Part shown: positions 1 to 64,000 of the stretch, one piece after another | Layout of the letters: every line of letters starts with the position of its first letter | Numbering within the stretch: position 1 is the stretch's first letter | From: Marinicella algicola | GTDB taxonomy: Bacteria; Pseudomonadota; Gammaproteobacteria; Xanthomonadales; Marinicellaceae | Direction: 5' to 3' | NCBI RefSeq assembly: GCF_028401385.1 | Contig: NZ_JAQOMR010000001.1 | Coordinates: 312,501-376,500 of the forward strand | Length of the DNA: 64,000 nt | Made by a program: the position numbers and the translations under genes | Notes under the pieces: model-generated | Told to the model about the DNA's origin: nothing | What the model saw: only the letters and a program-made list of their open reading frames with translations | Databases searched by the model: none

Positions 1-1
1 G

Positions 2-960
2 ATTGCCGAACTCGCGCGTCGCAGAATTGCACATATTATCGTCAATGGACGCATTTCCGATCGTTCCTTCCAGCGATGGATGCAGCGGCGGCAACTGGCG
101 CGGACATTGTTTTCGCGGTTTTCGCTGGTCATGGCCCAGACCGACATTGATGCCGAGCGCTTTGCCGACCTCGGTGCGTTGCATGTGACTGTCTCGGGCA
201 ATCTCAAGGTGGATCGCGATGCGCCCCCGGCTGATGACGACGCATTGACTGCGCTCAAACAAGCCGTTGGTGATCGCCCCGTCTGGGCTGCGATCTCGAC
301 CTTCGACGGCGAGGAAAAATTGCCGCAGATGTCCATACCGCTTTGAAGGAGCGGCACAAGGGGCTTTTGACCGTCATCGTTCCACGTCACCCGGATCGTG
401 GCGATGTGCTTGCGGGGCTGTTCGCCGCCAAGGGCCTCAATGTCCGGCGCCGCTCTCTGGGCGAAACACCGGCCGTTGATACCGATATCCTGCTTGGCGA
501 TACGATTGGTGATATGGGGCTTTACCTGCGCCTGAGTGAGATCGCCTTCGTCGGCCGGTCGATGACGGCAAAAGGCGGACAGAATCCGCTGGAGCCCGCA
601 ATCCTGGGCACCGCCGTTCTGACCGGTCCCTATGTTGAGAATTTCCGTGATACCTACAGGCAGCTGCGCCAGCGCGGCGCCGTGCGCACCGTCGAAGGGG
701 CGGAAGCGCTTATGCAGTCGGTCGATTTCCTGTTGCGCGACGCGGATGCACGCCGCCACATGATTGAGTCGGGCTATGCCGGTGTGCGGGATATGCGCGG
801 GGCACTGATCAAGACCATGAAGGGGCTTGAACGTTATCTTGCACCGCTTCGGCTGGAAGCCCGGTTTTTCGCCAGACCGAAGCCTGTTCCCAAGCATGAG
901 CGTTCCTTGACCATTCAGGAAAAACTTGCCAGTCAGGACCTGCGCAAGGCGCTGCGGTGA
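2..960 (+). CDS. waaA: 3-deoxy-D-manno-octulosonic acid (Kdo) transferase, 5' end outside window, one frameshift
   Basis: Transfers Kdo from CMP-Kdo to lipid IVA at the inner membrane during lipopolysaccharide core synthesis. The window opens inside the gene; about 319 codons are present, covering the C-terminal three quarters of a roughly 430-residue GT-B glycosyltransferase. Recognisable family blocks are VSGNLKVD, IVPRHPDR, LGDTIGDMGLYL and GGQNPLEPA. The reading frame breaks in the five-A run at 315-319: six A would join EEK to IAADVHTALKERHKG, which matches the family, so one base appears to be missing. The next gene, lpxK, starts 44 bases downstream, and the waaA-lpxK pair is usual in Rhizobiales. 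The identification is firm; only the frame break is odd and is probably a sequencing error. Confidence 0.93.
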
Positions 961-1003
961 ATTCTTTTGGCCGTGCCAACGTCAAGTCGGAGACGGCTTC
1001 CCA

Positions 1004-2039
1004 ATGCTTAGCAAAACTCAGCCTTTCTGGTGGAACGACAAGCGCCTCCTGAGCCGGCTGCTCTGGCCTCTTTCCTGGCTTTATGGTGCGGTTGTCGCAA
1101 GGCGGATGACGCGTATGCGAGGCGATCTTGTCACTGTGCCTGTTTTGTGCGTCGGCAATTTCACTGTCGGCGGAACCGGCAAGACGCCGGTTGCCGAAGC
1201 GCTCGCCCGGGCGGCGTTGGCACGGGGCAGGAAACCCGGCTTTGTATTGCGCGGTTACGGTGCGAAGATTACCGCGGCACGCCTCGTGGACCCGGAACGT
1301 CATACCTATGCCGATGTTGGCGACGAGGCGTTAATGCTATCGCGCACGGCGCCCGTTGCGGTCTCTCCCGGCAGGGTTGATGCCGCGCGGCTTTTGCAGG
1401 ACGCAGGCGTGGATTTCATCATCATGGATGACGGCTTGCAGAGCGGCAAGCTCAGGCCGGACTTCACGGTCGCTGTGGTGGATGCTCGCCGCGGGTTCGG
1501 CAATGGGTACTGCTTGCCGGCTGGTCCGCTTCGCGCACCACTTGCCGCCCAGCTCCCCAAAGCCGAGGTGATCCTGCTCAACGGGACCGGAAGCGCGGCC
1601 CCGTCCGTGGTCGCGGCAGCTGATCGTGCAAATGTGCCTGTCGTCCATTTCAGCCAGAAGCCGGTGGAGGGGCTGATCAAATGGCCGGCCAAAGGGTTCT
1701 GGCCTATGCGGGGATCGGTGATCCGCAAAAATTTTTGATACGCTCACATCTCTCGGGGCTGATGTTGCCGACAGGCAAGCCCTTGCGGATCATGCTCCGA
1801 TTACCGCAAGGCTGGCAGGCTCGCTCCTTGAGCGGGCCAGGCAGAACGGACTTGTTCTGGTCACGACTGCAAAGGACATGGCTCGGCTCGCCGGCGCTCG
1901 TGATGCTCACCTCGATGAATTGCGGACTGAGAGCACGGTGCTGGAAATCACTGCTGTATTCGAAGATGCAATGATGGCCGAACGATTCGTCTGTGCCACT
2001 GTCGATGCCTTCGAGGCGCGGACATACGGCCGCCGCTGA
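1004..2039 (+). CDS. lpxK: Tetraacyldisaccharide 4'-kinase, two frameshifts
   Basis: Phosphorylates the 4' position of tetraacyldisaccharide-1-phosphate to form lipid IVA, at the cytoplasmic face of the inner membrane. The Walker A motif GNFTVGGTGKTP lies near residue 50, followed by DGLQ and DARRGFGNG motifs. The ATG at 1004 follows a GGAGA site at 989-993 and gives the usual N terminus MLSKTQPFWW. Frame breaks occur near 1678-1690, before the QRVLAYAGIGDP block, and in the five-T run at 1732-1736 (QKFFDTL needs six T). Adding one base at each gives 345 residues ending at the TGA at 2037-2039, a normal LpxK length. The second half remains fully readable across three frames, so this is very unlikely to be a decayed gene. 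Confidence 0.92.
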
Positions 2040-2150
2040 ATGTGACGGTGTGGCCGTCGGCATGGACCGGCATCCGATTTTCGGTGGGCAAGCGGGGCTG
2101 TTTGGCGTATTCTTTCCGCGTACCGGCATTTTCAAGATCGGTTGGTTACG

Positions 2151-2657
2151 ATGAGGATACTGTCTGGAGATGTGCGTCCCGCTGTGGTGGAAGACGCGGA
2201 AAAGATTGCGAATGTGCACTGGAGAGCATGGCAGCATGTGTATGCCGGCGTCATGCCTCATCGCGCGCTGCACGAGATGATCACGCGGCGCAATACCACT
2301 TGGTGGCGCAAGGCGATTGCCAGCGAGGAAACGTTGCTGGTCCTTGAAGTCCAGGGGCTGCCGGTCGGCTACGCTAATGTCGGGCTCAACCGGGTCAAGG
2401 CGCTCCCTCAGGAAGGTGAGATTTACGAAATCTATCTGCTGCCGGAATATCAGGGCCTCGGGTTTGGCCGTGAGCTGTTCTCCGAAGCGCGCGGACTGTT
2501 GAATTCACTTGGCTGCAAGGGCACGATTTGCTGGAGCATCGAGGCGCTTGAGCAGGCCGAGCTGTTCTTTGTTGCCATGGGTGGCAAGCGCTTTGCCTTT
2601 CTCGAAGAGACCTTTGGAGACAGAGCTCTCGCCAAAGTCTCCTATGTCTGGGACTGA
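2151..2657 (+). CDS. GNAT family N-acetyltransferase
   Basis: Predicted acetyl-CoA-dependent N-acetyltransferase of 168 residues. The first 20 residues (MRILSGDVRPAVVEDAEKIA) look like the beta1-alpha1 opening of GNAT proteins. The acetyl-CoA-binding motif A is YEIYLLPEYQGLGFGREL, with the Q/R-x-x-G-x-G/A core as QGLGFG near residues 99-104. A TTG at 2142 is in frame but the ATG at 2151 fits the family start better. The substrate cannot be told from sequence; the WRAWQHVYAGVMP segment resembles the GNATs often annotated as RimI-like or aminoglycoside-like without evidence. It lies alone between lpxK and ppa and reads without interruption. Confidence 0.85.
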   Translation: MRILSGDVRPAVVEDAEKIANVHWRAWQHVYAGVMPHRALHEMITRRNTTWWRKAIASEETLLVLEVQGLPVGYANVGLNRVKALPQEGEIYEIYLLPEYQGLGFGRELFSEARGLLNSLGCKGTICWSIEALEQAELFFVAMGGKRFAFLEETFGDRALAKVSYVWD

Positions 2658-2790
2658 GTTCTGCCGGGCCAGACTATATCCGAAGTATGACGCCAGACCG
2701 TCAAATTAACGGAAGTCATTTCTCATTATTGCTTTGTCTGGCCAATTTGATTATCCAAGGCACGATATTTTTCCCTGTTTGGAGGCACGA

Positions 2791-3324
2791 ATGCGTATTG
2801 AAGCGATTGCGATCGGCAACAACCCGCCGGAAGACATTAATGTTATTGTCGAAGTCCCGATGGGCGGCCAGCCGATCAAGTACGAGATGGACAAGGATGC
2901 CGGTGTTCTGGTCGTCGACCGCTTTCTCTACACGCCGATGATGTATCCCGGCAATTATGGTTTCGTGCCGCATACGCTGTCTGATGACGGTGACCCGATC
3001 GATGTGCTGATCTGTAATTTCCGCCCGCTGATGCCGGGATGCCTGATCAATGTCCGTCCCATCGGTGTGATGATGATGGAAGACAATTCCGGCAAGGACG
3101 AGAAGATCATCGCCGTTCCGTCCCGCGAGCTCAGCGCCCGCTTCGACAAGGTCGAGAACTTTACCGATATTCCCGATATCCAACTCAAGCAGATCGAGCA
3201 TTTCTTCGAGCACTACAAGGACCTGGAACCCGGCAAGTGGGTCAAGATCTTTGGTTGGCACGATGCCGATGAGGCCAAGAGGCTGATTGTTGAAGCAATC
3301 GAGCGCGCCAAGGAAAAAGGCTGA
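2791..3324 (+). CDS. ppa: Inorganic pyrophosphatase (family I)
   Basis: Hydrolyses pyrophosphate to two phosphates, pulling biosynthetic reactions forward; a soluble Mg-dependent hexamer in bacteria. The 177-residue product has the family I signature DGDPIDVLI with its three metal-binding aspartates near residues 66-71, together with YPGNYGFVP upstream and the KWVKIFGW segment near the C terminus. The ATG at 2791 follows GGAGG at 2781-2785. Length and motifs are typical of E. coli-type enzymes. The gene stands alone and is followed by a bidirectional terminator shared with yggT. It reads without interruption. Confidence 0.97.
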
Positions 3325-3355
3325 GTTTTCGTCAGCCATTGACGCGGTTTCACGC

Positions 3356-3392
3356 ATAAAAAACTCCGGGTCGTTGTACCCGGAGTTTTTTA
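3356..3392. terminator. Bidirectional rho-independent terminator between ppa and yggT
   Basis: A perfect 10-bp inverted repeat, AACTCCGGGT at 3362-3371 and ACCCGGAGTT at 3378-3387, with a six-base loop. A run of A on the left and a run of T on the right flank it, so it can end transcripts of the converging genes on both strands. Confidence 0.92.
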
Positions 3393-3409
3393 TTATCTTT
3401 GTCTTTGTC

Positions 3410-3700
3410 TCAGTAAAGCCGCGGGATCACACCGGTCAGGATCAGCCTCTGCAGGAAGAAGACAATCAGCAGCACAATGATCGGCGAAATGTCGATGCCG
3501 CCGAGATTGGGCAGAAAATTGCGGATCGGCCGGTAGACCGGCTCGGTGATCGCGTAGAGCGCGCGACCGATCGAGTTGATGAACTCGCTGTTCGCATTGA
3601 TGATGTTGAATGCGTAAAGCCAGGAGAATATGGCGCTGGCGATAATCACCCACTTATAAATCTCGAGCGCGTAGTAAATCGTCTCGAATAGCGCGATCAT
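3410..3700 (-). CDS. YggT family integral membrane protein
   Basis: Small membrane protein of 96 residues with two hydrophobic segments: residues about 8-27 around ALEIYKWVIIASAIFSWLYAF, and residues about 68-90 around DISPIIVLLIVFFLQ. The YggT signature is visible as PVYRPIRNFLPNLGGIDISPI. Members have been linked to cell division and osmotic shock tolerance but the molecular role is unsettled. The start at 3700 (MIALFETIYYALEIY) matches family N termini; an upstream in-frame ATG at 3730 adds ten charged residues and is less likely. It converges with ppa. Confidence 0.88.
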   Translation of the reverse strand: MIALFETIYYALEIYKWVIIASAIFSWLYAFNIINANSEFINSIGRALYAITEPVYRPIRNFLPNLGGIDISPIIVLLIVFFLQRLILTGVIPRLY

Positions 3701-3838
3701 GAATAACTCCCGTTTTTTCCTTGCAAACATTTAGACATTCAAATCTAAACGGGCAAGGGGTACGCAGTTCTCATTGGTTGATATCGACCGAAAACACGAT
3801 ACTGTCCCTTCATATAATTTCCGGAAAGCCTGCCCCCG

Positions 3839-5085
3839 ATGATCAATCCTGAGACCGGCGCCCGCTTCGACGCCTTTCGCCACCGTGGATATGCGCTCTA
3901 TTTTTACTCGCGTTTCCTGGGGACGTTTGCGGTTCAGATCGTCTCGGTCGCCGTTGGCTGGCAGATGTATGAGGAGACCGGAAATGCCTTCTATCTCGGC
4001 CTGATCGGGCTTTTCCAGTTCCTGCCCTCGCTGTTTCTGACATTGGTGACAGGTACGATTGCCGATCGCTACAACCGGCGCATGATTGCGGCGGTCTGCT
4101 TCGGCGTCGCCACCGTGTGTGCGGCAACGCTGCTGGCGATCACGATCCTCGGTCTGTTCTCGCCCTGGCCTGTTTTTGCATTGCTGGCCGTGTTCGGCAC
4201 GGAGCGCGCCTTTTCAGGCCCGGCGCTACAGTCGCTGGCGCCCAATCTCGTGCCGGAGAAGGATCTGGCTAATGCGATCGCCTGGAATTCCTCGTCATGG
4301 CAGATCGCCTCGATTGTCGGGCCTGTTGCCGGCGGTCTGCTTTATGGCATCGGCGCGACATTTGCCTATTCGACTGCGCTCGCCTTGTTTGCGGGCGCAA
4401 CAGTGCTGATGGTGATGGTGCCGAAGCCCGAAAGCCGCAGGCCGCAAAGTGCGGTGTCGCTTCAGAGCATTCTCGCCGGCTTTCGGTTCATCACTTCGGA
4501 AAAAGTGGTTCTCGGGGCGATCTCGCTTGATCTTTTCGTTGTTCTGCTGGGCGGCGCAGTGGCGCTGATGCCGGTTTTTGCGAGTGATATTCTGGATCTC
4601 GGCCCCTGGGGGCTTGGGCTGTTGCGCGCCGCGCCCGGCTTGGTGGTGTGCTCGTCGCACTTCTGCTTGCCAGTGTGCCGATCCGCCATCATGCCGGCTA
4701 CTACATGTTTGCAGGCGTTGCCATTTTCGGCGTTTCGACCGTGGTTTTCGGGCTTTCGACCAGCCCGTGGATTTCGATTACAGCGCTTGCTGTCATGGGC
4801 GGGGCCGACATGATTTCGGTCTATGTGCGTGAAACCCTGATTGCGCTGTGGACGCCGGACGAGCTACGCGGTCGGGTCAATGCCGTCAACATGGTGTTTG
4901 TCGGTGCCTCGAACGAGCTTGGTGAATTCCGCGCAGGCACCATGGCCCATGTTATCGGCGCGGTGCCCGCCGTTGTCTTCGGCGGTGTCGGCTCGCTGGC
5001 GGTCGCTGGAATCTGGGCGATGAAATTCACCAAACTCAGAAAGATCGACAGTCTGGAAACGCCCGATCATCTTGTCGGGCGCTAG
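3839..5085 (+). CDS. MFS transporter, EntS/MFS_3-like, one frameshift
   Basis: Major facilitator superfamily exporter, 415 residues after repair, with about ten to twelve hydrophobic segments. It resembles the EntS-like/MFS_3 branch: an N terminus of the type FDAFRHRGYALYFYSRFLGTFA, the loop motif GTIADRYNRR between helices 2 and 3, and AFSGPALQSLAPNLV in helix 5 to 6. The frame breaks at 4642-4643, where TTGG should read TTGGG so that APGLGGVLVALLLAS is continuous; the second half then runs in frame to TAG at 5083-5085. The substrate is unknown. It converges with the amidotransferase gene, ending seven bases before that gene's stop. One lost G is the simplest explanation of the break. Confidence 0.87.
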
Positions 5086-5091
5086 AGCGGA

Positions 5092-5791
5092 TCAACCGGC
5101 GTCGTCGAACACGATATCGAGGAAATTGTCGAGCCAGGCCTTGAGCGCGCGGTCATGCAGCATGCGGCCTTCGAGATGCAGATTGCCCGGCTGGGCCTTG
5201 GGCAGGCTGAAACGGCTTGCGCCCCGCACCACCCAGCTTTGCATCATCATCCGTGTCAGCTCAGCATGGAATTGCACGCCGTAAGCCTTTTGCCGTAGCG
5301 AAAGGCCTGGTTGGGGTACAGGTCGCCATGCGCCAGCAGGTTGGCCCCATGTGGCAGCTCGAAGCCTTCTCGGTGGAACTGATAGACCATGGACGGCCAT
5401 GTCATCAACAAACGGCCGTGATTGGTGGCCTCGATCGGATACCAGCCGATCTCCACTGACCCGTCATTATTGCCGTAAACCCTGGCGCCGAGCTGGCGCG
5501 CCAGCATTTGCGCGCCTAGGCATATGCCGAGAAAGGGGCGATCTTCCTTCAGCGGAATATCAAGCCAGTCGATCTCGCGCCGGACATAGTCTTCATTGTC
5601 GTTGGCGCTCATCGGTCCGCCGAAAACGACGGCGCCGGAATGGTTTGCAAGCGTATACGGCAGCGGGTCGCCCAGCGCCGGGCGGCGGATGTCGAGGGGA
5701 AAGCGCTTCTGCATCAGAAGCTGACCAACCCGGCCGGGTGTCGAACGTTCCTGATGGAGAATGATCAGGACGGGTTTTTGCTGTCACTCAT
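5092..5791 (-). CDS. Class I glutamine amidotransferase (GuaA-like), two frameshifts
   Basis: Cytosolic class I amidotransferase of about 233 residues after repair. The nucleophile elbow is FLGICLGAQML with the catalytic Cys, and the His-Glu pair is in GVQFHAELT; VVFGGPMSAND is the usual oxyanion-side motif. The N terminus (PVLIILHQERSTPGRVG) has no start codon in its own frame, but an ATG at 5791, overlapping the terB-like stop as ATGA, enters that frame if one base is missing in the run at 5772-5779. A second break in the four-A run read on this strand near 5291-5294 disrupts RYGKKAYGVQFH. The family is often annotated as GMP synthase-like, but no synthase domain is present, so its acceptor substrate is unknown. 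Confidence 0.83.
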
Positions 5792-6272
5792 TGGGTATCG
5801 GTGTCTTTCTCGTCCGTAGTCGAAGCCCGCTTCAGTGCCTCCTGCCGCTCCAGCACGCGGTCGCGTCCGGAAACACCGATCAGTTCGGCAATGCGCCACA
5901 CCACATTGTCTTCCATCTCGCTGCGGCTGCCGTCGGCATAGGCGATGTCCCAGAGCAGACCGATCAGTTTGATGCGCTGATCTTCATCAAGATGGCGTTT
6001 CACATCGGAGGTGAAACGATAGAAATCGACGGCCTCGCTGCCAGCCTCCTCTCCAGCCGCAATGAGGTTTGAAAGGCCGGTGCCATGCAGCCCATACTTG
6101 GTTTCCATCAGTTCCCTGAGGCGCTTTTGCTCGCTCTCGCTGATCACACCATCTGCCTCCATCACCTGATAGCAGAGTGCAACTACGGCAACACGGGCAT
6201 CGTTCGGCCGGTCATTGCTTTCGTCAGCGTCATTGGTGATGTCCTGCAGGAACCTGCTGATTTTTGGAACAT
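5788..6272 (-). CDS. TerB-like (tellurite resistance / DjlA N-terminal type) protein, probable frameshift at start
   Basis: Acidic all-helical protein of about 161 residues with a TerB-type fold. It has two similar helical pairs, VVALCYQVMEADGVISESE near residues 34-52 and LLWDIAYADGSRSEMED near residues 113-129; the conserved ADG-x-x-x-x-E pattern occurs in both. Rhizobial homologues begin MFERLQ or similar. Here ATG at 6272 followed by TTCC and five A would give MFQKISRFLQD if the T run at 6261-6265 (plus strand) had six bases. Without an indel the frame opens at 6300 with an atypical N terminus. It probably forms a translation-coupled pair with the amidotransferase gene (ATGA overlap). The cellular function is unknown. 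Confidence 0.75.
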
Positions 6273-6368
6273 ACGGGAAAATGCCTTGCTGGTGGATCAT
6301 AAAAACATCATGGCGCGGGGGCGCTCGTTCGCCAATAGGCGAATTGCACCCGCATGGTCAAATTACAG

Positions 6369-8282
6369 TTATGACAATCGCCAGGAGAGGTGTTCAGAAA
6401 AACCTGCGTTTTTCGGCGGCGGTGCGTCATCGTCGTCGCTGTCTGAAATGCCCGGATCATCCGGTGTACGGCCGCCAAAGGCGAGAACCCAGGCTTCTTG
6501 TCAGCGTCTTCGTCCTCGTCCTCCGGCCCGCTTTCAGCCGGTTTCGGTGCGGCTAGGTCGTCTTCCGCAGTGCCTTGCTCTGGTACAGTCGCATCGTCCG
6601 TTGCCGGGTTTTCGGGGAGGTGTCCCTCACTTCCGTTTCGTCCAGAGCAGGCTCGGCTTCGGGTTCTTCAGGCGTGGCCCTTTCTGTTTCGTCTTCTGTT
6701 TCAGCGGCCTGCGCTTCATCCTCTTTGCCACCCGTGTCGGCGATATGAGCCGCCTCGGCAACGGCGGCCGGGGCCACGGCTGCGGCGTCAATCATTGTTG
6801 GGCCGGCGGGCTTATCTTCGGTCAGCCCCTCGGGCGCATTGCTTGCGAACGCCTCCGCTTTGGCCTCGGCGGCATCATCGAAGATCGGCGCAGTGTCGTC
6901 GGCAGGCTCTTCGGCTTTCACACCACCAATGGGCGGCAGGCTTTTCAGGGCTGCGTCCAGACGGGTGGCCGAACCTTCCTCGACGGGACCTTCGATCGCG
7001 CCGTAAGGCACTTTCCACTCGAACGCATCGATCTTGCCGGTCGCAGGCGAATAGGGGCGCCAGTATTCCGAAACCAGGCCGTCGGCGACCATGTCGGGTC
7101 GCGTTCGGCGCGCAGCGCTTGGGCCATCCAGTGGCGTACACGCCCCTGGTCTCCTGTTTCCGCTTCCTCGATATCGGCCAGCAGAAGAAAGGCGCTTTCG
7201 CGCGACTGCATACGCGCTGCCGCCTCCGCCTTGGTCCGGGCCTTTTCGAATTCGCGGGCGTCCAGCGCTGCGCGGGCAGCGACCATCAGCGAAACCGGGT
7301 TGTTGGGCTTCAGACCTTCGAGCTTTTCGGCCCGTTTCAGACGGTCGACGGCAGTATCGCCGCCACGGGCGCGCGCATAGAGCGCACCGGTCTGCGGGTG
7401 TGGTTCCTTCTTCCACACCATCTCCAGAACGCCTGCGGATTTTCTGAGATTGCCCTGTGCGAGATAGGCCTTGGCGGCGATGATCGCGGCAGGATGGAAA
7501 TCATCTCGCAGTTTCAGCGCCTGAAGCGCGTCGGCGGCCGCGCCCTTCTGATCGGTGTCAAGCTTGCTTTCAGCTCGTGCTGTCAGAAGAACGGCCTTGA
7601 GCCGGGCCGATTCCTGCTTGTCTGTAACCTTTGCCGAGCGCTGTTGGTCAAGCAACCGGATGGCATCATCCCAGCGGCCCTGACGGGTGCGGCTTTCCAG
7701 CGTCGCCTTGGCCGCCCAGGCCAGGTAGGGCGCCTTGTCGGCGGCGCGCTCGGCGTATTGCTGTGCGGCCTCGTCTGCGCCAACGCGTTTTGCCTCGAGG
7801 TAAAGACCGCGCAGGCCGAGTTCCTGTGTTTCGGGGTCGTCGGCCATGGTTTCAAACAGCCGCCGCGCCTTGTCGTGATTGCCCTCGATCAGCGCCACCT
7901 GCGCATCGAGCACGTGGATCAGCGGTTCCTGATCGACACTCAGCAGCGCATGGGCGCGCGTGCTCATCTTGCGCGCCATCACCAGATTGCCCGAGCCGGC
8001 TGCAATCAGACCGGTGGAGATTGCCTGATAGCCACGGTCGCGTTTGCGGGCGCGGAAATAGCGTCGTGCACTATTGGGGGAGGTCCAGAGTGCGCTGATC
8101 AGCCACCATACGACCATGACCACGAAAATCAACGCGATCAGCAGGGCAAGAGCGGTCGTCAGCGGTGTCTGGAACAGCTGGCCCTGCCATGTCAGCGTCA
8201 GCTCGCCGGGGCGGTCGGCAAACCAGGAGAAACCGAGAGCAAAGGCGAGAACGACGATCGCGAAAATGAGCAGTCTGATCAT
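6369..8282 (-). CDS. hemY: HemY domain protein (TPR-containing), three frameshifts
   Basis: Inner-membrane protein linked by gene neighbourhood to heme synthesis; not the Bacillus HemY protoporphyrinogen oxidase. The first 60 residues contain two membrane helices (MIRLLIFAIVVLAFALGFSW and LALLIALIFVVMVVWWLIS), followed by a long tetratricopeptide-like helical region with repeated alanine-rich pairs. The end of the globular part is WVADGLVSEYWRPYSP, and an acidic Pro/Ala/Glu-rich tail follows. Breaks occur at 7089-7090 (GG for GGG), 6613-6616 and 6463-6464. Repaired, the product is about 638 residues and ends PPPKNAGFSEHLSWRLS at the TAA at 6369-6371. The tail frames after the second and third break are supported by composition only. 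Confidence 0.85.
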
Positions 8283-8294
8283 ATCGTGCCCTCC

Positions 8295-9607
8295 TTAATT
8301 GGCTGGTGTGGATGGCGTTCCGGCAACCGGCGCGCCAGCGGTGCTGCCAAGCGCGCTTGCCAGCGTTTCCGACACCAGTTTGTTGGCCTTGATGCGAGCG
8401 GACAGTGCATTTTCGAAATCCGACGAGACCTGTTTGGCGTCCTCCGGCAGGGATTGCCATTCCTGCTCAGCCTGTTTGAGGTTGCCCTGCTTCAGGTCGT
8501 TTTCAATGCGTGCAACGATCGCGGGCGTGCCTTCGCCCTCGACATCGCCGACAGGGCGGACATTGACGAGGCCCTTGGCGCTGTCGACCAGGCGATTGAA
8601 AATGCCGGTATCGGGTGGCGGCTGGTTGGTGGCTGCAATGATGCTATCGGCGATCGATGAAAACTGCTCGGTCAGCGCTTCACGCGTCGGTACGCCGCTT
8701 GCAGCCAGCGATTTGAGCGTGGCCAGGTCTTTGGCTGCGGGGGCAACCTGCGCGTATGTCGCAAGCTCCGTCTCGAAATTCTGGCCCCGGTCGATGGCCG
8801 ATTTCAGACCGGCGGCGGCAATGGCGCGGGCCACGGCGAGATCCTTGCCGGGCGTGTTCACCTTTGCTCGAGCGCTGTCAGTTTCTGCTGCATGGCCTGC
8901 TGGGCGGAACTGATATTGCTTTTCAGGGTGGCGTTTTCCTGGGCAAGGGACTGCAGTTGGCTTGCATCGGACTGGACGGTGTTTCGAAGCTTTGAAACCT
9001 GCTGCTGAAGAGCGGCAACGCTGTCACTGCCATTGCCGGAGGATAGGCTTTCGATCTGGCTTTTCAGTGACGAGACGTCAGACTGAAGACTGCTGACGGC
9101 GCCGGACTGATCCCCGGATTTGAGGGTCGTGATTTCCTGGCGCAGGGCGGAAAGCTCGTCCTGCATCGATCCATTCGAAGATGACGGGCCAATAAGGCCG
9201 GCATAGGATAGTGCGGCGGCTCCCGCTAGTGCAATGACACCGCCCGCAACCCCTGCGGCGATGAAGCCACCGATACCCGGACCGTGGTTTTCCTGCGGCG
9301 GTTCATCTGCCGGAGGCGGCGGTGTTGCGGTATTGCCGCCGTCTGATATTGTTTCGGTCGTCTCATCAGCCGTCACGGTCTCGTCGGTTTCGCTGTCAGC
9401 TTCTCGGGAGGGCTCCTGCGCGCCGTGTTCTTCATGGCGCTTGATCGCCGCGGCGACATCGGCCATCGCCGTCTTGACGGCGGTGTCGTTATCTTCAGGC
9501 GCAACGGGCGGATTTCCGGTTTCGTGGCCGGCCTCATGGGCCGGCGTCACGTTGGTGTCTTCACGTTTTTCGTTCTTCGGGGGCTGTGACGGCGTGTCCG
9601 AAACCAT
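8295..9607 (-). CDS. COG4223 / mitofilin-like inner-membrane protein, one frameshift
   Basis: Alphaproteobacterial protein of about 437 residues related to the C-terminal part of mitochondrial mitofilin (Mic60), found between hemD and hemY in Rhizobiales. The N-terminal 100 residues are acidic and disordered. A Gly/Ala-rich membrane helix follows (PGIGGFIAAGVAGGVIALAG, near residue 115), then a coiled coil (ELSALRQEITTLKSG onward) and a helical C-terminal domain (AIDRGQNFETELATY). The ATG at 9607 follows AGAGG; an upstream in-frame ATG at 9694 has no clear site. The frame breaks in the three-base run at 8863-8865: EQKVNTPGKDL requires one more A. Its role in membrane organisation is inferred from the eukaryotic family and is not proven for bacteria here. 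Confidence 0.82.
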
Positions 9608-9717
9608 GGTTACCTCTTTTGCGCTTCCTGCTGCTAAGTTAGAGGGCGCGCGCTGTTTAGAAAAGGTCTTTGTGGTGTAGTTGTTGCCGGACACGCGGAA
9701 AAGCCCGGCAGAAACCC

Positions 9718-10437
9718 TCAGTCAAGCAGACCAAACAGGCTGTTTTCATCAGGCGTTTCGGCAATTCGGGCCATTGCCGAAAGGTTTCCCGGCAGCCCCG
9801 CCGCGACAGCTGCACTCAGGCACAGGAATTCGGGCTGGAGACCGAATTCTTCCAGCAATGTGGGCCGGACGAGTGCGAAAAAGCGTGCGGCACCCGCCGC
9901 CGAATAAAACAGGATCGCATCCGGCCTTGCCGCCGTCAGTATCTTCTCAGCCTGCGCCGGTGAAACGACAACCGGTCGCATTGCGTAGACCGTCACGGTC
10001 TCGAACGCGATATTGTATTGCTGAAGCGCTTCTTCAAAGAACGGCGCGCGTTGACTGCCGGCGAGGTAAAGCAGCGGCGCATCTTCGTCGGGCGGACAGG
10101 CGGCTATGGTGCTGGCTAGGGATTGTCCGTTGCCGCCACCTTCGACTATACGGTTGAAACCGGCAGTCCTTGCGGCTTCTGCGGTCTTGTGGCCGACGGC
10201 AAACACCGGCCGGTCCTTCATGCCGGGTGCATCGCGTTCCGCGTTCACCCCGTAAAGCGCCTCGGTACTGGTGACGGCAAGCGCAGACCAGCGGTTCGGT
10301 CCAATGGCGTTGCGAACAGCATCCTCGAAATGCACCGGGCGAAACAATGGCATCTGAAACGCGGCGTGCCCCATGGCCTCAAGGCGCGCGCAAGTGCTGG
10401 CGGCCTTCTCCTGCGGTCGGGTCACGAGAACGCGCAT
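9718..10437 (-). CDS. hemD: Uroporphyrinogen-III synthase
   Basis: Cyclises hydroxymethylbilane with inversion of ring D to uroporphyrinogen III, the branch point of heme, siroheme and cobalamin synthesis. The 239-residue protein has the HemD two-lobed pattern: MRVLVTRPQEKAAST at the N terminus, LAVTSTEALYGV, FAVGHKTAEAARTAGF, and ILFYSAAGAARFF in the second lobe. HemD sequences are weakly conserved, but the position four bases after hemC removes doubt. The gene is intact, unlike its neighbours. The start at 10437 is the first ATG after the hemC stop. Confidence 0.93.
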   Translation of the reverse strand: MRVLVTRPQEKAASTCARLEAMGHAAFQMPLFRPVHFEDAVRNAIGPNRWSALAVTSTEALYGVNAERDAPGMKDRPVFAVGHKTAEAARTAGFNRIVEGGGNGQSLASTIAACPPDEDAPLLYLAGSQRAPFFEEALQQYNIAFETVTVYAMRPVVVSPAQAEKILTAARPDAILFYSAAGAARFFALVRPTLLEEFGLQPEFLCLSAAVAAGLPGNLSAMARIAETPDENSLFGLLD

Positions 10438-10441
10438 GGCG

Positions 10442-11369
10442 TCAGGTCCAGTCTTCGAAAAAGCCGGGGCCTGCTCGTTTCTTCAGTGTTTCGCCGGCAA
10501 AGCGCCCGAGCTTTTCGGCTTCACCACGCATGCCGTCGGTGACGATGTCGTGTGCGGTGACGCCGTCCGGGGTCAAAATCATGCCGGAAAACGAAATACG
10601 CTCGTTGAAGCAGCGGGCATAGGCCGCAATCGGGGTGCGGCAGGAACCGTCAAGGGCGGCCAGAAATGCCCGTTCGCAGGAAACGGCAACTGTCGTGTCG
10701 TCGTCGTTGACGGGAGCCAGCAGTGCGCCGATACGGGCATCGCCGCTGCGTTGCTCGATACAGATCGCGCCCTGGGCGGGGGCGGGCAGAAAATCGCGTA
10801 CGCTGAGGACTTCGGTTGCCACATCCTCCATGCCGAGACGTTGCAAACCGGCATGGGCGAGAAACGTGCCCTGCACCGCGCCATCAGCAAGCTTTGCAGC
10901 CGCGTCTGCACCGAGCCGCGGAACATCACCACCTCGATATCCGGCCTGAGGCGGCGAATCAGAGCCTGGCGCCTGAGCGAGGACGAGCCGACAACAGCCC
11001 CTTCCGGCAGGTCAGCGAGCTTTTGACCGCTCTGCCGATAAAGGCGTCGCGCGGATCGGCGCGGGGCAGAAAGGTGGTCAGTGTGAGGCCTTCCGGCAAC
11101 TTCGTCGGCATGTCCTTTGACGAATGTACAGCGAAATCAAGCTCACCCGACAGAAGCTGGGCTTCCAGCTCTTCGGTGAAAAGCCCCTTGCCGCCGATGG
11201 CAGAAAGCGGCCGGTCGGTGATCCGATCGCCCTTGGTGGAAAGTACCACGACTTCGAACATGTCTTCTGGCAGGCCATGAGCCACCATCAGCCGGTCGCG
11301 TGTTTCATGAGCCTGTGCGAGCGCCAGCGGGCTGCCGCGCGTTCCGATCCTGTAAGGTTTCGTTTGCAT
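10442..11369 (-). CDS. hemC: Hydroxymethylbilane synthase (porphobilinogen deaminase), two frameshifts
   Basis: Polymerises four porphobilinogen units onto its dipyrromethane cofactor. Family motifs are [14 protein letters not shown] at the start, [25 protein letters not shown] with the catalytic aspartate region, [13 protein letters not shown] and [10 protein letters not shown]. The cofactor-binding cysteine lies in [12 protein letters not shown]. The ATG at 11369 faces tsaD divergently. Breaks lie in the runs at 11021-11024 ([11 protein letters not shown] needs one more base) and 10893-10895 ([12 protein letters not shown]). Repaired length is 309 residues, as expected for the family. Four bases separate its stop from hemD. 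Confidence 0.94.
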
Positions 11370-11441
11370 CCTGCGTCCACCGTTGTTACCGGGTGTTTCG
11401 TAAACCGGATTGCGCGCCGTCGCAAATACTCGTCTGAGCCC

Positions 11442-12539
11442 ATGAACAAGAAGACAGTCTTTCTCGGTATCGAATCGAGCTGTGATGAAACCGCCGCCGC
11501 TGTTGTTGCGCGTGGCGCCGACGGGCACGGTGAAATTCTGGCCGATGTGGTGCTAAGCCAGATGGAGGAGCACGCAGCCTTCGGTGGTGTGGTGCCGGAG
11601 ATTGCCGCGCGCGCCCATGTCGAAGCGATGGACCGGCTGATTGCCGAGGCAATTCACCAATCCGGCGTCAGCCTGCAAGACATCGACGGCATTGCGGCGA
11701 CCATTGGACCCGGGCTTATTGGTGGGCTGCTCGTCGGTGCGATGAGCGGCAAGGCGATTGCCTATGCCAGCGGCAAACCGTTTTACGGTGTCAATCACCT
11801 CGAAGGCCATGCGCTGACGGCGCGTTTGACGGACGGCGTTTCCTTTCCTTTCCTGATGCTGCTGGTTTCCGGCGGTCATACACAGATCGTGCTGGTGCGC
11901 GGTGTCGGCCAGTATGAGCGCTGGGGCACGACCATTGATGACGCGCTGGGCGAGGCCTTCGACAAGACGGCGAAGCTGATGGATCTCGGTTATCCCGGCG
12001 GTCCGCAGGTGGAAAAGGCAGCCGTGACCGGGAACCCGAAGCGCATTCCGCTGCCACGCCCGATGCGGGGCGAGGCGCGGCTGGATTTTTCCTTCTCCGG
12101 CCTCAAGACTGCAGTCCGGCAGGCCGCGCAGGCGCTGGCCCCGCTGGAAGAGCAAGATGTTGCCGATCTTTGTGCGGCCTTTCAACTGGCCGTCGCTGAA
12201 ACATTGCGAGATCGCGTCGGACGTTCGCTCGCCCGTTTCAGGGCAGAGGGGCTGGCGGACGAAGATCGCCCGGCGCTGGTTGTCGCCGGCGGCGTTGCCG
12301 CCAACAGCGCCATTCGGGAGGTGCTGACATCATTGTGTGAAAGCCAGGGCTTTGCCTTCGTGGCGCCGCCCATCAGGCTGTGCACGGATAATGCTGTGAT
12401 GATCGCGTGGGCCGGGCTCGAGCGTGAGGCCGCCGGCCTTTCCGCCAATGGACTCGATATGGCCGTGCGCTCGCGCTGGCCGCTTGACGCCAAGGCGAGC
12501 GCCCTGATCGGCAGCGGAAAGAAAGGTGCGAAAGCATGA
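11442..12539 (+). CDS. tsaD: tRNA N6-adenosine threonylcarbamoyltransferase TsaD
   Basis: With TsaB and TsaE, transfers the threonylcarbamoyl group to A37 of ANN-decoding tRNAs. The 365-residue protein shows the ASKHA-fold signatures: [14 protein letters not shown] at the N terminus, [30 protein letters not shown] with metal-binding histidines, and [25 protein letters not shown] and [12 protein letters not shown] follow near the C terminus. The start at 11442 ([13 protein letters not shown]) is the family position. It is divergent from hemC and overlaps gpsA by four bases (ATGA), suggesting translational coupling. The gene reads without interruption. Confidence 0.97.
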
Positions 12540-13521
12540 GTGAGAAGAAAAGACTGTCGTCATCGGCTCGGGAGCATTCGGCACGGCGCTGGCCGCCGTT
12601 TTTGCCCATGAGGGCGAGGACGCGGTGACGCTGCTCGGCCGCAATGCCGAGCTGATTGAGACGATGCGGACAAGCCGTCGCCATGAAGGAGTGCTGCCGG
12701 GCATCACCTTGCCGGACGCGCTGAATTTCACCATCGATCCCAAAATTCTCGGTCAGGCTGATACCGTGGTGCTTGCCGTTCCGGCGCAGGCCCAGCGCGC
12801 AGCGGCACTTTATTACGCGCCCTATCTCAATAGCGAGGCCGTCATCATATCTGCGGCCAAAGGGATCGAGCGGGCCAGCAGTCGGCTGATTACCGATGTC
12901 TTGAACGAGGCGCTGCCGCGCCATCATGCAGGCGCGCTGTCCGGGCCGGGCTTTGCGATTGATCTGGCTGGCGGCAAGCCGATCGCCATGGCACTCGCTT
13001 TCCGGGATCGGACGTTGGCGCAGGAGACGGCGACGATCCTTTCCGGGCGGACTTTCAGGATTTATGCCTCCGGCGACCCCGTCGGCGTGCAGATCGGCGG
13101 CGCACTGAAAAACGTGCTGGCGATTGCCTGCGGCATTGTCGAAGGCGCGGAGCTTGGCGAATCGGCACGCGCAGCGCTGATTTCGCGCGGCCTTGCGGAA
13201 ATGTCTCGGCTGGCCGTTGCCATGGGTGGTGAGGCGGAGACCGTGCGCGGTCTTTCCGGCCTTGGCGATCTGGTGCTGACCGGCTCATCGCGCCAGTCGC
13301 GCAATTTCCGCTATGGCGTGGCGCTTGCCGAAGGTAATTTTGACGGGGTCAATGCAGCGCTTGTCGAAGGGGTCTATTCCGCCTCCGTCGCCAGCGAGCT
13401 TGCCGGCAGCTACGGTGTGCAGATGCCAATCTCGAATGCGGTCGCCCGCGTGCTCGAAGGCAAGCTCGACATACCGCAGGCGCTGGAAGAACTGATGACC
13501 CGGCCGATCACGACCGAATGA
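12536..13521 (+). CDS. gpsA: Glycerol-3-phosphate dehydrogenase [NAD(P)+], frameshift near start
   Basis: Reduces dihydroxyacetone phosphate to sn-glycerol 3-phosphate for phospholipid synthesis. The Rossmann motif is [12 protein letters not shown], followed by [25 protein letters not shown], and the catalytic lysine region [30 protein letters not shown] is the conserved substrate block. The ATG at 12536 overlaps the tsaD stop, but the frame fails in the four-A run at 12548-12551, where five A would join MSEKK to [10 protein letters not shown]. Repaired length is 328 residues. It is the second gene of a tsaD-gpsA unit that in Rhizobiales usually continues into yciI and an EVE-domain gene. Confidence 0.94.
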
Positions 13522-13559
13522 AGATTGAGATGCTCTAATTTTCCAGAAGGAGATGGGTG

Positions 13560-13885
13560 ATGAAACCGGCAGCTGTTTTTTGCTCCTTTGTGTCCTGATC
13601 TCGGGTTGTACGTCTCACGAAGCGGATCCCGCTGACGAGTATAGACGCTCAGATCGTCTGTATTACACGTATAAACTGTCTATTGAATGCAGAGCAGATG
13701 GTGTTGAGCCCAATAGCATAGGTCAGTGCGTGGACAGAAAGTACGAACAAATTCGGTCGCAGCGCGGGGATCCAAACTGTCAGGTCAGGATTTTTGATGG
13801 GCAGACGGTGACGCTGAAATGGAAAGACGAGATGTGGCCCGAGGTTTTTGAAGGAAAACCTAGAGTGAAAGGCTGTGTCGAGTGA
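13560..13885 (+). CDS. Small predicted lipoprotein of unknown function, frameshift in signal peptide
   Basis: I do not recognise the mature protein. If the six-T run at 13576-13581 had seven T, ATG 13560 would open a 108-residue protein beginning MKPAAVFLLLCVLISGCTSH, a lipoprotein signal peptide with the lipobox LISGC. The ribosome site AAGGAG at 13547-13552 is seven bases from this ATG but touches the alternative ATG at 13553, whose product has no basic signal-peptide start, so the shifted start is favoured. The mature part has three further cysteines (IECRA, GQCVD, PNCQV) and one near the end (KGCVE). The gene is visibly richer in A/T than its neighbours and interrupts the usual gpsA-yciI order, which suggests an acquired or lineage-specific gene. 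Confidence 0.62.
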
Positions 13886-14001
13886 CCGTGCTACTTGAAC
13901 CAGTGCACCGTACAGGCGGCGCAGAGTAGTGCTGATTGCTGGCAGCTGAAGGATTGATGAACTGGCCCATCATCACTGAATAGAACAAGAGGAGATATCA
14001 C

Positions 14002-14295
14002 ATGCTTTTCGCCGTATTGTGCAAGGACAAACCCGATCACATCCATATCCGTATGGAAAACCGGCCCCGCCATCTCGAATGGCTCGACGGGCTGAATGAA
14101 AAGGGCACGCTGAAGATTGCCGGCCCGTTTCTCGACGAGCAGGAAAAGCCCTGCGGCTCGATGCTGCTGATCGAGGCGAAGGACCAGACCTCGGCGGAGG
14201 CGATTGCGGCTGATGACCCCTATGGTAAGGCCGGGCTGTTCGAGAAGGTCGAGGTCAAGCCCTACAAGTGGCTCTACAACAATCCGGGGGTCTGA
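14002..14295 (+). CDS. YciI-like protein
   Basis: A 97-residue protein with a ferredoxin-like dimeric alpha-beta fold of the YciI family. Family marks are the opening MLFAVLCKDKPDH, the His-containing stretch RPRHLEWLDGL, LKIAGPFLD, and AEAIAADDPYGKAGLFEKVEVKPYKW near the C terminus. The His-Asp pair typical of YciI proteins is present, but the substrate is unknown across the family. A purine-rich AGAGGAG site precedes the ATG at 14002. The EVE gene follows after five bases, so the two are probably co-transcribed. Confidence 0.92.
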   Translation: MLFAVLCKDKPDHIHIRMENRPRHLEWLDGLNEKGTLKIAGPFLDEQEKPCGSMLLIEAKDQTSAEAIAADDPYGKAGLFEKVEVKPYKWLYNNPGV

Positions 14296-14300
14296 GCTTC

Positions 14301-14729
14301 ATGGCCTACTGGCTTTTCAAATCCGAACCGTTCAAGTTTTCCTGGGAGATGCTCAAAGACAAGGGCGAGGCCGGTGAGGAATGGGACGGCGTGCGCAACT
14401 ACCAGGCCCGCAATAACATGCGGGCCATGGAAATCGGCGACAAAGGCTTCTTCTATCATTCCAATGAGGGGCTGGAAGTCGTCGGCATCTGCGAAGTGTG
14501 TGCGCTTGCCCATCATGACAGCACGACCGAAGACCCGCGCTGGGAGTGCGTCGATATCCGTGCAGTGACCGCCATGCCCAAACCGGTGACGCTGAAGGAT
14601 GTCAAAGCCAACCCGAAGCTTTCCGACATGGCGCTGGTCACTTCGATGCGGCTTTCCGTGCAGCCGGTGAAGGAAGACGAGTGGCTTGAAGTCTGCCGCA
14701 TGGGCGGTCTGGATAATCCGCCACGGTAA
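14301..14729 (+). CDS. EVE domain (PUA-like) protein
   Basis: A 142-residue single-domain EVE protein, thought to bind modified bases in nucleic acids. The signatures are the start MAYWLFKSEPFKFSWEML, WDGVRNYQARNNMR, and GDKGFFYHSNEGLEVVGI. The central aromatic residues (W4, F6, Y34 and W139-type positions) form the base-binding pocket in the family. The ATG at 14301 is five bases after the yciI stop. The pairing yciI-EVE downstream of gpsA is usual in Rhizobiales. Which modified base it reads here cannot be inferred. Confidence 0.92.
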   Translation: MAYWLFKSEPFKFSWEMLKDKGEAGEEWDGVRNYQARNNMRAMEIGDKGFFYHSNEGLEVVGICEVCALAHHDSTTEDPRWECVDIRAVTAMPKPVTLKDVKANPKLSDMALVTSMRLSVQPVKEDEWLEVCRMGGLDNPPR

Positions 14730-14798
14730 ACCTTCGTTGCTTCTTGACGTGTCCTTTCATCTGAAGCATCGGCAACAGGCCCAAGAACGTGCTGCCTC

Positions 14799-15440
14799 AT
14801 GAATGATCGCAAGACCTTCATCCTGGAAAATACCGATGTCCTGACCCCGCCGCATGTGCCTGAAATCCGGCTGAGGCTGGCAAGCGAGGTGCACGACCTT
14901 TGGATGAGAACCGAGGCGGAGCTTGAGGAGATCGGCCTGCCGCCGCCATTTTGGGCCTTTGCCTGGGCGGGCGGGCAGGGACTTGCACGCTATGTGCTGG
15001 ATCATCCTGAATGTGTTGCCGGAAAGCAGGTTGTCGACTTTGCCACCGGCTCCGGACTGGTGGCGATTGCAGCAGCAAAGGCTGGTGCAATGTCCGTTCT
15101 GGCTGCCGATATCGATCACTGGTCCGGTTGCGCGGTTGCCCTCAATGCGGGCCTGAACCATGTCACGGTCGACTATTGCGGCCAAAACCTGATGGGCGAC
15201 GCGCTGGATTGCGACATTGTCCTCGCCGGAGATGTTTTCTACGACGCCGACTGGGCCGCGCAGTTGCTCCCGTGGTTTGAAACGCTGAGCGAAGCCGGCG
15301 TCGCTGTTCTCGTCGGCGACCCCGGACGGGCCTATTGCCCGGTGTCACGGCTTGAAAAGCTGGCCGGATATCAAGTGCCGGTCACACGTGTTCTGGAAGA
15401 CAGCGAAGTGAAGAGAACCACAGTCTGGCGGTTCCGTTGA
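14799..15440 (+). CDS. Class I SAM-dependent protein methyltransferase (ETFB-lysine methyltransferase-like)
   Basis: A 213-residue Rossmann methyltransferase of the COG3897 type, related to METTL20/ETFB-KMT, which methylates lysines of the electron-transfer flavoprotein beta subunit. SAM motif I is VVDFATGSGLVAIAAAKAGA near residue 78; the acidic motif II is VLAADID; the post-I motif DIVLAGDVFYD carries the D/E-VFY catalytic-type residues. The upstream block PPPFWAFAWAGGQGLARY is characteristic of this branch. Start at 14799. The target in this organism is an inference from eukaryotic and Agrobacterium relatives. Confidence 0.8.
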   Translation: MNDRKTFILENTDVLTPPHVPEIRLRLASEVHDLWMRTEAELEEIGLPPPFWAFAWAGGQGLARYVLDHPECVAGKQVVDFATGSGLVAIAAAKAGAMSVLAADIDHWSGCAVALNAGLNHVTVDYCGQNLMGDALDCDIVLAGDVFYDADWAAQLLPWFETLSEAGVAVLVGDPGRAYCPVSRLEKLAGYQVPVTRVLEDSEVKRTTVWRFR

Positions 15441-15747
15441 ATTCCATTTTCAGGATGCCTCAGTCTTAAATATGACTTTTTAAGTCATGTTAAGCTATTG
15501 AAATTCAACGAATCGAGTGGACTTGGCCGTCCAGCCATGCGATTTTCCGCGTGCACGGTTGACCAACGGCCTGCACTTTGCCGATTCCTGTTTCGTCTAA
15601 CCGATTAAATCGGTCCGGCGAGCGTGAAACGTCTTGTCGCAGTGGCTTGTCATGGTTACACCACCGTGGAACAACGGTATTGTCCGGCGTCTTCGCGTCG
15701 GAAGCTCGCATCATGCTATGCGCCTTTTGAACACCCGTGAGGTTTTG
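15441..15747. promoter_or_regulatory. sdh upstream region with two inverted repeats
   Basis: A 307-base stretch without a gene. It holds a hairpin-type repeat ATGACTT-TTT-AAGTCAT at 15472-15488, too AT-rich and T-poor downstream to be a clear terminator, and a perfect palindrome ACCGATT-A-AATCGGT at 15600-15614, about 135 bases before sdhC. The second is a plausible operator for an unidentified regulator of the succinate dehydrogenase operon. I see no convincing -35/-10 pair and no RNA gene. Confidence 0.45.
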
Positions 15748-16140
15748 ATGGCCACTCCGACCAGCAACCGGCCCCTGTCGCCGCATCTTCAAGTCTACAA
15801 GTTCATTCCGACGATGGCGATGTCTATCATCCATCGTATCACCGGCGTGGCCCTGTATTTCGGTACCGTTCTTCTGGCCGCCTGGCTGGTGTCCGCGGCC
15901 ATGGGCAAGGAAGCGTTTGACTGTGTCAGCTGGTTCCTCGGCTCCTGGCTCGGGCTTTTGATCATGTTCGGCTACACTTGGGCGCTGGTGCATCACCTTC
16001 TTGGCGGTTTGCGGCATTTCGTCTGGGATTTCGGCCATGGTCTCGGCAAGGAATTCACCACAAAAGTGGCAATCGCGCTGCCGTATGTGTCCGTGGGCGT
16101 CACAGTGGTGCTCTGGATCATCGGCCTGATCGCCTGGTAG
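15748..16140 (+). CDS. sdhC: Succinate dehydrogenase cytochrome b556 subunit
   Basis: Membrane anchor of complex II carrying one heme b ligand. The 130-residue product begins PLSPHLQVYKF, has the SdhC signature SIIHRITGVALYFGT near residue 30, and a heme-ligand histidine in WALVHHLLGGLRHFVWD. Three membrane helices are visible. The ATG at 15748 follows a GTGAGG site and matches family starts; in-frame ATGs upstream lack one. It is the first gene of sdhCDAB, with sdhD 12 bases downstream. Confidence 0.96.
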   Translation: MATPTSNRPLSPHLQVYKFIPTMAMSIIHRITGVALYFGTVLLAAWLVSAAMGKEAFDCVSWFLGSWLGLLIMFGYTWALVHHLLGGLRHFVWDFGHGLGKEFTTKVAIALPYVSVGVTVVLWIIGLIAW

Positions 16141-16152
16141 GAGGAAAAACCA

Positions 16153-16532
16153 ATGGATATGCGTACACCGCTCAAAAGGTTCGCGGCCTCGGCTCCTCCA
16201 AGGAGGGCACCGGGCATTTCTGGATGCAGCGCATGACGGCTGTTGCTCTTGTGCCGCTCTTCATCTTCTTCATCCTGTTCGTCATCGCCCATCTCGGCGC
16301 GTCTTACGAGGCGGTCACCGCTTCGCTTGCCAATCCCTTCGTTTCCGTGCTGATGGCGATGATGGTGCTGGCCGGGCTGATCCACATGCGCATCGGCATG
16401 CAGGAAGTCATCGACGACTATATTCACAACGAGTTGTTGAAGCTTTCCGCTTTGATGGCGAACACGTTTTTCACAGTCCTGGTGGGCGGCTTCTGCATTT
16501 TCGCCCTCCTGAAGATTGCATTTGTGGGGTAA
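16153..16532 (+). CDS. sdhD: Succinate dehydrogenase hydrophobic membrane anchor, frameshift near start
   Basis: Second membrane anchor of complex II, 126 residues after repair. The ATG at 16153 opens MDMRTPLKK, which joins [24 protein letters not shown] only if the four-A run at 16174-16177 had five bases; the frame otherwise leaves the family sequence after residue 8. [15 protein letters not shown] holds the quinone-pocket Arg, and [17 protein letters not shown] holds the heme-side His and the conserved Asp-Tyr. Three membrane helices follow. It ends eight bases before sdhA. Confidence 0.93.
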
Positions 16533-16539
16533 CGACCAG

Positions 16540-18378
16540 ATGGCACCTTCCTCTCCCGAAAAGAACGCCAAGGCCTATGAATATGTCGATCACGCTTATG
16601 ACGTGATCGTCGTCGGCGCTGGCGGTGCAGGTCTGCGCGCCACGCTCGGCATGGCAGAGCAGGGCTTCAAGACCGCCTGCATTACCAAGGTTTTCCCGAC
16701 GCGCTCGCATACGGTTGCCGCTCAGGGCGGTATTGCCGCCTCGCTTCAGAACATGACGCCGGACAGCTGGCAGTGGCATCTTTATGATACCGTCAAGGGT
16801 TCTGATTGGCTCGGCGATGTCGATGCCATGCAGTATCTCGCCATGGAAGCGCCACAGGCCGTTTACGAACTGGAGCATTACGGCGTTCCGTTCTCGCGCA
16901 ATGAAGAGGGCAAGATCTATCAGCGGCCCTTCGGCGGGCATATGCAGAATTACGGTGAAGGCCCGCCGGTGCAGCGCACATGTGCCGCTGCCGACCGCAC
17001 CGGCCATGCCATACTGCACACGCTTTACGGCCAGTCGCTGAAGAACAACGCCGAATTCTTCATTGAGTACTTCGCGCTCGACCTGATCATGAGCGATGAT
17101 GGTGTCTGCACCGGCGTTGTGGCCTGGAACCTCGATGATGGCACCATCCATCGCTTTACGGCCAAGATGGTGGTTCTGGCGACCGGCGGTTATGGCCGTA
17201 CCTATTTCTCCGCCACTTCCGCGCATACCTGCACGGGCGATGGCGCCGGGATGATTGCCCGTGCCGGCCTGCCGCTGCAGGATATGGAATTTGTGCAGTT
17301 CCACCCGACGGGTATTTACGGCGCCGGCTGCCTGATTACCGAGGGCGCGCGCGGCGAGGGCGGCTACCTGACCAACTCCGAGGGCGAGCGCTTTATGGAA
17401 CGCTACGCGCCGTCCGCCAAGGATCTGGCGTCGCGTGACGTGGTGTCGCGCTGCATGACGATGGAAATCCGGGAAGGCCGCGGCGTCGGCAAGAACAAGG
17501 ACCATATCTTCCTGCATCTCGATCATCTCGATCCGGCCATTCTTGCGGAACGTCTTCCCGGCATTTCGGAAAGCGCACGTATCTTCGCTGGCGTTGATGT
17601 TACCCGCGAGCCGATCCCGGTTCTGCCGACGGTGCATTACAATATGGGCGGCATCCCGACGAACTACTGGGGCGAGGTGCTGAATGCGGATAGCGAAAAC
17701 CCCGAGCGGGTTGCGCCCGGCCTGATGGCCGTCGGTGAGGCCGGCTGCGCATCGGTTCACGGTGCCAACCGTCTCGGCTCCAACTCGCTGATCGACCTTG
17801 TGGTTTTCGGTCGCGCTGCCGCCATCCGTGCCGGACAGGTGATCGACCGTGAAAGTGCGATCCCGGCGCTTGATACCGATGCCTGCGACAAGATCATGGA
17901 GCGTTTTGATCGCATCCGCCATGCCGATGGCTCACAGCCGACGGCGGTGCTGCGCGACAAGATGCAGCGCGCCATGCAGGAAGATGCCGCCGTGTTCCGC
18001 ATGCAGGAAACGCTCGAGCAGGGCTGCCAGCGCATTTCCGCGATCTGGAACGAACTGCCGGACGTCAAGGTGACCGACCGTTCGATGATCTGGAACTCGG
18101 ATCTCGTCGAAACGCTTGAACTCCATAACCTGATGGCCTGCGCCATCACGACGGTGTACGGTGCCGAAGCCCGCAAGGAAAGCCGCGGCGCTCATGCCCG
18201 CGAGGACTATGTCGATGGCCCGTTCTCCGGTCGTGATGACGAGAACTGGCGCAAGCATACGCTTTCCTGGCTCAATGAGGCTGGCGAGGTCTCGCTTGAT
18301 TATCGTCCGGTCCATCAGGATCTGATCGAAGAGGGCATCGACATCAACAAGATCGCGCCGAAAGCCCGCGTCTACTGA
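16540..18378 (+). CDS. sdhA: Succinate dehydrogenase flavoprotein subunit
   Basis: Catalytic FAD subunit of complex II, 612 residues, uninterrupted. The dinucleotide motif [14 protein letters not shown] lies near residue 24, and the covalent-FAD histidine is in [15 protein letters not shown] near residue 59. [23 protein letters not shown] forms the substrate site, with [23 protein letters not shown], and [13 protein letters not shown] near the C terminus. The ATG at 16540 is the family start. It sits between sdhD and sdhB in the operon and oxidises succinate to fumarate on the cytoplasmic side. Confidence 0.98.
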
Positions 18379-18394
18379 TCGAGAGGAACAGGAA

Positions 18395-19174
18395 ATGGTT
18401 GAATTCACGCTTCCCAAGAACTCGAAGATCAGCAAGGGCAAGACCTGGCCGAAGCCGGATGGCGGCACCAATGTTCGCGAGTTCAAGATTTATCGCTGGA
18501 ACCCTGATGACGGTAAAAATCCGAGCATCGATACCTATTATATCGATCTGGATAATTGCGGTCCGATGGTTCTCGATGCGCTGTTGTACATCAAGGACAA
18601 TATCGACCCGACGCTGACGCTGCGACGCTCCTGTCGTGAGGGGATCTGTGGTTCGTGTGCCATGAATATTGATGGCACCAATACGCTCGCCTGCACCAAG
18701 GGTATGGACGAGATCAGCGGCGAGGTAAAAATCTATCCTCTGCCGCATATGCCGGTGGTCAAGGATCTGGTTCCGGACCTCAACAATTTCTACGCCCAGC
18801 ACCGCTCGATCGAACCCTGGCTGCAGACGGTATCACCGCCGCCGGCCAAGGAATGGAAGCAGAGCCATGAGGATCGGGTGAAGCTTGACGGGCTTTACGA
18901 GTGCATTCTGTGCGCCTGCTGCTCGACCTCGTGCCCGTCCTACTGGTGGAACGGCGACCGTTATCTCGGCCCTGCCGTGCTGCTGCAGGCCTATCGCTGG
19001 CTGATCGACAGCCGCGATGAGGCAACCGGCGAACGGCTCGATGATCTGGAAGATCCGTTCCGGCTCTATCGCTGCCACACCATCATGAACTGCACGCAGG
19101 CCTGTCCGAAGGGGCTCAACCCCGCCAAGGCCATTGCCGGCATAAAGAAGATGCTGGTCGAGCGCGCGGTCTGA
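18395..19174 (+). CDS. sdhB: Succinate dehydrogenase iron-sulfur subunit
   Basis: Electron-transfer subunit of complex II, 259 residues, uninterrupted. The plant-type [2Fe-2S] ligands are [16 protein letters not shown] plus LACT. The [4Fe-4S] and [3Fe-4S] ligands are [16 protein letters not shown] and [11 protein letters not shown]. An AGAGGAA site precedes ATG 18395. It closes the sdhCDAB operon, passing electrons from FAD to ubiquinone. Confidence 0.98.
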
Positions 19175-19293
19175 GCCTGGTGAATGGGCGAGAGGCGGGT
19201 CTTTTCGGGCTGGCCTCTTGCAGGGCGATGAAAACGCACGATATGATTGCCGTCAATCATGATCGGCCGAGGATGAGCGGGAGTTTTTAACAG

Positions 19294-19875
19294 ATGGTTC
19301 AAAAGGTTCTGATCGCAACGGCGATAGCCTCGGTCCTGGCGCTGAGCGCCTGTCAGCGGACCAGTTATAATTACTCCCAGCCAGTGGCGCCCCAGCCTCT
19401 GACACCTGCGCCCGCAGGCCAGGTGCAGAGCAGTAACCTTCCGCCACCTGGCGGCGTGCAGCAGGGCACTTATAATTCGGGTTCTATGCCGGTTGATATG
19501 GCGACGAAGGGGAATGCCGGACAGTTCCCGGCGGCGCCCGGCGCGCCGACGGGCAGCGGCGGCATGGGCAATGTCGCTGCGCCGGCTGGTGCGATGGCGC
19601 TTTCCAATTCTGATCTGGTCGGTAGTTGGAAGGTCAATGAAGGCGGTGTCCAGTGCGACATGTTCCTGACGCTGACCAATCTTGGCGACGGTCTTCGGGG
19701 CGGAACCCGGGGCTGCACCGGTGGTCTTTCACAGATGAAATCCTGGGGCATCAACGGCGATCAGGTCGTCCTCAACGATGCCAATGGTTTTGCGATTGCC
19801 CGGCTCTACAAGACGGGCGCGAGCCGCATTGAAGGCAGCAGCAGCTCGGGGCAACAGGTTGTGCTCAGCCGCTAA
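19294..19875 (+). CDS. Outer-membrane lipoprotein with AprI/Inh-type inhibitor domain (Omp19-like)
   Basis: A 193-residue lipoprotein. Residues 1-20 form a lipoprotein signal (ATAIASVLALSAC, Cys 20 as the lipidated residue). A Pro/Gly/Ala-rich linker follows to about residue 105, and the C-terminal beta-barrel domain begins LVGSWKVNEGGVQCDMFLTL and ends GQQVVLSR. The domain carries two cysteines (VQCDM, RGCTG) as in the Inh/AprI protease inhibitor fold, and the whole layout matches Brucella Omp19, a lipoprotein with protease-inhibitor activity. That activity is known for Brucella and inferred here. It lies alone after sdhB and ends with a terminator. Confidence 0.85.
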   Translation: MVQKVLIATAIASVLALSACQRTSYNYSQPVAPQPLTPAPAGQVQSSNLPPPGGVQQGTYNSGSMPVDMATKGNAGQFPAAPGAPTGSGGMGNVAAPAGAMALSNSDLVGSWKVNEGGVQCDMFLTLTNLGDGLRGGTRGCTGGLSQMKSWGINGDQVVLNDANGFAIARLYKTGASRIEGSSSSGQQVVLSR

Positions 19876-19878
19876 ATC

Positions 19879-19912
19879 CGAAAAGGGCTCGCCGAGGCGG
19901 GCCCTTTCTTAT
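19879..19912 (+). terminator. Rho-independent terminator after the Omp19-like gene
   Basis: AAAGGGCTCGCC and GGCGGGCCCTTT pair over 12 bases with one G-U, around a three-base GAG loop, directly after the stop codon. The following CTTA is only moderately T-rich. Confidence 0.75.
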
Positions 19913-19993
19913 AGCGGATTTGTCAGCTAAAGCCTTTGTGGCTTCCGGCCGCGCTTGCCTGCGGCATATCCATCCAATTTCCCGGAATAATTC

Positions 19994-21147
19994 ATGGCCG
20001 CGATGACGAGCGTTACCCAACGTCTTGAGACAATGACCGCAGCGGGCAAACTCAAGGCCGATGCCGCACAGCTTGCTGTAGCGGGCGCGCTTGACCATAT
20101 TCTTGTGAAGCTTGCCGCAGCCAGGCCCGCGGAGAAGGGGGGCGACTGATTTCACGCCTCTTCGGGCTTTCGCGTCAGCCCGGTGGACCGTTGGTGGACG
20201 GGCTCTACATCCATGGCAGCGTCGGTCGCGGCAAGACCATGCTGATGGACATGTTCTTCGAGGCAGCCCCGATCGCCGACAAGCGCCGCGCCCATTTTCA
20301 TGCCTTCATGGCCGATGTTCAGGAGCGGCTGAATGTGCACCGGCGCAAGCTGAAGGCGGGTGAGGTGAAGGAGGCTGATCCGATTGGCCCAGTCGCCGAT
20401 CAGATCATCGGCGAGAACCGGCTTTTATGCTTCGATGAGTTTACCGTGACCGACATTGCCGATGCGATGATCCTGTCGCGGCTGTTTTCCGCCCTGTTCG
20501 AGCGGGGCTGCGTGCTTGTGGCGACATCCAATGTCGCGCCTGACGATCTCTACAAGGATGGCCTCAATCGCGGGCTGTTCCTGCCCTTCATCACGGTTCT
20601 GAAACAAAATGTCACGGTAACGACACTCGATTCCGATACCGATTACCGCATGGAGAAATTCGAGGGGCGTCCGGTTTATCTCACGCCGCTGAACGACGAG
20701 ACCCGGCGCAAGATGGAGGAAAACTGGAACGTGGCCACAGGTGGCGCCGAAACCGGACCGGAAGAGCTTGAACTGCGCGGTCGCGTGCTGCATGTGCCAA
20801 AGGCGAGTGGCAAATTCGCGCGGTTCAGTTTCGATGATCTGTGCAGGAAGCCGCTTGGCGCTGCCGACTATATGGCGATCACCGATCGTTTCCACACTGT
20901 GTTCATCGATGACGTGCCGGTGCTGACCGCCGACCAGCGCAATGAAATCAAGCGCTTCATCATTCTCGTCGACACGCTTTATGACCGCACCATCCGCACG
21001 GTAATCTCTGCGGAAGCGATGCCCGAGGAACTTCTGGTTGATCGGAAGGGCCGCGAGGGGTTCGAGTTCGAGCGCACTGCCTCACGGCTTTTCGAGATGC
21101 GCAGCACGGATTATCTCGCCGCGCACAAGGAAAAATGGGCGAAATAA
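19994..21147 (+). CDS. zapE: Cell division protein ZapE (AFG1-like ATPase), one frameshift
   Basis: AAA-type ATPase of 384 residues after repair, related to yeast AFG1 and to ZapE, which acts at the Z-ring. The N terminus is MAAMTSVTQRLETMTAAGKLKAD. The frame breaks in the six-G run at 20137-20142; seven G joins RPAEKGG to RLISRLFGLSRQ. Walker A is YIHGSVGRGKTMLMD, Walker B is LLCFDEFTVTDIADAM, sensor 1 is LVATSNVAPDDLYKDG, and the C terminus ends in the usual DRTASRLFEM-type region (FERTASRLFEMRS). It lies upstream of mdh with 173 bases between them. Confidence 0.92.
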
Positions 21148-21166
21148 GGGCGCGGCTTCGCTATTT

Positions 21167-21184
21167 TTTGACGTTAACGTCAAA
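21167..21184. promoter_or_regulatory. Perfect 18-bp palindrome upstream of mdh
   Basis: TTTGACGTTAACGTCAAA is a perfect 18-bp palindrome about 137 bases before the mdh start, within an AT-rich stretch between zapE and mdh. It lacks a loop, so it is more likely a dimeric-regulator site than a terminator. It could govern the whole mdh-sucCDAB operon. The regulator is not identifiable from this window. Confidence 0.55.
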
Positions 21185-21320
21185 TAAAATGGATATAACC
21201 GATTGAAAATATTGGCCTCAGAAAAATCGGTTGAAAAATACTGCAATTGCCGATATCCCAACATCGTCATGGGCACGGTTTTGACCATCGTCCAGAAATG
21301 AGTTTTCAGAGGATACATTC

Positions 21321-22282
<962 letters not shown>

Positions 22283-22312
22283 GCCGCTTTCTTTAAAAGG
22301 ACAGATATCCGC

Positions 22313-23509
22313 ATGAATATTCATGAATACCAGGCCAAGGCTCTGCTGAAGGGCTATGGCGCGCCGGTTGCCGATGGCGTTGCCATCCTGAGCGCCGAAG
22401 AGGTCGAGGCTGCGGTCGGCAAGCTTCCCGGTCCGCTTTATGTGGTCAAGAGCCAGATCCACGCCGGTGGCCGCGGCAAGGGCAAGTTCAAGGAACTGCC
22501 GGCTGATGCCAAGGGCGGCGTGCGCCTTGCTAAATCTGCCGACGAGGTCAAGGCCTTCGTCGAAGAGATGCTCGGCAACACGCTGGTGACCAAGCAGACC
22601 GGCCCGGCCGGCAAGCAGGTCAACCGCCTTTACATCGAAGATGGCGCCGATATCGACCGCGAACTGTATTGCTCGCTTCTGGTCGACCGCACTGTCGGTC
22701 AGGTTGCCTTCGTGGTCTCCACCGAGGGTGGCATGGACATCGAGGCCGTTGCCGAGTCAACGCCTGAAAAAATCATCACGGTCGCGATTGAACCGGAAGC
22801 CGGCGTGACCGCTGAAAACGTCAAAGCCATTAACGCCGCGCTCAAGCTTGAGGGCGATGCGGCCAAGGATGGCGAAACGCTGTTCCCGATCCTCTACAAG
22901 GCCTTTGTCGAGAAGGACATGAGCCTGCTTGAGATCAACCCGCTGATCGTCATGGAAAACGGTCGTTTGCGTGTTCTCGACGCCAAGTGCTCATTCGATG
23001 GCAATGCGCTGTTCCGCCACGACGATGTCCGCGAACTGCGCGACACGACGGAAGAAGACGCCAAGGAAATCGAAGCGTCGAAATACGACCTCGCCTATGT
23101 GGCGCTGGACGGCAACATCGGCTGCATGGTCAATGGCGCCGGTCTCGCCATGGCGACGATGGACATCATCAAGCTTTACGGTGCCGAGCCTGCCAACTTC
23201 CTCGACGTTGGCGGCGGCGCTTCCAAGGAAAAGGTCACAGCGGCCTTCAAGATCATCACCGCCGATCCGGCTGTGAAGGGCATTCTCGTCAACATCTTTG
23301 GCGGCATCATGCGTTGCGACGTCATCGCCGAAGGCGTGATCGCGGCTGTCAAGGAAGTGGGCCTGCAGGTTCCGCTGGTTGTCCGTCTGGAAGGTACGAA
23401 TGTCGAACTCGGCAAGAAGATCATTGACGAAAGCGGTCTGAATGTCATCTCCGCCGATGATCTCGATGACGCGGCGCAGAAAATCGTTTCGGCCGTGAAG
23501 GAGGCCTGA
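22313..23509 (+). CDS. sucC: Succinyl-CoA synthetase beta subunit
   Basis: ATP-grasp subunit of succinyl-CoA ligase, 398 residues, uninterrupted. N-terminal [16 protein letters not shown] is typical, [12 protein letters not shown] is a nucleotide-binding loop near residue 46, LEINPLIV near residue 204 includes the Mg-binding Glu-Asn pair, and [15 protein letters not shown] is the C-terminal CoA-ligase domain. An AAAAGGA site precedes ATG 22313. sucD follows after six bases. Confidence 0.98.
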
Positions 23510-23515
23510 GTACCC

Positions 23516-24421
23516 ATGTCAATTCTGGTCAATAAAGACACCAAGGTTCTGGTTCAGGGCCTTACCGGCAAGACCGGCACCTTCCACACCGAGCAGGCGC
23601 TGGCTTATTACGGCACAAGGATGGTCGGCGGTATTCATCCCAAGAAGGGTGGCACCGAATGGTCTTCCGGTGTTGATGGTACGGCGCTGCCGATCTTCGC
23701 CTCCGTTGCCGAGGGCAAGGACAAGACCGGTGCCAATGCTTCCGTGATCTACGTTCCGCCGGCAGGCGCGGGCGCTGCGATTCTGGAAGCGATCGAGGCG
23801 GAAATTCCGCTGATCGTCTGCATCACCGAAGGCATCCCGGTTGCCGACATGGTCAAGGTCAAGGCGAAGCTCGACAAGTCGAAATCGCGCCTGATCGGCC
23901 CGAATTGCCCCGGCGTTCTGACGCCGGAAGAGTGCAAGATCGGCATCATGCCGGGCTCGATCTTCAAGAAGGGTTCCGTTGGCGTTCTGTCGCGTTCGGG
24001 TACGCTCACCTATGAAGCCGTGTTCCAGACCACCAATGAAGGCCTCGGCCAGACCACGGCCGTCGGCATCGGCGGCGATCCGGTCAAGGGCACCGAATTC
24101 ATCGACATGCTGGAAATGTTCCTCGCAGATGATGCGACGGAGTCCATCATCATGATTGGTGAGATCGGTGGTTCGGCTGAAGAAGAAGCCGCGCAGTTCC
24201 TGAAGGACGAGGCCAAGAAGGGCCGCAAGAAGCCGATGGTTGGCTTTATCGCGGGTCGTACCGCTCCTCCCGGCCGCACCATGGGTCATGCCGGCGCCGT
24301 GATCTCCGGCGGCAAGGGCGGCGCTGAAGACAAGATCGAGGCAATGGAAGCCGCTGGCATCACCGTGTCGCCGTCTCCGGCGCGTCTCGGCAAGACTCTG
24401 GTTGAAGTCCTGAAGGGCTGA
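23516..24421 (+). CDS. sucD: Succinyl-CoA synthetase alpha subunit
   Basis: CoA-binding subunit of succinyl-CoA ligase, 301 residues, uninterrupted. [17 protein letters not shown] is the CoA-binding Rossmann loop, [17 protein letters not shown] precedes the active site, and the phosphorylated histidine is in [16 protein letters not shown] near residue 250. With SucC it couples succinyl-CoA cleavage to ATP or GTP formation. A hairpin lies directly after the gene, before sucA. Confidence 0.98.
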
Positions 24422-24439
24422 TCCACCTAAGAACAGATG

Positions 24440-24469
24440 CGTGACGGCCTTTTTGTGAGGGCCGTCACG
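24440..24469 (+). terminator. Hairpin between sucD and sucA (attenuator or partial terminator)
   Basis: A perfect 10-bp stem, CGTGACGGCC at 24440-24449 and GGCCGTCACG at 24460-24469, with a ten-base loop. T-rich sequence follows only after about 13 bases (ACCGTTTTT). It could lower transcription from mdh-sucCD into sucAB or protect the upstream mRNA end. Confidence 0.6.
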
Positions 24470-24589
24470 AATTTACCGTTTTTGTGGCCATTTGACGGTC
24501 GTCATAATCGGTGTTTCATCGGATGGTCCGGCTCAAGAGCCGGTTTCGTCGTTTCAAGCGGGAGGCGGATTGCGATCCGCGCGGTGCAT

Positions 24590-27575
24590 ATGTCAAGGCA
24601 AGAAGCCAACGAACAATTTCTTCTGACCTCGTTTCTCGATGGTGCCAACGCCACCTATATCGAGCATCTGTACGCGGCCTATGAAGATGATCCGAACTCG
24701 GTATCGGAAGAGTGGCGGGACTTCTTCAAGGCGCTCGGCGACGATCCGGATGCCGTGCGCAAGGCAGCCGAAGGCGCGTCCTGGAAAAAGGCCGACTGGC
24801 CGCAAAAGCCCAATGACGACCTGACGGCCGCGCTTGACGGCAACTGGGCCGATGTCGAGCAGGTGGTCGAGAAGAAGCTGCGCGGCAAGGCTGCCGCCAA
24901 AGGTGCTGACCTCTCGAACGAGGACGTGCTGCGCTCGACCCGCGATTCCGTGCGCGCGCTGATGATGATCCGTGCCTTCCGCATGCGTGGCCACCTTCAT
25001 GCCAAGCTCGATCCGCTGGGTCTCGCCGGCATGGCCGATGACGACTACAACGAGCTATCGCCCAAGGCCTATGGCTTCACCGAGGCCGATTACGACCGCC
25101 GCATCTTCCTCGACAATGTTCTGGGGCTCGAATACGCCACCATCCCGGAAATGCTCGACATCCTGACGCGCACCTATTGCACCACGCTCGGCGTCGAGTT
25201 CATGCACATTTCGAATCCGGAAGAAAAATCCTGGATTCAGGAGCGCATCGAAGGCCCGGAAAGAGCATCACCTTCACCGAAAACGGCAAGAAGGCGATCT
25301 TGCAGAAGCTGATCGAGGCGGAGGGCTTCGAAAAGTTCCTGGATGTCAAATACAAGGGCACCAAGCGCTTTGGTCTTGATGGCGCAGAATCGCTGATCCC
25401 GGCGATGGAGCAAATTATCAAGCGTGGTGGCGCGCTCGGCCTCAAGGAAGTCGTGCTCGGCATGCCGCATCGCGGTCGCCTGAACGTCTTGTCGCAGGTG
25501 ATGGCCAAGACCCACCGTGCTATCTTCCACGAATTCAAGGGCGGCTCGTTCAAGCCCGACGATGTTGAGGGTTCCGGTGATGTTAAGTACCATCTGGGCG
25601 CTTCCTCCGACCGCGAATTCGACGGCAACAATGTCCACCTGTCGCTGACAGCGAACCCTTCGCATCTGGAAATCGTCGATCCAGTCGTTATGGGCAAGGC
25701 ACGTGCCAAGCAGGATATCATCGCGACCCGCCGTGAAGGCGAAATCGTGCCGCTGTCCGAGCGCGCAAAGGTGATGCCGTTGCTGCTGCATGGTGATGCT
25801 GCCTTTGCCGGTCAGGGTGTGGTTGCTGAAATTCTCGGCCTATCCGGTCTGCGCGGCCACCGCGTTGCCGGTACGGTTCACTTCATCGTCAACAACCAGA
25901 TCGGGTTCACCACCAACCCGGCGTTTTCGCGCTCCTCACCCTATCCGTCGGATGTCGCGAAGATGATCGAGTCTCCGATTTTCCACGTCAACGGTGACGA
26001 TCCGGAGGCTGTCGTCTATGCGGCCAAGGTTGCGACCGAATTCCGCATGAAATTCCACAAGCCTGTGGTCATTGACATGTTCTGCTACCGCCGCTTCGGC
26101 CATAATGAGGGCGATGAGCCTGCGTTTACGCAGCCGAAGATGTACAAGGTGATCTCGCGGCCACGAGACTGTTACCCAGCTTTACGCCGACCGGCTGATC
26201 AAGGAAGGCCTGATCACCAAGGAAGAATTCGAGGGCATGCTCGCCGACTGGAGAACGTTCCTTGAGCAGGAATTCGAAGCAGGCTCTTCCTACAAGCCGA
26301 ACAAGGCTGACTGGCTGGATGGCGAATGGTCCGGTTTGCGTGCCGCTGACAATGCGGATGAACTGCGCCGCGGCAAGACCTCTATGCCGATGAAGACGCT
26401 GAAGGAAATCGGCAAGAAGCTCACCGAAGTTCCGGAGGGCTTCAATGTTCACCGTACGGTCAAGCGTTTCCTCGACAACCGCGCCAAGATGATCGAAACC
26501 GGCGAGGGTGTCGACTGGGCCATGGCCGAAGCTTTGGCTTTCGGCGCATTGTGCCACGAGGGTTTCAAGGTTCGCCTGTCCGGTCAGGATGTCGAGCGCG
26601 GCACTTTCTCGCAGCGTCATTCCGTGCTCTACGATCAGGAAACCGAAGAGCGTTATCTTCCGCTGCAGAATATCCGCGCCAGCCAGGGTCGCTATGAGGT
26701 GATCAATTCGATGCTGTCGGAAGAAGCCGTGCTCGGCTTCGAATACGGCTATTCACTGGCACGTCCGAACGCTTTGACACTGTGGGAAGCCCAGTTTGGC
26801 GACTTCGCCAATGGTGCGCAGGTGATTTTCGACCAGTTCATCTCGTCGGGTGAGCGCAAATGGCTGCGCATGTCCGGTCTCGTCTGCCTGCTGCCGCATG
26901 GCTATGAGGGGCAGGGGCCGGAACATTCTTCCGCCCGTCTGGAGCGCTGGTTGCAGATGTGTGCTGAAGACAACATGCAGGTCGCCAACTGCACCACGCC
27001 GGCGAACTACTTCCACATTCTGCGCCGCCAGCTCAAACGCGACTTCCGCAAGCCGCTGATCCTGATGACGCCGAAATCGCTGCTGCGCCACAAACGCGCT
27101 CAGTCGACGCTTTCGGAATTCGCCGGCGAGAGCGCCTTCCACCGACTGCTGTGGGACGATGCCGTCGAACACGATACGCCGATCAAGCTGGTCAAGGACT
27201 CCAAGATCTCGCCGCGTCGTGATGTGCTCGGGCAAGGTCTATTATGATCTGTTCGAGGAGCGTGAGAAGCGCGGTATCAACGATGTTTACCTACTGCGCG
27301 TCGAACAGCTTTATCCGTTTCCGGCCAAGGCTCTGATCAACATGCTTTCGCGCTTCAAGAACGCGGAGATGGTATGGTGTCAGGAAGAGCCGAAGAATAT
27401 GGGTGCCTGGTCGTTCATCGAACCTTATCTGGAATGGGTGTTGACCCATATCGATGCCAAGCATTCGCGGGTTCGCTATGCCGGACGCGCCGCAGCCGCC
27501 TCAACGGCGACGGGCCTGATGTCGCGCCATCAGGCGCAACTCGCGGCCTTCCTCGATGACGCGCTCGGTGAATAA
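24590..27575 (+). CDS. sucA: 2-oxoglutarate dehydrogenase E1 component, three frameshifts
   Basis: Thiamine-diphosphate-dependent decarboxylase of the 2-oxoglutarate dehydrogenase complex, 994 residues after repair. The N-terminal E2-binding stretch is FLDGANATYIEHLYAAYEDD; TPP and substrate motifs are LGMPHRGRLN, HGDAAFAGQGVVAE, NNQIGFTT and FGHNEGDEPAFTQP; the C-terminal part has RYEVINSMLSEEAVLGFEYG and VWCQEEPKNMGAW. Breaks: a lost A at 25260-25262 (GPEKSITFT), and an extra T at about 26155 and again at about 27209, both in the context GATC-T-CGC where ATC-CGC restores VIRGHETV and KIRRVVMCSGK. The start ATG 24590 matches family N termini, though the nearest purine-rich site is about 25 bases upstream. 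Confidence 0.95.
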
Positions 27576-27587
27576 GAATGAATAGGC

Positions 27588-27614
27588 GCATGCCGGACCC
27601 AAAGCCCGGCATGC
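27588..27614 (+). repeat. GC-rich hairpin between sucA and sucB
   Basis: GCATGCCGG at 27588-27596 and CCGGCATGC at 27606-27614 form a perfect 9-bp stem around a nine-base loop, 12 bases after the sucA stop. There is no T tract, so it is more likely an mRNA-processing or stabilising element, or an extragenic palindrome, than a terminator. Confidence 0.6.
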
Positions 27615-27669
27615 AATGACCGCCGCAAGGCGATCCGGACACACGTTTTTCAAACTCGGGACTTTTGAC

Positions 27670-28913
27670 ATGGCCACTGAAATCCGCGTTCCCACTTTGG
27701 GTGAATCCGTTACCGAAGCAACGGTCGGCACCTGGTACAAGAAGGTCGGCGACGCCATCGTCGCCGATGAGCCGATTGTCGAACTGGAAACCGACAAGGT
27801 GACCATCGAGGTTCCGGCGCCGGCTTCCGGCACGCTTTCCGAAATCGTCTCCGGCGAAGGCGAGACCGTCGAACTTGACGCATTGCTCGGCCAGATCGCC
27901 GCGGGCGATGCCCCGGCCGCAGGCGGCGGCGAAAAGGAAGCCCCAAGGAAGCGGCTCCTAAGGAAGACGCGACGAAGGAAGAGGCAGCCAAGGTTGAAGA
28001 CAAGCCGAAGTCCGGTTCGGACATGCCGGCTGCTCCGGCCGCTGCCAAGATGATGGAAGAGAAGAACATTTCTTCCGATCAGGTTGAAGGTTCCGGCAAA
28101 CGCGGCCAGATCCTGAAGGGCGATGTGATCGCAGCTGCGACCAAGGGCACGTCTTCTCCCGCAGCGGAACCTACCAAGGCCGCGCAGCGTGCGCCTTCCA
28201 AGGTTGAGGATGCCGACCGCGAGGAACGCGTGAAAATGACGCGCCTTCGCCAGACCATTGCGAAGCGCCTGAAGGACGCCCAGAACACCGCGGCCATGCT
28301 GACCACCTATAACGAGGTGGATATGACAGCGGTGATGGAACTGCGCTCCAAGTACAAGGACCTGTTCCTGAAGAAGCATGACGTCAAGCTCGGTTTCATG
28401 GGCTTCTTCACAAAGGCCGTCTGTCACGCGCTGAAGGAAATCCCGGCGGTCAACGCCGAGATCGACGGCACCGACATCATCTACAAGAAGTTCTGTCATG
28501 TCGGCATGGCCGTTGGCACAGACAAGGGCCTCGTCGTTCCGGTCGTGCGTGATGCCGACCAGATGACGATTGCCGAGATCGAAGCCGAGATTGCCCGTCT
28601 TGCAAAGGCAGCGCGCGGCGGTCAGCTTTCGATGGCGGACATGCAGGGTGGCACCTTCACCATCACCAATGGCGGCGTCTACGGTTCGCTGATGTCCTCG
28701 CCGATCCTGAATGCGCCGCAGTCCGGTATTCTCGGGATGCACAAGATCCAGGAACGGCCGGTGGCAATCGGCGGTCAGGTTGTCATCCGCCCGATGATGT
28801 ATCTGGCACTGTCCTACGACCACCGTATGGTCGACGGCCAGGAGGCTGTGACCTTCCTGGTCCGCGTCAAGGAAACGCTGGAAGATCCCGAACGTCTCGT
28901 TCTCGATCTCTGA
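27670..28913 (+). CDS. sucB: Dihydrolipoyllysine-residue succinyltransferase (2-oxoglutarate dehydrogenase E2), one frameshift
   Basis: Core E2 of the 2-oxoglutarate dehydrogenase complex, 414 residues after repair. The lipoyl domain begins [19 protein letters not shown], with the lipoylated lysine in [13 protein letters not shown] near residue 43. An Ala/Lys/Glu linker follows, broken at 27945-27946 where one A is missing ([12 protein letters not shown]). Next come the E3-binding region [18 protein letters not shown] and the catalytic domain ending [12 protein letters not shown] with the active-site His and Asp. The ATG at 27670 is the family start. Confidence 0.96.
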
Positions 28914-28939
28914 TTTCAAAATAACCCGGGGGCCGGAAC

Positions 28940-29554
28940 ATGAGCATCGAATTCCTGATTACGGCGCTGATTGTTGTTCTGGCTCCAGGCACGGGCGTGG
29001 TCTACACGCTGGCGACCGGGCTGTCGCAGGGGCGGCTTGCAAGCGTTGCGGCCGCCTTTGGCTGCACGCTCGGCATCATCCCGGCGATCCTGGCCTCCGC
29101 GTTCGGCATCGCCGCACTGTTTCACACCAGCGCGCTTCTGTTCCAGACGGTGAAGTTTGCCGGCGTTGCCTATCTGCTCTATCTCGCATGGCAGACGCTG
29201 AGGGGTCGCGGTGCGTTGCGCATATCCGGCGAAGGCGCATCAGGGCGCAGCCTGTTCGCGATCGCCCGCAACGGCTTTCTGATCAATATCCTGAACCCGA
29301 AGCTTTCGATCTTCTTCCTTGCCTTCCTGCCGCAATTCGTATCGCCTGCCGCTGCCTCGCCCATACTGGAAATGTTGGTGATGTCGGCGGTGTTCATGGC
29401 AATGACCTTTGCCGTCTTTGTTGTCTATGGCCAGTTCTCCGGCCTGATGCGCGACCGGGTGCTGTCGAGCGAGCGGGCAATGGCGTGGATGCGCCGCAGC
29501 GTGGCGCTGACCTTTGCAGGGTTTGGCGTCAAGCTCGCGCTTAGCAGGCCATAG
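28940..29554 (+). CDS. LysE family translocator (first of two)
   Basis: Predicted amino-acid or small-metabolite exporter, 204 residues with about six membrane helices. Family marks are the early APGTGVVYTLATGLSQGR motif, AYLLYLAWQTLRG, and FLINILNPKLSIFFLAFLPQFV. It lies 26 bases after sucB and is followed after 16 bases by a second LysE-family gene, inside the sucB-lpdA interval. The substrate is unknown; the related RhtB group exports homoserine and threonine. Confidence 0.88.
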   Translation: MSIEFLITALIVVLAPGTGVVYTLATGLSQGRLASVAAAFGCTLGIIPAILASAFGIAALFHTSALLFQTVKFAGVAYLLYLAWQTLRGRGALRISGEGASGRSLFAIARNGFLINILNPKLSIFFLAFLPQFVSPAAASPILEMLVMSAVFMAMTFAVFVVYGQFSGLMRDRVLSSERAMAWMRRSVALTFAGFGVKLALSRP

Positions 29555-29570
29555 ACCGGGAAAGCCCTTC

Positions 29571-30209
29571 ATGGACCATCAATATCTGATCGAGCTTGCA
29601 TCTCTGATGGCGATCTTCTCCTTCGCCATCGTCGCCCCAGGCGCGGACACCGCGATGATCATCCGGCAGGCGCTGGTGCATGGAAGACGCTCGGCCGTAC
29701 TGAGCAGCTTCGGCGTCGGTACCTCGCTGATGTTCCATGTCAGCTATACGATCATGGGGCTCGGCCTGATCATTTCGCAGTCGATCATGGTGTTCAATGT
29801 GATCAAATGGACGGGTGCCGCCTATCTGATCTATCTCGGCATCCAGTCGTTGCGTTCCGGCAGGACGGAGATCGCTTCCGTTGCGGATGCCGAACCGACC
29901 GCAAAACAAGGGACCGCGAAGGCATTCTCGCTTGGCTTTCTCGCAAATGCGCTGAACCCGAAGCCGGTTCTGTTCTTCCTGTCGATATTCTCGACCGTTG
30001 TCAGCCACGAAACGCCGGCCGGGGTAAAATTCGGCTACGGCCTCGTTATGGCATCGTGCCTCATCGCCTGGTTCATTGGCGTCTCGCTGTTTCTGACCAC
30101 ACCGCGCATGCGCACGGCCTTTGAAAGGGCCAGTGTCTGGATCAATCGCGCGAGCGGCGCGGTCTTTATCGCTTTCGGGTTGAAACTGGCAACGGAGAAG
30201 GCGGGCTGA
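29571..30209 (+). CDS. LysE family translocator (second of two)
   Basis: A 212-residue homologue of the preceding gene with the same topology: APGADTAMIIRQALVHGRR, GAAYLIYLGIQSLRSG, and FLANALNPKPVLFFLSIF. The two are clearly different in sequence, so this is an old duplication or independent recruitment, not a recent tandem copy. ATG 29571 follows a GGGAAAG stretch. It lies before lpdA. The substrate is unknown. Confidence 0.88.
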   Translation: MDHQYLIELASLMAIFSFAIVAPGADTAMIIRQALVHGRRSAVLSSFGVGTSLMFHVSYTIMGLGLIISQSIMVFNVIKWTGAAYLIYLGIQSLRSGRTEIASVADAEPTAKQGTAKAFSLGFLANALNPKPVLFFLSIFSTVVSHETPAGVKFGYGLVMASCLIAWFIGVSLFLTTPRMRTAFERASVWINRASGAVFIAFGLKLATEKAG

Positions 30210-30292
30210 GCGGCGATTTGAAATTCGGCCTCCGGCCTCTACAAACACGGTCATCCAGCGCCCATCCTTCGCATCGGCGATGACCTCAATAA

Positions 30293-31713
<1,421 letters not shown>

Positions 31714-31755
31714 GGCGGTCGCCGGGTCCAGACTGTGACATAGAAAGTGATGAAG

Positions 31756-31786
31756 ATGCGGCTTGCTAGGCAGGCCGCATTTTGTT
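31756..31786 (+). terminator. Rho-independent terminator after lpdA
   Basis: ATGCGGCTTGC at 31756-31766 pairs with GCAGGCCGCAT at 31770-31780 over 11 bases with one G-U and a three-base loop, followed by TTTGTTT. It closes the mdh-sucCDAB-lpdA block. Confidence 0.88.
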
Positions 31787-31830
31787 TATTGAGGTAGCAG
31801 GTTAACCCATTGACTATAGAGGGAAATCCA

Positions 31831-32327
31831 GTGTCAAAAACTCCTCTTTCTTTTTCGATCAGCCAGCGTTTGCTGCATTGGACGGTCGCACTGCTGATTT
31901 TCTTCAACCTGATTTTCTCTGATGGCATGGAGCATTGGGCTCGGCTTCATTTCGGCGGTGAGGCGGTTTCTGCGGATGTGGTCGCGTCGGCGAATATCCA
32001 TGCTTATGTCGGCATTGCAGTGCTGGTTCTGGCGCTTTTAAGGTTGGGACTGCGCTTCCTTCAGGGCGTTCCCGCCGAGCCTGAGGGGAGCCTCCGCTGT
32101 TTCGCACACTTTCGCGCATTGGCCACTGGAGCTTTTATCTGCTGTTTATTGTCATGCCGCTTTCGGGCATGGTCGGCTATTACCTTGGCATTTCGGGCGC
32201 CGCGGAGGTTCATGGCAGTGTGCTGAAACTTCTGATGTGGATCCTGATTGTCGCTCATGTCGGCGCGGTGGCGGTGCACCAGTTCTATTGGAAGACAGGC
32301 ATCCTCAAACGGATGACAACTGGCTGA
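31831..32327 (+). CDS. Cytochrome b561 family protein, one frameshift
   Basis: Four-helix di-heme membrane cytochrome of about 165 residues after repair, predicted to move electrons between quinones and a partner in the inner membrane. The N-terminal heme-ligand His is in SISQRLLHWTVALLIF; another is in NIHAYVGIAVLVLALLRLGLRF; the C-terminal ones lie in RIGHWSFYLLFIVMPLSGMVGYYLG, GAAEVHGS, and IVAHVGAVAVHQF. The frame breaks in the four-G run at 32085-32088 (PEGEPPLFRTLSRIGHW needs five G). I chose the GTG at 31831 because an AGAGGG site lies about nine bases upstream; a TTG at 31810 is the alternative. Confidence 0.85.
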
Positions 32328-32456
32328 CTGGCCTGGCGGAAGTTCGAAGAGACTTCAGCCGGACGCCAAGGGGGCGCCGGTGTCATTCAAGAGATTGATC
32401 CTGTACTTCAGAAGAATTGACTATTCATCGCGCGGCGAATCCTGTTTGCATCAGGA

Positions 32457-33387
32457 ATGCCTCGCAAACAGTTCGGACAGATTTTCGCCGCAGGACCGGG
32501 AGCCGGTATCGCGCTGATCACCGCCTCGGTCTTTCTGTTGTCGCTCTCCGATGCGCTGGTCAAGCTTTCCGGTGTCCGCTTCGGTCTTGCGCAACTGATC
32601 TTCTTGCGGTCGTTTGTTGCGGCGCTGCTGCTGGGGCTCGGCATCAGCCTGTTTGCACGCGGCGTTCGCTTGCGTCCGCGGCATGCCGGATGGGTGACGG
32701 CGCGCAGCCTTTGCCTCGTTGCCATGTGGTTTTGCTACTATGCGTCCCTGCCGAAGCTGCCTTTGTCGCTGGCAGCGGCCTGCTATTATACGGCGCCGCT
32801 GTTAATGGCACTGATGGCCCGGTTGCTGCTGGGCGAGCCTGTGGGAGTTGTGCGCTGGTGTGCGATTGTCCTGGCTCTCGCCGGTGTCGTCGTCAGCGTA
32901 AACCCTGCTGCCGGGGCAGTTCTCGTCCTTTGTGCTGTTGCCGTTGCTTGCGGCTGTTTTCTATGCGCTCGCGGCGATTCTCACCTGGAGCAAATGCCGT
33001 GGCGAGGCGCCTTTGCCATGGCCTTCAATCTCAACCTGTCTCTCGCCGTTGCGGGGCTGTGGCCATGGTCGGTCTGCTTGTCTTTCCTGCAGTTGAGGGG
33101 ATGGTTTCATGCTGACGGCATGGCGTCCTCTAGCTATGGCCGACTGGGCCATGATTGTGCTGCTCGCTGTTTTTCTGGTTGCGATCACCACCGGTGTTGC
33201 TGCCGCCTATCGGGATGCGCCGGCGCCACTGGTCGGCCTTTTTGACAATGCCTATCTCGTCTTTGCCGCGCTGTGGAGCGTTGTTATTTTCGGTGACATT
33301 CCCTCTGGTATAGAGGTCGGCGGCCTTGTGATGATTGGTCTGGGAGCAGCTATCGCGGCGCGGCCGCCGTCTCGGCAGCAGCGATGA
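32457..33387 (+). CDS. EamA/DMT family transporter, four frameshifts
   Basis: Predicted ten-helix drug/metabolite transporter, 310 residues after repair. The first half reads cleanly (LITASVFLLSLSDALVKLSG, FLRSFVAALLLGL, YYASLPKLPLSLAAACYYTAPLL). The second half is split by an extra G in the run at 32913-32916 and losses at 33012-33014, 33053-33056 and 33105-33107. With these corrected the helices GQFSSFVLLPLLAAVFYALA, FAMAFNLNLSLAVAGAVA and WAMIVLLAVFLVAITT are continuous and the EamA-type C terminus GEVGGLVMIG (here GIEVGGLVMIGLGAAIAA) is reached. Four indels in 200 bases is exceptional even for this window; a genuine pseudogene is possible but less likely. Confidence 0.72.
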
Positions 33388-33566
33388 CCTGCAATCGTAT
33401 TTTGTTGGGTGCAATTTAGAAAAATGTAATATTTACAGTAATTTAATGGATTCATTACAGAGAATTGAGTACCGACAAGATGGTCGTCGGGTGTATTGTC
33501 TGGATGGTTAGGGACGACCCTTTCCCAGTTTCAAAAGAAGACTGAAGCAACCCAAGGACAGATCCG

Positions 33567-33827
33567 ATGAAAAAGATAATCGCACTCTCGCTTGCAACAA
33601 TGATGGTTGGTGCAGGTGCCGCCTTTGCCGGCCAGCCGCTCAATCCAAGCTGGTATGGACCGAAGGTTACGACCGCCGACCGTGATATTGCCCAGCTCTC
33701 CATGCCAGGCGACACATTCTCCACGACGGTGAGCAACGGACCCAATTGGCAGGCGACAAAGACCTTCAAGGTTCGCCCCAACGGCACGCCCGAGCTGATC
33801 AGCTTCAGCTATGACAATAACGCCTGA
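33567..33827 (+). CDS. Small secreted protein of unknown function
   Basis: I do not recognise this family. The 86-residue product begins with a Sec signal peptide, MKKIIALSLATMMVGAGAAFA, with a likely cleavage after AFA (residue 21). The mature part is about 65 residues, has no cysteine, and contains paired WYGPKVTT, SMPGDTFSTTV and FKVRPNGTPELISF segments that look like short beta strands. It is monocistronic, preceded by 179 bases of AT-rich upstream sequence and followed by a strong hairpin. It is probably periplasmic. Confidence 0.72.
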   Translation: MKKIIALSLATMMVGAGAAFAGQPLNPSWYGPKVTTADRDIAQLSMPGDTFSTTVSNGPNWQATKTFKVRPNGTPELISFSYDNNA

Positions 33828-33841
33828 TGGCATTCGTCGCT

Positions 33842-33868
33842 GGGCCCCGCTTCAGCAGGCGGGGCCTG
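33842..33868. terminator. Hairpin between the small secreted protein gene and xerC
   Basis: GGCCCCGC and GCGGGGCC form a perfect 8-bp GC stem around a loop of about eight bases between two converging genes. T-richness on either side is modest, so it is a probable but not certain terminator. Confidence 0.6.
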
Positions 33869-33882
33869 CTAGCGTCTAGTTT

Positions 33883-34818
33883 TCAGGCGCGTGGATGCGT
33901 CTTGTCGTAGATCTCCAAAAGCCGACCGGTATCGACGCCGGTGTAGACCTGGGTGGTCGACAGGCTTGCATGTCCCAGCAGTTCCTGAATGGTTCTGAGA
34001 TCGCCTCCTGCGGCCAGCAGGTGTGTAGCGAACGAGTGGCGCAGAGCATGCGGTGTTGCCTTGTCCGACAGGCCGAGCGCACCGCGCATGGCCTGCATTT
34101 CCCGTTGAATAATCGCCGGCTGTAGTGTTTTCCCGCGCAGACCGCGGAAAACTGGCCCGTCCTCACCAAGATGGTAAGGACAGAGCGCGATGTAGCGCTG
34201 AACCGCCTCAAGGGCTGCTGGCAGCAGCGGTACGATGCGGGTTTTGTTTCCCTTGCCGGTAATCCTCAGGCTTTTCGGTCCCCCTGCAAAAGCCTCCGGT
34301 GTCAGCCCGATGGCCTCTGAAATGCGCAATCCACAGCCGTAGAGCAGGCAGAAAACAGCTGTGTTGCGCGCCGCAATCCACGGTTCTTCCGCCAGTTGGG
34401 CCTCCTTGCCCGCGACGGCAAGCGCTTCCTCAGCGCTTAATGGTTTTGGCAGGGATTTCGGCTGCTTGGGTGCACGCATGGCCCTGACGCCTGCGGCATT
34501 GGCAAGCCCGCGTTTCTCCAGCCACCGCAGAAATGATCGTATCCCAGCCAGATCCCGGCCAAGCGTGCGTGCTTGTGCACCCTTTCGCCGCCTGTAGGCG
34601 AGATAGGCCCGAACGTCGGCCGGCCGCAGCGAATCAATATCATTAAGCCTGACCGGCCTTGCGATATGGCCGCACAGAAAGGCGAGGAACTGCCGTGTAT
34701 CACGCTCGTAGGCCTCGGTTGTTTTGGCCGCAAGCCTGCGCTCGCCAGCCAGCGTCCGCAGCCACTCTTGACGCAATTCAAGCAATGCATCATCAGCAGG
34801 CACCAATATGTCGGCCAT
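33883..34818 (-). CDS. xerC: Tyrosine recombinase XerC
   Basis: Site-specific recombinase acting with XerD at dif to resolve chromosome dimers, 311 residues, uninterrupted. The N-terminal SAM-like DNA-binding domain contains TTEAYERDTRQFLAFL. The catalytic residues are visible in order: Arg in YGCGLRISEAIGL, Lys in ITGKGNKTRIVPL, His-x-x-Arg in TPHALRHSFATHLL, His in LLGHASLSTTQ and the nucleophile Tyr in TQVYTGVD. Length and neighbourhood (divergent from the acyltransferase and priA) suit XerC, not a phage integrase. No attachment site or mobile element was seen nearby. Confidence 0.93.
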   Translation of the reverse strand: MADILVPADDALLELRQEWLRTLAGERRLAAKTTEAYERDTRQFLAFLCGHIARPVRLNDIDSLRPADVRAYLAYRRRKGAQARTLGRDLAGIRSFLRWLEKRGLANAAGVRAMRAPKQPKSLPKPLSAEEALAVAGKEAQLAEEPWIAARNTAVFCLLYGCGLRISEAIGLTPEAFAGGPKSLRITGKGNKTRIVPLLPAALEAVQRYIALCPYHLGEDGPVFRGLRGKTLQPAIIQREMQAMRGALGLSDKATPHALRHSFATHLLAAGGDLRTIQELLGHASLSTTQVYTGVDTGRLLEIYDKTHPRA

Positions 34819-34958
34819 GGGGCCCCCTTGTCGGAACTTCTTGCGGCGTTGCGATTTTACAGTAAATTGAGTTTAAAAACGCTAAACGGCCCGGGAGGTG
34901 TCATTGTCTTTTCATACAGAATTGCGATATAGGCCGCTCAGCAATAGCAGGAATACAT

Positions 34959-35897
34959 ATGGCGCGTCGTGATTCATCATCCGCTCTGGCGCAGTTCGCT
35001 GAGACTGTGGCGCTTGTTTCTCAGGGGCAGCCGGGGCACATCGTCGACACGCTGATCGCCGAGCGCGGCCAGAAGATTGTCCACAATCCGTTCTGGCCGG
35101 TCATGCGGCCGTTTCTTCATCTCCTTTTGGGCTATGGCAAGGCGATCGATTTTGCCAATGATGTCGAGTCCATGGACGGATATCAGGTCTTTGAATATAT
35201 CTCCGACCGGCTGAAGCTCGACATCAGCTGCGTCCGCGGCGAGCGTATCCCTGAAAAGGGTGGCTTTGTGATGGTCTCAAACCATCCGACCGGTATTGCC
35301 GACGGTGTTGCGGTTTTCGATCTTCTGAAAGCACGTCGCCCTGACATGATGTTCTTCGCCAACAGGGACGCCGTGCGCGTGAACCCACGTCTGGTGGAAA
35401 TGATCATCCCGGTTGAATGGCGCGAAGAGTTCAAGAGCAAGCTCAAGGCCCGCGAGACCCTGCAGATCACCAACAACGCCATCAGACAAGAAAAGGCGAT
35501 GGTGCTGTTTCCTTCCGGCCGCATTGCCTATTGGGCGGATGGCAAGCTCAACGAACGCCCCTGGAAGACGTCAGCCATCGGTTTTGCGCGCAAATACGAC
35601 CTGCCAATCCTGCCGGTACATCTGAAGGCGCGCAATTCCGGCCTGTTCTACTGGTTCGCCAAGTGGTCGACCGAACTGCGCGACATGACGGTTTTCCACG
35701 AGCTTTTGAACAAGAAGGGCGACCGTTTCGACTTCACCATTGGCAACATGATCATGCCCGAAGAACTGCAGGGCGAGCCGGCTGATGTGACCGCAGCCCT
35801 TGAGCATCACACCGTGCATGCTTTGGCTGGCGATCCTGATGCTGCCTTTGTGCTGGAAAAGAATAAACCCGCTCCGGCCGTGTCGGACGCATCTTGA
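34959..35897 (+). CDS. Lysophospholipid acyltransferase family (PlsC-like) protein
   Basis: Predicted acyltransferase of 312 residues. The PlsC-type motif I, H-x4-D, is present as VSNHPTGIADGVAVF near residue 109; motif III is VLFPSGRIAY near residue 186, and FARKYDLPILPVHL is motif IV. The HPTGIAD form is typical of a GNAT-linked or ornithine-lipid-like acyltransferase branch in alphaproteobacteria, but the acceptor cannot be assigned. It is divergent from xerC and 46 bases upstream of priA. It has no obvious transmembrane segment beyond a short hydrophobic stretch (PFLHLLLGYG). The gene is uninterrupted. Confidence 0.85.
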   Translation: MARRDSSSALAQFAETVALVSQGQPGHIVDTLIAERGQKIVHNPFWPVMRPFLHLLLGYGKAIDFANDVESMDGYQVFEYISDRLKLDISCVRGERIPEKGGFVMVSNHPTGIADGVAVFDLLKARRPDMMFFANRDAVRVNPRLVEMIIPVEWREEFKSKLKARETLQITNNAIRQEKAMVLFPSGRIAYWADGKLNERPWKTSAIGFARKYDLPILPVHLKARNSGLFYWFAKWSTELRDMTVFHELLNKKGDRFDFTIGNMIMPEELQGEPADVTAALEHHTVHALAGDPDAAFVLEKNKPAPAVSDAS

Positions 35898-35943
35898 ATT
35901 CTCCGCTTCACTTTAGAGGATGCGGCAGGCAAGCTTGCCAGCC

Positions 35944-38155
35944 ATGACCCGAGATCTGCTCGACCTTTTTGGAAAACGCATCGATCCTGCGGTGGTGCGC
36001 AGCGTACCCGTTATGGTGCCGCTACCCGTGGCGGGCCCCTATTCCTATGCCGTTCCGGAAGGTATGGCGGTACAGCCCGGCTCTGTGGTTCAGGTGCCTG
36101 TTGGCCCCCGCAAGATGATCGGTATTGTCTGGGATGAAGCGGGCGACAATGTCGACCCTAAGAAGCTGAGGCCGATTGAGCACGTGTTCGACTGTCCGCC
36201 GGTCGCCGAGCATATGCGCCGCTTCATTTCCTGGGTTGCCGCCTACACGCTGACCCCGCCGGGCCTCGTTGCACGTATGGCCGTGCGCGCGCCAGCGGCC
36301 CTTGAACCGGAGCCGATGGTCGAGGGGCTGACGCTGACGGGAACCGTGCCGGAACGTATGACGCCGGCACGCAAGCGGGTGCTGGAACTGGCGGAGGACG
36401 GCGCCGGCTGGACCCGTCTCGGGCTGGCGCGCGCGGCGGGCGTCAGCGCCAGCGTTGTCGAGACGATGATGAAGCAGGGGTGTTCGATACCGTGTTTCTG
36501 CCCCCGCCGCCGGCTTTCGGCATGCCCGATCCCGATTATGCGCCGCCTGGTCTTTCGCCCGATCAGGGGAGGCCGCCGGGGAGTTGCGCCAGGCTGTCGC
36601 GGCGGATCGATTCCATGTGTCGCTGATCGACGGCGTGACTGGCTCGGGCAAGACCGAGGTCTATTTCGAAGCCTTGGCCGAAACCCTGCGTAAGGGCAAA
36701 CAGGTGCTGATCCTTCTGCCGGAAATCGCGCTGACTGCCAGTTTTCTGGACCGGTTCGAGGCGCGTTTCGGAGCGCGCCCAGGCGAATGGCATTCCGATC
36801 TTCCGCCGCGCATGCGTGAAAAGGTTTGGAGGCAGACTGCGGAAGGGGCGATCCGTGTCGTCGCCGGCGCGCGTTCGGCGCTGTTCCTGCCGTTCGAGGA
36901 TCTCGGCCTGATCGTGGTCGATGAGGAGCATGATACCGCCTACAAGCAGGAAGACCGCGTGTTCTACAATGCGCGCGACATGGCGGTGGTGCGGGCCCGA
37001 ATCGGCGGCTTTCCTGCCGTGCTCGCCTCTGCCACGCCATCGGTCGAAAGTCAGGTCAATGCGCTTGCCGGGCGTTATCAGCGTATTCACCTGCCGGGCC
37101 GGTTCGCCGAGGCTGCGCTTCCGAGCCTGAAAACGATTGATCTGAGGCGTAGGCCGCCCGCGCGCGGCGGGTTTCTGTCCCCGGTTCTTCTGTCGGAGAT
37201 GGAAAAGACTGTCGGTCGCGGCGAGCAGGCGCTGTTGTTCCTGAACCGCCGCGGCTATGCGCCACTGACGCTTTGCCGGGTTTGCGGTCATCGCTTTCAG
37301 TGCCCCAATTGTTCCAGCTGGCTGGTTGAGCACCGGTTTCGCGGGCGGCTGATGTGTCATCACTGCGGCCACGCCGAGCCTGTGCCGGAAGCCTGTCCTG
37401 AGTGCGGCACGCTTGATCACCTCGTCGCCTGCGGGCCGGGGGTGGAGCGGATCGCCGAGGAGGTCGAGCAGCACTTTCCTGAAAAGCGCACCATCATTCT
37501 GTCATCGGATATGGCCGGTGGCGTCAAGCGGCTCCGGCTCGAGCTTGAGGCTGTTGCCAACGGCGAAGCTGATATCATCATCGGTACGCAACTGGTGGCT
37601 AAGGGGCATAACTTTCCGATGATGACACTCGTCGGCGTTGTTGACGCCGATATCGGCCTTGCAAATGGCGATCCGCGTGCTGCCGAGCGCACCTTCCAGC
37701 TTCTGGCGCAGGTCACCGGGCGGGCAGGGCGGACGGGTCTTGCGAGCAAGGGGTTGATCCAGACCTATCAACCGGCGCACCCGGTGATGCAGGCGATTGT
37801 CTCAGGCGAGGCGGATGCGTTTTATGAACGCGAGATCACCGAACGCGAAAAGAGCCGGCTGCCGCCCTTTGGCAGGCTCGCGGCCGTTATCATTTCCGCC
37901 GATAATCGTGGCGATGCAGAGGCCCATGCACGCGGATTGCGCGGGGCCGCACCCGCCGGGCGCTCGATCTCCGTGCTCGGCCCGGCGGAAGCACCGCTGT
38001 CGCTGGTGCGCGGACGCTACCGTTTCCGCCTGCTCGTTCACGGCAGCCGGGCGGACGATATCCAGGCCTATTTGAGGGAGATGCTCGAAAACGGACCGCG
38101 ACAACGTGGCTCAGTCCGGGTGCAGCTTGACATTGACCCACAGAGCTTTCTCTAG
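35944..38155 (+). CDS. priA: Primosomal protein N' (replication restart helicase), two frameshifts
   Basis: Superfamily 2 helicase that restarts stalled forks, 737 residues after repair. The N-terminal 3'-DNA-binding domain begins VPVMVPLPVAGPYSYAVPEG. Walker A is LIDGVTGSGKTEVYFE, the DExH box is VVDEEHDTAYKQEDR, and the zinc domain has cysteine pairs in LCRVCG, CPNCSS, CHHCG and CPECG. The late motif is VTGRAGRTG. Breaks are in the four-G runs at 36477-36480 (MKQGVFDTVFLPPP) and 36566-36569 (SPDQGEAAGELRQ). I prefer the ATG at 35944 (MTRDLLDLFG), since rhizobial PriA proteins start close to this point; an in-frame ATG lies at 35920. Confidence 0.95.
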
Positions 38156-38211
38156 ATAGATTGACGTTGAGAGCGCGGGGAGCCGCGCCGAAAATGGGAA
38201 GGATCTTCCAG

Positions 38212-38598
38212 ATGAGTTTTTATTGGCCGGAGAGTTTCGTCGGACAGGTCGCCTTGTTCATGGCTGTCGTCATCCTGATCTGGGGGCTTGTGGTGGCGCT
38301 TGCGCCGCTGAAGCTCTTGGGTGTGGCAGGTTTTTCAGGGCTGAAAGAAGAGAGCGGAGCGAGCATTCACATCCGTTCGATGATCGGAGGAACCTATGCG
38401 GCGATGTCGCTGATGGCGCTGCTGTTCGATCAGCCTATGATCTACCGGACCTTTGGTCTGGCGCTGATTTTCGGATTCCTGACAAGGTTGTTGTGGATGG
38501 GGTCGACCGGGAGCCGGTCAATCAAGGGCGGCATATTTCTTGTCAGCCAGGCGGTAGCGGGTGTATTCATGCTGCTTTACGGCCTTGGTTGGGCTTGA
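38212..38598 (+). CDS. Small four-helix membrane protein (DUF4345-like)
   Basis: A 128-residue protein with four hydrophobic segments (VALFMAVVILIWGLVVALAPL; GGTYAAMSLMALLF; TFGLALIFGFLTRLLWM; GGIFLVSQAVAGVFMLLYGLGW). The conserved-looking charged stretch SIHIRSMIGGTYAAM between helices 1 and 2 resembles DUF4345 or DUF4149-type proteins; I cannot give a function. The ATG at 38212 follows an AAGGA site. In-frame ATGs upstream (38194) are possible. It lies between priA and the atp operon and is probably not part of either. Confidence 0.6.
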   Translation: MSFYWPESFVGQVALFMAVVILIWGLVVALAPLKLLGVAGFSGLKEESGASIHIRSMIGGTYAAMSLMALLFDQPMIYRTFGLALIFGFLTRLLWMGSTGSRSIKGGIFLVSQAVAGVFMLLYGLGWA

Positions 38599-38689
38599 GG
38601 CTGAAAGCTTTCAAAAGCACTGTGTTTCAAGGATTTTCGACTTTGTGACAAGAAACGAACGCCAATGCTTTAAACGGGCTTTGAGCGTG

Positions 38690-38718
38690 TTGCGAGTCGC
38701 TTTTACCTGTGCTAGACG
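38690..38718 (+). promoter_or_regulatory. Possible promoter of the atp operon
   Basis: TTGCGA at 38690-38695 and TAGACG at 38713-38718 are separated by 17 bases, a reasonable sigma-70-like pair for Rhizobiales, in the 241-base gap before atpH. Nothing else in this gap is recognisable. Weak evidence. Confidence 0.3.
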
Positions 38719-38839
38719 AACCCCGACTATTGGGAGGGCCAGCATAGTTTTTTGCTGTTTCCCGGGGATATTGTGAGTTTTTAGAGGCTTCGGGCAACGC
38801 CGGTCACGACACGGCCCGAGCCGATTTTTAAGGGAATTT

Positions 38840-40937
<2,098 letters not shown>

Positions 40938-40967
40938 CCAGGTAATCTTAGCGGGGATTGAATACCC

Positions 40968-41846
40968 ATGGCTTCATTGAAAGATCTGAAGCTTCGCATT
41001 GCCTCGGTGAAGGCGACGCAGAAGATCACCAAGGCGATGCAGATGGTCGCCGCGGCGAAGCTGCGTCGCGCACAGGAGGCCGCGGAAAATGCGCGGCCCT
41101 ACTCCGAACGTATGGCGACGGTCATGGCTGATCTGACGGCTGCAGTCGGCGAGGGTGAAGAAGTGCCGAAGCTGATGAGCGGCACCGGCAAGGACGACGT
41201 CCATCTTCTGGTGGTCTGCACGGCAGAACGCGGCCTTTGCGGCGGCTTCAACTCGCAGATCGCGCGTCACGCGCGGCTGCACATACGGAAGCTGATTTCC
41301 GAAGGCAAGACCGTCAAGATATTCTGCGTCGGCCGCAAGGGCTATGATGCGCTGCGTCGTGAGTACGGTGAACTTATCGTTGAGCGTGCCGACCTGCGTG
41401 AAGTGCGCAGGATCGGTTTTGAGAACGCCGAGGATATCGCCAATCGCATGATGGAAATGTTCGAAGAGGGTGCGTTTGACGTCTGCACCTTGTTCTATTC
41501 CGAATTCAAGTCGGTGATCTCGCAGGTTCCGACAGGTCTTCAGCTTATTCCGTCTGCTGCGCCCGAAGGCCAGGAAGAGCGTTCAGAATCGGCTCTTTAC
41601 GACTATGAACCGAATGCGGAATCCATCCTTTCCGAAATCGTACCACTCAATATTCGCGTGCAGGTTTTCCATGCTCTACTGGAAAATGCCGCTGGCGAGA
41701 TGGGTGCGAAGATGTCGGCGATGGATAATGCGACGCGCAACGCCGGTGAGATGATCGACAAGCTGACGCTTTCCTATAACCGTCAGCGTCAGGAAAAGAT
41801 CACCACGGAACTGATTGAAATTATTTCCGGCGCGGAAGCGCTGTAA
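40968..41846 (+). CDS. atpG: ATP synthase F1 gamma subunit
   Basis: Central rotor shaft, 292 residues, uninterrupted. N-terminal [33 protein letters not shown] is the long coiled-coil helix. The C-terminal helix [40 protein letters not shown] carries the family signature. The ATG at 40968 follows a GGGGAT stretch. It lies between atpA and atpD in the operon. Confidence 0.97.
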
Positions 41847-41869
41847 GAGCTTGAAAAGAGGGTTTTATC

Positions 41870-43305
<1,436 letters not shown>

Positions 43306-43377
43306 TTTTTCTCGGGCGGACTTGCTGCCGCCCGTTTTTGGTTGCGGTGATTTGTTGAGACAAAAGATAGGAACGTC

Positions 43378-43781
43378 ATGGCTGACATGCTGAATTTCGA
43401 GCTGGTGACCCCGAAAAGCTGCTGGCCTCCGCGGAAACGGATGCTGTCGTCATTCCCGCGGCGGAAGGCGAAATGACTGTCATGCCGGATCACGCGCCGA
43501 CCATGACGACGGTTCGCCCGGGCATGGTGAAGTTCAAAAACCGCGATGGCAAGGAATTTCAGTTTCTGGTGTTTCACGGCTTTGCCGATATCCAGGGCGA
43601 TTCCTGCACGTTGTTGGCCGAAACCGCCGTGCCGATCGGTGAGGCTTCGGATGCGATCGAGCATCGTATCAAATCTCTGCGCAAGGAGCTGGATGATGCT
43701 GGCCACCGTGAGCACAAGAGCGCTATCGAGCAGATGATGAACGAGCTCACGCATTTGAACGAAACTGTATTCCCGGGCTGA
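43378..43781 (+). CDS. atpC: ATP synthase F1 epsilon subunit, frameshift near start
   Basis: Rotor subunit and regulator of F1, 134 residues after repair. ATG 43378 opens MADMLNFELVTPEKLLASAETD; the four-C run at 43409-43412 needs one more C. The beta-sandwich has GEMTVMPDHAPTMTTVRPG, with the conserved DHAP-type motif, and the C-terminal helical pair is KSLRKELDDAGHREHKSAIEQMMNEL. It is the last gene of the operon and is followed by a terminator. Confidence 0.94.
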
Positions 43782-43812
43782 TCGGCCCTGATTATTCTGT
43801 TACTTCGTTTCG

Positions 43813-43845
43813 GCCGCGGCATTTTTGCTGCGGCTTTTCTCTTTT
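43813..43845 (+). terminator. Rho-independent terminator of the atp operon
   Basis: GCCGCGGCA at 43813-43821 pairs with TGCTGCGGC at 43826-43834 (nine pairs, one G-U, TTTT loop), followed by TTTTCTCTTTTT. Confidence 0.9.
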
Positions 43846-43989
43846 TGGGTATTCTATCATATCCAGCGTTGAGTAAAGCGCGTGGTTCTGGTTTCCATCG
43901 CAATCTGCGGACGAAAAATAACAACAACGAACATCGATAGATCTCGATGTCAGGGTGTCGGGTTGAGGATATCGAAACTGAACGAGAAG

Positions 43990-45523
43990 ATGCGTGGCGA
44001 TATCGTGATAGCGCTCGTTGTCGGCGTACTTGTTGTTGCCGTTCTGGTTTACATTGAATCTTTCGAGCGTCTTCATGAGTTTTCGCGCGCGCATGAAAGC
44101 TGGGAACTCGATGAGCTCTTTACCGCCTTGATGGTGGCGAGCGTCGGGCTTCTGATCCTGCTTTTCCGGCGTACACGTGACTTGAAGAGAGAGGTTGCCA
44201 GCCGTCGCGAGGCCGAGCGTCTGGCCCACGCACTCGCGCGTCAGGACCCGCTGACGGGCGTCGCCAACCGACGGTATTTCGAAGAGGAGTGCGAGCGCAG
44301 ACTGGCCCGTGCGCGCCGGCAGTCGGACCGTTTTGCGCTGATGTTCATCGATTTCGACCGTTTCAAGCAGATCAACGACAGTCTCGGGCATGAAGCCGGT
44401 GACAGGCTGCTTCAGGTTGTTTCGGACCGCCTGAAAAAGGGCGTGCGTCCGGATGATTTTCTCGGTCGGCTCGGTGGCGACGAATTCGCGATTTTGATGC
44501 AGGATGGCGGCGGGACGGATACGACCGAACAGGTGGCCGCCAGATTGCTGGCCGAAGTGTCGAGACCGGTCTCTTTCGTCGGACGTGAGATCACTCCGTC
44601 GATCAGCATCGGTATCGCGCTCTATCCGAAAGACGGCACCAATCGCGAAACGCTTGTCAAAAGGCCGATACCGCGATGTACCGCGCCAAAGATGAGGGCC
44701 GCCGCCGAATTGTTTCCTTCACAGATGCTATCGACGGCGGCTCCACCGTCGAAAACATGCTTGAGCTTGATCTGGCCGAGGCGCTTTCGTCGGGCCAGAT
44801 CGTTCCATATTACCAGTTGATCAGCAGTTGCAGTGCGGGCGATGTTCTGATGATCGAGGTATTGGCGCGCTGGCGGCATCCCAGACTTGGCGTGTTGAGT
44901 GCCGGCGATTTCATTCCTCATGCCGAGGCGGCCGGGCTGATCCCGGTACTGTTTTCCGCGATCCTGAATCAGGCCTGCAAGGATGCTTTGAAATGGCCGT
45001 CTGCCACGGCAATCGCCGTCAATGTTGCACCGCTTCAGCTGTGTGACCGCAATTTCGCTTCTATTGTTCTGGAAATATTGCGCGGCAATGGTTTCCCGCC
45101 GGTAAGGCTCGAGATCGAAGTGACGGAAGAGGCGATGGTTGTCGATCTTGAAACCACACGCATGAACATCAAGCGGCTCAAGGCCGAGGGCATCCGTGTT
45201 GCGCTGGATGATTTCGGTACCGGTTATTCCAGCCTGCGGCAACTGGAAAGCTTCCTTTTGACCGGGTCAAGATCGATCGCAGCTTTATATCCGGTGTCGG
45301 CAACGATCCGCAAAGCGACGAGATTGTCGCGTCGACGATCAAACTTTGCCATGCGCTGGGAATGAAAATCGTTGCAGAAGGGATCGAGGACAAGCAGCAG
45401 ATGGACTGGATCTGTGCGCACGGCGCCGATGCCCTGCAGGGCTATTTTAATGCTATGCCGGTGCCCGCCGAAGAACTGGCTGCGGCCTTGAAGGCATATC
45501 CCGACGGGCGGCCGCGTGGCTAA
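43990..45523 (+). CDS. Bifunctional GGDEF-EAL cyclic-di-GMP protein, two frameshifts
   Basis: Membrane protein of about 511 residues after repair. Two helices near the N terminus (DIVIALVVGVLVVAVLVYIE; LFTALMVASVGLLILLF) are followed by a GGDEF domain with RLGGDEFAIL. The inhibitory I-site RPDD lies exactly five residues before GGDEF. The EAL domain has EVL for EAL plus VNVAP, EVTEEAM, LDDFGTGYSSL, VKIDRSF and VAEGIED, so metal ligands and the catalytic lysine and glutamate are kept. Both activities look possible. Breaks are at 44663-44664 (VKRADTAMYRAK) and 45256-45259 (FLFDRVKIDRSF). The start is uncertain; the frame stays open upstream. Its stop overlaps the convergent WD40 gene. Confidence 0.87.
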
Positions 45524-46505
45524 TCTGAGATCGTCACGATCCCGCAATCGCCCGTTTCGGAAGCAAATGCCAGGCGTTGGCCGGCTTCATCCCACGAAAG
45601 AGCGGTGATGGCGCCCTTGCCCTGGCGGCGCAGCAGCGCTTCTTTGCCGTCGGAGATGCGCACCGCCAGCATCATGCCGTCGATAAATCCGATGGCCAGC
45701 ATTTCTTCGGACGGATGAAACGCAACCTGTGTGACCATGATGTTGGCACGGGTCCCGAGTTCCAGAGGCGCCTTGCCCATAGGCCCGTCCTTGCCGGAGA
45801 ACGGCCAGACGATTGCCGCTGGAGCGCCAGAGGTTGCTAGCCACTTGCCGCGCGGCGACCACGACCATGATTTGACCTTGGCGGGATAGCCGCTCATGCG
45901 CATGTGCCGCGCCTCGGCGGACAGTTTGCTGTCGAGCTTCCAGCCATGAAGGGCGTTTTCCTGCATCGAGGTCACGAGGAAGCGTCCATCTGGCGAGAAC
46001 GCGATTCCGATATGGGCGCCCTTCCATTCCAATTCGACCGGCGGGGCCGTGCCCGTGACCCAGTGCAGCGAAGCACCATTATAACGCGCGGCCGCGATCC
46101 TGAGACCCTTGGGCGCGAAAGTCACAGCCTCGACGCTACGCTCCTCGGTGAAGAGGTGCGAGGTGCCGCTGGCGATCACGCGGGTTTCCTTGCCGACCGC
46201 ATAGGCAACAGCACCGTGCGGCCCGCCGGAAACCGCCGAGATCCATTTGCGCGGGACGCTCGCCAGCTCTTCCGTCGAGCCATCCTTGGAAAGCCGCAGC
46301 ACCCTGCCGTCTTCGCCGCCCGTCAGCAATGTCTGACTGAACGGGTCGCGCACACAGGTCAGCAAGCCATCATGGGCCTGCACAACCTTTTCGCCCTCAT
46401 CGAGCCGGTGGACCGCGCCGCCGGCTGTGGCGAAGAACGGAACGCCGCCCAGAAAGGCGGTGGCGATGACGTGGTCGTCAATGTCGAGGGGGCTACGCTC
46501 GGCAT
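45520..46505 (-). CDS. WD40 repeat protein paired with CobW GTPase, frameshift near start
   Basis: Beta-propeller protein of about 328 residues after repair. Repeat-like units include LLTGGEDGRVLRL, VEAVTFAPKGLRIAAARYNG, IGIAFSPDGRFLVTSMQENALHGW, KSWSWSPRGKWLATSG, and ITALSWDEAGQRLAFASETG. The start is ATG 46505, overlapping the CobW-like stop (TGATG). It enters the propeller frame (MPSVAPLDIDDHVIA) if the five-G run at 46488-46492 had six bases. WD40 genes directly downstream of a CobW-family GTPase are common in Rhizobiales; their joint role in metal handling is an inference. Confidence 0.85.
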
Positions 46506-47572
46506 CAGTTCTGGACCGCGCAGGCCCGGAAGCTTTTCTCGAGCTTTTCACGGTCAAGATCTCGGCCGATGAAAACCAACCGGCTTTCGTGTTTTTCGCC
46601 GTCTTTCCATGCACGCTGGTGCTCGCCTTCGATGATCATGTGCACCCCTTGCACCACGTAGCGTTCGTCGTCGCCCTTGAATGCGATAATGCCTTTCAGA
46701 CGCAGGATGCTCGGGCCCTGGTTCTGTGTTACCGACTGGATCCATGGGAAGAACCTGTTTGGATCCAGTTCGCCGCCGCGGAGCGAAACCGACTGCACCG
46801 TCACATCGTGATGATCGGAAAGACCATGATGATGGTGGTGATCATGGTCATGGTCATGGTGATCGTGATGATGATCATGGTCGCAATCAGGACCGCAGAC
46901 ATGATCATCATGATCGTGATCGAGAAAATGCGGATCATCCTCCAGCACATGCTTCAGGTCGAAGGCGTTCTGGTTGAGGATACGCTCCAGTTCGATGCCG
47001 GAGCGCTCTGTCCTGTAAATCCTGGCGGCCGGATTGATGGCGTGCACCAGACCTTCGACATCCGCTAGTTCCTCGGCACTGACGAGGTCGGTCTTGTTGA
47101 GCAGCACGATATCGGCAAAGGCGATCTGGTCTTCAGCCTCGCGGCTGTCCTTCAGGCGCAGCGGCAGGTGTTTGGCGTCGACCAGCGCAATCACGGCGTC
47201 GAGTGCGGTTTTGGCCCGCACGTCGTCATCCATGAAGAAGGTCTGAGCGACGGGAACAGGGTCGGCAAGACCGGTGGTTTCCACGATGATACCGTCGAAG
47301 CGCGGGCGCCGCATCAGTCCTTCGACAACCCGGATCAGGTCGCCGCGCACGGTGCAGCACACACAGCCATTGTTCATTTCGTAGATTTCCTCGTCGGATT
47401 CCACGATCAGGTCATTGTCGATGCCGATCTCGCCGAACTCGTTGACGATAACCGCATATTGCTTGCCGTGGTTTTCAGAAAGGATCCGGTTGAGCAGGGT
47501 GGTTTTTCCCGATCCCAGATAGCCTGTCAGTACAGTCACGGGAATTGGCTTTGCAGCTTGCGTGTCGGTCAT
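46505..47572 (-). CDS. CobW/COG0523 family metallochaperone GTPase with His-rich loop
   Basis: G3E GTPase of 355 residues. Walker A is LTGYLGSGKTTLLNRIL, the metal-binding C-x-C-C motif is NNGCVCCTVRGDL near residue 70, and the guanine-specificity motif is LLNKTDLV. An Asp/His-rich stretch at residues about 217-255, including DCDHDHHHDHHDHDHDHHHHHG, is typical of zinc- or nickel-linked members. The C-terminal CobW_C domain begins VQSVSLRGGELDPNRFFPW. It is uninterrupted and heads a two-gene unit with the WD40 gene. Zinc is the likeliest metal, but no Zur site was seen upstream, so this is inferred. Confidence 0.92.
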   Translation of the reverse strand: MTDTQAAKPIPVTVLTGYLGSGKTTLLNRILSENHGKQYAVIVNEFGEIGIDNDLIVESDEEIYEMNNGCVCCTVRGDLIRVVEGLMRRPRFDGIIVETTGLADPVPVAQTFFMDDDVRAKTALDAVIALVDAKHLPLRLKDSREAEDQIAFADIVLLNKTDLVSAEELADVEGLVHAINPAARIYRTERSGIELERILNQNAFDLKHVLEDDPHFLDHDHDDHVCGPDCDHDHHHDHHDHDHDHHHHHGLSDHHDVTVQSVSLRGGELDPNRFFPWIQSVTQNQGPSILRLKGIIAFKGDDERYVVQGVHMIIEGEHQRAWKDGEKHESRLVFIGRDLDREKLEKSFRACAVQN

Positions 47573-47737
47573 GATTGTTCCTTTGAAGGATTTTGCGACT
47601 ATATAAGGGTGATGCCCTCAGGCAGCAAGGCAGGGCCGGAAACTGCTTGTCGTTATGCCGCAACAGATCTCATCCGGTATCATTTCATGGGAAATTTAAA
47701 CCGATTTTATCTTTTATGTTGAAATTTCGACGATTTT

Positions 47738-47757
47738 TGAATTAAAATTTTAAATCA
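47738..47757. promoter_or_regulatory. Near-perfect 20-bp palindrome upstream of the lacI-type gene
   Basis: TGAATTAAAATTTTAAATCA has nine of ten base pairs in dyad symmetry, 45 bases before the LacI-family start and inside the gap divergent to the CobW gene. A dimeric-regulator site, possibly for autoregulation, is plausible; AT-richness makes chance palindromes more likely here. Confidence 0.4.
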
Positions 47758-47802
47758 GGATCCGAAGCGCAGCGCGCGCGTGCATTCATCGGGAGAAATG
47801 CC

Positions 47803-48843
47803 ATGGCCCAGAAAGTCAAGCTTTCCACAATCGCCGAATCTCTTGGAATTTCCACGGCGACGGTCTCGCTGGCGCTCCGGGACAGTCCTCTGGTTGCGGC
47901 CACCACCCGCGAACGCATCAAGGAACAGGCCCGCGCTCTGGGGTATATCTACAATCGCCGCGCCGCCAGCCTCAGAACCTCGCGCTCGGGCATTATCGGT
48001 GTTGTCGTGCACGACATCATGAACCCCTTCTATGGCGAGATCCTCAAGGCGATCGAAAGCGAGCTTGATCGCAACCAGCACACTTTCATCCTCTCCAATC
48101 ACTACGATTCGGTCGAAAAGCAGCGCAATTTCATCGAGACCCTGCTGCAGCTTGGCGGCGACGGGGTGATCATGTCACCGGCGATCGGTACGCCGCCAGC
48201 CGATGTCCAGCTCGCCGAGGATAATAACATGCCAGCGATTTTTGTCGCCCGTACCATGGAGGAGCTGGACCTGCCGACTTATCGCGGCGATGACAGCTAC
48301 GGCATCGCACTTGCCACCAATCACCTGATCGGACTAGGCCATCGCTGTATCGCGATGATCGGCGGCACGGATCAAACGTCAACCGGGCGCGATCGCTATG
48401 CCGGATATGTCAACGCGTTGAAAAAGGCCGGAATCACGGTTGATCCGGGCCTGCGTATTCCCGGGCCACGCACCAAACAGGGCGGCTTCGAGGCGGCCGT
48501 ACATTTCCTGTCCCTGCCGCAAAAACCCACGGCTGCCGTCTGCTGGAATGATCTGGTCGCCATCGGCCTTATGAATGGCATTTCGCGGGCAGGCCTGACA
48601 CCGGGGGCCGACATTTCTGTGACTGGATATGACGACCTGGAGGAAGCCTCGATCTCCACGCCGTCGCTGACGACGGTTTGGAACGGTCAGGCCGAGGTTG
48701 GCCGGCTGGCGGCGCGCGCGCTGCTCGACAGGCTTGCCGGCTCGAATGCCCCCAATGGCATGCATCTCATCAAGCCGGAAATGCGGATCCGCCAGTCAAC
48801 TGGCCCCCATCGCGAGACCGCCGAGAGCTATCTTGCGCTGTAA
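47803..48843 (+). CDS. LacI family transcriptional regulator
   Basis: A 346-residue repressor-type protein. The helix-turn-helix is VKLSTIAESLGISTATVSLALRDSP at residues 5-29, followed by the hinge helix RRAASLRTSRSG and a periplasmic-binding-protein-like effector domain (IIGVVVHDIMNPFYGEIL onward to about residue 340). The C terminus contains AVCWNDLVAIGLMNGI and ISVTGYDD, the usual LacI family landmarks. The next gene, a 2-hydroxyacid dehydrogenase on the same strand 52 bases away, is a likely target or partner. Its ligand is unknown. Confidence 0.94.
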   Translation: MAQKVKLSTIAESLGISTATVSLALRDSPLVAATTRERIKEQARALGYIYNRRAASLRTSRSGIIGVVVHDIMNPFYGEILKAIESELDRNQHTFILSNHYDSVEKQRNFIETLLQLGGDGVIMSPAIGTPPADVQLAEDNNMPAIFVARTMEELDLPTYRGDDSYGIALATNHLIGLGHRCIAMIGGTDQTSTGRDRYAGYVNALKKAGITVDPGLRIPGPRTKQGGFEAAVHFLSLPQKPTAAVCWNDLVAIGLMNGISRAGLTPGADISVTGYDDLEEASISTPSLTTVWNGQAEVGRLAARALLDRLAGSNAPNGMHLIKPEMRIRQSTGPHRETAESYLAL

Positions 48844-48895
48844 AGTCGGGCGCTATTCACGAATTTCAATCGCCAAAACATATTCGGGAGGCATT

Positions 48896-49854
48896 ATGCC
48901 CAAACCAGTAGTCATGCTTTCGCAAAATATGAACCCCTTTATCCAGAACGTGCTGAAAGACGATTATGAACTTGTAACAATGCCCGAAGGCGGGCCCGAC
49001 GCCCTTGGTGAAAAGGTAACCGATATCCGGGCCGTCGTGGCCTTTGGCGGTTTTTCCGGCGTACAGATGGACGCCTTACCGAATCTTGAGATCGTTGCGT
49101 GTCCGGGCGTTGGATATGACGGTATTGACACGGAGCATGCGGCAAATCGCGGCATCGTCATCACGCACACGCCGAATGTTTTGAATGACGAAGTTGCCGA
49201 TACCACCATTGCGCTGTTTTTGAACGCAGTTCGTCGTCTTTACGCTGCTGAGACGTGGTTGCGCGATGGTCGTTGGCAGACCGAGGGCAACTTCCCGCTC
49301 TCGCCTTTTTCGGTGAAGGGGCGCAAGGTCGGTCTCTATGGTCTCGGCCGGATCGGGCTTGAAATCGCAGGTCGGCTGGAGCCGTTCAAGGTCGAAATTG
49401 CCTATCACACCCGGAGCCCGAAAAAGGGTGTCGCCTATGCCTATCACCCGACTCTTGCCTCACTGGCCGAGGCCGTCGATACGCTGATCTGCGTTGTGCC
49501 GAAGACCCCGAGACCCACAAGGTGATCAATGCCGATATCCTTTCGGCGCTCGGCCCCAATGGTATTCTGGTCAATGTCGGGCGCGGCTGGAGTGTCGATG
49601 AGGATGCGCTGGTCGCCGCCCTCGAAGCCGGCACGATCGGCGGGGCGGGTCTCGATGTCTTCTATGACGAGCCGCATGTGCCGGAGAAACTGCGCGGCTT
49701 CGACAATGTCAGCCTGCTGCCCCACGTCGCTTCCGCCTCTGTACAGACCAGGAGAGCGATGGGTCAGCTCGTAGCCGACAATCTGAAGGGCTGGTTTGCC
49801 GAAGGCCGCCCGGTTACGCCCGTGCCGGAAACGCCGGTGCCGCCGAACGTCTGA
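48896..49854 (+). CDS. D-isomer 2-hydroxyacid dehydrogenase (glyoxylate/hydroxypyruvate reductase-like), one frameshift
   Basis: NAD(P)-dependent dehydrogenase of 319 residues after repair. The nucleotide motif GLYGLGRIGLEIAGRL is near residue 148; VNVGRGWSVDEDAL carries the catalytic Arg region, GLDVFYDEPHVPE the catalytic Glu, and LLPHVASAS the catalytic His. The frame breaks at 49504, where AAGACC should read AAGGACC to give VVPKDPETHKVIN. GGGAGG at 48886-48891 precedes ATG 48896. The substrate could be glyoxylate, hydroxypyruvate or a sugar-derived 2-keto acid. Its co-orientation with the lacI-type gene hints at carbohydrate-linked use. Confidence 0.9.
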
Positions 49855-49863
49855 AGCCGTCCT

Positions 49864-50298
49864 TCAGGATTGCTGTTTTCTGGCGGCAATGATCTTTTGC
49901 ATGAGGCCTACAAACTGTGCGCTCTCTTCGTCCGAAAGGTTGAAGAGAGCGTCTTCGTTCTCGGCGGTGGCTGCCGCGATGGCGGGGTCGCGCAGGGCGC
50001 GGGCATGCTCCGTCAGCTTTATGCGCTGCACGCGGCCATCCTCCGGGTCTTTTTCCCGCTTGACTAGCCCGTCGCGTTCCATGCGCGAGAGCGTGTTGGC
50101 CATTGTCGCCTGCTCGATATCGAGCCGTTCCACCAACTGCTTCTGCGTCAGTCCGTCATGTTCCCACAATTCCAGAAGCGCCGGAAAGGTGCCCGTCGTC
50201 AGCCCAAGTGGCCTGATGCGACCAGCAAGTCCGCGTTCGAAAAGCCGTGCCAGATGATTAGCGAGATAGCCGGCGGAACTGTCTTTTGAAAAGGTCAT
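49864..50298 (-). CDS. MarR family transcriptional regulator
   Basis: A 144-residue winged-helix regulator. The dimer helix is SAGYLANHLARLFERGL, the recognition region is LTQKQLVERLDIEQATMANTLSRMERDGLV, and the wing is KREKDPEDGRVQRIKLTEHA, all in the standard MarR order. Starts at 50313 and 50319 are also in frame, but they lie within the first operator palindrome, so 50298 is preferred. It is divergent from a small membrane gene, with two related palindromes between them, so it most likely controls both. Its ligand is unknown. Confidence 0.88.
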   Translation of the reverse strand: MTFSKDSSAGYLANHLARLFERGLAGRIRPLGLTTGTFPALLELWEHDGLTQKQLVERLDIEQATMANTLSRMERDGLVKREKDPEDGRVQRIKLTEHARALRDPAIAAATAENEDALFNLSDEESAQFVGLMQKIIAARKQQS

Positions 50299-50313
50299 GC
50301 GCTTTGTTAGCAT

Positions 50314-50354
50314 TTGCATAGCAAGCTATGCAATGATATATAGCATGCTATATA
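50314..50354. promoter_or_regulatory. Twin MarR operator palindromes
   Basis: Two palindromes share the core ATAGC-NN-GCTAT: TTGCATAGC-AA-GCTATGCAA at 50314-50333 (perfect 9+9) and TATATAGCATGCTATATA at 50337-50354 (perfect 18 bp). Their centres are 22 bases apart, about two DNA turns. They lie between the MarR gene and the divergent membrane gene and are strong candidates for its binding sites. Confidence 0.8.
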
Positions 50355-50371
50355 AATAACGGAGTATGACC

Positions 50372-50805
50372 ATGCTAAAGACTGTTCATCCCATCACCGG
50401 CGCTCTCGCGCTTGCAACCATCACCGCTTTCTGGCTGTCGACTATTCTGGCGGAGACCTTCGCCGGCCCCGCGCTTATCGTGATGGTCAAGACCACGATC
50501 CCCTGGGGGTTTTACTGCTGGTGCCTTGTCTGGCGCTGGCGGGCTTTTCCGGTTTTCGCCTTGCGCGGCCAATGCGCGGACCGTTGGTGGCGGCAAAGCG
50601 CAAACGCATGCCGATCATTGCCATCAATGGCATTGTCGTTTTGATACCGTGCGCGCTGTTTCTTTCCGCAAAGGCCGAGGCTGGTGAGTTTGATACTTTG
50701 TTTTATGCCGTTCAAGCAGTCGAACTCGTCTCTGGTGCGGTCAATATCGCGCTTATGGGCATGAACATGCATGACGGCTTGCGGATGACGGCAAAGCGCC
50801 GCTGA
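50372..50805 (+). CDS. Small four-helix membrane protein divergent from MarR gene, one frameshift
   Basis: About 144 residues after repair, with four hydrophobic segments: HPITGALALATITAFWLSTIL, VKTTIPWGFLLLVPCLALAGFSGF, MPIIAINGIVVLIPCALFLS, and YAVQAVELVSGAVNIALMGMNM. The run of five G and four T at 50505-50513 is one base short; restoring it makes the second helix continuous. The ATG at 50372 is seven bases after GGAG; the ATG at 50366 is too close. I do not know the family function. MarR-adjacent small membrane proteins are often part of stress or solvent responses, but that is only context. Confidence 0.7.
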
Positions 50806-50834
50806 CCTGCGTTGCATATCACCGGCACAGCGCG

Positions 50835-51592
50835 TCAGCCCCGGCTGGTGCCAGCCGCATAGGCGCGCACAGCATCGCCAAACGCTTCGAAGAGCCTCCG
50901 CGAGGTGTTGTCGGTTGTCGCCCAGTATTCCGGGTGCCACTGGACGCCGACGGCGAAGTTCTTCGCGTCGATGACCGAAACCGCCTCGACCGTGCCATCC
51001 GGGGCGACGGCCTCGACGGTAAGAGCGGGCGCAACGTCGCCAATGGCCTGTCGATGCAGTGAATTGACCTGCACCTCCCCGGGGCCGAGGATATCGCCCA
51101 GGCAGGAGCCTTCCTTCACATGAACCGGCTGGCGGATGACGAACAGCGCGTCGCGGTCGCCTTCCTGCGGCTGGCGGTGGTCATGGCGGCCCTCAAGCTC
51201 ATGCACTTCACTGACCAGCGTGCCGCCGAGCGCGACATTGAGCTCCTGAATGCCGCGGCAGATGCACAAAAGCGGCATACCGCGCTCGATTGCCCGGCGG
51301 ATCATCGGCAGTGTGGTGGCATCGCGTCCGGGGTCGAACGGACCGTCGCGCTCTTCTTCTGCCTTGCCGTAAAGTGCGGGGGCTACATTGGTGCGCGAGC
51401 CGGTAATCATCACCCCGTCGACCCGGTCGAGCATGGCGTCAATGTCCTGCTTGTCACCAAGGGCGGGAACGATGAAGCTCATCGCGCCTGCCACATCGAG
51501 CGCCGCGCCGACATATTGCTGCTGTGCGGCATGCCAGGTGGTGTCGCGGAAAAACAGGTGTCAGCAGGAACGGCGACGATCGGTTTCGGCAT
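50835..51592 (-). CDS. Gamma-glutamyl-gamma-aminobutyrate hydrolase family (PuuD-like) peptidase C26, one frameshift
   Basis: Class I amidotransferase-fold hydrolase of 252 residues after repair. The N terminus MPKPIVAVPADTCF reaches HAAQQQYVGAALDVAGAM only if the five-A run at 51550-51554 (plus strand) had six bases. The nucleophile elbow is PLLCICRGIQELNVALGG with the catalytic Cys, VNSLHRQAI is conserved, and the catalytic His-Glu is GVQWHPEYWA. PuuD acts on gamma-glutamyl-GABA in putrescine breakdown; here no other puu genes are present, so the substrate is inferred by family only. It is divergent from dctP. Confidence 0.87.
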
Positions 51593-51707
51593 GGGAACTC
51601 CGGCGTTTGTTTTTCGAAGTGATGTCGCCTTGCCGGTATTCTGTCAAATGAAACCGTGGGGCCGCTCATGGCAAATTCTGATCGGTCGATAACGGCAGAC
51701 AATCAGA

Positions 51708-52983
<1,276 letters not shown>

Positions 52984-53010
52984 GCCACAAAGACCATTCA
53001 ATCAAAAACG

Positions 53011-53045
53011 AAACCCCGGAAAGCAGAAGCTCCCGGGGTTTTCTT
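53011..53045. terminator. Terminator between dctP and the convergent dctM
   Basis: AAACCCCGG and CCGGGGTTT pair over nine bases around a loop of about 13, followed by TCTTT on the plus strand, with A-rich sequence on the other side. It probably serves both strands. Confidence 0.85.
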
Positions 53046-53067
53046 TGCCTGCCTGACAACCGAGCTG

Positions 53068-54836
<1,769 letters not shown>

Positions 54837-54844
<8 letters not shown>

Positions 54845-55415
54845 TCGGCATATCCTCAGTCATCATGTGTGCGGCGTTGCCGGCGTCTGAATAAAGCCCC
54901 GCGTCTTCCTTGATGTGTCCGGAGAGGGAGGCGGCGCGTTTGATGATTTCCGAAAAGGCCTGCAGCAGGAGCAGAATGAAACCGATCAGGATGAAGGATT
55001 TCGCAGGCCACAGGATGAGCCCGCCGGCATTGGTGGAGTGTTCGCCGCTCGCAAACGAGCGCCAGAACCACGGCCAGGCGAGATAGATCATCATCGAGGC
55101 GAAGGGCACGAGGAAGATGATATGCAGCACGAGATCAATCCAGTCGCGGGTGCGCTTGCTCCACGACGACGACAGAATGTCGATCCTGATGTGCTCGTTG
55201 CGCAAAAGCGCATAGGCGGCAGCCAGCATGAAGACCGCGCCAAAGAGATACCATTGTAGCTCCAGCATGGCGTTGGACGAAAGCGAGAACAGCTTTCGGC
55301 TTACAGCATTGCCGGCACTGACCAGAACTGCAATCAGAAGCAGCCAGGACACCGAATGTCCGATGAATTCGTTCAGCCTGTCGATGGTACGGCTTATTAT
55401 TATAAGTGGTTTCAT
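54837..55415 (-). CDS. TRAP transporter small permease subunit (DctQ)
   Basis: Four-helix membrane subunit of 192 residues. It begins MKPLIIISRTIDRLNEFIGHSVSWLLLIAVLVSAGNAVSRK, the usual DctQ opening, and contains ELQWYLFGAVFMLAAAYALLRNEHIRIDIL, the DctQ signature with the conserved Glu and His. The ATG at 55415 has a GGAGGCC site seven bases upstream; the frame is open further upstream but that part (MQNMRKNTI onward) is not family-like. It leads dctM and faces dctP convergently beyond it. The gene is uninterrupted. Confidence 0.91.
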
Positions 55416-55697
55416 TTTGGGGCCTCCATACCGTCCGACTTCCTTAATGGAAGTTGTCAAGGCCACGCAACATGCCTTTGGTACAATATGAGATGAAAAA
55501 GGCCGTCTGATTGTATTTTTGCGCATGTTTTGCATCGGAGTGCGGAAACTAATTTCTTTTTCGCTGTTTCATCCTGTGTGCGGGTATGCGTCGGATTATT
55601 GCCCGGTGCAGGCATGATGTGGTAACTCGGGGATGAACGGGACATTTGTCCGGATGGCGCGGGAGGCCGGCCATGCCGGATCGCACAGGAGGGATCT

Positions 55698-55922
55698 ATG
55701 CAGAATGTTGATACGGGCAGCGCCCAGCCCGCGGACGAGGTTGACTTTGCCGAGCACGCGAACACTTACAAGCAGTTCCTGAACGGCGCCAAATACGGTG
55801 CAGCTCTCGTCGTCGCGCTTCTTGTGGCCATGGCTGCCGGGCTCGTCGGGCCGTTCGGATTTATCAGCAGCTTGATTATTTTCATTCTCATCAGCGCCAT
55901 CGGCATCTATATTCTTCGTTGA
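55698..55922 (+). CDS. aa3-type cytochrome c oxidase subunit IV
   Basis: A 74-residue single-helix accessory subunit of aa3-type oxidase found in alphaproteobacteria. The soluble start DEVDFAEHANTYKQFLNGAKYG carries the family E-H-x3-Y-x2-F pattern near residue 19, and the rest is hydrophobic (AALVVALLVAMAAGLVGPFGF; LIIFILISAIGIYILR). It sits upstream of pntAA, the usual place for it in Rhizobiales. GGAGGGA precedes ATG 55698. Core oxidase genes are not in this window. Confidence 0.9.
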   Translation: MQNVDTGSAQPADEVDFAEHANTYKQFLNGAKYGAALVVALLVAMAAGLVGPFGFISSLIIFILISAIGIYILR

Positions 55923-56020
55923 GCGCCTGTTCGGGCGTTTCTTTTCTTCGAAGCGCGGCATAACGAACGCTAGGCCGTTGCCCTTTGTTGCGCGTTTCGA
56001 TCTGTCTTTGGGAGACAAGC

Positions 56021-57179
56021 TTGAGCAAGAAATTATTTGTGCCGAAGGAGACGTCCGGCGCGGAAACGCGTGTGGCGGCTTCTCCCGACACAGTCAAAAA
56101 CTGAAAGCGCTCGGCCTCGACATCGTGATCGAGACGGGAGCGGGCTTTGCCTCTGGGATCGATGACGATGCGTTCCGCAATACCGGTGCCGAAATCGCCG
56201 GTCCGGATGCGGCATCCTCTGCCGATGTGATCTTCAAGGTGCGCCGGCCGGAGCCCCATGAGTTTGCTGCCTATAAAAACGGTGCGATCGTCGTGGCGAT
56301 GATGGATCCCTATGGCAATGAAGAAGCCCTTGGCGCCATGGCCGAAAAGGGATTTCGACGATTGCCATGGAATTAATGCCGCGCATTACCCGCGCGCAAT
56401 CGATGGATGTGCTCTCCTCGCAGGCTAATCTTGCCGGCTATCAGGCGGTGATTGAGGCGGCGGTCGTGTTTGACCGTGCCATGCCGATGATGATGACGGC
56501 GGCGGGCACTGTGCCTGCCGGCCGCGTTTTCGTCATGGGCGCCGGTGTTGCCGGTCTCCAGGCGATTGCGACGGCGCGCAGGCTTGGCGCCGTGGTTTCG
56601 GCAACGGATGTTCGCCCGGCTGCCAAGGAGCAGGTTGCTTCGCTCGGCGCAAAATTCATCGCGGTCGAGGATGACGAGTTCAAAGCGGCAGAGACGTCAG
56701 GCGGCTATGCCAAGGAAATGTCGGACGAATATAAGGCCAAGCAGGCCGAACTCGTTGCTGCACACATCGCCAAGCAGGATATTATCATTACCACCGCGCT
56801 GATTCCGGGCCGTCCGGCGCCGCGGCTGGTCACCCGTCAAATGCTGTCTGCGATGAAACTCGGTTCGGTCGCCGTTGACCTGGCAGTCGAGCGTGGCGGC
56901 AATATTGAGGGCGTAGAAGCGGACAAGATTGCCAATGTCGAGGGCGTTTCGGTTGTCGGCTATCTCAATCTGCCGGGCCGGATCGCGGCCTCCGCCTCGC
57001 TTCTTTATGCCAAGAACCTGCTCACCTTCTTCCAGACGCTGGTCGACAAGGAGAGCGGCGAGATCAACATCAACCGGGACGATGAGCTTATCGCCGCCAC
57101 GCTTTTAACGCATGAAGGCGCGGTCGTTCATCCGAAATTCGGCGGTGCTGCCGCCGGGGAGAGGCCTGATGGCTTTTGA
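56021..57179 (+). CDS. pntAA: NAD(P) transhydrogenase subunit alpha part 1 (domain I), two frameshifts
   Basis: NAD(H)-binding domain I of the proton-translocating transhydrogenase, 386 residues after repair. TTG at 56021, five bases after GGAGA, opens LSKKLFVPKETSGAETRVAASPDTVKKL. Breaks are in the five-A run at 56096-56100 and the GGG at 56349-56351 (AEKGISTIAMELMPRITRAQSMD). The NAD motif is RVFVMGAGVAGLQAIATARRLGA, followed by TDVRPAAKEQVASLGAKF and TTALIPGRPAPRLVT. The C-terminal end overlaps pntAB by 11 bases; a further missing G near 57157-57160 would give the end AAAGGEA and a TGATG overlap, which would be neater, so the last residues are uncertain. Confidence 0.94.
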
Positions 57180-57582
57180 AGATGTCACCACCTCCATCAA
57201 TGAGGCGATCACCTCGCTGGAGCAGGCCAAGACCACGCTCGGCAATTTCGAGGACGGTTCGCTGGCCGCTCTTGCCCACGGGGCCACAGGCGGAGCCGTG
57301 GATCCCTTCGTGTTCCAGCTTGCGATTTTCGCGCTTGCCGTGTTTGTCGGCTATTACGTCGTCTGGTCGGTTACGCCTGCGCTTCATACACCGCTGATGG
57401 CCGTCACCAACGCCATTTCCTCTGTCATCGTCGTCGGCGCGCTTCTGGCGGTCGGCCTTTCAGCCAGTGGCATTGCCACCGGTTTCGGCTTTGTGGCGCT
57501 CATTCTGGTCGCCATCAATATTTTCGGCGGGTTTCTTGTAACCCAGCGCATGCTGGCGATGTACAAGAAAAAGGAAAAGTAA
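57169..57582 (+). CDS. pntAB: NAD(P) transhydrogenase subunit alpha part 2 (membrane domain)
   Basis: Short membrane subunit of the three-polypeptide transhydrogenase, 137 residues. The N-terminal 45 residues are soluble (FEDVTTSINEAITSLEQAKTTL). Three or four helices follow (FQLAIFALAVFVGYYVVWSV; PLMAVTNAISSVIVVGALLAVGL; FGFVALILVAINIFGGFLV). LMAVTNAISSVIVVGAL is the domain II signature. A GGGGAGAGG site precedes ATG 57169, and pntB follows after 12 bases. It is uninterrupted. Confidence 0.95.
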   Translation: MAFEDVTTSINEAITSLEQAKTTLGNFEDGSLAALAHGATGGAVDPFVFQLAIFALAVFVGYYVVWSVTPALHTPLMAVTNAISSVIVVGALLAVGLSASGIATGFGFVALILVAINIFGGFLVTQRMLAMYKKKEK

Positions 57583-57594
57583 GGCGGTCAGAAC

Positions 57595-58992
57595 ATGTCA
57601 GTCAATTTCGCAGCCTTGCTGTTCCTGGTATCAGCGGTTCTCTTCATTCTTGCGCTTCGGGGCCTGTCACACCCCTCGACCAGTCGCAAGGGCAATATGT
57701 ACGGCATGGTCGGTATGGCAATCGCCATCGGCACGACCCTGCTTCTGGCCAAGCCCGGCTTTTCGGCGCTGGTCTTCATCGTTCTGGCGCTGGCGATTGG
57801 CGGCGGCATCGGTGCCTATATCGCGCGCACCATTCCGATGACGGCAATGCCGCAGCTGGTTGCCGGGTTTCACTCGCTCGTCGGCCTTGCTGCCGTTCTG
57901 GTGGCCGCCGCGGCACTCTATTCGCCGGAAAGCTTCAATATCGGCGTGCCGGATGACATTCATCTCAGGGCGCTGATCGAGCTTGCGATCGGTGCCGCGA
58001 TCGGCGCAATCACGTTTACCGGGTCGATCATTGCCTTCCTGAAACTCGATGGCCGCATGTCCGGCAAGCCGATCCTGTTGCCAGCCCGCCACGTGATCAA
58101 TATCGCGCTTCTGGTCTCCCTTGTCGTGTTCATGGTGTCGCTTTCGGCCACAGCCAGCCCGATCCATTTCTGGCTGATCGTCATCGTCGCGCTGGTGCTG
58201 GGTGTTCTGCTGATCGTGCCCATCGGCGGTGCTGATATGCCGGTCGTGGTTTCGATGCTGAACTCCTATTCGGGTTGGGCTGCTGCCGGTATCGGCTTCA
58301 CGCTCGGCAATATGGCGTTGATCGTCACCGGTGCGCTGGTCGGCTCATCCGGTGCGATCCTGTCCTACATCATGTGCAAGGGCATGAACCGCTCGTTCAT
58401 CTCGGTCATACTCGGCGGTTTCGGCGGTGAGGCTGCTGCTGCTGGCGGCGGTGATCAGGTCGAACGCAACGTGAAGGCCGGTTCGGCCGACGACGCAGCC
58501 TTCCTGATGGAAAACGCCTCCAAGGTGATCATCGTGCCCGGATACGGCATGGCGGTTGCCCAGGCCCAGCACGCGCTGCGTGAACTGGCCGACCTGCTGA
58601 AAGAGAAGGGTGTCGATGTCAAATATGCCATTCATCCGGTTGCTGGCCGTATGCCTGGCCACATGAATGTGCTGCTGGCAGAAGCCAATGTGCCCTATGA
58701 CGAGGTGTTCGAACTGGAGGATATCAACTCCGAATTCGCGCAGGCCGATGTGGCCTATGTGATCGGCGCCAATGACGTCACCAACCCGGCTGCCCGTGAT
58801 GACAAGACCTCATCGATCTACGGCATGCCGATCCTCGACGTCGACAAGGCCAAGACCTGCCTGTTCGTCAAGCGTTCGCTTGGCTCAGGCTATGCCGGCA
58901 TTGACAACGAGCTGTTCTACAAGGACGACACGATGATGCTGCTTGGCGATGCCAAGAAGATGACCGAGGACATCGTCAAGGCGATGGGTTGA
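57595..58992 (+). CDS. pntB: NAD(P) transhydrogenase subunit beta
   Basis: Membrane domain plus NADP(H)-binding domain III, 465 residues, uninterrupted. Membrane signatures are TIPMTAMPQLVAGFHSLVGLAA and GGADMPVVVSMLNSYSGWAAA with the proton-path residues. Domain III has VIIVPGYGMAVAQAQHAL (NADP loop) and VDVKYAIHPVAGRMPGHMNVLLAEA, with IGANDVTNPAARDD near the C terminus. It couples proton entry to hydride transfer from NADH to NADP. It ends the pnt operon and is followed by a terminator. Confidence 0.98.
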   Translation: MSVNFAALLFLVSAVLFILALRGLSHPSTSRKGNMYGMVGMAIAIGTTLLLAKPGFSALVFIVLALAIGGGIGAYIARTIPMTAMPQLVAGFHSLVGLAAVLVAAAALYSPESFNIGVPDDIHLRALIELAIGAAIGAITFTGSIIAFLKLDGRMSGKPILLPARHVINIALLVSLVVFMVSLSATASPIHFWLIVIVALVLGVLLIVPIGGADMPVVVSMLNSYSGWAAAGIGFTLGNMALIVTGALVGSSGAILSYIMCKGMNRSFISVILGGFGGEAAAAGGGDQVERNVKAGSADDAAFLMENASKVIIVPGYGMAVAQAQHALRELADLLKEKGVDVKYAIHPVAGRMPGHMNVLLAEANVPYDEVFELEDINSEFAQADVAYVIGANDVTNPAARDDKTSSIYGMPILDVDKAKTCLFVKRSLGSGYAGIDNELFYKDDTMMLLGDAKKMTEDIVKAMG

Positions 58993-59020
58993 CCGGTTCT
59001 TGCCGAATGAGTGTTTCTGA

Positions 59021-59055
59021 CGCCCTGGCCTTTTGAAGAAGGCCGGGGCGTTTTC
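59021..59055 (+). terminator. Rho-independent terminator of the pnt operon
   Basis: CGCCCTGGCCTT at 59021-59032 pairs with AAGGCCGGGGCG at 59039-59050 over 12 bases with one G-U, followed by TTTTC. Confidence 0.92.
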
Positions 59056-59134
59056 ATGTCTGAAAGGGTGGTTGAGGGAACCTCTGCCAGGGGGCAGGCG
59101 TTCAACTTCGACGATTGATCATGAGGAAATTGAG

Positions 59135-59908
59135 GTGAAGCTTGTTCGCACGATGTCTGCGCTCCCGTTGCTCGTCGCTTTATGCGTTTCAACGATGAGT
59201 CTCGACATGCCCGAAAATCCGCCCGTACCGGAACAGCGCCCCGATGACCTCGCGCCAACTGCCGCCGATGATGAGGCCAAAGCAGCGGAACCTGCAGAAG
59301 AAGTGGCAGAGCCAAAGGCACCTGCTGACCCCGCGCCCCCGATGGAAGACGACGGTGCATTCAGCCGCTGCACCGCGGCCCTGACGGCGCTCGGCGTGGA
59401 ATACGAGGTGTTGGAGACCATCGATGATCCCGGCAGGTGCGGGGTGGGACGGCCGCTCAATGTCATCATGGCGCTTGAGGGCGTGCCGCTGGAACCGGCC
59501 GGAACGATGCGGTGCAAGACGGCGCTGTCGCTTGCCCGATGGCTTTCCGGCTATGTCGGGCCTTCAGCGGAAATCGCCTTCGGGTCGGGCACCAAGTTGA
59601 CAGAAGTCCGACAGGCCTCGACCTATATCTGCCGCAACCGCAACAGCCGTTCCGATGGCAAGATTTCCGAACATGCCAAGGGCAATGCCGTTGATATCCG
59701 CTCGCTGACATTTTCGAACGGTGAGACGGTCGACATGGTGCCGCGCAAGGAGGATGGCAGCTTCACCGGCGCCTTCCAGCGCACGGCAAGCGCATCCGCC
59801 TGTCTGTTCTTCTCGACGGTTCTCTCACCCGGCAGCGACGCGACCCATCAGGACCACATGCACCTCGATGTCATCGAGCGCAGCCGCGGGTATCGCTATT
59901 GCCGCTGA
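59135..59908 (+). CDS. Extensin-like family protein
   Basis: Secreted protein of 257 residues with the Extensin-like C-terminal domain, related in fold to D-Ala-D-Ala metallopeptidases. GTG 59135 has a GAGGAAATTGAG site upstream and gives KLVRTMSALPLLVALCVSTMS, a signal peptide; ATG 59153 is the alternative. Residues about 20-75 are an acidic Pro/Ala/Glu linker. The domain runs from FSRCTAALTALGVEYEVLE to the C terminus with ISEHAKGNAVDIRSL and HQDHMHLDVIE, holding the His and Asp positions of the metal site. Role in the cell wall is inferred. Confidence 0.85.
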   Translation: MKLVRTMSALPLLVALCVSTMSLDMPENPPVPEQRPDDLAPTAADDEAKAAEPAEEVAEPKAPADPAPPMEDDGAFSRCTAALTALGVEYEVLETIDDPGRCGVGRPLNVIMALEGVPLEPAGTMRCKTALSLARWLSGYVGPSAEIAFGSGTKLTEVRQASTYICRNRNSRSDGKISEHAKGNAVDIRSLTFSNGETVDMVPRKEDGSFTGAFQRTASASACLFFSTVLSPGSDATHQDHMHLDVIERSRGYRYCR

Positions 59909-59909
59909 T

Positions 59910-60272
59910 TCAGGTCTGGAGCCAGGTGATGGCTGCATCTTCCTGTTCGGGCTCGAAGACCTTCACTTCGGCGTGGAACAGCATGCCGAACATCTGGACA
60001 GCCTGGGCGAAGCCGCGATTGTCGCTAACAATGGCGATGTTCTTGAAGTTCAACGGTTCGGAGCGCCGGAACGGCTGGCCGCCCATGGCGGAACCGATAT
60101 CAGAGCCGGCGAAGTCCGTGGCTGTGACCAGCATCAGCCGCAGGCCATCATCGACGGTGCTGCGCTTTTCGAGCGCCGGCAGCAACTCGTTCTGATAATC
60201 GCTTGCGCTCAGCGCGTTGTGGATTGTGAAGCCGATGATGTTGTCCGGCAGGTCTTCGATCTTTTCGAGCAT
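59910..60272 (-). CDS. SpoIIAA-like (STAS/CRAL-TRIO-type) protein
   Basis: A 120-residue protein with the SpoIIAA-like fold: LPDNIIGFTIHNALSASDYQNELLPALEK at the N terminus, RLMLVTATDFAGSD in the middle, FKNIAIVSDNRGFAQAVQMFGM, and ends FEPEQEDAAITWL. Members are small cytosolic proteins, often stress-linked, of unsettled function. It converges end to end with the extensin-like gene (two bases apart) and is divergent from the DUF2325 gene across a region with an 11-bp inverted repeat. Confidence 0.85.
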   Translation of the reverse strand: MLEKIEDLPDNIIGFTIHNALSASDYQNELLPALEKRSTVDDGLRLMLVTATDFAGSDIGSAMGGQPFRRSEPLNFKNIAIVSDNRGFAQAVQMFGMLFHAEVKVFEPEQEDAAITWLQT

Positions 60273-60379
60273 GTAAGGCCTCCATTTTGCGTTGTTTTAG
60301 CGCGGGTCGTTCGACAAGGCCAGTGAAAGAAGTTTGATCGCTTTCCATGGCGATGTAGCCGCTTCGTATCCACCTGCTG

Positions 60380-60435
60380 ATAAAACATGAATAGGCCAGT
60401 CATATTTATACTTTACCTTTTTTGTCATGTTTTAT
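60380..60435. promoter_or_regulatory. 11-bp inverted repeat in the SpoIIAA-like/DUF2325 divergent region
   Basis: ATAAAACATGA at 60380-60390 and TCATGTTTTAT at 60425-60435 are perfect inverted copies 34 bases apart, in the 210-base gap between two divergent genes. A regulator contacting both arms, or a looped pair of half-sites, is plausible. Confidence 0.5.
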
Positions 60436-60482
60436 AATGTCCTCCTGTCATCAATGAAACGGCGAAGGCCGGGAGGGTGAAA

Positions 60483-60884
60483 ATGGCGAAGAAAAACAAG
60501 CGCAAGTCGGCCAGGAGCAATTCAGGCCAGCAACAGCAGGATGTGACCCTCGTTGCCGAGGCGCCGGAAGGTCTCAGCGGCCGCAGTTTTCTCTATGTCG
60601 GCGGGCGCGATTGCCGGGTCGCCCACCTTAAGGCGGTGGCCGATGATTTCGGCGCCGAGCTTTTCCATCATGACGGCGGGTTGCGCGAAGCCGTATCACG
60701 CATCGACAGGGTGTTGCCATCGGTCGACTGTGTTTTCTGTCCAATTGACTGTATCAGCCATGACGCCTGTGTGCGGGTTAAAAGCGGCTGCAAGAAGTTC
60801 AAGAAGGCCTTTATTCCGCTGCGCAATGGTTCGAAATCCTCGCTCGAGCGCGCGTTGCAGACCATGAGCGAGCGCAAGAATTGA
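60483..60884 (+). CDS. DUF2325 domain protein
   Basis: A 133-residue protein. The basic N terminus KKNKRKSARSNSGQQQQ is followed by the DUF2325 core beginning FLYVGGRDCRVAHLKAVADDFGAELFHHDGGLRE, and then DCVFCPIDCISHDACVRVKSGCKKFKKAFIPL. The paired His-His-Asp-Gly and the cysteines (CVFCPIDC, HDAC, SGC) suggest a redox or metal role, though the family function is unknown. GGGAGGG precedes ATG 60483. Its stop is immediately next to the stop of a candidate convergent mini-gene. Confidence 0.87.
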   Translation: MAKKNKRKSARSNSGQQQQDVTLVAEAPEGLSGRSFLYVGGRDCRVAHLKAVADDFGAELFHHDGGLREAVSRIDRVLPSVDCVFCPIDCISHDACVRVKSGCKKFKKAFIPLRNGSKSSLERALQTMSERKN

Positions 60885-61094
60885 TCAACGGCCTTTATAA
60901 AGGCACGATGGGGGCTGATCGGGCTGCACCGGGCATGCGGATGCGCAGGTCTGACACTGTGCGGGGTCAACCGGTCTCTTGCAAAAGAGCAATCGGCCGA
61001 CATCCTCGATTTCCCCGTTCCTGAATTCAAAACACTGGCAGGTGAGGGCCGGCGTCCAGCCACGGTGATTGACCTTGCCCGCTGGCGAAACCAC
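60885..61094 (-). CDS. Candidate small cysteine-rich protein
   Basis: I do not recognise this one. A 69-codon frame, opened by GTG 61094 and closed at 60885, encodes a protein with eight cysteines, including TCQCFEF, LLFCKR and QCQTCASACPVQPD; the C-x2-C-x3-C-P pattern resembles an iron-sulfur or zinc site. Its stop abuts the DUF2325 stop with no gap. The codons end mostly in G or C in the way of neighbouring genes, which supports coding, but no clear ribosome site precedes the GTG, and the frame continues 5' into the HmoA-like gene's antisense. Treat as a candidate only. Confidence 0.35.
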   Translation of the reverse strand: MVSPAGKVNHRGWTPALTCQCFEFRNGEIEDVGRLLFCKRPVDPAQCQTCASACPVQPDQPPSCLYKGR

Positions 61095-61130
61095 ATTATT
61101 CCCGAGAAAGAAACGGCCTGAGGTGCTCAC

Positions 61131-61445
61131 ATGTATGTTGCGATGAACCGGTTTAAAATTGCCATCGGATCCGAGAAAGAATTCGAAGCCGTCTGGAAAG
61201 GGCGCGATTCGCGGCTTTCCGAGCTCGCTGGCTTCATCTCCTTTCATCTTCTGAAGGGCAGGACTTTTGATGACGACGGCTACACCCTCTATGCCTCGCA
61301 CACGCTCTGGGAAAACGAGGAAGCCTTCGCCGCCTGGACCAAATCGGAACAGTTTCGCGACGCCCACAAGAACGCCGGTGAGCGCAAGGTGAACTATCTC
61401 GGCCATCCTGAGTTCGAAGGGTTTACCAGCGTCGAGGGGGCCTGA
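61131..61445 (+). CDS. Antibiotic biosynthesis monooxygenase (ABM/HmoA-like) domain protein
   Basis: A 104-residue dimeric alpha-beta barrel protein of the ABM superfamily. It begins YVAMNRFKIAIGSEKEFEAVW, has the aromatic region ISFHLLKGRTFDDDGYTLYASHTLWENEEAFAAW, and ends in KVNYLGHPEFEGF. Relatives include heme-degrading HmoA/IsdG-like enzymes, whose Asn-Trp-His triad is only partly recognisable here (N7, W67, H64 region), so heme degradation is a hypothesis. It overlaps closely with the next gene: the VOC gene starts right after its stop. Confidence 0.8.
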   Translation: MYVAMNRFKIAIGSEKEFEAVWKGRDSRLSELAGFISFHLLKGRTFDDDGYTLYASHTLWENEEAFAAWTKSEQFRDAHKNAGERKVNYLGHPEFEGFTSVEGA

Positions 61446-61814
61446 ATGTCTGATCCGGCCAATATTGCCGTATTACCGGTTCTGCCGTCTCTCGATCTCA
61501 ACGAGACCAAGGCGTTCTACAGCGAAAAGCTCGGCCTGTCGGACGTGGTCCACGAGGCCGATAACTATCTCATTCTGAGACGGCCGGGGATCGAGCTTCA
61601 CTTCTGGCTGACGGACGACCGCTCTCTTTGCGAGAACACCTCAGTCTATATTCGCGGCGGCGGGGTCGAGGCGCTCTATTCAGAGTTCTCGATGCGCAAG
61701 ATCGTGCATGAACGGGGCTTTGAGGAGCGCGAATGGGGCATGAAGGAATTTTATGTCGATGACCCGCATGGCAATCTGCTGCGGTTCGGGCGCATTCCCG
61801 GCGCGCCGGAATAG
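61446..61814 (+). CDS. VOC family (glyoxalase/bleomycin resistance-like) protein
   Basis: A 122-residue vicinal-oxygen-chelate protein with two beta-alpha-beta-beta-beta units: AVLPVLPSLDLNETKAFYSEKLGL with LILRRPGIELHFWL, then VYIRGGGVEALYSEF with EEREWGMKEFYVDDPHGNLLRFGRIP. The D-P-x-G-N-L-L motif is characteristic. Metal-site residues (His in LHFW, Glu in KEFYVDD) are suggestive. Similar genes are annotated as bleomycin resistance proteins, but the substrate cannot be inferred. It starts directly after the ABM stop. Confidence 0.87.
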   Translation: MSDPANIAVLPVLPSLDLNETKAFYSEKLGLSDVVHEADNYLILRRPGIELHFWLTDDRSLCENTSVYIRGGGVEALYSEFSMRKIVHERGFEEREWGMKEFYVDDPHGNLLRFGRIPGAPE

Positions 61815-61826
61815 GCCGCAGGTCGA

Positions 61827-62194
61827 TCACCCCTTGCGCGCCGGCATGAAGGCGGTGATGGCAACAAGCAGCCAGCTTGCGATCACCGATGTGCCGCCGA
61901 TAGGGGCGGCCATCGGGAAAAACCGAAACCGGCATAGTTTCGGGCGGCCAGATCGCCGGCAAAGAGGGCCGTTCCAAAGATCATCATGATGCCCGCCGCC
62001 AACGCCCCCATTGTTCGTGACGACAGGATTGCAAGGCCGATCAGGGCCGGGCCATTGGCAAGGCATATGAGAGCGGCGGAAAGCAGCACGGCGCTGTCGC
62101 CGTGATAGGAGGCAGCTGCCAGCATGATCCCGGCGGCACCTGCGAGGCCGCCGAAAAACAGCAATATGCGGGCGGAAAACGTCAGGTTGTCCAT
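61827..62194 (-). CDS. DUF423 membrane protein, one frameshift
   Basis: Four-helix membrane protein of 122 residues after repair. The first three helices are ILLFFGGLAGAAGIMLAAAS, AALICLANGPALIGLAIL and ALAAGIMMIFGTALFAGDL. The frame breaks in the five-A run (plus strand) at 61918-61922; six would continue GFGFFPMAAPIGGTSVIASWLLVAITAF, the conserved DUF423 end with APIGG. Function unknown. It starts only two bases after the truncated hemoglobin stop, so the two form a unit. Confidence 0.87.
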
Positions 62195-62196
62195 GG

Positions 62197-62589
62197 TCAG
62201 GCCTTGTTCTGCATGTGGTAGGCAAGCTTTTCGATCGGCGGCATGATGATCGCTCTGAGCTTGATGTCAGGCACCGTCTCTTCCAGCGCACGGCGGAAGC
62301 ACAGCAGCCACTCGTCGCGCTCCTCCGGCCCGATCGCTGCCGGCATGTGGCGCATCTTGAGCCGCGGGTGCCCATGCTTTTCAACATAGATGGGCGGCCC
62401 GCCGAGATAGCCTGTCAGATAGTCGCGAAATTTTGCCTCGGATCCGGTCATATCAGTGGGATGAATTGCCCGGCAATGCGCGGCTTCCGGCATGCTGTCC
62501 ATCAGTGCGTAGAAACGATGGGCAAGCCGTGCGACCGCATCGCTGCCGCCAATGGCCTCGTAAAGGCTGATCGTTTCCTTTGCGTTCAT
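62197..62589 (-). CDS. Group II truncated hemoglobin
   Basis: A 130-residue two-over-two globin. It begins AKETISLYEAIGGSDAVARLAHRFYALMDSMPE, the typical group II opening, and carries YLTGYLGGPPIYVEKHGHPRLKMRHMPAAIG, with the proximal heme histidine in the HGHPRLKMRH block and the conserved Trp near the G helix (DEWLLCF). ATG 62589 matches the family start; an upstream in-frame ATG at 62649 adds 20 non-family residues. Likely cytosolic, binding oxygen or protecting against nitric oxide; inferred from family. Confidence 0.9.
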   Translation of the reverse strand: MNAKETISLYEAIGGSDAVARLAHRFYALMDSMPEAAHCRAIHPTDMTGSEAKFRDYLTGYLGGPPIYVEKHGHPRLKMRHMPAAIGPEERDEWLLCFRRALEETVPDIKLRAIIMPPIEKLAYHMQNKA

Positions 62590-62633
62590 CGCACCATGCC
62601 CGGATCGTTCCACTTCATTCCGATGTAACCATT

Positions 62634-63397
62634 TCAGGTGGCGATGCAATGCAGCGATACACCTTTTTCCGTCAGGACCGCACGCTGCGCGGTGTCGAGT
62701 TCGTCACCGGTCAGGACCGCACTGAAGGTCTCAAGCCCGGTGAGGAAGTGCAGGCCCGGGCGGCCGAATTTGGTGTGGTCGACCAGAAGCACGCGGCGTT
62801 CCGCGCCTTTTACGATCAGCCGCTTGGTCTGAACCACTTCGGGGTCCTGATGAAATGCCTCGCCCTCATAGATCGCAGACGCGGAGATGAAGCTGATGTC
62901 AGCCCTCAGTCCGCGAAGTGCATCTTCGGTCAGTAGCCCGAAAAACCGTTGAATTTGCGGCTGTACTGACCGCCAAGTGCCATCAGTTCGATCCCGGCCA
63001 TTCCGGCGAGTTCGGAAATAACACTCAGATTGTTAGATATAACAGTCAGCGGCAGCCGCTGGGGAAGGTGGGCGGCGAGGTTTGCGGCGGTCGAGGAATC
63101 GTCGATCATCAGCGTCATGCCGGGCTCGATGAATTCGGCTGCTGCTGCAGCGATCCGCGCCTTCTCGCTGGCTGCCATCTTCTGGCGGTAGCGGAAATCG
63201 GCCTGAAACATCGCAGAGGACTGAACGGAAGCGCCGCCCCGCACCTTTCGCAACTGTCCGGAAGCTTCCAGCTCATCGAGGTCGCGATGCACCGTCATCT
63301 TGGAAATACTGAAGCGCTGGCTCAGTTCCTCCACGCTGGCATTGCCGCGTTCCATCAGCAGCGCCATCATCGCCGCCCGTCTTTCGTCCGCTCTCAA
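62634..63397 (-). CDS. DeoR family transcriptional regulator, one frameshift
   Basis: Sugar-responsive regulator of 254 residues after repair. The helix-turn-helix is NASVEELSQRFSISKMTVHRDLDELEASGQLRKVRGGA at residues about 19-56. The DeoR sensor domain starts YRQKMAASEKARIA, with the sugar-phosphate loop LMIDDSSTAANLAAHLP. The frame breaks at the five-A run 62941-62945, where six would join RKFNGFFGLLTEDALRGLRADISFISA. The C terminus has LLVDHTKFGRPGLHFLTGLETF. Divergent from the class II aldolase gene, so a role in sugar-phosphate regulation of it is likely. Confidence 0.87.
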
Positions 63398-63644
63398 AGC
63401 TCTGTCCTAAATCCGATGTTTCCGGAATTTTGATATAACACCATAGTTTACGGTATATATCACATATAAAAACGATTAAAATAACAATTAATATGATAAT
63501 TATAAAATAATTTTGTGATTTTCTGTTCCCGCTGTATCATTGTTGAAGAATTAAGTCATTCGCGCCGGAAACGGCTTGACGCTTGGCAAACACATTCAGG
63601 CCCACGTCGGCTATGGCGTTGGTCAGGCAACAGGAGAATTTGTT
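63398..63644. promoter_or_regulatory. AT-rich divergent region between DeoR gene and aldolase gene
   Basis: A 247-base gap with a markedly AT-rich core (about 63430-63540), in contrast to the GC-rich surroundings. It includes an inverted repeat AATTAT-AAA-ATAATT at 63498-63512 and several short A/T runs, likely promoter and operator DNA for both genes. I cannot assign individual -35/-10 elements. Confidence 0.5.
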
Positions 63645-64000
63645 ATGGCACGGGTTACCTTGAGGCAATTGCTCGATCACGCAGCCGAATACGGCTATGG
63701 CGTGCCGGCCTACAACATCAACAATATGGAGCAGGGCCTGGCGATCATGGAGGCCGCTCAGAAGACCGCATCGCCAGTGATCATCCAGGCAAGCCGCGGC
63801 GCGCGCGCCTATGCCAACGACTTGATCCTTGCAAAACTGATCGACGGGCTGGCCGAACTCTATCCCGACATTCCGCTGGTGATGCATCTCGATCACGGCA
63901 ACAGCGAACCGACCTGCATGACGGCGATCCAGTACGGCTTCACCTCGGTGATGATGGACGGTTCGCTGAAGGCCGATGGCAAGACGCCGTCCGATTACGC
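63645..64000 (+). CDS. Class II fructose-bisphosphate aldolase, 3' end outside window
   Basis: Zinc-dependent aldolase of the Calvin-cycle or gluconeogenic subtype. Only the first 118 residues are present: [40 protein letters not shown], then [17 protein letters not shown], and [30 protein letters not shown]. The HLDHG motif holds a catalytic Asp and zinc-binding His of the class II family. AGGAGA at 63632-63637 precedes ATG 63645. It is divergent from the DeoR regulator. The reading frame is clean up to the window end. Cleaves fructose 1,6-bisphosphate to triose phosphates, or a related sugar bisphosphate. Confidence 0.92.

What the first reader, a model, noticed from the sequence alone, without database searches (positions are those of the whole stretch)
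1..64000. Over 40 single-base frameshifts, nearly all losses in homopolymer runs, across the window
About 34 of some 70 genes are broken. Affected genes (with position) include waaA 315, lpxK 1680 and 1732, MFS 4642, GATase 5291 and 5772, hemY 6463, 6613 and 7089, COG4223 8863, hemC 10893 and 11021, gpsA 12548, sdhD 16174, zapE 20137, mdh 21363, sucA 25260, sucB 27945, lpdA 30448, cytochrome b561 32085, priA 36477 and 36566, atpA 40298, atpD 41945, atpC 43409, GGDEF-EAL 44663 and 45256, WD40 46488, dctM 53353 and 54152, pntAA 56096 and 56349, DUF423 61918 and DeoR 62941. Adding one base restores family sequence on both sides, and every repaired length becomes a multiple of three. Essential genes are hit as often as others, so uncorrected read error is the natural explanation. 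Any automatic annotation of this assembly would list many false pseudogenes.
Basis: partly seen in the sequence, partly recalled or inferred. Interest (0 to 1): 0.7.

Follow-up and report, generated by a model that had tools for sequence, protein, structure and literature searches.

The report
Homopolymer sequencing errors, not broken genes
The dozens of apparently broken genes here are almost certainly assembly errors in which runs of one repeated letter were read one letter too short, so the public sequence needs correction and the bacterium is probably ordinary.

Summary
Confirmed, and ordinary. Frameshift-aware protein-to-DNA alignment against relatives finds 31 single-base frame changes in 23 of 55 testable window genes: 29 losses and 2 gains, with no in-frame stop in 16,542 aligned codons. 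Of the other seven, three are supported, two rest mainly on reading the sequence, and two are weak. I add four sites, two of them gains in sucA.

Loss rises steeply with inferred run length: 0/8173 at length 2, 5/321 at 4, 15/83 at 5, 7/9 at 6. The excess of losses appears in all 17 regions examined on both contigs (1.7-9.4 per 10 kb coding; control-set averages 0.16-0.27).

RNA genes argue against recoding: the three rRNA operon copies differ by one-base run-length indels, one 23S copy lacks a base in a conserved helix, and one tRNA-Met copy lacks a C in its acceptor stem. Translation cannot rescue those.

Best explanation: uncorrected long-read consensus error, probably nanopore-type. Platform and reads were not available.

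The parts
312..322 (+). waaA: frame change, one base short at an A run
   Evidence: 3 of 3 refs
1664..1684 (+). lpxK: frame change, one base short
   Evidence: 2 of 2 refs
1728..1740 (+). lpxK: second frame change, A and T runs
   Evidence: 2 of 2 refs
4636..4646 (+). MFS transporter: frame change
   Evidence: 3 of 3 refs
5285..5295 (-). GATase: frame change
   Evidence: 3 of 3 refs
5766..5780 (-). GATase 5' end: likely start codon lies out of frame with the body of the gene
   Evidence: reading of the sequence; two refs begin at 5777-5780, one aligns to 5822 without an event
6455..6470 (-). hemY tail: possible frame change (weak)
   Evidence: conserved tail motif in another frame only
6595..6615 (-). 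hemY tail: frame change
   Evidence: 2 of 4 refs at lowered frameshift penalty
7082..7092 (-). hemY: frame change
   Evidence: 4 of 4 refs
8860..8870 (-). COG4223 gene: frame change
   Evidence: 4 refs; gene model
10890..10900 (-). hemC: frame change
   Evidence: 4 of 4 refs
11016..11026 (-). hemC: second frame change
   Evidence: 4 of 4 refs
12540..12552 (+). gpsA 5' end: frame change at an A run
   Evidence: sequence; gene model flags 12531-12545 with inconsistent sign
16170..16180 (+). sdhD: frame change
   Evidence: 3 of 3 refs
20134..20148 (+). zapE: frame change at a G run
   Evidence: 11 of 14 refs
21358..21368 (+). mdh: frame change at a G run
   Evidence: 12 of 12 refs
25255..25265 (+). 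sucA: frame change, one base short
   Evidence: 15 of 15 refs
   Evidence: 16 of 16 refs
   Evidence: 16 of 16 refs
27922..27946 (+). sucB: frame change
   Evidence: 14 of 15 refs
30442..30452 (+). lpdA: frame change at a C run
   Evidence: 14 of 14 refs
32082..32092 (+). cytochrome b561: frame change at a G run
   Evidence: 1 of 1 ref
36476..36486 (+). priA: frame change at a G run
   Evidence: 4 of 4 refs
36562..36572 (+). priA: second frame change at a G run
   Evidence: 3 of 4 refs
40293..40303 (+). atpA: frame change at a T run
   Evidence: 4 of 4 refs
41943..41953 (+). atpD: frame change at a C run
   Evidence: 4 of 4 refs
43404..43414 (+). atpC: frame change
   Evidence: 4 of 4 refs
44655..44667 (+). 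GGDEF-EAL gene: frame change at an A run
   Evidence: 1 of 1 ref
45248..45260 (+). GGDEF-EAL gene: second frame change
   Evidence: 1 of 1 ref
46487..46497 (-). WD40 gene 5' end: frame change at a C run (weakest of those aligned)
   Evidence: 2 refs; a third begins after the site
   Evidence: 2 of 2 refs
   Evidence: 3 of 3 refs
53350..53360 (-). dctM: frame change at a C run
   Evidence: 2 of 2 refs
54134..54152 (-). dctM: second frame change
   Evidence: 2 of 2 refs
56092..56102 (+). pntAA: frame change at an A run
   Evidence: 4 of 4 refs
56343..56353 (+). pntAA: second frame change
   Evidence: 4 of 4 refs
61912..61926 (-). DUF423 gene: frame change (weak)
   Evidence: gene model; weak Pfam match in one frame only
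62925..62945 (-). DeoR regulator: frame change
   Evidence: DeoRC domain split over two frames, profile 3-82 and 72-158; gene model

Best explanation
The frame changes are base-calling/consensus errors in an assembly made from long reads without adequate polishing. The sequencer under-counts runs of identical bases: on the estimates here a true run of 4 is read short about 2% of the time, a run of 5 about one time in five, a run of 6 or more most of the time. The cell's genes are intact. Shown here: loss bias, homopolymer location, dependence on run length, spread over both contigs, the same lesions in RNA genes, no in-frame stops. Inferred: that reads caused it, and that the platform was of nanopore type.
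For: 29 losses to 2 gains in 23 of 55 genes, and no in-frame stop in the best alignments of those 55 genes, 16,542 codons. Control: 9 losses, 8 gains and 10 in-frame stops in 144,129 codons of relatives by the same aligner. Loss by inferred true run length: 0/8173 (2), 1/1429 (3), 5/321 (4), 15/83 (5), 7/9 (6), 1/1 (7). A run of 4 or more lies near 20 of 29 losses against 2.2 expected. A reference-free gene model gives 1.7-9.4 losses per 10 kb coding in 17 of 17 regions, second contig included, against averages of 0.16-0.27 in four control sets. The open parts of the three rRNA operon copies differ at 7 distinct single-base indel sites, all in runs, and 5 substitutions; inside 23S there are two indel sites and no substitution. 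One copy thereby loses pairing in a conserved 23S helix and one tRNA-Met copy has a shortened acceptor strand. Genes of ATP synthase, the TCA cycle and haem synthesis and priA are hit (their importance is general knowledge). The published pattern is the same: PMC8011154 and PMC12007338 (abstracts and passages seen).
Against: No reads were available. The two tuf copies (1,175 aligned bases) show 9 substitutions and no indel, where about one loss might have been expected in two copies; neutral given the small number. The two sucA gains are not in homopolymers and share a context, so a second error mode is needed. Run assignment took the longest run within 7 nt, which leans the length table towards long runs; the random-site control does not share that bias. 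The aligner penalises stop codons, so a stop could in principle be skirted, though it did report stops in the control. References were unbroken reading frames by selection, so their intactness is not independent evidence.
Confidence: 0.97

Rival explanations
1. The genome is truly decaying (for example a recent host-restricted lineage) and these are real pseudogenes.
For: Many frameshifts in many genes, in every region sampled.
Against: No in-frame stop in 16,542 aligned codons; protein identity stays high across the breaks (82% sucA, 89% atpA against the best ref); indispensable genes are hit; the genome is 4.67 Mb with no sign of reduction; losses follow run length; one tRNA copy and one 23S copy are hit while a sister copy is intact.
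Confidence: 0.015
2. The cell decodes through the breaks: pervasive ribosomal frameshifting, or transcriptional slippage that restores run length in mRNA.
For: The reading frame of the family resumes after each aligned break.
Against: No common motif was seen beyond runs, of any of the four bases (G 9, A 8, T 6, C 6); relatives rarely show such events (9 losses in 469 genes); rRNA operon copies and a tRNA show the same lesions and are not translated; runs of 3-5 G or C are short for slippage (general knowledge).
Confidence: 0.005
3. Variant of the best explanation, not exclusive of it: the error comes from another platform that undercounts runs (454, Ion Torrent, PacBio) rather than nanopore.
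For: All of these undercount runs (recalled); [quoted passage not shown]
Against: Two contigs, of 4,303,775 and 369,026 bases, argue against short-read 454 or Ion Torrent alone.
Confidence: 0.25

Closest known systems
Homopolymer indel errors in nanopore-only bacterial assemblies (Homopolish, PMC8011154; abstract and passages seen)
   Same: Systematic errors left by polishing are described as mainly homopolymer indels that shift reading frames and create excess pseudogenes (151-5298 given for Racon-Medaka on R9.4). In one isolate (E. anophelis SUE) read-based polishers left 7,891-11,753 deletions.
Gene-fragmenting errors in long-read assemblies (Kastor, PMC12007338; abstract and passages seen)
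   Same: Correcting fewer than 2,000 detected indels lowered annotated pseudogenes from 23.3% to 5.6%; deletions follow long runs; many insertions do not follow runs.
   Different: Insertion contexts named there (CCCA, TCCA, ACCA) are not the one seen at the two sucA gains.

Membership tests
Uncorrected long-read homopolymer error | Losses far outnumber gains | tested here: met
   29 to 2 by alignment; 128 to 33 by the reference-free model, where many gains look like gene-overlap artefacts
Uncorrected long-read homopolymer error | Events sit in homopolymer runs and rise with run length | tested here: met
   the two gains do not
Uncorrected long-read homopolymer error | Genome-wide, blind to gene function | tested here: met
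   17 of 17 regions; essential genes hit; no formal test of essential against other genes was made
Uncorrected long-read homopolymer error | Non-coding RNA genes carry the same lesions | tested here: met
   23S and tRNA copies
Uncorrected long-read homopolymer error | Accurate reads from the strain show full-length runs | not testable with these tools
   no reads held
Degenerate genome | Nonsense substitutions and relaxed selection accompany indels | tested here: not met
   0 in-frame stops in 16,542 aligned codons of 55 genes; 10 in 144,129 in the control
Programmed or pervasive recoding | Shared slippery motif at the sites | tested here: not met
   losses share only runs; enriched words near losses are mostly run-bearing
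Programmed or pervasive recoding | Restricted to translated genes | tested here: not met

The most novel reading that the evidence does not exclude
A minority of the short runs are real and the strain lives with them, through transcriptional slippage or recoding in runs, on top of a background of assembly error. My evidence cannot exclude this for any single coding site, only for the pattern as a whole.
Probability: 0.01. Interest if true: 0.8.

Novelty: not a real feature. Interest (0 to 1): 0.07.

Why it matters
Only as a data-quality warning. In 15 sampled regions outside the window the gene model puts a frame change in 106 of 256 genes of 300 nt or more, against 22 of 163, 10 of 130 and 27 of 269 in controls at the same setting. 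Yet the assembly is labelled 100% complete with 0.08% contamination, so completeness scores do not reveal it. Pseudogene counts, gene-loss claims and protein clusters that use this genome would be wrong. If the pattern were somehow real it would be remarkable, but the RNA genes argue against that.

Tried and rejected
First version of the frameshift gene model put false frame changes at ordinary gene ends and almost none on minus-strand genes; its costs were rebalanced before the counts used here. Many gains called by that model look like gene-overlap artefacts, so I rely on alignment for the gain count.

Longest-ORF references taken from relatives included shadow ORFs on the wrong strand and were replaced by model-predicted genes.

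Homopolymer length spectra: no G/C run of 6 or more in 300 kb of own sample and one in the window, but relatives of similar GC range from 0 to 24 per 100 kb at length 6, so this agrees with the reading without proving it.

A systematic GATCCGC error was tested after the two sucA gains and rejected: the word is as common as a Markov model expects, 173 against 167.

tuf copy comparison was uninformative. Naming the organism: the first 20 kb of the second contig gave no near match in the plasmid collection, where own records may be left out; the best listed sucC relatives include Aquibium, Nitratireductor and Phyllobacterium at 82-87%. It looks like a member of the Hyphomicrobiales; I could not tell the genus. 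A 16S search of the own genome found nothing, probably because parts of the rRNA operons are withheld.
Full report
WHAT WAS CLAIMED.

CONTEXT. The window is G000:C1:312501-376500 of a 4,672,801-base genome in two contigs, 4,303,775 and 369,026 bases, labelled 100% complete and 0.08% contaminated. Close listed relatives by sucC are Nitratireductor (87%), Aquibium (86%) and Phyllobacterium (85%) in protein identity. The genus could not be told.

CHECK BY ALIGNMENT. I located homologous regions in relatives, fetched them, predicted 667 unbroken reference proteins and aligned them to the window with a local protein-to-DNA aligner that allows 2-base and 4-base codons at a penalty. Of 279 candidate alignments 270 passed the coverage and identity filter. 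They cover 55 window genes, 16,542 aligned codons in the best alignments. 23 genes carry 31 events: 29 losses and 2 gains; no best alignment contains a stop. gpsA 12548 and GATase 5772 rest mainly on reading. For gpsA the model flags the place with inconsistent sign; for GATase one of three refs aligns past the place without an event. hemY 6463 and DUF423 61918 are weak.

CONTROLS. The same aligner run between relatives (469 genes after the same filter, 144,129 codons) gives 9 losses, 8 gains and 10 in-frame stops; in 5 of the 12 affected genes the events are compensating pairs. The loss rate per codon is thus about 28 times higher here. A reference-free gene model with frameshift states finds 128 internal losses and 33 gains in 328,133 coding bases over 17 own regions. 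Every region is raised, 1.7 to 9.4 losses per 10 kb, the window at 2.5 and the second contig at 4.8. Four control sets (G017; G015; G013/G019/G020/G014; G021-G024) average 0.16-0.27 losses and 0.18-0.40 gains per 10 kb. The model found 14 internal losses in the window where alignment finds 29, so its rate is probably an underestimate. Extrapolating 3.9 to 5.8 per 10 kb to the genome gives roughly 1,800 to 2,700 losses; this is an inference.

HOMOPOLYMERS. Within 6 nt of the 29 losses the longest run is 4 or more at 20 sites, against 2.2 expected at random positions in the same genes, and 5 or more at 8, against 0.3; no draw of 5,000 reached either. Assigning each loss to the longest nearby run gives a loss fraction of 0/8173, 1/1429, 5/321, 15/83, 7/9 and 1/1 for inferred true lengths 2 to 7. 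All four bases are affected (G 9, A 8, T 6, C 6). The assignment favours long runs, so the exact fractions are soft, but the trend is steep.

RNA GENES. These separate assembly error from any decoding mechanism. Comparing the open parts of the three rRNA operon copies (parts are masked, and the third copy is open only from the later part of 23S), I count 7 distinct single-base indel sites, all in runs, and 5 distinct substitutions. Four of the substitutions lie past the tRNA gene and one between 23S and 5S; inside the 23S gene there are two indel sites and no substitution. The 23S copy in L097 lacks a G in a helix that pairs fully in the copy in L096. The tRNA-Met copy in L098 (an initiator tRNA by recall of its features) lacks one C of a five-C run in its acceptor strand; its score falls from 64.9 to 53.3 bits and it is one base shorter. 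No ribosomal trick can mend an rRNA or a tRNA. Two tuf copies show no indel, which is neutral.

GAINS. The two sucA gains, each supported by 16 of 16 references, share a local context outside homopolymers. The 6-mer CGAGAT or its complement lies within 15 nt of 5 of 33 model-called gains against a background of 3.1% (P 0.003, a motif chosen after looking, among several tried). A second, rarer context-dependent error mode is plausible; PMC12007338 reports such contexts for nanopore insertions, though different ones (passages).

MECHANISM. Consensus from reads that undercount run length. PMC8011154 (abstract and passages) describes systematic nanopore errors as mainly homopolymer indels that shift frames and gives 151-5298 pseudogenes after a Racon-Medaka pipeline on R9.4. 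PMC12007338 (abstract and passages) reports that correcting fewer than 2,000 detected indels lowered pseudogenes from 23.3% to 5.6%. The numbers here fit that class. One literature search was made, 12 of 37 papers listed. The platform is inferred.

VERDICT. It is an artefact of a well-known kind with no biological novelty.

Noticed in passing
window 26152 and 27206: Two single-base gains in sucA share a local context and are not in homopolymers; CGAGAT is over-represented near model-called gains (5 of 33 within 15 nt, background 3.1%, chosen after looking). Possibly a second, context-dependent error mode.
   Followed up: partly
L113 (G000:C1:3550001-3570000): Highest loss density of the 17 regions, 9.4 per 10 kb coding, with two genes called with four or five losses; perhaps locally low read coverage.
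   Followed up: partly
L098 3255-3330: tRNA-Met copy one base short in its acceptor strand while two sister copies are intact.
   Followed up: yes
L180, L181 (tuf copies): The two EF-Tu genes differ by 9 substitutions within about 300 bases and by no indel.
   Followed up: partly
own sample, 384 kb: Several palindromic 6-mers are under-represented against a Markov expectation, CTCGAG most (138 against 300); could be restriction avoidance.
   Followed up: no
whole genome: Quality labels of 100% completeness and 0.08% contamination coexist with frame changes called in 106 of 256 sampled genes, so such labels do not flag this fault.
   Followed up: partly
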